DNA from: Niabella sp.
GTDB lineage: Bacteria > Bacteroidota > Bacteroidia > Chitinophagales > Chitinophagaceae
DNA length: 32,137 bases
Direction: 5' to 3'
NCBI GenBank assembly: GCA_027493055.1
Contig: JAPUDO010000001.1
Location: forward strand, 1-32,137
Below, one piece after another: positions 1 through 32,137 of this stretch. Below the pieces are notes generated by a model that was not told the origin of the DNA, did no database searches, and saw nothing but the letters and a program-made list of their open reading frames with translations. Numbering within the stretch: the stretch's first letter is position 1; each line of letters starts with the position of its first letter. The position numbers and the translations under genes are program-made.

Positions 1-153
1 GCATCCTTATCCAGTAATAAAAAAGCTTTGAGATTATTCTACATAATCCTATGTTCAACAATCAATGCTCAGTGAAAATGTAGGATATTAAATATTAAAT
101 GTAGCATGTTAAGTCTCCGACCGCATCCAGTATCCGGTAAAACGATTGGCATA
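1..153. other. Non-coding end of window downstream of the TolC-like gene
   Basis: I see no gene, RNA or clear terminator in this AT-rich stretch. It follows the stop codon of the outer membrane factor, which is the last gene of the exporter cluster. No strong hairpin with a T run is visible, so the end of the transcript may lie outside the window. Confidence 0.5.
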
Positions 154-1590
154 TCAGAACAAAGAAAGATCCTGGTAAAAGCTGAGTATCTTACTTCTGA
201 GGATGCAGTCATACTGGGCATTCAGTAAATTCCGGGTAGTGCGGTCCAGGTTATTTTTAGCCGTAAGATAATCAATTATATTCCCAACACCTTCATTAAA
301 CCTTGCTTCTGCAGCTTCAAAAGATACTTTATAGGAATGTACCTGCTGTAATAATGTTTTGTAGCGGTCAATGGCTGTTTGCATATTCAGCGTAGCCTGG
401 TCAATATCCTGCTGCAGCTGTCTTTTTGTATCGGCTGCACTGGTTTCATTGCGTTGTATCTCCAGTTGCGCCAGCTTTATTTTATTACGCTGCTGTAAAG
501 CGTTAAACAAGGGGATTCTTAAAGAAACGCCCAGCGATGAGTTAAGATTATTGTTGAGCTGGTTTTCAAATGGAATGCGTGATTGCGCATAATGGTATTG
601 CTTTTCAAATACGGGAACCTGCTGTTCGTTTACAAGCACATAATTTTCTGATGGCGCAAATCCTGTATTCAGAAGGCTGCTTTGCGTAGCTACGCTTGAA
701 TACTGCGTGTATAAATTTCCTCCGAGGCTTAAAGCAGGCCATAATCCACCTTTAACAGCTTTTAAAGCCCTTTGAGCACTTAGTGTTCTGAGATTTGTTG
801 CTTTTACAAGCGCCAGGTTGTGCAGAGCGGTTTCATAAACAGATTTGCTGTCTGGCCGCTGAATAAGAGGAACTGCACCGGTATCAACTTTTTCAAAAAC
901 GACAGAGCCGTCATAAGGAATATTCATTAACCGGAAGAGGCTGAGCTTTGCGGATTCGAGGTTGTTATAATTATCTGTTATAGCCAGCTGGTCATTGGCG
1001 TATTGTCCCTGCATATCTGAGAGGTCAGATGGTTTAATAGAGCCTTCATCATTTAAAATGGCCAGTCTTTCTACCTGCTTTAAAGAAAGCGCTTCCTGTT
1101 CTTTCAACATAGCCGATTGTTCCGTGAGATTTAATACCTGCAGATACGCCAGGATGATATTGATAGCAAGGTTGTCTTTTTGTTGCTGCAATTCCATCTG
1201 TGAAGCCTGCCAGTTCAGGCCTGCCTGTTTCATTAAATTTATTTTTGACAGGCCACTGAATAATATAATATCACTGTTTAAGCTATAGCTGGATGCATTG
1301 AATGATTGAGTTACCGGTGAGTTTGTAAAGGGATCGATGCTGCGGCCCTGGTTAACGCTGTAACCTGCCTGTCCGTTCAGGTCGGGCAACAGGTTCAGTT
1401 TTGCCTGTTTGTAATTTATTTTTTCCGATGCTGCGGCAGTGCGGCGCTGTTCAATATCAAAATTTTTTTCTATGCCGGTTTCAACACATTCCCTGAGCGT
1501 CATTATTTTTTGTGCCTCAATAAAAGTAACAGCATGTAATACTAATACCAGCGCTATAAATTTTATACTGTTTTTTCTGCTTTCTTTCAT
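154..1590 (-). CDS. TolC-like outer membrane efflux protein (OEP family)
   Basis: Probably the outer membrane exit duct of the exporter encoded upstream. The chosen start gives 478 residues and a clear signal peptide: MKESRK, a hydrophobic run (FIALVLVLHAVTF), then a likely cut before the first OEP helix (MTLRECVETGIEKNFDIEQ). The open frame continues 43 codons further, to 1719, but that extension is cysteine-rich, unlike the family, and lies in the spacer, so I reject it. The mature part shows the expected long amphipathic helices with Leu/Gln/Ala repeats (LNLLPDLNGQ, LNLTEQSAMLKEQEALSLKQVERL), and the C-terminal repeat has the usual QDIDQATLNMQTAIDRYKTLL helix. The length is normal for the family. 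It is the last gene of the cluster, 134 bases after ATPase 1. The family is secure; its pairing with these particular permeases is inferred from position. Confidence 0.9.
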   Translation of the reverse strand: MKESRKNSIKFIALVLVLHAVTFIEAQKIMTLRECVETGIEKNFDIEQRRTAAASEKINYKQAKLNLLPDLNGQAGYSVNQGRSIDPFTNSPVTQSFNASSYSLNSDIILFSGLSKINLMKQAGLNWQASQMELQQQKDNLAINIILAYLQVLNLTEQSAMLKEQEALSLKQVERLAILNDEGSIKPSDLSDMQGQYANDQLAITDNYNNLESAKLSLFRLMNIPYDGSVVFEKVDTGAVPLIQRPDSKSVYETALHNLALVKATNLRTLSAQRALKAVKGGLWPALSLGGNLYTQYSSVATQSSLLNTGFAPSENYVLVNEQQVPVFEKQYHYAQSRIPFENQLNNNLNSSLGVSLRIPLFNALQQRNKIKLAQLEIQRNETSAADTKRQLQQDIDQATLNMQTAIDRYKTLLQQVHSYKVSFEAAEARFNEGVGNIIDYLTAKNNLDRTTRNLLNAQYDCILRSKILSFYQDLSLF

Positions 1591-1607
1591 CCGTAAATAA
1601 TTTAAAG

Positions 1608-1650
1608 GGTAAATTACCTTTTTGCTGTCGGTGATAAATACGCGACAGCA
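1608..1650 (-). other. Inverted repeats in the ATPase 1 - TolC spacer
   Basis: Bases 1623-1630 (TGCTGTCG) and 1643-1650 (CGACAGCA) form a perfect 8-base inverted repeat around a 12-base loop. A smaller near-palindrome, GGTAAATTACC, sits at 1608-1618, close to the TolC start at 1590. On the transcribed strand the larger hairpin is followed by an A run rather than a T run, so it is not a classic terminator. It could be an mRNA processing or stabilising hairpin, or an operator. Only the symmetry is seen; the function is unknown. Confidence 0.4.
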
Positions 1651-1724
1651 GCGTTTGCCATAGCAGGATGTTATCACCCGTCCCAAAGTATCGGCTATTA
1701 CATGAAAAAAGTAATGCACGCTAT

Positions 1725-2390
1725 TTAAGCATTGCTGATCATGCCGTCCAGCAGGTTCACAATGCGGTTACCATACGCAGCATTTTTTTCTGAATGTGTA
1801 ACCTGTATAATGGTCATGCCTTCTTTATTTAATTGCCTGAACAGCTCCATGATCTCTTCTCCCTGTTTAGAGTTAAGATTGCCGGTAGGCTCGTCTGCGA
1901 GCAGCAGCTTCGGTTTTGCAATAAGCGCACGGGCAATGCCTACTAACTGTTGCTGACCGCCCGATAACTGAGCGGGAAACAGGTCCTTTTTAGCCACGAT
2001 ATTAAACCGGTCCAGTATATCGGCGACCATGGCTTTTCTTTCGCTGCCTTTTATATTTTGATAGAGCAGGGGCGTTTCAATATTTTCATAAACAGTAAGC
2101 TCATCAATCAGGTGATAAGCCTGGAATACAAAGCCGATATATTGTTTGTACAGGCTGGCCCGTTGCTTTTCTTTAAGCTGGTGCACAGATGTGCCTGAAA
2201 AATGATATTCCCCTTCATCAAAACCATCCAGCATGCCTATCACATTCAATAATGTGGACTTACCGGAGCCCGATGGTCCCATTATGGAGATAAACTCCCC
2301 TTCGTTTACATCAAGATGTATGTCTTTCAGTAAAAAAATACGATGATTACCGTTGTTTACCCATTTGTAAATTTTTTTCAATTGTAACAT
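1725..2390 (-). CDS. ABC transporter ATPase 1 (MacB/LolD type), atypical signature region
   Basis: A stand-alone nucleotide-binding subunit of 221 residues, likely powering some of the adjacent FtsX-type permeases. Visible motifs are Walker A GPSGSGKST (38-46), Q-loop Gln90, signature LSGGQ (142-146), Walker B LLLADE with Asp166/Glu167, and H-loop His199. The VFQAYHLIDELTVYENIETPL stretch (about 88-108) is typical of the LolD/MacB group. Three positions depart from the pattern seen in ATPase 2 of this same cluster: Leu149 replaces the usual Arg after LSGGQQQ, Gly151 replaces Ala, and Asn173 replaces the D-loop Asp (NLNS instead of NLDS). The catalytic Glu and His remain, so the enzyme may still work, perhaps more slowly. 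It lies between permease A and the TolC-like gene. Confidence 0.92.
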   Translation of the reverse strand: MLQLKKIYKWVNNGNHRIFLLKDIHLDVNEGEFISIMGPSGSGKSTLLNVIGMLDGFDEGEYHFSGTSVHQLKEKQRASLYKQYIGFVFQAYHLIDELTVYENIETPLLYQNIKGSERKAMVADILDRFNIVAKKDLFPAQLSGGQQQLVGIARALIAKPKLLLADEPTGNLNSKQGEEIMELFRQLNKEGMTIIQVTHSEKNAAYGNRIVNLLDGMISNA

Positions 2391-2560
2391 ATAAATAATT
2401 TATGATTCCTGATTTGAGATTTCTGATGTCATATCCTGAAAAAAGGATTATTAATATTCAATGATAAAGTCGTCCTGCCTCTTATCAACTTTCAAACTTT
2501 AAACTTACGCTCTGCAATGCATCCTTGCCTCGCAGTCTTATCCTATTATTTGCAATGAGG
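2391..2560 (-). other. Spacer between permease A and ATPase 1 with a degenerate palindromic copy
   Basis: This 170-base spacer has no gene. Bases 2519-2547 match 25960-25988, the terminator region behind the histidine kinase, at 22 of 29 positions without gaps, including an identical GCCTCGCA. It also shares GCTCTGC and TCGCAG with the hairpin element at 28413. It may therefore be a decayed copy of a dispersed two-hairpin repeat. No TAnnTTTG promoter motif is seen for ATPase 1. Confidence 0.35.
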
Positions 2561-5008
2561 CTACTCTGCCCGCAAACTCCTTACGGGGTTGGCTAAAGCC
2601 GCTTTTACTGTTTGAAAACTGATTGTGATAATAGCGGTAGTTGTCACTAATAATCCGGCTACTAAAAACATCCACCAACTAATATTGATCCGGTATGCAA
2701 ACTCCTGTAACCATTCATTTAGTAAAAACCATGATATGGGCGTAGCTATTGCAAGCGATACTGCAATTAATCCTACCATTTTCCTGGAAAGTAGTATAGA
2801 GATATCTGCAATTGTTGCTCCCAATACTTTCCTGATGCCTACTTCCTTTGCCCTGTTTGCCACACTTAACAGTGAGAAACCGAAAAGACCCAGGCAGGCA
2901 ATAAACACCGCGAAAACCCCGGCAGTATTTATAATTTTCTGCCATCGCAGATCTGCCGTGTACATTTCCATTAATGAATCGTCCAGAAAAGTAAAATCAA
3001 ATGGATATTCATTGGTAATATTTTTCCATTCTTTTCTAAAGCCTTCGATGGTACGGTTCATTTCTCCGCCTTTTACTTTAAACATAAAATAGTTTTCATA
3101 AAAATCGGTCAGTATATGCTGTTGTGGTCCTATCTCTTTTGTAAGCGTTTCAAAATTGTAGTCTTTAGATACGCCTATTATTGTGCTCCGGATAATATCG
3201 TTATATGCTCCAATCTTTGCATCAGGACCCAAAAGTTTAAAAAAGGTTTCATTGACTACGCAAGCTCTTGCTTTTTTAATAGTATCTGAATTAATGTTTT
3301 TAGAAAAATCACGCCCTTCAATAACAGGTATATTCAATAATTTGAAATAATCATAATCTACCCGTATCTGGCTATACCATTTTTGTTCTCCATGCAGCTT
3401 AAATCCATTGTAGTTATAGGAGCCGGTTAAGCTTCCTCCTATGCCAGACATCCCCAAAATGGAGGGTTGTGCATTAGCATAATTAAATAACCGCTCCCTG
3501 ATCATTTTTCTTTTATCACCCATCGCCTCACTTTTGATTAGTAGTATCTGTTCTTTATCAAAACCAAGGTCTTTCCGGCTGATATGGCGCATTTGGGCAC
3601 CCACTACAATAATGGAAACTACCAGAATAATACAAATGGAAAACTGTAGTATAATAAGCGGATTGGAAAACCGTGGATTGATTTTGAATGTAGATCCGCT
3701 TTTGAGTACAGCTACAGGTTTAGTGCCGGAAACTACAAAAGCAGGATAAAATCCGGCAATAATACTTATTATTAAAGATAATCCGATACCTGCCAGCAAT
3801 ATCTCTTTAGAAGGGATAATGTCAAAAGATATTTGAGTGTTAACCATCCCGTTAAAAACGGGTAAACTGGTATATGCCAGTAATAAAGCAACAACTGTAC
3901 AAATAACTGTTGTGAGCAATGTTTCAAACCAGGACTGCATAATAAGGTTCCATCTGCCCGCTCCGATTATTTTACGCAAGCCCATTTCTTTAATGCGGCT
4001 TACTACATTTGACACCGCCAACAATATATAATTTACGCAGGCAAGCAATAAAATAAGCAGGAATAAACTAAATAGTAGATTAAGTACTTTGGGGTTGGTA
4101 TAATGCCCCCAACTGTTTGCTTCATAATGGCATTCATCAAGAGGCCGTAGTATCCACTGGTAGTTTTTCACCTTTTCAGGATCTGCGTTCAGTAGTGCAT
4201 CCTGGTAATAACCCCGCATCCAGTTATTTAATTTAACTTTAAATACCGAAGTGTTCACACCGTCCTGTAATTCCAGTATATACTCATGGCTGCTTGTGTT
4301 AAACCTGTTCTTTATTCTGTCCTGGTAATCGGGGGCAGCTGTTACACTTCTTACCATATTAAACCGGATACCAGAATTAGCCGGCACATCTTTAGCAACG
4401 CCTGTTATAGTATAAAGCCTGCTGCTATCGCCATCAATAATGAGTGTTTTACCAACTGCATTTTTGTTGCCAAATAATTTTTGTGCCATTGTGTTGGTAA
4501 TGACAACGCTATTATTTCCCTGGAGAGCAGTTTTGGCATTACCCCATAGTAAAGGGAAACTAAAGTTTTGGAAGAAGTTGTCATCAGCATCAAGTATATG
4601 GCTTTCTTTAAATACTTTATCGCCTGCTTTTACAATTTTATCATATCCGTCTTCGGAATTGCCAGACATCCTGGTGATACTTTTTACTTCAGGAAAAACA
4701 GATAGAATATCCTGGGCTATAACCATGGGAAATACTACCTGATTTTTTTCTGTATTGATCCCGGATAGTTGTTGAAAAAAGTTTCTTTCTTTTGGTTCAT
4801 CACTCCGGGCAAATAAGGAAGTGGCTTCCAGTCTGAAGAGATGATCTTTCTTGCTATGAAAACTGTCCACTGATTGCTCATGACGCACATAAAAAAATAA
4901 AAGCAGAGACAAAGCGATTGAAATGCTTAATCCAATGATATTGATACTGCTCACTATTTTATTTTTCCAAAGTGTTCTGAATGCAATTTTGAAGTAAGTT
5001 TTAAACAT
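2561..5008 (-). CDS. FtsX/MacB-type ABC permease A
   Basis: Membrane subunit of an export-type ABC transporter, 815 residues. It has the two-unit layout common in Bacteroidota: membrane segment 1 at about 21-41, a large periplasmic (MacB_PCD-like) domain to about 300, three segments (about 308-330, 358-383, 402-424), segment 5 at about 449-471, a second periplasmic domain, and three more segments (about 697-716, 746-762, 777-797). The cytoplasmic coupling motif appears in both units: MGLRKIIGA (342-350) and VGIRKVLGA (723-731). The C-terminus is NPVRSLRAE, a variant of the NPVKSLRTE shared by its paralogs. It is AT-rich compared with permease C: two sampled 60-base lines hold 15 and 22 G+C. 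No Shine-Dalgarno precedes the ATG. The substrate cannot be told from sequence. Confidence 0.93.
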   Translation of the reverse strand: MFKTYFKIAFRTLWKNKIVSSINIIGLSISIALSLLLFFYVRHEQSVDSFHSKKDHLFRLEATSLFARSDEPKERNFFQQLSGINTEKNQVVFPMVIAQDILSVFPEVKSITRMSGNSEDGYDKIVKAGDKVFKESHILDADDNFFQNFSFPLLWGNAKTALQGNNSVVITNTMAQKLFGNKNAVGKTLIIDGDSSRLYTITGVAKDVPANSGIRFNMVRSVTAAPDYQDRIKNRFNTSSHEYILELQDGVNTSVFKVKLNNWMRGYYQDALLNADPEKVKNYQWILRPLDECHYEANSWGHYTNPKVLNLLFSLFLLILLLACVNYILLAVSNVVSRIKEMGLRKIIGAGRWNLIMQSWFETLLTTVICTVVALLLAYTSLPVFNGMVNTQISFDIIPSKEILLAGIGLSLIISIIAGFYPAFVVSGTKPVAVLKSGSTFKINPRFSNPLIILQFSICIILVVSIIVVGAQMRHISRKDLGFDKEQILLIKSEAMGDKRKMIRERLFNYANAQPSILGMSGIGGSLTGSYNYNGFKLHGEQKWYSQIRVDYDYFKLLNIPVIEGRDFSKNINSDTIKKARACVVNETFFKLLGPDAKIGAYNDIIRSTIIGVSKDYNFETLTKEIGPQQHILTDFYENYFMFKVKGGEMNRTIEGFRKEWKNITNEYPFDFTFLDDSLMEMYTADLRWQKIINTAGVFAVFIACLGLFGFSLLSVANRAKEVGIRKVLGATIADISILLSRKMVGLIAVSLAIATPISWFLLNEWLQEFAYRINISWWMFLVAGLLVTTTAIITISFQTVKAALANPVRSLRAE

Positions 5009-5022
5009 AAAAAGCGATTTAT

Positions 5023-5093
5023 GATGTCGGATGTATGATTGCTGATTTATTCACTATTGACATTTCATTATTCACTTGTTCATTCCGTTCTCA
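5023..5093 (-). repeat. 71-base spacer repeat, copy 1 (B/A junction)
   Basis: This stretch is 69/71 identical to 9995-10065; the only differences are at 5028 and 5040. It covers the last codons and stop of permease B plus most of the B-A spacer. The flanking coding sequences are far more diverged than this, so the match is not explained by coding constraint. The core is built from short related units (TATTCACTATTGACA, ATTATTCACTTG). Weaker relatives of it occur in the F/ATPase 2 spacer at about 17490-17515. Confidence 0.85.
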
Positions 5094-7515
5094 GGTTTTT
5101 TACCGGATTAGCTGTTGCGGCTTTTATAGCCTGAACGCTTACTGTTATCAGTGCAATCAATAGTGCAGCTGATCCTGCAGTAATAAATACCCACCAGGAA
5201 ATATTAATGCGATATGCAAAGCTTTGCAACCATTTGCTCATAGCCCACCATGCTACGGGAAAGGCAATGGCTGATGCTATTAATACCAGCTTTACGAATT
5301 CTTTGGATAACATTTGTGTTATTTGTGTTACACTGGCACCTAACACTTTTCTGATGCCGATCTCTTTGGTGCGTTGTTCAGCAGTATAAGTTGCCAAGCC
5401 AAACAAACCAAGACATGCAACAAAAATGGTGAGTATAGAAAAGATATTTAAAATAGTTCCCGTTTTTTGTTCTGTTGCGTAAGTGTTATTAAAAAGATCA
5501 TCCATAAAATTGTATTCAAATGATTCTTCTGTTTTGTAACTATCCCACTGCCTTTTCATGGTTGCGAGCAAGCCTGCAACGTCTGTGGTTTTTATTTTAA
5601 AGATCAGCCCGCCTTCAGGTTGCAGTGTCATATATAATGGACTGATGGTTTCATGCAACGATCTGAAATTAAAGTTTTTGATCACGCCAATTACATGAAA
5701 AGGAAAGTTGTCGCCTTTATCGCTGTTCTGTCGTATTACTGTTTTACCTATAGCTGTTAAAGCATTCCAGCCCAATGCTCTTGCTGCTGTCTCATTCAAT
5801 ATAATGGCGGAAGAATCTGTTGCAAAATCTTTAGAGAAGTTCCTGCCGCTGATCATTTGCATCCCCATCGTTGGAATATATTGTTCATCTATATGATAAT
5901 CTACACCGCTTACTATTTGTTTGTCGTTGCCTTGCGGAAAAGCCAATCCATTATTGTAATTGCTTGGCCCGGCAGGTTTATACCAGGAGGTAGTAGCGCT
6001 TACAATCCTAGGATCCTGTAGCATCTGCTGTTTAAATACCTGTTCATTTTTTCCCAATGCATAAGAGTTTGGGATCGTAATGAGTTGTTCTTTATTATAA
6101 CCAAGATCTTTGGTTTGTATATACTTCATTTGCTGGTATACTACAATTGTTCCGATGATCAATGAAACAGAAACAAAGAATTGAAATACAACCAGGCTGC
6201 TTCTCAAACCAAAGCTTTTATGGTTGGCGGTAAGTTTTCCTTTTAATACAGCTGCCGGTTTAAAAGATGACAGATAGAGCGCGGGATAGATACCAGCGGT
6301 AATACCAACTATTAATCCCAAACCAATGAAAGCAATAGCAGTTTTTGCATTAAAGCCTAATTGCTTGTCGGAAATGGAGTTGAACACCGGTAAAGCCAGC
6401 TGCACCCATACAAACGCAATGATCAATGCAAGTAATGTAATGAGTATTGATTCAGATAAGAACTGTTTAATAAGCTGGGATCTGTTCGAACCTGCTACTT
6501 TCCTTACACCGACCTCCTTTGCTCTTTTAGAGGCGCCTGCTGTAGAAAGATTAATGAAATTGATGCAGGCAACAATCAGCATAAATGCAGCTACCCCTGC
6601 AAAAATGTAAGCATACATTGCATTTCCGCCCGGTTCAAATTCATTGTTTGTGTCTGAATGGAGATGTATATCTGTTAATGGCTGCAACATAAAGGCCAAA
6701 GAGTTTCCTTTACCTGTGAATTGTTCCAGGTTCAAACCCATCTGCTGCTGTATTTGCGGACCCATATATTTTTTGACCATTGCAAGAAATCCAGCTTCTG
6801 TTTTCCGCAAATTGGTACCGGGTTTTAATAAAAGATAGGTATGATATCCCCCAGACATCCATGAATCTGATGTGGCATCTGCATAACCTATCATTGAACC
6901 AAACATATCAAAATGAAAATGTGAATTAACCGGGATATCTTTAATTACCCCAGTCACTTTATAAAGTTCAAAGCTGTCTTTAAAAGCAGCTGTTTTACCA
7001 ACAAAAACATTTAACATCTTTCCCAAACTACCTTCTTCCCCAAAATATTTTTTAGCAGTTGATTGCGTGATCACAACCGTGTGTGGCTGAAGCAAAGCGG
7101 TTTTCGCATCACCTTCAATCATCGGCAGGGTAAAAATGCTGAAGAGGTTGGGATCAGCAAATGCAAACCGGGTATCTTTAAATACTTTGTCCTGATACAA
7201 GATCTTTGAGCTGCCATAATTCAGGATCCTTGTGGCATCCTGTACTTCAGGAAAATCCTTTTTCATGGTTTGCGCTACAGGCGCCATTACAACGCTCTCA
7301 TTTATCTTACCTCCGTTTATATCTGCCCGAAAAACAACCCTTACAATATCATCCGCATTTTTGTTAAACTTATCATAGCTCAGTTCATCCTGCACATACA
7401 TGATAATAATAAAACAGGTTGTAATACCAAGTGATAAACCAAGTATATTAATTGCGGAAAACAATTTGTTCTTACGGATATTCCGGTATGCTATTTTTAT
7501 GTAGTTTTTAAACAT
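5080..7515 (-). CDS. FtsX/MacB-type ABC permease B
   Basis: 811-residue paralog with the same two-unit architecture. Membrane segments lie at about 21-41, 301-323, 353-378, 392-414, 440-461, 697-717, 735-755 and 772-795, with periplasmic domains at about 50-290 and 465-690. The first unit carries EVGVRKVAGS (334-343) and the second EIGIRKVLGA, the predicted contact with the ATPase. The C-terminus is NPVKNLRTE. The N-terminal MFKNYIKIAYRNIRKNK is the amphipathic, basic pre-membrane helix typical of these permeases. The spacer before permease A is the 71-base repeat. It is an ordinary family member; the substrate is unknown. Confidence 0.93.
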   Translation of the reverse strand: MFKNYIKIAYRNIRKNKLFSAINILGLSLGITTCFIIIMYVQDELSYDKFNKNADDIVRVVFRADINGGKINESVVMAPVAQTMKKDFPEVQDATRILNYGSSKILYQDKVFKDTRFAFADPNLFSIFTLPMIEGDAKTALLQPHTVVITQSTAKKYFGEEGSLGKMLNVFVGKTAAFKDSFELYKVTGVIKDIPVNSHFHFDMFGSMIGYADATSDSWMSGGYHTYLLLKPGTNLRKTEAGFLAMVKKYMGPQIQQQMGLNLEQFTGKGNSLAFMLQPLTDIHLHSDTNNEFEPGGNAMYAYIFAGVAAFMLIVACINFINLSTAGASKRAKEVGVRKVAGSNRSQLIKQFLSESILITLLALIIAFVWVQLALPVFNSISDKQLGFNAKTAIAFIGLGLIVGITAGIYPALYLSSFKPAAVLKGKLTANHKSFGLRSSLVVFQFFVSVSLIIGTIVVYQQMKYIQTKDLGYNKEQLITIPNSYALGKNEQVFKQQMLQDPRIVSATTSWYKPAGPSNYNNGLAFPQGNDKQIVSGVDYHIDEQYIPTMGMQMISGRNFSKDFATDSSAIILNETAARALGWNALTAIGKTVIRQNSDKGDNFPFHVIGVIKNFNFRSLHETISPLYMTLQPEGGLIFKIKTTDVAGLLATMKRQWDSYKTEESFEYNFMDDLFNNTYATEQKTGTILNIFSILTIFVACLGLFGLATYTAEQRTKEIGIRKVLGASVTQITQMLSKEFVKLVLIASAIAFPVAWWAMSKWLQSFAYRINISWWVFITAGSAALLIALITVSVQAIKAATANPVKNLRTE

Positions 7516-7619
7516 TGTTTGAACGATGATTGAGTTACAGGTTCCCGGTTTCTTATTCCGGATTGCCTGATATGAGATAATTTATTCTTCTTCACCTCTT
7601 GTTATTCACTATTTCTTCC

Positions 7620-9980
7620 TCATTCTGTTCGTAACGATTTCACCGGATTCGCTGTTGCCGCCCGGATGGCGTTCAGGCATACTACCAGTAATGTCAGCAA
7701 CAATACTAGAACCCCTACTATCATAAATATCCATATACTGATTTCTATATGATAAGTGTACTTTTCCAGCCAGTGATGCATAAACCACCAGGTAAGCGGT
7801 ATCGCAATGAAAAATGAGATCAATACCAGTTTTAGGAACTGACCAGATATTAACAGTAATACCTGCTGTACCGTTGCGCCCAGCACTTTCCGGATGCCTA
7901 TTTCTTTAAACCTTTTTTCTATCGTAAAGGATGCCAGGCCAGCCAGTCCGATGCAGCAGATAAAGATGGCCAGACCGGCAAAAATATTGGTCAGCTTACT
8001 GATCAATTCCTCTGCCAGGAATTTTTTCCCGAACTCTTCGTCGGCAAACTGGTATGTAAAAGGATAAGCCGGATTGTATTTTTTAAATACCGATTCGATA
8101 AAAGGCAGTGCCTTTTGTGGCAACATCCCCTCATTGAGCCGCAGTGTGATTACACCGGTGGCACGCGGGTTGTAAAAGGTAAACATGGGGTCTACTGGCT
8201 GGAAGGGTGATTCCATGATCACATTTTCCGTAACACCGGTAACCGTATATTTATCATCCCCAAAGCGTATTTCTGTTCCCACGGGGTTTTTCAGCCCCAT
8301 AGCATCTACAGCCGCACGATTGAGCAATATAGATGCAGCGTCCGAAGGCATTCCGGCGAAATCATGCCCCTGGAGGATTTTGATCCCCATCGTCCGGGCA
8401 AAGTCCATATCCGTACGGATGCCGGAAAAAATAATACTAATACCTGGAGGCTTGCCATTCCAGTCAGGCGCATTAAACTTCCACCATACCTGTGTAATGG
8501 GAGAACTGGAGCGGGTCAGTGACTGTACCATGCGGCTGTTGTATAATTCCTGTTTTATAGCGGTGAAATTCTTTTCCGTCTCATCGGTACCAGTAATCAT
8601 GATCAGATTATTGGACCGGTAGCCTATATCCCTGTTCTTTATATGTTGTATTTGCCGGTACACAATAATAGTGGACGAAATGAGCAAAATAGAGGCTACG
8701 AATTGCCCTACCACCAGAAAATGCCGGGGTAAAACAGCCATTTTACCTGCCAGGAAGGTGCCTTTCAGTACTTTTACCGGGTTAAAAGAAGATAAGTACA
8801 GGGCAGGATAGCTTCCGGCCACGACGCCGGTAAGCAATACGATGATCAGGGAACCCAACCAGAAATAAGGCTCACCGATATCAAATGACAGCTCCCTGCC
8901 CACCAGCGTATTAAACGCCGGCAGGAGCAGATATACAGCAAGCATGGAAAGCAAAAAGGCCATCAGTACCAGCAGGGCAGATTCACAGAAAAATTGAAGG
9001 ATCAATGACCTTCTGCTACTGCCCAGTGTTTTACGAATGCCTACTTCCCTGAAACGTTTTTCCGAGCGCGCCGTAGACAGGTTCATGAAATTCACACAGG
9101 CGATCAGTAAAATAATGATCCCGACAATACTAAAAAGCCGTATATATTCGATCATGCCACCCACATTCTTTCCATCTTTAAATTCGCCATACAGGCGCCA
9201 TTTGCTCATGGGGAAGGTAAAATAAGCGCTGCCTTTGTCGCCGGGATCATGTTGCCTTTTAATTGTATTGATCGTACGGTCGATCTGTTTTAAATCGGCC
9301 CCGGGGATCGCCTGTATATATACCCGCCATCTTGAGCCGCTCCAGTTGTGCATCATCTGCTTTGTATCTTCATCAGCATAATCGAAGGGGCGGATGAGCT
9401 CAAACTGGAAGCTGGAGTTACCCGGCGGGTCAGCCACTACGGCTGTTACTTTTACATCCCGGTTCTCTTCCACAATCCTGATAGTTTTATTGATCGGGTC
9501 CGCATTACCAAACAGGGCTTTCGCTGCGGCGGCAGTGATCACGATGGAAGAAGGGTCCTGTATTGCTGTTGTGGCATTCCCTTTCAGAAACTTCCAGGAG
9601 AGCATGTCAAAAAAACGATCGCTTACCGTAATACTGTTTTTCTGCAGCAATACGTTTTTGTAACGCACCGTAATATCATAATCCTGCGTGGTAACCACGG
9701 CATTTTTCACCAGAGGGCTGGTTGCCTGCAATTCCCGGGCCAGCGGCAATACCATATTATAATCGGTGAACACACCGTTGGAGGCAGGACGGTTGGCGAT
9801 CACCGCGTGGATGTTATCATAGTTTTTATGAAACCGGTCGTAATTGATCTCATCCCGTACCCACAGCAGGATGAAAATGGTGCAGGTAATACCAAGGGTA
9901 AGACCCAACAGGTTGGTAAAAGCAAAGCTTTTGCTCCTTAATAAATTCCGCCACGCTATTTTAAAATAATTCTTAAACAT
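7620..9980 (-). CDS. FtsX/MacB-type ABC permease C, higher GC than neighbours
   Basis: 786 residues, the shortest of the seven, with two FtsX units. Membrane segment 1 is at 21-41 and the first-unit segment at about 281-301 is followed by EVGIRKTLGS (312-321). The second-unit motif EIGIRKVLGA is at 693-702, with segments at about 715-733 and 749-771 and a NPVKSLRTE end. It resembles permease D around YGEFKDGK...IRLF...NFMNLSTARS (about 264-306). Its base composition differs: three sampled 60-base lines (8101, 8821, 9301) hold 30-34 G+C, against 15 and 22 in two lines of permease A. It may have entered the cluster, or been replaced, by transfer from a higher-GC relative. A full GC and codon-usage scan is needed to confirm this. 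Confidence 0.93.
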   Translation of the reverse strand: MFKNYFKIAWRNLLRSKSFAFTNLLGLTLGITCTIFILLWVRDEINYDRFHKNYDNIHAVIANRPASNGVFTDYNMVLPLARELQATSPLVKNAVVTTQDYDITVRYKNVLLQKNSITVSDRFFDMLSWKFLKGNATTAIQDPSSIVITAAAAKALFGNADPINKTIRIVEENRDVKVTAVVADPPGNSSFQFELIRPFDYADEDTKQMMHNWSGSRWRVYIQAIPGADLKQIDRTINTIKRQHDPGDKGSAYFTFPMSKWRLYGEFKDGKNVGGMIEYIRLFSIVGIIILLIACVNFMNLSTARSEKRFREVGIRKTLGSSRRSLILQFFCESALLVLMAFLLSMLAVYLLLPAFNTLVGRELSFDIGEPYFWLGSLIIVLLTGVVAGSYPALYLSSFNPVKVLKGTFLAGKMAVLPRHFLVVGQFVASILLISSTIIVYRQIQHIKNRDIGYRSNNLIMITGTDETEKNFTAIKQELYNSRMVQSLTRSSSPITQVWWKFNAPDWNGKPPGISIIFSGIRTDMDFARTMGIKILQGHDFAGMPSDAASILLNRAAVDAMGLKNPVGTEIRFGDDKYTVTGVTENVIMESPFQPVDPMFTFYNPRATGVITLRLNEGMLPQKALPFIESVFKKYNPAYPFTYQFADEEFGKKFLAEELISKLTNIFAGLAIFICCIGLAGLASFTIEKRFKEIGIRKVLGATVQQVLLLISGQFLKLVLISFFIAIPLTWWFMHHWLEKYTYHIEISIWIFMIVGVLVLLLTLLVVCLNAIRAATANPVKSLRTE

Positions 9981-9994
9981 ACCGGTTGATTTAG

Positions 9995-10065
9995 GATGTT
10001 GGATGTATGATCGCTGATTTATTCACTATTGACATTTCATTATTCACTTGTTCATTCCGTTCTCA
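9995..10065 (-). repeat. 71-base spacer repeat, copy 2 (D/C junction)
   Basis: Partner of 5023-5093, 69/71 identical, and likewise covering the stop of the upstream permease (D) and most of the spacer to the next (C). The two copies are 4972 bases apart in direct orientation and bracket permeases B and C. Recombination between them would remove or duplicate those two genes. Confidence 0.85.
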
Positions 10066-12427
10066 AACTCTTCACCGGGTTGGCTGTTGCTGCTTTAATA
10101 GCCTGGTAGCCAACCGTTGACATAGCTATCAGCAACACAATGCTACCTGCTGCCACAAGCGGCCATGCGGTAAGTGTAAAATGATAATCGAATTTTTGCA
10201 GCCATTTATTCATATACCACCATGCTATTGGTAAAATGAGCACAGAGGAAATTATAACAAGCACTAAAAACTCCTTAGACAATAATCCCACCAGCCTTAG
10301 TACGCCGGCTCCCATCACTTTACGAACGCCTATTTCTTTAGTACGTTGCTCTGCTGCAAAGGCGGACAATCCCAGCAACCCAAGACATGAAAGTAGTATG
10401 GCCAGGCCGCCAAAAATATTAGCGATTGCGCCCAGGTTTTTTTCTCCTTCGTATTGGCGTTTCAGGTTATCGGCAATAAATTTAATATCGGGAGGATAGG
10501 AGGGGTTAAGCCTTTTTATTTCTTTATTAATGGCATCAACCGAGGAGGCAATATTTTTTGCGGGGTTTAGCCGCATGGTTAAAACAGGAAGCGTTTTACC
10601 ATACCATACCAGCATTGGATTTTTTTTGTAATAAGGCGAGCCTTTCAAAATATCTTTAAAAACGCCTATTATTGAGTATTGGTTTCCGTCCCCGTCTTTC
10701 AGTGTTGATCCCACCGGAGCATCAAGCTTCATCATCTTCATTGCCGTTTCGCTTATAAGTATGTTTTTACCGGTTGTGTCTGCGGGAAACGTTCTCGAAA
10801 AATCACGCCCTTCTATTATTTCCGCTCCAATGGTGTTGGTAAAATCATAGCCTGCGCCAAACAGATCTATCAGCATCTTTTCATTTTCCTTTTTCCCCGG
10901 CCAGCTAAATCCCCAGCTATTATTACCTCCCTGTGTAATGCTGATATTTGTTTGGGCAGAGGATATGATAATGTTTTTTGTAACCAGATCGTTTTGTAAT
11001 GCTTCTTTGTGTTTAAATAAATCACCTTCCAGGTTTATTTCAATAAGATTATCTGCATTATACCCTATTGGTTTACTTTTTATATATTGAACCTGCTGGT
11101 AAATACAAATAGTTGCTGCAATAAGAAAAATAGCAGTGCAAAACTGCAAGGCAACGGATATTTTACGCACCGGTACTGCTGACCCGGGCTTAATAGTGGT
11201 CATCCCCTTTAAAATATTCAGTGGATTGAACGAAGAAAGATAAAATGCCGGATAAGCCCCGGCAACCAATGCTGTTACAAGTGTGATCAGTAAAAGAGCT
11301 GAGCAGAAATAAATATTGCTAAAAGGCAGATTCAGCGTTATTCCCAAAAGTCTGTTAAAATAGGGAATACATAATACCAACAGACCTATTGATACCACAA
11401 CTGCAAAAAGAGTGATCAGCAACGACTCTCCCAGGAATTTAAAAATAAGGGCTCTGCTGCCAGATCCGATTGTTTTAAGAATGCCCACTTCTTTTGCACG
11501 TTGCTGAGAGCGCGCAGTGCTCAGGTTCATGAAATTAATACAGGCAATCAGCAAAATAGCAATCGCCAGAAATATGAACAGGCGAATTTGCACGATATAA
11601 CCCGAACCTGTAGGTCTGCCATCTTTAAACTCATGGTACAAATGATTTTTAGCTAAAGGAAAAATAAACGCTTCAGCCTTGTAGTCATTCTGATTAGCCA
11701 TTATCATTTTCCGGATAACACCATCCGCGCTTTTAAAATCATTTACTGATCTCAATTGTACATAAGTATCTGTAAAGTTGGAACCCCACCCGGCATCTTT
11801 GGTCCAGGGGTTTTCATTTTCAAGAACGTGCCAGGGCAATACATAATCAAATTGAAAGGACTCGTTGGGCAAGGGACTTTCAATAACTGCGGATACAACC
11901 AGCGGTACCGTATCATTGCGCATCACCGTTTTACCAATGGGGTCCTCATTACCAAAAAGCTTTGCTGCGAATTTGTCGGTAATAACAATATTATTGGGTG
12001 CCGATAAAGCGGTTCCGGCATTTCCTTTTATAAAAGGATAACCGAACACTTCAAAAAAAGAAGGATCGGCATTTAAGCCTGATGTGCGAAAAACATTATC
12101 CTTGTAACGGGTAATACCTCCTGCAAAATAATTGTTTACCCTCAATGCATGTATAACGCCCGGTACCTGCTCTTCAATAGCTTTTGCCATAGGTCCCGGC
12201 GATACCTGGTAGGTAAATACATCGTTCTCCGAAAACTGGTTGCTTTGTATGACATAAATATTTTCAAGGTCTTTAAACCGCTTATCCCAGCTAAGATGGT
12301 AGTTGGCATACAGCAACAGCAGCAGGCAACTGGCAAGGCCAATTGCAAGACCCAAAACATTGATAAGCGAGAAGCTTTTATTTTTTAAAAGATTCCGCCA
12401 GGCGGTTTTTATGTGGTTCTTAAACAA
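10052..12427 (-). CDS. FtsX/MacB-type ABC permease D
   Basis: 791-residue two-unit permease, closest to permease C in its first membrane block (YHEFKDGRPTG, then IRLF and NFMNLSTARSQQR at about 264-310). Membrane segment 1 is at about 21-41, the first-unit segments begin near 281, and the second unit carries EIGVRKVMGA and ends NPVKSLRTE. One oddity: the first-unit coupling motif reads GILKTIGS (315-322), with Leu where all six paralogs have Arg. If that residue contacts the ATPase, the first half of D may couple differently. No Shine-Dalgarno and no promoter motif in the spacer. Confidence 0.93.
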   Translation of the reverse strand: MFKNHIKTAWRNLLKNKSFSLINVLGLAIGLASCLLLLLYANYHLSWDKRFKDLENIYVIQSNQFSENDVFTYQVSPGPMAKAIEEQVPGVIHALRVNNYFAGGITRYKDNVFRTSGLNADPSFFEVFGYPFIKGNAGTALSAPNNIVITDKFAAKLFGNEDPIGKTVMRNDTVPLVVSAVIESPLPNESFQFDYVLPWHVLENENPWTKDAGWGSNFTDTYVQLRSVNDFKSADGVIRKMIMANQNDYKAEAFIFPLAKNHLYHEFKDGRPTGSGYIVQIRLFIFLAIAILLIACINFMNLSTARSQQRAKEVGILKTIGSGSRALIFKFLGESLLITLFAVVVSIGLLVLCIPYFNRLLGITLNLPFSNIYFCSALLLITLVTALVAGAYPAFYLSSFNPLNILKGMTTIKPGSAVPVRKISVALQFCTAIFLIAATICIYQQVQYIKSKPIGYNADNLIEINLEGDLFKHKEALQNDLVTKNIIISSAQTNISITQGGNNSWGFSWPGKKENEKMLIDLFGAGYDFTNTIGAEIIEGRDFSRTFPADTTGKNILISETAMKMMKLDAPVGSTLKDGDGNQYSIIGVFKDILKGSPYYKKNPMLVWYGKTLPVLTMRLNPAKNIASSVDAINKEIKRLNPSYPPDIKFIADNLKRQYEGEKNLGAIANIFGGLAILLSCLGLLGLSAFAAEQRTKEIGVRKVMGAGVLRLVGLLSKEFLVLVIISSVLILPIAWWYMNKWLQKFDYHFTLTAWPLVAAGSIVLLIAMSTVGYQAIKAATANPVKSLRTE

Positions 12428-12522
12428 GGTTTATAATTTTTTAATACTCAATCGTGAACTGTCAATTACCTTATCCGGTTCTTAGACTCTTTATCCTGCT
12501 AAAAACATGATCTCTGTTTTCA

Positions 12523-14907
12523 TCACTCCGTTCGCAATGCTTCGACGGGGTTGACTGTTGCTGCTTTAATTGCTTTGATGCTTACTGTTACCAGCGCAAT
12601 CCCAAATGTTATTAAAGCGGCTAATACAAAAATCCACCAGCTTATTGCTGTTTTGTACGCGAAATGCTGCAGCCATTTATTCATGGCCCAATAACCCACA
12701 GGTAATGCAATGCAGCTGGCGATCAACACCGGTTTTAATAAGTCTTTTGACAACAATACAATAATATTTTGCACAGAAGAGCCCAGCACTTTTCTGACAC
12801 CGATCTCTTTGAAGCGTTTGGTTGCAGTAAATGATGCTAATCCAAATAAGCCCAGGCAGGCCACAAAAATGGCGAGACTGGCAAATACGGTTAATATGCT
12901 CTGCTGACGAATATCTTTTTTATACATATCGTTAAACTGCTGATCCAAAAATTTATATTCAAACGGATAGTCCGGTGCTGCCTTGTCGTACTCCGCTTTA
13001 ATAAGTTTCAGGCCGGACGATATATGCCCTGCCTTCAGTTTTATTAATATTGTCCTTCTGTCCATTGCCGATGAAATGACCAGGGGATCGATGTTTTGCT
13101 TTAATGTTTGAAAATTAAAATCATTTACCACCCCGATAATCCTGCGCTTTGCATTATCACGCACCGTGTTCTGTATCCATTTCCCAACGGCTTGCTGTGG
13201 TGTCCAGCCAAGCTTTGCTGCGGCTGTTTCGTTTATCAGCACGGCATCGGTCGTGTCTGTTGGAAACTGTGATGAGAAGTCTCTGCCTGCAATAATGCTT
13301 AACCCTAACGTTTTTACAAAATCAAAATCTGCAAATTCTGTTCTGGCATTCCATCGTTCACTATGCCCTTCCACATCAAACATGTGGCCGTCAAAAAAGC
13401 CGCCTGGCTCTCCCGACATACATGATACAGACTGTACTATGCTCTGGTTTTGCAAACCGGTTTTAAAAGCATTCATATTCTGGTAAATATCATTGTTGTC
13501 GATCGGCACCATCACTGTTTGTTCTTTATTATAACCTAACTGCCTGTTTTTTACATAGCTGAGTTGCTTGGCAATTACAATAGTGCCAACAATCAGCAAT
13601 ACAGAAATGCTGAATTGTATAACAACTAATATTTGCCTGAATGATGCACTGCTTTTACCGGATTTTAATTTTCCTTTTAATGCCTGCACCGGTGAGAAGG
13701 CGGATAAAAAAAATGCAGGATAGCTGCCCGCCAGAACCCCAACAATAACGATAACCCCGAAAAAGAATAACCAGATGGACAGTGCATTCCAGGAAATGCT
13801 TAATGCGAATCCGAGCAGCTGGGTGTACCAGGGCATTACTACCAATAACAAACTAACGGAAAGTAAACAGGAAATAGCTGTGAGCAAAACAGATTCGCCG
13901 ATGAACTGCCAGATTAAATTATTGCGCAAAGCGCCTAACACCTTGCGCAAACCAACCTCTTTTGAACGCTCGGCTGCGCGAATGGTGGAAAGATTCATAA
14001 AATTGATGCAGGCGATTAATAATATAAGAATGGCAATGGAAAGAAAAATATATACTACAGTTTTGTCGCCATGCTTTACAGTGTCGCCATATTCTGAAGG
14101 CGTTTCAAAATAGATATCTTTTAAAGGTGTTAGCGAAAGTGTAAAATGAAAGCCATACCTCCGCATAGCACTGCCCATATATTTTTCGATAAACTGCGGC
14201 AACTGCTTTTCTACCTGTGCTTGTGTAGCATGCGGGCTTAACTGAACATAAGTGAATATGCCATTGTTAATCCAGGTAGTCATCCAGCTTCTGTCTTTAT
14301 AGTTTTCAAGGGGAACAACCAGGTCGAATTGCAGATGCGAATTGGAAGGAATATCTTTTGCAATGCCGGTCACTTTCAGTGGCAGATCTTTATCAAGGGT
14401 TACCAGCTTGCCCATTGCATTATCAATGCTTCCGAAATATTTTTTTGCTGTGGTTTCCGTAAGCACCACATTTCCAGGTTGCTGCAAAACGGTTGAAGGA
14501 TCTCCTTTTACCAACGGAAAAGAAAACAGCTTGAAAAAATCGCTGTCCACATCTACCACCTTCTTTTCGTGGAATGATAGGTTGCCGATTGTAACAAGGT
14601 TATCGGTAGGGTTTACTCTTACAGATTTTACTATTTGTCCTTTAAAATCGTTCAACAGTGCAGGCGAGTATGGCCCCGATAAATAAGCAACACTTGTTGA
14701 TTTGCCTTCGCGCTCAAATGCTCGCATCACCCGATAAATATTATTGCCGTTCTTTTGAAAATTATCAACACTGAATTCGTTCATGATGAAAAGAAAGATC
14801 ATCATACAAACAGTAATGCCGATAGTGAGGCCTAAAATATTAATGAGCGAAAAGACCTTACTCTTCATCAAATTACGCCATGCGGTTTTGAAATAATTCT
14901 TTATCAT
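12523..14907 (-). CDS. FtsX/MacB-type ABC permease E
   Basis: Two-unit permease of 794 residues from the chosen start MIKNYFKTAWRNLMKSK, which matches the N-termini of its paralogs. An in-frame ATG 29 codons upstream (14994) overlaps the stop of permease F as ATGA, so translational coupling from there is possible. Its extra residues look unlike the family, however, and I prefer 14907. Membrane segment 1 is at about 21-41, the first-unit segment at about 284-304, GLRKVLGA at 319-326, the second-unit motif EIGVRKVLGS, and the C-terminus NPVEALRTE. Both periplasmic domains are present. It is a normal family member of unknown substrate. Confidence 0.9.
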   Translation of the reverse strand: MIKNYFKTAWRNLMKSKVFSLINILGLTIGITVCMMIFLFIMNEFSVDNFQKNGNNIYRVMRAFEREGKSTSVAYLSGPYSPALLNDFKGQIVKSVRVNPTDNLVTIGNLSFHEKKVVDVDSDFFKLFSFPLVKGDPSTVLQQPGNVVLTETTAKKYFGSIDNAMGKLVTLDKDLPLKVTGIAKDIPSNSHLQFDLVVPLENYKDRSWMTTWINNGIFTYVQLSPHATQAQVEKQLPQFIEKYMGSAMRRYGFHFTLSLTPLKDIYFETPSEYGDTVKHGDKTVVYIFLSIAILILLIACINFMNLSTIRAAERSKEVGLRKVLGALRNNLIWQFIGESVLLTAISCLLSVSLLLVVMPWYTQLLGFALSISWNALSIWLFFFGVIVIVGVLAGSYPAFFLSAFSPVQALKGKLKSGKSSASFRQILVVIQFSISVLLIVGTIVIAKQLSYVKNRQLGYNKEQTVMVPIDNNDIYQNMNAFKTGLQNQSIVQSVSCMSGEPGGFFDGHMFDVEGHSERWNARTEFADFDFVKTLGLSIIAGRDFSSQFPTDTTDAVLINETAAAKLGWTPQQAVGKWIQNTVRDNAKRRIIGVVNDFNFQTLKQNIDPLVISSAMDRRTILIKLKAGHISSGLKLIKAEYDKAAPDYPFEYKFLDQQFNDMYKKDIRQQSILTVFASLAIFVACLGLFGLASFTATKRFKEIGVRKVLGSSVQNIIVLLSKDLLKPVLIASCIALPVGYWAMNKWLQHFAYKTAISWWIFVLAALITFGIALVTVSIKAIKAATVNPVEALRTE

Positions 14908-14990
14908 GCCTGATTTGTTTAAAGCACTATTCACTTTTATTATTCCTTTCTGTATGCTTGATCCTGATAAAGACAGGATTTTATCACTTT

Positions 14991-17432
14991 TCATTCCGTT
15001 CGAAGCGATTTAACCGGATTCGCCATTGCGGCTTTTATGGCCTGGTAGCTAACCGATATTGCGGCGATCATAACAGCCAGCGCGCCTGCGAATAAAAACA
15101 TCCACCAACCGATATCAATTCTGAAAGCAAAATCCTGTAGCCATTTAACCATCAGCCACCATCCAATAGGAACTGCTATGACCAGTGAAATAAAAACCAA
15201 GAAGAGAAAGTCTTTCGATAATAGCCTTATAATTCCTGAAACGGAGGCCCCGAGCACTTTGCGGATCCCTATTTCCTTGGTACGCTGAAGAGCTGTAAAC
15301 GTTGCCAGGCCAAAAAGCCCTAAACAACTGATAAAAATAGCAATGACCGTTGCCGTTCGGACCAGCGTTTGTGTTCGCATTTCGTTTTTATAAAACGCAC
15401 CGATAGTGTCATCGTAAAATTCATATTTAAAAGGAGCTTCAGCATAGACCTTTTTCCATTCTTTTTCGATAGAACTGATGGCCTTTTCCCAATCTTTGGG
15501 CTGGTTGGGTAATTTTATATTAAAGGTGCGTAACCGATCCTTATCAGAAACGAATACCCCGGGGGCAATATCGGATCGCATGCCCGATTGGTTAAAATCT
15601 TTTACAACACCAACGATCGGATAGATCTTACCACTGCCTGGAACAAGCAGCTGTTTTCCTATCGCCGTCTGTGGCGTGCCAAATCCCAAAACCTGAAGAG
15701 CTTTTTCATTAATTACCAGAGACGTTGTTGTATCAGCCTGTTTGAAATTATTACCCGCTAACAGCGTTATGCCATAAAAGTTTAGAAAAGCCGTATCCAC
15801 GTTTTTCATTTGCAGCTGAGCCTGCACCTCCTCTTTCCCGTTAAAATAAGTGTACACGCTTCCTACATACATTTCTTCCATTGGCCGGTCTCCCAACGAT
15901 ACGTTTTTGATCATTGTATTTTTAAGCAATTCGTTTCTTAAAACAAACTGTTTATCCTTGTATTCCTTTTTATCTGCAAGCCGGTATGGAACTGAAAAGG
16001 TAATAACCGCGTCTTTATTAAACCCGGGATCTTTATGCAGCATATATTTAAGCTGTTGACCAATGATAATGGCACCTATAATGAAAACCTGGGCAATCAG
16101 GAACTGGAATACGATCAGGCTTTTTCGAAAAGTGATTTTATTGCGACCGATCACTTTTTCAGTTCTTCCTTTCAGCACTTCTACTGTATTTACTTTTGAG
16201 GAGAGCCATGCGGGGTACAGACCTGATAAGAGCGAGATCAGGAATACCAGCAGCAGCATAAAGCCTGCCATGGCCGGGTAATTCATGTAATCAAGGATCC
16301 CCACAGGCAAAAAGTTTTCTAAAATTCTTACGGCAAAAAAGGTCAGCACAAATGAGAACAGCGCAGCTAATACCGTTACCATAAACGTTTCTGCAACGAA
16401 CCTGGCAATCAGGCTTCTCGCCGAGCTGCCTAATGTTTTCCGGATTCCGATCTCCTTCGCCCGCCTCGGTAACAAGGCAGTGCTCAGGTTGATATAATTA
16501 ATACAGGCAAGGAGCAATAAAAAACCACCTGTAATCATCAGGCCGAACAATACCTTTTTATCGGCCGTTCTTGTTTGTGAGCCATATTGTACGGCAAAAT
16601 GCTTTTCTTTTAAAGGCAGTGCCTCGTACCAGCTCCTGTATTTGTATTTTTCAAAGCTTTCTTTATTATGCTGGTGATTGATCTTGTTTAGCTGGGCTAC
16701 AACATTTTTTACATCACCATGTTTACCTGTTTTTATAAACAGCAGGTTGTCGGAGTTTAAGGAAGCCCAGTCCTGATCTGCCATATCATCTCTGCTGACA
16801 GACATAAACTCGGTATTGTCCCTGGAAAAACTATTAGGATAGGGGAGGTCAGCCACTACTCCCGATACGGTCCGCCGTAATGTATCACTATACACAAGAG
16901 GTTTGCCAATCACCTCTGCCGGCGACAGTTTGGGAAAATATTTCTTCGCCCTGTCATGGGTCAGTACTACATTATCCGGATGTTTAAATGCTGTTTTTTT
17001 ATTTCCAGCCAGCCATTTATAGTCAAGCATATCAAAATAATCCGGTAGTGTGGTTACCTGGTGAATATCATCTTCTTCCTCTATTTTCTTATTACCGTTA
17101 TCGGTGGGCACGGTAACGGAGTTATAATGTTTATAAAACATTGGAACAACCAGACCTGCACCTGAGACATCATTGATCAATGCGTTTAGAACCGGTTTTG
17201 ATACTGCGGCAAAGCCGCCGGTATTACCATCTTCTCTTTTATTCCGGATGATAAGCTGATATATGGATTGCGCTTCTGGTACCTTTTTATCAAAGCTGTT
17301 CTCATAACTTACCATCCTGAAAACGATCCAGGCCACACAAATGCAAACGCTAAGCCCAATAATATTAAGAATGGTAAACAAGCGGTTGCGCCATAGCTGC
17401 CTGCCAAGTGTTATAAAGAAATTTCCGAACAT
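14991..17432 (-). CDS. FtsX/MacB-type ABC permease F (F/G subfamily)
   Basis: 813-residue two-unit permease. Membrane segment 1 is at about 21-41; the first-unit segments start near 292 and are followed by EIGIRKTLGS (327-336); the second unit carries EIGIRKVLGA and ends NPVKSLRTE. It shares features with permease G that the other five lack: FDKxVPE near 47-53, KYFP plus IGK in the first periplasmic domain (about 164-177), and FQFLIAQVF in segment 5 (FQFVIAQVF in G). F and G lie on either side of ATPase 2, which suggests, without proving, that these three form one transporter with two different permease subunits, as in LolCDE. Its stop overlaps a possible but unlikely early start of permease E. 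Confidence 0.93.
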   Translation of the reverse strand: MFGNFFITLGRQLWRNRLFTILNIIGLSVCICVAWIVFRMVSYENSFDKKVPEAQSIYQLIIRNKREDGNTGGFAAVSKPVLNALINDVSGAGLVVPMFYKHYNSVTVPTDNGNKKIEEEDDIHQVTTLPDYFDMLDYKWLAGNKKTAFKHPDNVVLTHDRAKKYFPKLSPAEVIGKPLVYSDTLRRTVSGVVADLPYPNSFSRDNTEFMSVSRDDMADQDWASLNSDNLLFIKTGKHGDVKNVVAQLNKINHQHNKESFEKYKYRSWYEALPLKEKHFAVQYGSQTRTADKKVLFGLMITGGFLLLLACINYINLSTALLPRRAKEIGIRKTLGSSARSLIARFVAETFMVTVLAALFSFVLTFFAVRILENFLPVGILDYMNYPAMAGFMLLLVFLISLLSGLYPAWLSSKVNTVEVLKGRTEKVIGRNKITFRKSLIVFQFLIAQVFIIGAIIIGQQLKYMLHKDPGFNKDAVITFSVPYRLADKKEYKDKQFVLRNELLKNTMIKNVSLGDRPMEEMYVGSVYTYFNGKEEVQAQLQMKNVDTAFLNFYGITLLAGNNFKQADTTTSLVINEKALQVLGFGTPQTAIGKQLLVPGSGKIYPIVGVVKDFNQSGMRSDIAPGVFVSDKDRLRTFNIKLPNQPKDWEKAISSIEKEWKKVYAEAPFKYEFYDDTIGAFYKNEMRTQTLVRTATVIAIFISCLGLFGLATFTALQRTKEIGIRKVLGASVSGIIRLLSKDFLFLVFISLVIAVPIGWWLMVKWLQDFAFRIDIGWWMFLFAGALAVMIAAISVSYQAIKAAMANPVKSLRTE

Positions 17433-17517
17433 AAGTATGATTTAATATTTTTTATTATTCTAACAATAGAAAATTGACAATGAACCATGCGTGATTCACT
17501 ACTCACTATTCACAGTT

Positions 17518-18195
17518 CTATACCAATATATTCTCCGTAACCGTTTGTCCGTCGAGCATTCTTATAATGCGATGGCTGTATCGTGCGTCGTGCTCGCTGT
17601 GGGTTACCATTATAATAGTGGTACCCTGTTCGTTCAGGTCGGTAAGCATTTCCATCACTTCGTTGCCATTGCTGGAATCGAGGTTGCCGGTAGGTTCATC
17701 TGCAAGAATGAGTTTGGGCTTATTTACCACGGCCCTTGCTACAGCTACTCTTTGCTGCTGCCCGCCCGAAAGCTGCTGTGGGTAGTGGTTACGCCGGTGC
17801 ATGATCTGCACTTTTTCCAGCACTTCTTCCACGCGCTTTTTACGCTCGGCGCTTTTTACACCGGTGTAGATCAGTGGCAGTTCTACATTTTCAAAAACCG
17901 TCAGCTCATCAATCAGGTTAAAGCTTTGGAACACAAAGCCGATATTATGCTTGCGCAGATCGGCCCTTTTGCGCTCGTTAAAATGAGCCACTTCAATGCC
18001 GTTAAAAACAAAGCTGCCACCATCAGGGTCGTCCAGTAAGCCGAGTATGTTCAGCAGCGTGGATTTGCCGCAGCCTGAAGGTCCCATCACTGCTACAAAC
18101 TCGCCCTCCTTTACTTCAAGCGACAACTTGTTCAGCGCGATGGTTTCCACCTCTTCTGTGCGGTACATTTTTTCGAGTTCGGTAATTTTTATCAT
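17518..18195 (-). CDS. ABC transporter ATPase 2 (MacB/LolD type)
   Basis: Canonical stand-alone ATPase of 225 residues. Motifs: Walker A GPSGCGKST (38-46), Q-loop Gln90 in VFQSFNLIDELTVFENVELPL, signature LSGGQQQRVAVARA (142-155), Walker B LILADE with Asp166/Glu167, D-loop NLDS with Asp173, and H-loop His199. All the positions altered in ATPase 1 are normal here. It sits between the related permeases G and F and probably drives that pair; it may also serve the five downstream permeases. The ATG at 18195 is preceded by only a weak purine stretch, as is usual in this phylum. Confidence 0.95.
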   Translation of the reverse strand: MIKITELEKMYRTEEVETIALNKLSLEVKEGEFVAVMGPSGCGKSTLLNILGLLDDPDGGSFVFNGIEVAHFNERKRADLRKHNIGFVFQSFNLIDELTVFENVELPLIYTGVKSAERKKRVEEVLEKVQIMHRRNHYPQQLSGGQQQRVAVARAVVNKPKLILADEPTGNLDSSNGNEVMEMLTDLNEQGTTIIMVTHSEHDARYSHRIIRMLDGQTVTENILV

Positions 18196-18205
18196 AAAGG
18201 CCTGA

Positions 18206-18222
18206 TTATATTGTTAATGGTT
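18206..18222 (-). repeat. 17-base spacer repeat, copy 1
   Basis: TTATATTGTTAATGGTT on the plus strand, identical to 20822-20838. Both copies lie in spacers flanking permease G, 11 bases upstream of the ATPase 2 start here and 53 bases upstream of the permease G start in the other copy. The TTAATGGTT core also appears in the heptamer array before the RND pump gene. Confidence 0.6.
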
Positions 18223-18324
18223 AAAGATTTATCTATATAGTTTTAAACAAGAGTTCTATTTTTCGTTTACTATTTTTTATATTTTGGTAATCTCAAAAAT
18301 TATATACTTCATTATCCGGATGCC

Positions 18325-20769
18325 CTATTCGGTCCTTAAGCTTTTTGCAGGATTTGCAGCTGCAGCTCCTATACTTCGCAGGCATAAAACCAGCATTGCT
18401 ACGGCCAGCATGCCTGCTGCGCTTATTAAAAAGATCCACCAGCTGATGTTTATTCTGAATGTGAAATCCTGCAACCATTTATTGGAAAAGTACCAGGCAA
18501 GGGGAAAGGAAATAACACAGGCAATAATGATCAGCCGCACAAGATTTTTTGAAAGCAATATGATGATCTGTACTGCTGATGCACCCAGCACTTTGCGGAT
18601 ACCTATTTCTTTTACCTTCCTGTTAGCTATAAAGCTTACAAGGCCCAGCAATCCCAGGCAGCTTATAAATAATGCCAGCCCTGTTGCCCATTTCAGTAGA
18701 GTAGCAAGACGAAGATCCGCTTCGTATAGTTTTTTTACAGTATCATCTAAAAAGCTATAATCAAATTCCTGCCCCGGGTACATTTTTTGAAACAGCGCTT
18801 CTGTTTTATCTATTGCCTTTTTCCAGCCGGTAGCATCGTTACCTGCCAAAGCAATGGATAAAACCGGGATCCAGCTGGCTTTATTTGCAAAAATGGTTAC
18901 GGGATAAACAGGATTATGGAGCGACATGGTGTTAAAGTCCTTTACAATGCCTGTTATTTGTGCTGAATCTGCAGGCCCGCCTTTAATAAACTGACCTATT
19001 GCATCATGAGGATTGTGCAGGTTCATTTTATGTAGCATAGATTCATTGATAAGCACATCCTGTACTTTGGCGCTGGTATCAACGCGTATATTCTTTCCTG
19101 CCAATAGCTGTAAACCAAATACGTCAATATAGTTTTCATCGGCACTACGCACATGTATATCGCTATAAATTTCTTCTACCCCATTATTATACCAAATGAT
19201 TCGTGTGCTGCTATAACCCTGCCTTATGGGAGTTGAAGTGTTTAATGATACATTTTGTACCTGTGGGATGCGCCTTAACTCATTAGCCAGTATAAAGCCC
19301 TTACTTTCTCTTTTTTTCATGAAATCGGGCACACTGACAGATATAATGCCCTCTTTTCTTAAACCCATATCTTTATTGAGCTCAAAATGTATTTGTTTGC
19401 CAATAACAAATACCACTATCAAAAATACCTGGGCAATTACAAACTGGAACACTGTTAAAACCTGTCTGATCCATATTCCGCGAGGCTTTCCATCGGCGAT
19501 AACATTATTTTTCAATACCAGTACCGGCCGGAACCTGGAAAGCACAAAAGCGGGGTACATCCCGGCGAGCAGGCTTACTACAAGCAGTAAGACACCTAAA
19601 AACACTACTACAGCAGGTTGTAATAATCTGCCGACTTCCAGCTCATGAGGTATAAAATCCTTAAAAACATAAATTAAAACCGGGGTGAGCATAACTGCTA
19701 ATACACTGGCAAGCCCGGTTATTAAAAATGCTTCTGTTAAGAACTGGTAAATAATTTGTTTTTTACTGCCACCGAAAGTTTTGCGTACGCCTATTTCCTT
19801 TGCCCGCAGCGTAGATTGCGCCGTAGACAAATTAATAAAATTGATAACGGCAAGTAATAACAGCAGCGCTGCAAGTAATGCCAGGTTCCGGAGTGTGGTT
19901 TTACTGGCCTTTCCGTCAATGTTGGTATTAAAATGTATATCACTTAAGGACTGTAGTTTGCCGATCCAACGGTCTTTGGGATCAATCTCTTTTTGGTTCT
20001 GTATAAAAATGTTTTCAACCAGCTTATCCACAGTAACACTATTGGCATTCTTATTCATCTTTATATATAGCTGCCCGTTACTATCTACATTTCGCCATGC
20101 CGGCTGCATAAATGATTTTCCGAGGCCGGTTTCTGTATAAGTTTTGAGGGAAATGAAAATACTGCTCCTGAGATCTGTGCTTTCTTTCAAATCGGCAACA
20201 ATACCGGTTACAAGCACCTGAACGCTATCCTGGAAGGTTATTTGTTTACCTATAATTGTTTCAGGTACGTTTTTGGGAAAATATTTTTCGGCTTCCGACA
20301 GGGTAAGCACTACCTGGCCCACCTGAGATAACGCCGTATTAGGATTACCGGCTATCCATTGACGCGGAAATATTTTAAAATAGTTGCCGTCAGCAAAAGA
20401 TAGCTCATTATTTTTTGTGAATCTTTTTGAATTGCCCGTTTTCGCATCAGGAACATCAACGGTGTATTTATTGCCAAAGGGTGAAATAATTACAGGCGCA
20501 GCTATATCAATACCCGGAACACCCTGTGTTATAGCATTCTGCCCTGGCACGCAAAGCCCCGGACTGCTGCCACCCTGCATTTGGGTATATATACGGTAAA
20601 TATTTTTGCGTTCGGGCACCCATTTATCAAAACTATATTCATATTGAATAATTAAAAAAATAACCAACGCCGCGCTGATGCCAATAGAAAGGGCCAGCAC
20701 ATTTATTGATGTGATAGCTTTGTGTTTCCGGAAATTGCGTAATGCAACCAGTAAATTATTTTTAATCAT
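18325..20769 (-). CDS. FtsX/MacB-type ABC permease G (F/G subfamily)
   Basis: First permease after the adaptor; 814 residues from MIKNNLLVALRNFRKHK. This start is preferred over an in-frame ATG ten codons upstream because a strong GGGAGGAG lies 4 bases before it and the N-terminus then matches the paralogs. It has the two-unit architecture: membrane segment 1 at about 21-41, first-unit motif EIGVRKTFGG, second-unit motif EIGIRKVLGA, C-terminus NPAKSLRTE. It shares FDKWVPE, KYFP...IGK and FQFVIAQVF with permease F, marking a subfamily. It is separated from ATPase 2 by 129 AT-rich bases and from the adaptor by 163 bases. Confidence 0.92.
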   Translation of the reverse strand: MIKNNLLVALRNFRKHKAITSINVLALSIGISAALVIFLIIQYEYSFDKWVPERKNIYRIYTQMQGGSSPGLCVPGQNAITQGVPGIDIAAPVIISPFGNKYTVDVPDAKTGNSKRFTKNNELSFADGNYFKIFPRQWIAGNPNTALSQVGQVVLTLSEAEKYFPKNVPETIIGKQITFQDSVQVLVTGIVADLKESTDLRSSIFISLKTYTETGLGKSFMQPAWRNVDSNGQLYIKMNKNANSVTVDKLVENIFIQNQKEIDPKDRWIGKLQSLSDIHFNTNIDGKASKTTLRNLALLAALLLLLAVINFINLSTAQSTLRAKEIGVRKTFGGSKKQIIYQFLTEAFLITGLASVLAVMLTPVLIYVFKDFIPHELEVGRLLQPAVVVFLGVLLLVVSLLAGMYPAFVLSRFRPVLVLKNNVIADGKPRGIWIRQVLTVFQFVIAQVFLIVVFVIGKQIHFELNKDMGLRKEGIISVSVPDFMKKRESKGFILANELRRIPQVQNVSLNTSTPIRQGYSSTRIIWYNNGVEEIYSDIHVRSADENYIDVFGLQLLAGKNIRVDTSAKVQDVLINESMLHKMNLHNPHDAIGQFIKGGPADSAQITGIVKDFNTMSLHNPVYPVTIFANKASWIPVLSIALAGNDATGWKKAIDKTEALFQKMYPGQEFDYSFLDDTVKKLYEADLRLATLLKWATGLALFISCLGLLGLVSFIANRKVKEIGIRKVLGASAVQIIILLSKNLVRLIIIACVISFPLAWYFSNKWLQDFTFRINISWWIFLISAAGMLAVAMLVLCLRSIGAAAANPAKSLRTE

Positions 20770-20773
20770 AAAG

Positions 20774-20781
20774 CTCCTCCC
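20774..20781 (-). promoter_or_regulatory. Strong ribosome binding site of permease G
   Basis: On the minus strand the sequence reads GGGAGGAG, then CTTT, then ATG. This is the only strong Shine-Dalgarno seen in front of an exporter gene; other starts in the cluster have AT-rich leaders. It decides the start at 20769 over the ATG at 20799. Good initiation here would set the level of the first permease independently of the adaptor. Confidence 0.75.
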
Positions 20782-20821
20782 TATTTTCCGCGTCCCCATA
20801 TTTAAGAGGCGGAGAAGAATT

Positions 20822-20838
20822 TTATATTGTTAATGGTT
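20822..20838 (-). repeat. 17-base spacer repeat, copy 2
   Basis: TTATATTGTTAATGGTT, identical to 18206-18222. It lies in the 163-base spacer between the adaptor and permease G. No promoter motif of the TAnnTTTG type is seen in either spacer. Confidence 0.6.
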
Positions 20839-20932
20839 TTGTATTTAAATTTTATATCTGTTATTATTTTACTCTAATTCCTCTCTCCTTCGAAGATGTG
20901 TTGGTCCGGAGAACTCTTTTGGAGGGGTGAGA

Positions 20933-22288
20933 TCAGGGAGCTTTTATTACCAGTTCCTGCATATCGTCCCCGTAATTATCATAGCTGCTGGTAACAACTT
21001 TATCACCGGGCTTCAGTCCGCTGATCACTTCAAAATAATCGGGATTTTGGCGGCCCAGCTCCACATCTGTTTTATATGCCAGCTTTCCATCTTTGTCCAG
21101 CTTATACACCCAACGGCCACCGGTTTTATTATAAAATCCGCCACGGGGCAGCAATAGCGCTTTTGTTTCATCGCTTAAAGCCAGTCTTATCTGTAATGTT
21201 TGCCCTCGCCTGATGCCTTCGGGCGCTTTGCTTTTAAAGGCCATATCCACCTGGAAGCGGCCATTGGTAACCTGGGTGTACACTTTTTTAATAGTTAAGA
21301 CGTAATCTTTGTCTGCGATAGTGGCAATCCCTTCCAGGTCATTATAAATACGCGAAATATAATGCTCATCAATATCCACACGCACTTTATAATCGCCCAT
21401 CACGTCCAGCTGGCCCAAACGTTCTCCTTTATTTTTATTTTGTCCCACTTCAGCATCCAAAGAAGTAAGCTGCCCGTCAACCGGCGCACGTACAATAAGG
21501 TCGCCCACTTTCTGGCGCATTACAGTAAGCGCGTTCTGCGATCCTTTATAAGATTGCTCTGCCTGTGCCAGCTGCTGTTTGGATGATTGTGCATCCTGGC
21601 TGATGGTTTGAGTGGCCAGCTTCTTTTTTTCAAGCTGGTAATTGTAAGCATTTTCACTTTGTTTTAATTCCTGCAAGCCGATCGCCTTTTTAGCATACAA
21701 ATTTTTGTTCACGTTATAAATACGCTCTGCTTCTTTAAGCTGGTTATCCACATCGGTCATTTGATTCAGGTTGGTGATCCTGTTCTGCTGCGAAGCATTT
21801 TTAGCGATCTGCATTTGCGTAATAAGGTTATATACCTGTGTTTCCTGCTGTACCAGGCTTAGTTGCAGGTCGGTATTCGACAATCTCAATATAGGCTGCC
21901 CCTTCTTCATAAATGCGCCGTCCTCTACATATTTTTCTTCAACGCGCCCGCCTTCCGATGCGTCAAGATAAATAGATGTGAGGGGTTGCACCACGCCATT
22001 TACCGGTATGAACTCCCGGAAAGGCCCCTGCTTTACTTCGCTGATGGTAATGCGCTCCGCCTCCACATTTAATTTCCTGTTCCCGGATGTTGCATAAATG
22101 CTTGCTGCTACCAGGCAAACGATTGCCGCTATACCTGCTATCAGTAGTATCCTTTTTGCCGGCCATTTCTTTTTTTCAATTATCCTGTCCAAAGTATCTG
22201 CCCGTTTTAATTTTTTAAACAAAGCCGGGGCTATTGCTTCCCCGGCGCTAAGATCATACATTGAGAAACGTACATAAATTTTTTTCAT
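20933..22288 (-). CDS. Periplasmic adaptor of an ABC exporter (HlyD/MacA-like membrane fusion protein)
   Basis: Links the inner-membrane permeases to the TolC-like duct. The ORF has 451 residues: a membrane anchor at about 46-66 (RILLIAGIAAIVCLVAASIYA), a lipoyl-like half (VNGVVQPLTSIYLDASEGGRVEEKYVEDGAFMKKGQPILRL, split around a hairpin), a long coiled coil at about 125-260 rich in Gln, Lys and Asn, the second lipoyl half (VRAPVDGQLTSLDAEVGQ), a beta-barrel domain, and a C-terminal domain with GLKPGDKVVTSSY. Start choice is uncertain. Relatives as I remember them begin near DRIIEKKKW, and here that sequence follows Leu33, encoded by TTG (22192). The first 32 residues may be a genuine extension or a leader. 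It is the first gene of the exporter cluster, divergent from the antitoxin-led regulatory operon. Confidence 0.9.
   Translation of the reverse strand: MKKIYVRFSMYDLSAGEAIAPALFKKLKRADTLDRIIEKKKWPAKRILLIAGIAAIVCLVAASIYATSGNRKLNVEAERITISEVKQGPFREFIPVNGVVQPLTSIYLDASEGGRVEEKYVEDGAFMKKGQPILRLSNTDLQLSLVQQETQVYNLITQMQIAKNASQQNRITNLNQMTDVDNQLKEAERIYNVNKNLYAKKAIGLQELKQSENAYNYQLEKKKLATQTISQDAQSSKQQLAQAEQSYKGSQNALTVMRQKVGDLIVRAPVDGQLTSLDAEVGQNKNKGERLGQLDVMGDYKVRVDIDEHYISRIYNDLEGIATIADKDYVLTIKKVYTQVTNGRFQVDMAFKSKAPEGIRRGQTLQIRLALSDETKALLLPRGGFYNKTGGRWVYKLDKDGKLAYKTDVELGRQNPDYFEVISGLKPGDKVVTSSYDNYGDDMQELVIKAP
22224..22246 (-). other. GC-rich hairpin within the first codons of the adaptor ORF
   Basis: GCCGGGG (22224-22230) and CCCCGGC (22240-22246) form a perfect 7-base, all-GC stem around a 9-base loop. 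On the transcribed strand it is followed by TTTGTTT, as in an intrinsic terminator. It lies between the annotated ATG (22288) and the possible TTG start (22192), so it could work as an attenuator or a block to initiation. It could also simply be coding sequence. Symmetry is seen; function is inferred. Confidence 0.4.
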
Positions 22289-22372
22289 TCATAAATTACA
22301 CAAAGGGTGAATGAAAATTTTTTTGGAGTCCCTCCTGGCTAAAAACAATAATAAAAATTCAGGAGAAATTCA

Positions 22373-22380
22373 CAAACTTA
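22373..22380 (-). promoter_or_regulatory. Putative -7 promoter element of the exporter cluster
   Basis: The minus strand reads TAAGTTTG, a perfect match to the Bacteroidota -7 consensus TAnnTTTG. Transcription would start near 22366-22368, about 80 bases before the ATG at 22288. The -33 element is weak: the nearest TTG is 24 bases upstream. A TGGCAC sequence (22398-22393, minus strand) just upstream looks like a sigma-54 -24 half-site, but no GC is found at the -12 position. Confidence 0.45.
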
Positions 22381-22537
22381 GTTATTAAAATAGTGCCATT
22401 TAATCAATATGTTTAGTATCAGTATTTTATCATTTTTAGCATTGGTAAAAATGTGCGGGTCCGTACAACCACTGTCCGGTTTTGATACAGTAGATCTCTT
22501 CAATCCAAATTTCTGACGCAACTGTTTTTCAATATTG

Positions 22538-22545
22538 TAACTTTG
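22538..22545 (+). promoter_or_regulatory. Putative -7 promoter element of the toxin-antitoxin/regulator operon
   Basis: TAACTTTG matches TAnnTTTG exactly and ends only 4 bases before the antitoxin ATG at 22550. Transcription would start at or next to the start codon, giving a leaderless or nearly leaderless message. No clear TTTG is seen at -33. The next three genes overlap or are 3 bases apart, so this may drive all four. Confidence 0.45.
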
Positions 22546-22549
22546 GAAT

Positions 22550-22792
22550 ATGAAAACATTGACCATCAATATTCCGGATTCAGTAGAACTTGATGAAAAA
22601 GACGCCCGGATGCTCCTGGCTGTAAAGCTCTATGAAAAAAGCATTCTGTCTCTTGGCCAGGCGGCAGAAGTAGCCGGTTACTCAAAACGCACTTTTATGG
22701 AGCTTTTGGGAGACTATGATGTTTCGGTTTTTAATTATTCTGCTAATGATCTGGAAAATGATACTATAAATGTACAGGGTCATAATCACTGA
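22550..22792 (+). CDS. UPF0175 family antitoxin
   Basis: An 80-residue protein matching the small UPF0175 family: MKTLTINIPDSVELDEKDARMLLAVKLYEK at the start, then a helix-turn-helix-like SLGQAAEVAGYSKRTFMELLGDYDVSVFNY (about 34-63). The family is found next to DUF3368 PIN-domain genes and is regarded as their antitoxin and DNA-binding autoregulator. Here it overlaps the PIN gene by 23 bases, which supports the pair. The ATG lies 4 bases after a TAnnTTTG motif. It is the first gene of the plus-strand operon that continues into the two-component system. Confidence 0.9.
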   Translation: MKTLTINIPDSVELDEKDARMLLAVKLYEKSILSLGQAAEVAGYSKRTFMELLGDYDVSVFNYSANDLENDTINVQGHNH

Positions 22793-23228
22793 TACAAGTT
22801 GTCTTATTCTGCTTGAAAAAATCGGAGAACTTCACTTGCTGCAACAATTATTTGGAACAGTTTTCATAACGCCGGAAATTGCTGAAGAATATGGCTTATT
22901 GCTTCCTTCATGGATTGTGGTACAAGAACCTGCCGACAAAAGATATCAATCATTTTTAGAATACGTGGTAGACAGAGGTGAGGCGAGTGCTATTGCGCTT
23001 GCAACAGAATATCATCCATCGTTGTTGATTGTGGATGATTTGAAAGCAAGGAGACTGGCAAAAAAGTTCGGACTTGCCATAACAGGCACTTTTGGGATTA
23101 TTATTGAAGCCAAAGCAAACGGTTTTATTCCTTCGGTAAAACCAATATTGAAGAATATTAAGCAGACTAATTTTAGAATTAGTGAAGATCTGGAAAAAGA
23201 GATCCTGAAGAAATCAGGAGAACTATAA
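22770..23228 (+). CDS. DUF3368 PIN-domain toxin (putative ribonuclease)
   Basis: A 152-residue PIN-like protein. Likely metal-binding acidic residues are Asp8 (ITDTSCLILLEKIGEL), Glu39/Glu40 (PEIAEEYG), Glu71 (DRGEASAIALA) and Asp89/Asp90 (LIVDDLKARRLAKKFGL). The GTFGIIIEAKANGFI stretch (106-120) is typical of DUF3368. PIN toxins of toxin-antitoxin pairs usually cut RNA, but the target here is unknown. It starts inside the antitoxin gene, and its stop TAA shares a base with the ATG of the response regulator (TAATG), so the toxin is translationally tied to a transcription regulator. All key acids are present, so it looks intact. Confidence 0.88.
   Translation: MYRVIITDTSCLILLEKIGELHLLQQLFGTVFITPEIAEEYGLLLPSWIVVQEPADKRYQSFLEYVVDRGEASAIALATEYHPSLLIVDDLKARRLAKKFGLAITGTFGIIIEAKANGFIPSVKPILKNIKQTNFRISEDLEKEILKKSGEL
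23216..23220 (+). promoter_or_regulatory. Ribosome binding site of the response regulator, inside the toxin gene
   Basis: AGGAG lies 7 bases before the regulator ATG (23228) and within the last codons of the toxin. Such sites are uncommon in this phylum. Together with the TAATG overlap, it supports efficient translation, or re-initiation after the toxin. Confidence 0.65.
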
Positions 23229-24592
23229 TGTCTTTAAAAAATATTTCCATATTAGCGGTGGATGATGATCCGGATATGCTGATAGCGCTCAGGCTGCTCC
23301 TTAAACCCCGTGTAAAGACCATCACTACCGAAAAGAACCCGGAGCTCCTGCGCAGCCTGCTTACAGAAGAAAATTATGACCTGCTTTTGCTGGATATGAA
23401 CTTTACCAGTTCACTGCATACCGGTAATGAAGGTATGTACTGGCTCCGTAAGGCAAAAGCATTAAAGCCCAACCTCCAGGTGATCATGATCACGGCTTAC
23501 GCAGATGTAGACCTTGCCGTGCGAAGCCTGAAAGAAGGCGCTGCTGATTTTATTGTAAAGCCCTGGCATAATGAAAAGCTGATAGAAGCTATTGAGGAGA
23601 TATACAACAAAAAAGAGAACAGTTCGCAAAAGAAAAAAGCGGCTGGCCCTGAACATGAAAGCGATGGCTTAGATCATTTTATAGGCCATTCGGCTGCGAT
23701 TAATGAAGTGCTGTACAAAGTGAAGAAAATTGCGCCCACCGATGCCAATATCCTTATCCTGGGAGAAAACGGAACCGGTAAAGACATGATTGCGCATGCC
23801 ATTCATCAGCAATCATTACGGAATAAGGGTCCTTTTATAAAAGTTGATGTAGGCGCGCTTACATCCAGCCTGTTTGAAAGCGAGCTTTTTGGTCATAAAA
23901 AGGGCGCTTTTACTGATGCCCGTGAAGACAGGCCGGGGCGCTTTGAAATGGCATCGGGCGGTACTTTGTTTTTGGATGAGATAGGAAATATATCATTGCC
24001 GCAGCAGGCCAAACTGCTTAGCGTGCTGCAAAACCGCATCGTGCACCGGTTAGGCAGCAATGAAGGACGGCCCATTGATATAAGGCTCATCTGTGCTACC
24101 AACCTGCCCATGCAGGAGCTGGCCAACGAGGCCAGATTTCGCAAAGACCTTATTTACCGTATTAACACTGTTGAGATCACTTTACCACCTTTGCGCGAAA
24201 GAAAAGAGGATGTTTTACCCCTGGCAGTGCATTTCTGTAAGGTTTATTGTGATAAATACATGAAGTCTTTATTGCCGCTGAGCGGGCAGGCCAAAGATAA
24301 GCTGTTGCAGTACCATTACTCCGGCAATGTGAGGGAGCTGCAATACGCTATAGAACGTGCCGTGATCATGTGCGAAGGGGATACCCTGCAGGCCGGCGAT
24401 ATTATTTTCTCACCGATAGAAAAATACATCCATACAAATGAGCAGCCGCACACTACCAACCTGGAACTGCTTGAAAAAAGCACCATCATTAAAGTAATAG
24501 AAAAGCACGATGGCAATATCACAAGAGCAGCAAAAGAGCTGGGACTTACCCGTACCGCGCTGTACAGGCGTTTAAGCAAATACGATATTTAA
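23228..24592 (+). CDS. NtrC-family sigma-54-dependent response regulator
   Basis: A 454-residue regulator with three domains. The receiver (about 5-125) has the acid pocket Asp12/Asp13, phospho-acceptor Asp56, Thr89 and Lys111. The AAA+ domain (about 150-385) has Walker A GENGTGKD (179-186), the sigma-54 contact loop GAFTDA (226-231), Walker B TLFLDE (Asp250/Glu251) and sensor II GNVRELQ (366-372). The C-terminal Fis-type helix-turn-helix is at about 425-452 (GNITRAAKELGLTRTALYRRL). The loop reads GAFTDA instead of GAFTGA; I recall this as frequent in Bacteroidota regulators, so it need not be a defect. The cognate kinase follows after 3 bases. Its likely target is the divergent exporter cluster, judged from position only. 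Confidence 0.95.
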   Translation: MSLKNISILAVDDDPDMLIALRLLLKPRVKTITTEKNPELLRSLLTEENYDLLLLDMNFTSSLHTGNEGMYWLRKAKALKPNLQVIMITAYADVDLAVRSLKEGAADFIVKPWHNEKLIEAIEEIYNKKENSSQKKKAAGPEHESDGLDHFIGHSAAINEVLYKVKKIAPTDANILILGENGTGKDMIAHAIHQQSLRNKGPFIKVDVGALTSSLFESELFGHKKGAFTDAREDRPGRFEMASGGTLFLDEIGNISLPQQAKLLSVLQNRIVHRLGSNEGRPIDIRLICATNLPMQELANEARFRKDLIYRINTVEITLPPLRERKEDVLPLAVHFCKVYCDKYMKSLLPLSGQAKDKLLQYHYSGNVRELQYAIERAVIMCEGDTLQAGDIIFSPIEKYIHTNEQPHTTNLELLEKSTIIKVIEKHDGNITRAAKELGLTRTALYRRLSKYDI

Positions 24593-24595
24593 CTG

Positions 24596-25924
24596 ATGAA
24601 GGCAAAACAAAAATACAGGCTTAAATATGTGTTGCGCTTAATCGTATTATTTGTGTTACTGTTTTTAACAGCATGGTTTTTTATAAAAGGGCAGTACCTG
24701 GCAGCATCCTTGCTGTTGGTACTCTCTGTATGGCAATGTTATATTTTTTATCATAAGGCGTTGCTTCCTTTTAAAGAGCTGGACGATTTTGCATCAGCTG
24801 TAAGATACCGCGATTTTTCCCGGCATTTTAATACCGGCAGCGCTCCGCCAGAGCTGCAGGCGCTCCGCCAGGATTTTAATACGATCAACCAAACCTTTAA
24901 ACTGATTACCCGTGAAAAAGAAGCTCAGTACCAATACCTGCAAAAAATACTGGAGCTGATAGAAACGGGTATCCTTTTATACGAAACCGGAAATCATAAA
25001 GTTCTCTGGGCAAACGAGTCGTTAAAAAAAATAACGCAAATGCCCTATATACCTACCCTGCATTTGCTTGAAAGGAAGAACGTCGCTTTGTATAATGCTA
25101 TCGTGAGCCTGGAGCCAGGGAGCAGTAATGTATTGTTGCTGGATAGCGAACAATTAAAGATCATGCTTTCTGCAACGGCATTCCATACGGAGGGTAAAAA
25201 TTACAAGCTGGTGGCACTTCAGAATATTAATGAAGCGCTTGACGAAAATGAAGCGCGGTCATGGAAAAAATTATTAAGTGTAATGACCCATGAGATCATG
25301 AATTCAGTAGCGCCTATTGCATCTCTTGCAGAAACATTAAAGCAGCAGTTACAATCGGATGGTAATATTACATCATTGAAAGAAGATGTGAAGCTGGGTA
25401 TAGAAACTATACAGCGCCGCAGCGAAGGGCTGCTCCAGTTTGCTGCCTCTTACAGAACGCTTAATAAGATAACAGCATCTCATAAAAAAAATATCCTTAT
25501 CGGAAACCTGTTTGAAAATATTATTCAGCTATTGCTGCCGAAGTTTGAGCAAAAAGGTATTGTTACAGATATCATTCTTAAAGACCCGGTATTAACGCTG
25601 AATGCAGACCGTCACCTGGTAGAGCAGGTTATTATTAACCTGCTGCTGAATGCCATTGATGCGCTAAAAGCAACCCGGCAGCCGAAGATCGGTTTATCTG
25701 CTTACAGAAGTAATGATAATCGTAGCGTAGTTACAGTAAGCGATAATGGAGCGGGTATTGAGCCAGATGTGCTGGAAAAAATATTCATTCCGTTTTTCAG
25801 TACCAAAACCAATGGCAATGGTATTGGACTGAGCCTCTGTAAGCAGATCATGCTATTACATAAGGGTAATATATACGTAAAGTCGGCACCGGGGGTGGGT
25901 ACTGTTTTTTATCTTCAGTTCTGA
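24596..25924 (+). CDS. Sensor histidine kinase with a minimal external loop
   Basis: A 442-residue kinase. There are two membrane segments (about 11-30 and 34-51) separated by roughly three residues, so almost nothing is exposed outside. A linker and a PAS-like region (about 115-210, LIETGILLYETGNHKVLWANESL) follow. The H-box is LLSVMTHEIMNSVAPI with His232, and the ATPase domain has N-box Asn348/Asn352 (INLLLNAIDAL), G1 DNGAG (383-387), F-box FIPFF (397-401) and G2 GNGIGLSL (407-414). This layout resembles intramembrane-sensing kinases that detect envelope damage or a partner transporter. It probably phosphorylates Asp56 of the preceding regulator. A strong terminator follows 28 bases after the stop. 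Confidence 0.94.
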   Translation: MKAKQKYRLKYVLRLIVLFVLLFLTAWFFIKGQYLAASLLLVLSVWQCYIFYHKALLPFKELDDFASAVRYRDFSRHFNTGSAPPELQALRQDFNTINQTFKLITREKEAQYQYLQKILELIETGILLYETGNHKVLWANESLKKITQMPYIPTLHLLERKNVALYNAIVSLEPGSSNVLLLDSEQLKIMLSATAFHTEGKNYKLVALQNINEALDENEARSWKKLLSVMTHEIMNSVAPIASLAETLKQQLQSDGNITSLKEDVKLGIETIQRRSEGLLQFAASYRTLNKITASHKKNILIGNLFENIIQLLLPKFEQKGIVTDIILKDPVLTLNADRHLVEQVIINLLLNAIDALKATRQPKIGLSAYRSNDNRSVVTVSDNGAGIEPDVLEKIFIPFFSTKTNGNGIGLSLCKQIMLLHKGNIYVKSAPGVGTVFYLQF

Positions 25925-25952
25925 GCAGGCTGAACTTACTTGTTCTTTTGCT

Positions 25953-25980
25953 GTGTGAGGCGTCCTCGCCTCGCACTTTT
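25953..25980 (+). terminator. Terminator after the kinase (first hairpin of a two-hairpin element)
   Basis: GTGTGAGGCG (25953-25962) pairs with CGCCTCGCAC (25967-25976): a 10-base stem with one G-T pair and loop TCCT, followed by TTTT. It ends the regulatory operon. It shares 22 of 29 positions with 2519-2547, which suggests that it belongs to a dispersed repeat family and was recruited as a terminator. Confidence 0.7.
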
Positions 25981-25984
25981 ATGT

Positions 25985-26002
25985 TATCGCCTCCTGGCGA
26001 TA
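25985..26002. other. Second hairpin of the two-hairpin element
   Basis: TATCGCC and GGCGATA form a perfect 7-base stem with loop TCCT, the same loop as in the first hairpin. It lies in the 105-base convergent gap between the kinase and the GtrA-like gene and may help terminate the latter from the other strand. Confidence 0.5.
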
Positions 26003-26029
26003 TCGGTAAAAGCTCAAAAAAGGAATTTG

Positions 26030-26569
26030 TCACACAGCCTGTTCATCGCTTTTCTCTTCCTCCACATAATCAGGTAAAGCTTTTTTCCTGAAAGAAAAAT
26101 GGCGTTGTGCCAGGTAGCTTGCAACAGCCACAAAGAAAGTAGTGCCTACCTGGGCAAATGTGGGATATATATGCAGTATTTCCACAGCTAATTTCAGGAG
26201 TGCGTAGTTTAGCAATAAATTAAATGCGCAAACGAGCAAGTATCTGAATAATTGCACATGCCCTCTTATTTTGCTATCATCAAACACTACATATTTCATC
26301 AGGAAGAAACCAAAGAAAAAAGAGGCTGTAAAAGAGACTATAAGGGCCGCAGTATAAGATTCAAAAGCATAAAATTTAAAGTGGAAATGCTCTGCCTTAA
26401 AAATATAATGATAAGAAATATAAAATACCACAAGACCCAGGAGGGTATTGGCAGACCCGGACACCAGGTACCTGAAAGTTTGTAATGGTATTAACTTTTT
26501 GAACAGCGGATAGAAAAAATCAATGACCGGAAGTATAAAATTTCTGACATTATAAAAATGCTGCTTCAT
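26030..26569 (-). CDS. GtrA-like integral membrane protein
   Basis: A 179-residue protein with four predicted membrane segments (about 32-55, 71-94, 106-128 and 136-155). Family features are FRYLVSGSANTLLGLVVFYI near the first segment, FLMKYVVF after the second, and QRHFSFRK (155-162) after the last. GtrA-like proteins are thought to move or flip lipid-linked sugars, or otherwise aid cell-surface polysaccharide synthesis. No glycosyltransferase partner is visible here. It is convergent with the kinase and divergent from argS, with 45 bases to the argS start. The acidic C-terminal tail is cytoplasmic if the usual four-helix topology holds. Confidence 0.85.
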   Translation of the reverse strand: MKQHFYNVRNFILPVIDFFYPLFKKLIPLQTFRYLVSGSANTLLGLVVFYISYHYIFKAEHFHFKFYAFESYTAALIVSFTASFFFGFFLMKYVVFDDSKIRGHVQLFRYLLVCAFNLLLNYALLKLAVEILHIYPTFAQVGTTFFVAVASYLAQRHFSFRKKALPDYVEEEKSDEQAV

Positions 26570-26589
26570 CTGGTTTGCGAAGATAGGAC

Positions 26590-26597
26590 TAAATTTG
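26590..26597 (+). promoter_or_regulatory. Putative -7 promoter element of argS
   Basis: TAAATTTG fits TAnnTTTG exactly, 17 bases before the chosen argS ATG (26615), giving a short leader. A TTTG at 26574-26577 is closer than the usual -33 spacing. The motif lies inside the alternative N-terminal extension of argS, which argues for the downstream start. Confidence 0.45.
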
Positions 26598-26614
26598 CAC
26601 CAAAATTTAAAGGT

Positions 26615-28384
26615 ATGAGTATTGTTGCGGAATTGAAACCTGTTATTCTAACTACATTAAACAACTTATATAACCAGGAATTTAAAGAAGATGCTGTTGC
26701 TATAAATCTTACCAAACCGGAGTTTGAGGGAGATTATACTTTGGTGCTTTTTTCATTTTTGAAGCAGCTGAAAAAGAAACCGGGGGAAATTGGGGCAGAA
26801 GTGGGAGCGCAGTTGCTTGCTGATCGCCCCGATCTTTTTACAGCATATAATGTTATCAAAGGATTCTTAAACCTTACTGTTAATAACAGGTATTGGATGG
26901 CTTTCCTGGAAAGCAATTTTGCATCGCTAAATACAGAAGCTGTCGAAGGAGGTAAAAAAATCATGCTGGAGTATGCTTCTCCAAATACTAATAAGCCTTT
27001 ACATCTTGGGCATCTTAGAAATATATTCCTGGGCTGGAGTGTATCGGAAATCTTAAAATCGCAGGGGAACGAAGTATTTAAAAGCTCCATTTCAAATGAC
27101 AGGGGTATTCATATCTGTAAATCAATGATAGCCTGGAAGCTGTTTGCCAATGGCGCAACCCCTGAAAGCACAGGGATTAAAGGTGATCACTTAGTGGGCG
27201 ATTATTATGTAATGTTTGGTGAAAAGCATAAGGAGCAGGCCGCCGCACTGATAGGGGAGGGCATGAGTAAAGAAGAAGCGGATAAAAATACACCTATCAT
27301 GAAAGCCGCCCAGCAAATGCTGGTAGACTGGGAGCATGGCAATGAAGAAGTAGTAGCGCTCTGGAAGACAATGAATAGCTGGGTATATGATGGCTTTGAT
27401 CAGACCTATAACCGCATTGGTGCTGATTTTAATAAGAATTATTACGAAAGTCAGACTTATTTATTAGGAAAAGCATTTGTGCAGGAAGGATTGAAAAAGG
27501 GTGTCTTTTTCCAAAAAGAAGATGGCAGTGTATGGATTGACCTGACTGCTGACGGACTGGATGAAAAGATTGTTCAGCGGAAAGATGGCACTTCTGTTTA
27601 TATTACCCAGGACCTGGGGCTTGCGGATGAAAAGTATAAAGACTTTCCTTATGATGAAAGTATTTATGTGATAGCCGATGAGCAAAATTACCACATGAAA
27701 GTGCTGAAGCTGATCCTTCAGAAGCTGGAAAAACCTTATGCAGACCGCATCCATCATTTAAGCTATGGAATGGTGGAACTGCCAAGCGGCCGGATGAAAA
27801 CCCGGGAGGGCACAGTAGTGGATGCAGACGATCTTATGGACGAGCTGGTAAAAGTGGCCGCCGCCAAAACCGAAGAGCTGGGCAAAGTGAGTGGCTTCTC
27901 TGAAGCAGAGCTGAAAGAGCTATACGAAACTATTGCTTTAGGGGCATTAAAATTTTTCCTGCTGAGAGTTGATCCCAAGAAGCGGATGGTATTTAACCCC
28001 GAAGAGAGCATAGATTTTCATGGCTTCACCGGGCCGTTTATTCAATATACACATGCGCGTATCAAATCTGTTTTAAGAAACGAAACTATTAACGATGCAG
28101 GTATTGATCCGGATTTATTACCGCTTGAAAAAGAGCTGATCATTTTACTGGAGCAGTTTAATGTTACCATACAGCAGGCCGCAACAGAGTTCAACCCCTC
28201 TCTTATTGCTATCTATACGTTTAACGTAGCCAGGCTTTTCAATAGCTTTTACGCAGCGCATTCCATCCGTAATGCTGAAAGTGAAGCTAAAAAGCAGCTA
28301 CGTTTAAAGATCTCGCAGCTTACGGCAAATACCATTGCTAAAGCCATGAGCTTATTGGGTATTAAAGTGCCCGAAAGGATGTAA
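26615..28384 (+). CDS. argS: Arginyl-tRNA synthetase
   Basis: Joins arginine to tRNA-Arg; class I synthetase, 589 residues. I chose the start at MSIVAELKPVILTTL. The open frame extends 19 codons upstream (26558), but that part overlaps a promoter-like motif and is not family-like. Domains in order: N-terminal Add1 domain (about 1-100), HIGH-type motif HLGH (130-133) after EYASPNTNKPLHLGHLRN (split around it), a catalytic core with the KMSKS-equivalent RMKTREG (393-399), and a C-terminal DALR anticodon-binding domain (FIQYTHARIKSVLRN onward). Length and motifs are normal. It is a housekeeping gene that marks chromosomal context. It is divergent from the GtrA-like gene and is followed by hairpins. 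Confidence 0.97.
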   Translation: MSIVAELKPVILTTLNNLYNQEFKEDAVAINLTKPEFEGDYTLVLFSFLKQLKKKPGEIGAEVGAQLLADRPDLFTAYNVIKGFLNLTVNNRYWMAFLESNFASLNTEAVEGGKKIMLEYASPNTNKPLHLGHLRNIFLGWSVSEILKSQGNEVFKSSISNDRGIHICKSMIAWKLFANGATPESTGIKGDHLVGDYYVMFGEKHKEQAAALIGEGMSKEEADKNTPIMKAAQQMLVDWEHGNEEVVALWKTMNSWVYDGFDQTYNRIGADFNKNYYESQTYLLGKAFVQEGLKKGVFFQKEDGSVWIDLTADGLDEKIVQRKDGTSVYITQDLGLADEKYKDFPYDESIYVIADEQNYHMKVLKLILQKLEKPYADRIHHLSYGMVELPSGRMKTREGTVVDADDLMDELVKVAAAKTEELGKVSGFSEAELKELYETIALGALKFFLLRVDPKKRMVFNPEESIDFHGFTGPFIQYTHARIKSVLRNETINDAGIDPDLLPLEKELIILLEQFNVTIQQAATEFNPSLIAIYTFNVARLFNSFYAAHSIRNAESEAKKQLRLKISQLTANTIAKAMSLLGIKVPERM

Positions 28385-28412
28385 CAGGTAGGGTGATTTA
28401 ATTCCCGATGCT

Positions 28413-28435
28413 CTGCGAAACATTTTGTTTCGCAG
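28413..28435. repeat. Hairpin 1 of a two-hairpin palindromic element
   Basis: CTGCGAAAC (28413-28421) and GTTTCGCAG (28427-28435) pair perfectly around the loop ATTTT, 29 bases after the argS stop. No T run follows, so it is not a standard terminator. The layout (long stem, a spacer containing TATGTT, then a 7-base stem) is the same as at 25953-26002, with different stem sequences. Confidence 0.6.
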
Positions 28436-28443
28436 GACTATGT

Positions 28444-28460
28444 TGTAGCCTTTGGCTACA
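28444..28460 (+). repeat. Hairpin 2 of a two-hairpin palindromic element
   Basis: TGTAGCC and GGCTACA pair perfectly around TTT, followed by TTTAAAAA. It is the second hairpin of the argS-proximal element and may contribute to ending the argS transcript. Confidence 0.55.
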
Positions 28461-28618
28461 TTTAAAAAGCAGCCGAAGTCACAACATGGAGCTTTATGAC
28501 TATAAGTCCCCAAAAGCGATGTTAACTTAATGGCATTGCCAGCGGGGATTGGATCATAAGAAAATCGTGGCTGCCAGGGCAAACGCATCTAATTTTTAGA
28601 GATCTGATGCTTTAATGC

Positions 28619-28638
28619 AACTCTTTGAAGAGTTTTTT
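28619..28638 (+). terminator. Terminator-like hairpin with T run
   Basis: AACTCTT (28619-28625) pairs with AAGAGTT (28628-28634), the innermost bases probably forming the loop, and TTTT follows. It lies 235 bases after argS, within the inverted-repeat segment. It is a plausible intrinsic terminator for readthrough from argS. Confidence 0.5.
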
Positions 28639-28670
28639 AACGAGCATACACTTATTTTTATAAACCTGTC

Positions 28671-28690
28671 AGCCCTTCGGGCTTATTTAT
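28671..28690 (+). terminator. Second terminator-like hairpin
   Basis: AGCCC and GGGCT form a 5-base stem around TTC, followed by TATTTAT. It is short but GC-rich, and a second possible stop for transcripts reading in from argS. Confidence 0.4.
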
Positions 28691-28953
28691 CCGCTCACTT
28701 TTCAAACTCGAAGGGAGGCAATAATTATAAAAAACATATAATGGCTCTAAAACCCTGAAAGCGTGGCATAAATACATTATTTGCCCAGGTAAATAGCTTT
28801 AGGCTTGTATTTAAGATGCGTTTGCCCTGCGGTGACTAGCATATATGTGTATTTTAGATGTTCTGAATATAGCATAGCAATAAAACATTGATAGAATGAA
28901 CTATTTAATTATCCATTCTCAACCGAAAAGTAGCGATACGTATCAGTATTATT

Positions 28954-31900
28954 TTATACCATGCCGATTTTCTTCTTATCCCTCAGGTGAAGCGCTTTAT
29001 GGTAAATGATTGGGAAAACAAGCAGGGTGAAAATAGTGGCTGTTACCAGTCCGCCGATAATAACAATGGCCAACGGCTTTTGACTTTCGGAGCCTATGCC
29101 GGTACTTATAGCTGCAGGCAACAGGCCTATGGCAGCCATTAATGCGGTCATTACTACGGGCCGTGTTCTCACTTTTACTGCATTGATGATAGCCTGGTTC
29201 AGATCACTATGTGTTTTTGCCTGTTTGTGAAATTCGGAAATGAGGATCACTCCGTTCTGTACACAAATGCCAAACAGTGCAATAAATCCTACTCCCGCTG
29301 AAATGCCGAAATTCATTCCTGTAAAGTGCAGTGCCAATATACCGCCAATTAAAGCAAAGGGCACATTGATTAAAACATAACCGGCATCCCTCGCATTGCC
29401 AAACATAATAAATAACAGTACGAAGATGATAATAAGGCTGATAGGTACAACCTGTGTCAGCCGGTTGCTGGCCCTTACCTGGTTTTCAAACTCCCCGGTC
29501 CATCCTATTTTATATCCTTCGGAAAGATGCACATTTGCTTTTACATTCTTTTGAGCTTCTGCAATAGTGCTGCCCAGATCACGCTCACGAACGGAAAATT
29601 TTACACCAATAAAGCGTTTGGTATTATCCCGGTAAATAAATGCCGGCCCTGTTAATTGTTTAACAGAAGCAATCTCCTTCAATGGCACTTTATTCCCGGA
29701 GATAGAAGGGATCATCAGCATTAAAATATCATTTTCATTTTTACGGTAGTTTTTATCATAACGAATGCGAACGTCAAATTTTTTCTCACCCTCGTATTTT
29801 TGAGTGGCGGTTTTCCCGCCTATTGCCATTTCTATAACAGCCTGTGCTTCGGCTTTGGTAACGCCGTATATGGCCATTTTTTCTTCATCAAACAAAATGC
29901 TGATCTCCGGCTGGCCTACATTCCGCAGTATGCCTACATCTTTAATGCCGGGCACATTTTGTATCTGTGCTATTACCTGGTTGGCATATTCGTCTAGCTT
30001 ATCCAGGTTGTCGCCATAGATCTTTACAGCATTGGAAGCTTTTATTCCGGCGGCGGCTTCAGCCACGTTATCAATAATAGGCTGCGAATAATTATATACT
30101 ATTCCCTGGTATTTTGATAGTTCTGTATCCATCTCATCTACTATCTTATCCAGATCCATACTTTTTCTCCATTTCTCCTTAGGGGTCAAATCTACCTGGA
30201 ATTGTACAAAATAAAACCCATTGGGGTCTGTGCCATCATTACTTCTCCCCACCTGTGAGAGCACATCTTTTACTTCCGGGAATTTCCTTAGCTTTTCTCT
30301 TAATTCGTTTGTTAGGTTTACACTTTCTGTTAAAGACATACTCATTGGGTATTCTGCTGTTACCCATAGCGCTCCCTCGTTTAATTGTGGCAGAAATTCT
30401 GTTCCTAACCAGCGTGTAGAAAATATAGTAGCAGCGAAACAGGCCACTGCTACCAGCAATGTTAATTTTTTATGCCTGAAGGTCCGGCTAAAACCTTTGC
30501 TTACAACGTGGTTTACAAAGCGTGTAAAGAAATTGTCTTTTTCTTTTACATTTTTATTGAGTAAAATGGAGCACAATACGGGCACCAGGGTTAGTGTAAA
30601 TATCAGTGCTCCTAATAAAGCGAAACCTAAGGTCCAGGCTAAAGGGGAGAACATTTTCCCTTCTACTTTTTCAAAAGAAAAAATAGGAAGCAGTGCTGAA
30701 ATAATGATGAGCTTGGAAAAGAAAATGGCTTTTCCCATTTGAGAGCCCGTGTTCTTTATCAATCCCAGCTTTGCCAGGCGATTAAACTTCTGCATTCCTG
30801 TCTTATGGGCACGGTGGTCAAGGGCCACAAAAATACCCTCCACCATTACAACAGCACCGTCTATGATAATTCCAAAATCGATAGCACCCAGGGAGATCAG
30901 GTTGGCGCTCATCCCTTTTAATTTCAGCATCAGGAAGGCAAATAATAAAGACAACGGAATAATAGCGGCTACTACTACGGTAGTACGCCAGTCAGCCATG
31001 AATAAAAATACGATCACCGTAACCAGCACAATCCCTTCTACCAGGTTGTGCATTACTGTTTTGGTGCAATAATCCATCAGGTTATCACGGTCATAAAAAG
31101 TATCCATCTGCACATCAGATGGCAAAACTGTTGTATTCAGCTCATGGATTTTTTCTTTAACCCTTTCCAGCACCTCGCTGGGGTTTTCGCCTTTTCGCAT
31201 TACCACAATACCTTCCACCACATCGTCGTTGTCATTTAAGCCAACCTGTCCCACCCGTGGCTTGCTTGTCTCAATTACGTTGCCCACATCTTTTACCAGT
31301 AACGGATGACCATTAAAAATATCTACAATAGTATTTTCAATGTCTTTCTGGCTGTCCAGTAATCCTATACCTCTGACTACGTAGGCCTGCCCGTTTTTTT
31401 CTATCACATCACCACCTACGTTCAAGTTAGATTTGCTGATGGCTTCATATAGTTCCAGGGGGGTTATGTCAAATTCCTGCAGCTTGGCGGGATTGGCCGA
31501 TATTTCATATATTTTTTCCTGTCCGCCAAAAGCCACTACATCCGCTACACCAGCTACGCTTCGCAATTCCCGGTCTATTGTCCAGTTCTGGATCGTCAGC
31601 AGATCCCGTGTATCCCTGTTCTCACTTTTCAGCACATACCGGAAAATTTCGCCTGTAGGGCCGTAAGGTGGCTGTACATCGGGGTCCACGTCATCGGGTA
31701 ATGAAACATTCCTTAACTGATTATTGACCTGCTGGCGCGCAAAAAAGTCTTCTATATCATCCTCAAAGATCACTTTGATAACAGAGAGCCCGAACATAGT
31801 AATGCTGCGTACATTGCTTTTGCGCTGTACACTGTTCATGGCTATTTCAATAGGTGTGGTTACAAACCGCTCCACTTCTTCGGCGCTTCTTCCGTTCCAT

Positions 31901-32064
31901 TCAGTAACAATAATGATCTGTGTATTGGTGACATCCGGAAAAGCTTCGATAGGTATTTTTATAAAGCTGAAAATGCCTGCAATAGCTATGATGCCTACCC
32001 AGAAAAAGGTAAAGAATTTATTCTTTAAAGAAAACGCTATGATATTTTTTATAAACCGGTTCAA
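28954..32064 (-). CDS. czcA: Heavy-metal efflux RND pump, CzcA/CusA family
   Basis: Proton-driven inner-membrane pump of a tripartite metal exporter, 1036 residues, full family length. The N-terminus (FIKNIIAFSLKNKFFTFFW) leads into membrane segment 1, followed by PIEAFPDVTNTQI. Segment 4 carries DFGIIIDGAVVMVEG with Asp396, Asp402 and Glu409, the proton-relay acids known from divalent-metal (CzcA-type) pumps; CusA-type copper/silver pumps lack this exact pattern. Segments 10-12 and the RTRPVVMTALMAAIGLLP motif near the C-terminus are present. The start is TTG: the codon two before it is a stop and no ATG fits the family N-terminus. The adaptor and outer membrane partners are probably upstream, beyond the window end. 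The metal specificity is inferred. Confidence 0.93.
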   Translation of the reverse strand: MNRFIKNIIAFSLKNKFFTFFWVGIIAIAGIFSFIKIPIEAFPDVTNTQIIIVTEWNGRSAEEVERFVTTPIEIAMNSVQRKSNVRSITMFGLSVIKVIFEDDIEDFFARQQVNNQLRNVSLPDDVDPDVQPPYGPTGEIFRYVLKSENRDTRDLLTIQNWTIDRELRSVAGVADVVAFGGQEKIYEISANPAKLQEFDITPLELYEAISKSNLNVGGDVIEKNGQAYVVRGIGLLDSQKDIENTIVDIFNGHPLLVKDVGNVIETSKPRVGQVGLNDNDDVVEGIVVMRKGENPSEVLERVKEKIHELNTTVLPSDVQMDTFYDRDNLMDYCTKTVMHNLVEGIVLVTVIVFLFMADWRTTVVVAAIIPLSLLFAFLMLKLKGMSANLISLGAIDFGIIIDGAVVMVEGIFVALDHRAHKTGMQKFNRLAKLGLIKNTGSQMGKAIFFSKLIIISALLPIFSFEKVEGKMFSPLAWTLGFALLGALIFTLTLVPVLCSILLNKNVKEKDNFFTRFVNHVVSKGFSRTFRHKKLTLLVAVACFAATIFSTRWLGTEFLPQLNEGALWVTAEYPMSMSLTESVNLTNELREKLRKFPEVKDVLSQVGRSNDGTDPNGFYFVQFQVDLTPKEKWRKSMDLDKIVDEMDTELSKYQGIVYNYSQPIIDNVAEAAAGIKASNAVKIYGDNLDKLDEYANQVIAQIQNVPGIKDVGILRNVGQPEISILFDEEKMAIYGVTKAEAQAVIEMAIGGKTATQKYEGEKKFDVRIRYDKNYRKNENDILMLMIPSISGNKVPLKEIASVKQLTGPAFIYRDNTKRFIGVKFSVRERDLGSTIAEAQKNVKANVHLSEGYKIGWTGEFENQVRASNRLTQVVPISLIIIFVLLFIMFGNARDAGYVLINVPFALIGGILALHFTGMNFGISAGVGFIALFGICVQNGVILISEFHKQAKTHSDLNQAIINAVKVRTRPVVMTALMAAIGLLPAAISTGIGSESQKPLAIVIIGGLVTATIFTLLVFPIIYHKALHLRDKKKIGMV

Positions 32065-32065
32065 T

Positions 32066-32100
32066 GGTTAATAGTTAATAGTTAATAGTTAATGGTTAAT
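32066..32100. repeat. Heptamer tandem repeat directly upstream of the RND pump start
   Basis: Five perfect 7-base units of RGTTAAT (GGTTAAT, three AGTTAAT, GGTTAAT), one base from the TTG start codon. On the transcribed strand the unit is ATTAACY, which places TAA stops in every frame, so the array cannot be translated through. It could change promoter or leader spacing if the copy number varies. Confidence 0.85.
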
Positions 32101-32105
32101 AGTGA

Positions 32106-32137
32106 GGGGGGGGGGGGGCTGGGGGGTGGGGGGGGGG
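32106..32137. other. Poly-G tract at the window end, probable artefact
   Basis: Thirteen Gs, CT, six Gs, T, then ten Gs to the end. Such a tract is unlike the rest of this moderately AT-rich sequence and typical of read-end or contig-end error. Nothing biological should be read from it. Confidence 0.75.

Follow-up and report, generated by a model that had tools for sequence, protein, structure and literature searches.

The usual picture of a tripartite pump is of a single transporter that has an ATPase to itself. Among importers, the group II ECF systems and those served by MsiK or MsmK have one energising module that works with many exchangeable, scattered partners. Bce systems (BceAB–BceS) usually have a regulator of the OmpR type, and we know of none with an adaptor and a TolC duct. 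The permeases termed ADOPs, going by the description of their family model, lack linked ATPases, to our knowledge. In the accessible part of one report, RAST annotates as ADOPs 28 genes of one Dyadobacter genome and 33 of another (PMC11573002); in that of a second report, YbbAP has one single-chain permease (YbbP) per two separate ATPases (PMC12646458). The locus described here makes a puzzle testable: what drives duplicated permeases, which form large families, when no ATPase gene adjoins them?

The locus is a permease array from Niabella sp., of the family Chitinophagaceae, contained in a window (the whole stretch of DNA analysed) of 32,137 nucleotides. We consider it moderately probable that it encodes a tripartite exporter of the Type VII ABC (MacB) kind in which motors are shared. 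In the literature consulted, seen in part and comprising few subscription journals and no preprints, we recognised no account of such arrays, of motor sharing of this kind in Bacteroidota, or of the enhancer discussed below.

Organization of the locus

The genes run from 22288 to 154, all on the minus strand, in the order adaptor, permease, ATPase, six permeases, ATPase, OEP/TolC. A sequence-only reading had counted seven two-unit permeases, two ATPases, one HlyD-type adaptor and one TolC-like protein, and the open reading frames, domains and gene order agree with it. The HlyD/MacA-type periplasmic adaptor (20933..22288, minus strand) matches HlyD_3 and scores over the cut-off of TIGR01730; relatives suggest a start nearer 22192, and thus a shorter protein. 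The TolC-like outer membrane duct (154..1719, minus; Pfam OEP, 146.6 bits) probably starts downstream of the ORF start, at the signal peptide MKESRKN..., and is 64% identical to the protein at the same place in one relative, G003. HlyD_3 and OEP are both over cut-off, and adaptor and duct are linked to the permeases.

All seven permeases lie on the minus strand and contain two MacB_PCD and two FtsX domains each: P0003 (2561..5008), P0004 (5080..7515), P0005 (7620..9980), P0006 (10052..12427, with a TTG start), P0007 (12523..14907), P0008 (14991..17432) and P0010 (18325..20769). Counted from the conserved start, their lengths are 815, 811, 786, 791, 794, 813 and 814 aa, as the earlier range of 786–815 had it. 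This M[FI]KN-type start was applied to P0007 and P0010, both of which have in-frame ATGs upstream; their longest ORFs, of 823 and 824 aa, extend to 14994 and 20799. The two motors, both ABC_tran proteins on the minus strand, are ATPase-A (ATP9; 17518..18195), proximal to the adaptor, and ATPase-B (ATP2; 1725..2390), at the distal end. Walker A, Q-loop, LSGGQ, Walker B and H-loop are intact in both.

The control element

Upstream of the adaptor, at 22452..22489 on the minus strand, are the tandem dyads TGTATCAAAACCGGACAG and TGTACGGACCCGCACA, the predicted enhancer of the array; similar dyads occur at the adaptor end in 10/10 Niabella arrays. A sigma-54-like −24 box, TGGCA, with a poor −12 region (22383..22398, minus) lies 89 bases from the dyad, a spacing of the same class as in the 20 array-type promoters listed. 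The −12 part is generally weak, TTGAA and TTAAA being commoner than TTGC. The element, dyads plus TGGCA box, is found upstream of adaptors and of certain permeases, both in arrays and unlinked. That only one promoter-like motif marks the locus, at its adaptor end, was borne out: the element occurs once in the genome at up to 2 mismatches (22472–22489), and scans of positions 1–20000 gave numbers of sigma-70 promoters (68, against 53.5, sd 7.9, in shuffles) and terminators (26, against 19.3, sd 5.4) not clearly above chance.

Within the genus, 31 of 35 sites of the element are upstream of an adaptor, a permease or ATPase-B. Across the family it is present in 78 of 194 genomes, every one among the 94 that have permeases (the reversed control gave 0), and the exact pattern is missing from 16 of those 94; the co-occurrence test counts related genomes as independent, which makes its p-value too small. 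The permease scan behind these numbers scored five candidates per genome and gives presence rather than counts. By genus (n=92), 42 have the element and 50 have permeases. Outside the family, in a phylum scan for the element alone, 8/8 sites in 7 genomes precede an adaptor or a permease. Among ten named loci tested, all with the layout present, four (L017, L037, L063 and L082) have the element no more than 450 bases from the adaptor; it was not found within that distance in L018, L021, L046, L056, L070 and L075. Eight of the 11 lone Niabella permease loci fetched have it, all of one orthologous group, and three do not. In G011 and G014 the element stands some 500 bases ahead of the ORF of the adaptor, and at the G007 adaptor and one G010 permease the dyad is present with TGGCA missing at the usual distance.

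Divergent from the adaptor, in relatives too, is the gene for an NtrC-type response regulator (23228..24592, plus strand), with Pfam receiver, sigma-54 activator AAA+ and Fis HTH domains and a GAFTDA loop, and predicted to activate the array. RpoN occurs in 17/17 genus genomes, over cut-off in 16. Activator and RpoN are present and dyads and TGGCA are conserved in Niabella, but the −12 part is weak; sigma-54 dependence of the promoter and binding of the dyads by the NtrC-type protein are putative. Next to the regulator gene is that for a membrane histidine kinase (24596..25924, plus; HATPase_c). Judged by eye from the N-termini of 15 orthologues, the kinase has a pair of hydrophobic segments joined by hardly any loop, and so, as in Bce systems, no periplasmic sensor domain; it is predicted to sense within the membrane.

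To a Bce-like reading, as a module for detoxification and sensing, we give a minor share of belief. On this reading the permeases would act on antimicrobial peptides or lipid-linked antibiotics, capturing or removing them, and transport itself would be the signal to the loop-less kinase, which would then raise the levels of permeases and motors. Against it are the NtrC type of the regulator and the presence of an adaptor and TolC duct. It is compatible with the shared-motor model, from which it differs mainly in substrate and signal.

The array in relatives

Gene-order comparison reveals the same frame in nine intact arrays of relatives: kinase and NtrC-type regulator diverging from the adaptor, then ATPase-A, the permease array, ATPase-B and TolC. 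In the window P0010 sits between adaptor and ATPase-A, an order that these nine do not have. The ten Niabella arrays hold 6–17 permeases each. Five of 15 same-genus relatives lack the array or have fragments (G006 has no match, G001, G008 and G013 one weak match each, and G002 fragments), and the array of G012 is broken. The frame is complete from adaptor to ATPase-B in 6 of 80 named loci, the view being limited by 10-kb flanks. In relatives at the level of the order, 9/9 gave no match at 1e-20.

The permeases as fused pairs

In this genome (99.99% complete) there are 20 FtsX matches. Fourteen fall two per gene in the window's seven permeases, the only two-unit permeases found by the genome-wide FtsX search, and the remaining six are in single-unit ORFs of 301–434 aa. 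The AlphaFold2 model of P0007 (pLDDT 86.4, pTM 0.80) has eight long helices; it also has two periplasmic domains, and two coupling helices, which are conserved. The layout of MacB-type exporters, a four-helix FtsX unit in which MacB_PCD sits between the first two helices, is thus present, by domains in all seven permeases and by helices in the P0007 model. Over its entire length the model aligns with the single chain of YbbP, the best full-length fold match among those listed, whereas MacB and LolC/LolE chains cover just one half of it. On the two units in all seven and the modelled fold of P0007, each permease is a complete fused transmembrane pair. In the Niabella array permeases, coupling helices are better conserved (means of 3.18 and 3.66 bits) than periplasmic domains (1.71 and 1.77), which points to a constant motor side and a variable outer side.

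The likeness to YbbP, the closest solved full-length fold among those listed, speaks for something other than an exporter: a lipid- or hydrolase-coupled system like YbbAP–TesA, or an FtsEX-like protein that would regulate periplasmic enzymes mechanically. So do the hydrolase genes (S41 peptidase, beta-lactamase-like, alpha/beta hydrolase; three typed with Pfam, the remainder by sequence likeness) found in 6/10 Niabella arrays (G004, G005, G009, G010, G011 and G015), and a beta-lactamase-family gene that follows one element in the family. Adaptor and TolC genes, however, lie within the gene run in all ten arrays, and hydrolase genes of these kinds are absent from the window's array and from that of G003; we regard this reading as improbable.

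The sequence-only reading had further proposed a combinatorial exporter, in which the permeases form alternative hetero-pairs, like LolC with LolE, around shared ATPases and one duct. Part of this stands: ATPases, adaptor and duct are common at the gene level. The other part, the 28 alternative pairings, fares badly. Seven different permeases with two motors and one duct do invite it, but LolCDE has two different single-unit permeases, and here each permease already has two units in one chain and is a fused pair, so that pairing of permeases is not supported. Nor are halves exchanged: among 404 pairs with one half more than 60% identical, none has the other half below 45%, and half-swapping as a source of permease diversity was rejected (0/404 informative pairs). 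Alternative pairing is unlikely, and the hetero-paired exporter as a whole quite improbable.

Near-constant motors and changing permeases

The window's seven permeases are mutually 27–38% identical (BLASTP) and are therefore not recent copies. Between G000 and G003, two species, the neighbouring ArgS is 83% identical, ATPase-A 98%, ATPase-B 89% and the adaptor 87%; for 0/7 permeases was there a reciprocal best hit of at least 50% identity. Across nine relatives, ATPase-A is 88–98% and ATPase-B 81–89% identical. When 401 permeases were compared, the nearest relative was in another genome for 120/120 array permeases (P0008 has an 82% identical relative in G011); a twin of more than 60% within the same array was found for 2 of the 120, and there is one recent duplicate pair, in G009. 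These comparisons suggest that the motors stay near-constant while permeases turn over, gained and lost as whole genes. Ordinary tandem duplication of one MacB-type pump into redundant copies, suggested by same-strand tandem genes of one family, is scarcely credible given the low mutual identities, the cross-genome nearest relatives, the seven separate places that the seven occupy in a FastTree phylogeny of 401 permeases (without support values) and their seven open frames; recent local duplication of the window's seven is contradicted by the relatives and the tree.

ATPase-A orthologues, 88–95% identical, occur in 12 other genomes from 11 genera of the family, one per genome, as against 11–61 permeases in each (360 in total). 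Together with the turnover of permeases under near-constant motors, and with the same element at some unlinked permeases, this supports shared motors, adaptor and duct at the gene level. The same 12 genomes contain other LolD/MacB-type ATPases, 42–55% identical to ATPase-A and in one case 69%, and these could power some of the permeases.

A proposed shared-motor model

Building on the composition, order, conservation, turnover and common control element read from these sequences, and on the fused-pair fold of P0007, we propose that every permease works singly on a dimer of ATPases, taken from one pool to which both ATPase-A and ATPase-B belong, and would pass its substrate outward to the adaptor and TolC-like duct that all seven share. 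Motors and adaptor would be the constant parts, and the permeases the interchangeable, substrate-facing part; whole permease genes would come and go in the interval bounded by the ATPase genes, and larger genomes would have more copies elsewhere. The kinase–NtrC pair, whose signal probably comes through the membrane or from the transporter, would turn the set on via the tandem enhancer dyads and sigma-54-type promoter. Our guess is that small molecules or peptides active on the envelope are the substrates; Type VII permeases are also able to act on lipids, or to signal, instead of exporting. Evenly balanced, in our judgement, is the wider proposal of a Bacteroidota regulon in which one near-invariant motor pair, one adaptor and one duct energise up to ~60 Type VII permeases, each complete in itself, quickly exchanged and in many cases unlinked, under one dedicated NtrC/sigma-54 enhancer.

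If the model is true, substrate range could be changed by acquiring single permease genes, a parallel to surface-polysaccharide loci, in which the centre is swapped between constant ends. The wider regulon, if real, would be an export counterpart of shared-module importers and would account for the power source of duplicated orphan permeases. At least within the family, the enhancer gives a candidate list of permeases for the set.

Comparison with known systems

The locus resembles MacAB–TolC in having MacB_PCD/FtsX units, an HlyD-type adaptor and a TolC-type duct in one gene run. It differs in its separate ATPases (shared, on our model; PRK10535, in MacB proper a fusion, scores at most 228 bits against a cut-off of 966), its fused permease units, its many permeases per adaptor and duct, and the adjoining NtrC-type regulator. 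With YbbAP it shares a single-chain permease of two MacB-like halves. In the accessible part of PMC12646458, YbbP has 10 helices including a two-helix linker, against eight in the P0007 model, and array, adaptor and duct go unmentioned for YbbAP. To the YbbAP model NF041854 (cut-off 999) P0004 scores 22 bits, and the other six permeases are not among the matches listed.

Models of the darobactin exporter DarBCD (NF038008, NF038007 and NF038010) are the best-scoring named models for the adaptor and both ATPases, and the second-best NCBIfam match of all seven permeases. Their equivalog cut-offs (700/450/375) are all missed: permeases score 94–170 bits, the adaptor 183 (DarC), and ATPase-B and ATPase-A 256.7 and 301.7 (DarD). 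The best NCBIfam match of all seven permeases, in full-length alignments, is ADOP (TIGR03434), at 243–329 bits, under the cut-off of 622.3. Many copies per genome are a common trait; unlike ADOPs, as far as we know, the window's permeases have ATPases at hand.

Bce systems are like this one in their fused permease, separate ATPase and loop-less kinase adjoining the transporter. A Bce permease has 10 helices and one large extracellular domain, whereas the window's permeases have two periplasmic domains each (and P0007, as modelled, eight helices), and adaptor, duct, NtrC-type regulator and many permeases set the array further apart. The group II ECF and MsiK/MsmK systems, finally, are alike, on the shared-motor model, in that one motor serves many partners; they differ in being importers of unrelated fold, with either a binding subunit or a pair of permeases as the part exchanged, where here it would be a whole export permease.

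Composition of the locus

The exporter locus (154–22288, minus strand) encodes, in order of transcription, an HlyD-type adaptor, a permease, the adaptor-proximal ATPase (ATPase-A), six further permeases, the array-distal ATPase (ATPase-B) and a TolC-type protein. Open reading frames (ORFs) and domain matches confirm the gene set first read from the sequence: seven two-unit permeases, two ATPases, adaptor and TolC-type protein. Every permease contains two MacB_PCD and two FtsX stretches, and the seven are 27–38% identical to one another. They account for 14 of the 20 FtsX matches in this 5.75-Mb, 99.99%-complete genome, the other six being single-unit. Among the genome's DarD-like ATPases, ATPase-A ranks first (301 bits), ATPase-B second (256 bits), and the next scores 231 bits.

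The genes upstream of the adaptor, divergent from it, encode an NtrC-type regulator and a histidine kinase. Two overlapping ORFs, UPF0175 and DUF3368 (22550–23228, plus strand), which we take to be a toxin–antitoxin-like pair, separate the regulator gene from the predicted enhancer and the adaptor; no DUF3368-sized ORF is among those listed at the corresponding place in G003, a relative of the same genus. The adaptor ORF (20933–22288) has some 32 more N-terminal residues than many relatives (417–419 aa), and a TTG near 22192 may be its real start. An AcrB-family RND pump at the contig end (28954–32064, minus strand) is apparently unrelated to the array.

Constant motors and changing permeases

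Fifteen same-genus relatives were searched, and array regions were fetched from ten. Nine arrays are intact and contain 6, 7, 11, 13, 13, 13, 16, 17 and 17 permeases; their genes run adaptor, ATPase-A, permeases, ATPase-B, TolC, and the kinase and regulator genes diverge from the adaptor. The remaining five relatives yielded fragments (G002), one weak match each (G001, G008 and G013) or no array match (G006); none of nine order-level relatives matched at 1e-20. The tenth fetched array, that of G012 (L116), and the array of G002 (L134), both in less complete genomes, are split into many short frames, through either decay or sequencing error. Eight of ten Niabella arrays carry at least one passenger gene, e.g. 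for a DUF4097 Toastrack protein (L100:16154–17230), an S41 peptidase (L100:8960–10375), a beta-lactamase-family protein with DUF3471 (L092:1226–2800) or an alpha/beta hydrolase (L106:17549–18409). Among the best 80 loci from the named collection, a few of which share one contig, 55 have at least two full-length permeases and the other 25 have one; six (L017, L037, L046, L063, L075 and L082) keep the adaptor-to-ATPase-B layout end to end, with 4, 3, 3, 3, 5 and 4 permeases, respectively.

Between the window and G003, identity is 83% for the neighbouring gene ArgS, 98% for ATPase-A, 89% for ATPase-B, 87% for the adaptor, 73% for the regulator and 64% for TolC, and the window's seven permeases and G003's six include no reciprocal best hits at 50% or above. 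Against the other eight genomes the values are 71–74% (ArgS), 88–90% (ATPase-A), 81–82% (ATPase-B) and only 35–38% (TolC); one to three permeases match, in differing order wherever at least two do. Permease order is kept in close pairs, for example G004 and G009 (13 of 13). For each of the 120 array permeases, the nearest relative among 401 compared is in another genome, and the window's seven occupy separate places in a FastTree tree, built without support values. A single pair, G009_p01 and G009_p02 (L097; 88% identical), represents recent tandem duplication among the 120. No exchange of halves was seen among 404 permease pairs with one half more than 60% identical. Niabella permeases are best conserved in their two coupling helices (3.18 and 3.66 bits), in the tail at the C terminus (3.55) and in helix 1 (2.97); the two periplasmic domains vary most (1.71 and 1.77).

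Twelve genomes from 11 genera of the family Chitinophagaceae, chosen from 94 with permeases mainly for many or high-scoring candidates, encode 11–61 permeases each (E ≤ 1e-80), 360 in total. Each has one ATPase-A orthologue (88–95% identity), and one has a second ATPase-A-like protein (69%). All 12 have additional ATPases at 42–55% identity, which may serve some permeases. Of the sequence-only reading, the proposal that several permeases share motors and one duct is supported at the level of genes; the proposal that the permeases form alternative pairs is not.

The control element

All ten Niabella arrays have the dyad TGTATCAAAAnCGgACAG at the adaptor end, in most followed by a second, TGTnnnnnAnCGnACA; in nine, TGGCA lies 88–90 bases from the first dyad. 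The pattern TATCAAAANCGNACA occurs 35 times in 17 genomes of the genus, and the reversed pattern four times. An adaptor, permease or ATPase-B gene lies downstream of 31, directly or past a small unassigned ORF, and 29 of these have TGGCA at 67–91. The other four have neither family gene nor TGGCA nearby, and match the background predicted by the reversed control. Sites occur at the array head, within arrays ahead of particular permeases or ATPase-B, and ahead of one unlinked permease, orthologous in eight genomes (76–97% identity), whose promoter has one dyad and TGGCATTTTTaTTG at 67–68. Three other lone permeases fetched, all from G015, lack the element.

In the family, TATCAAAANCGNACA-N48..78-TGGCA matches 78 of 194 genomes (reversed pattern, 0). 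All 78 belong to the 94 genomes with permeases, 16 of which do not have the pattern; the remaining 100 genomes have no match. Behind 30 fetched sites are 15 adaptors, nine permeases, two ATPase-B genes, a DUF4097 protein, a beta-lactamase-family protein with TPR and two short proteins without Pfam matches (81 aa, L163:1219–1464, minus strand; 141 aa, L164:1651–2076, plus strand), possibly further regulon members. Inspection by eye shows a TTGnnnnTCAAT-like palindrome in many family promoters, some 15 bases before TGGCA and downstream of the dyads. Of 17 sites that precede a permease outside Niabella, 14 have 1.5 kb of upstream sequence free of permeases, so most are not within a run. A phylum scan matched 12 of 345 genomes (reversed pattern, 0); at the eight sites in seven genomes outside the family, the next gene is an adaptor (five) or a permease (three). 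A dyad lies within 450 bases of the adaptor in four of ten named adaptor-bearing loci (L017, L037, L063 and L082) and was not found there in six; the element is therefore patchy or diverged outside the family.

Mechanism and comparison with known systems

Enhancer dyads roughly 70–90 bases ahead of a TGGCA box are an arrangement that an NtrC/sigma-54 system would be expected to use. RpoN is present in all 17 genus genomes (above the cut-off in 16), and the regulator has a receiver, an AAA+ domain with a GAFTDA loop and a Fis helix-turn-helix; the -12 half of the promoter is weak. Position and co-occurrence suggest that this regulator binds the dyads. Judged by eye, the kinase and its relatives (15 orthologues) have two hydrophobic stretches with almost no loop between them. 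Bce kinases are likewise nearly loop-less, and the likeness suggests that this kinase may read the membrane or the transporter. From what is known of the families, substrate would leave via the adaptor and TolC.

In the literature searched we recognized no earlier description of such arrays, of shared motors in Bacteroidota, or of the enhancer. Every part of the locus is from known families; the apparent novelty lies in the scale, the architecture of constant ends and variable centre, the imbalance of motors to permeases, and an enhancer tying some unlinked permeases to the locus.
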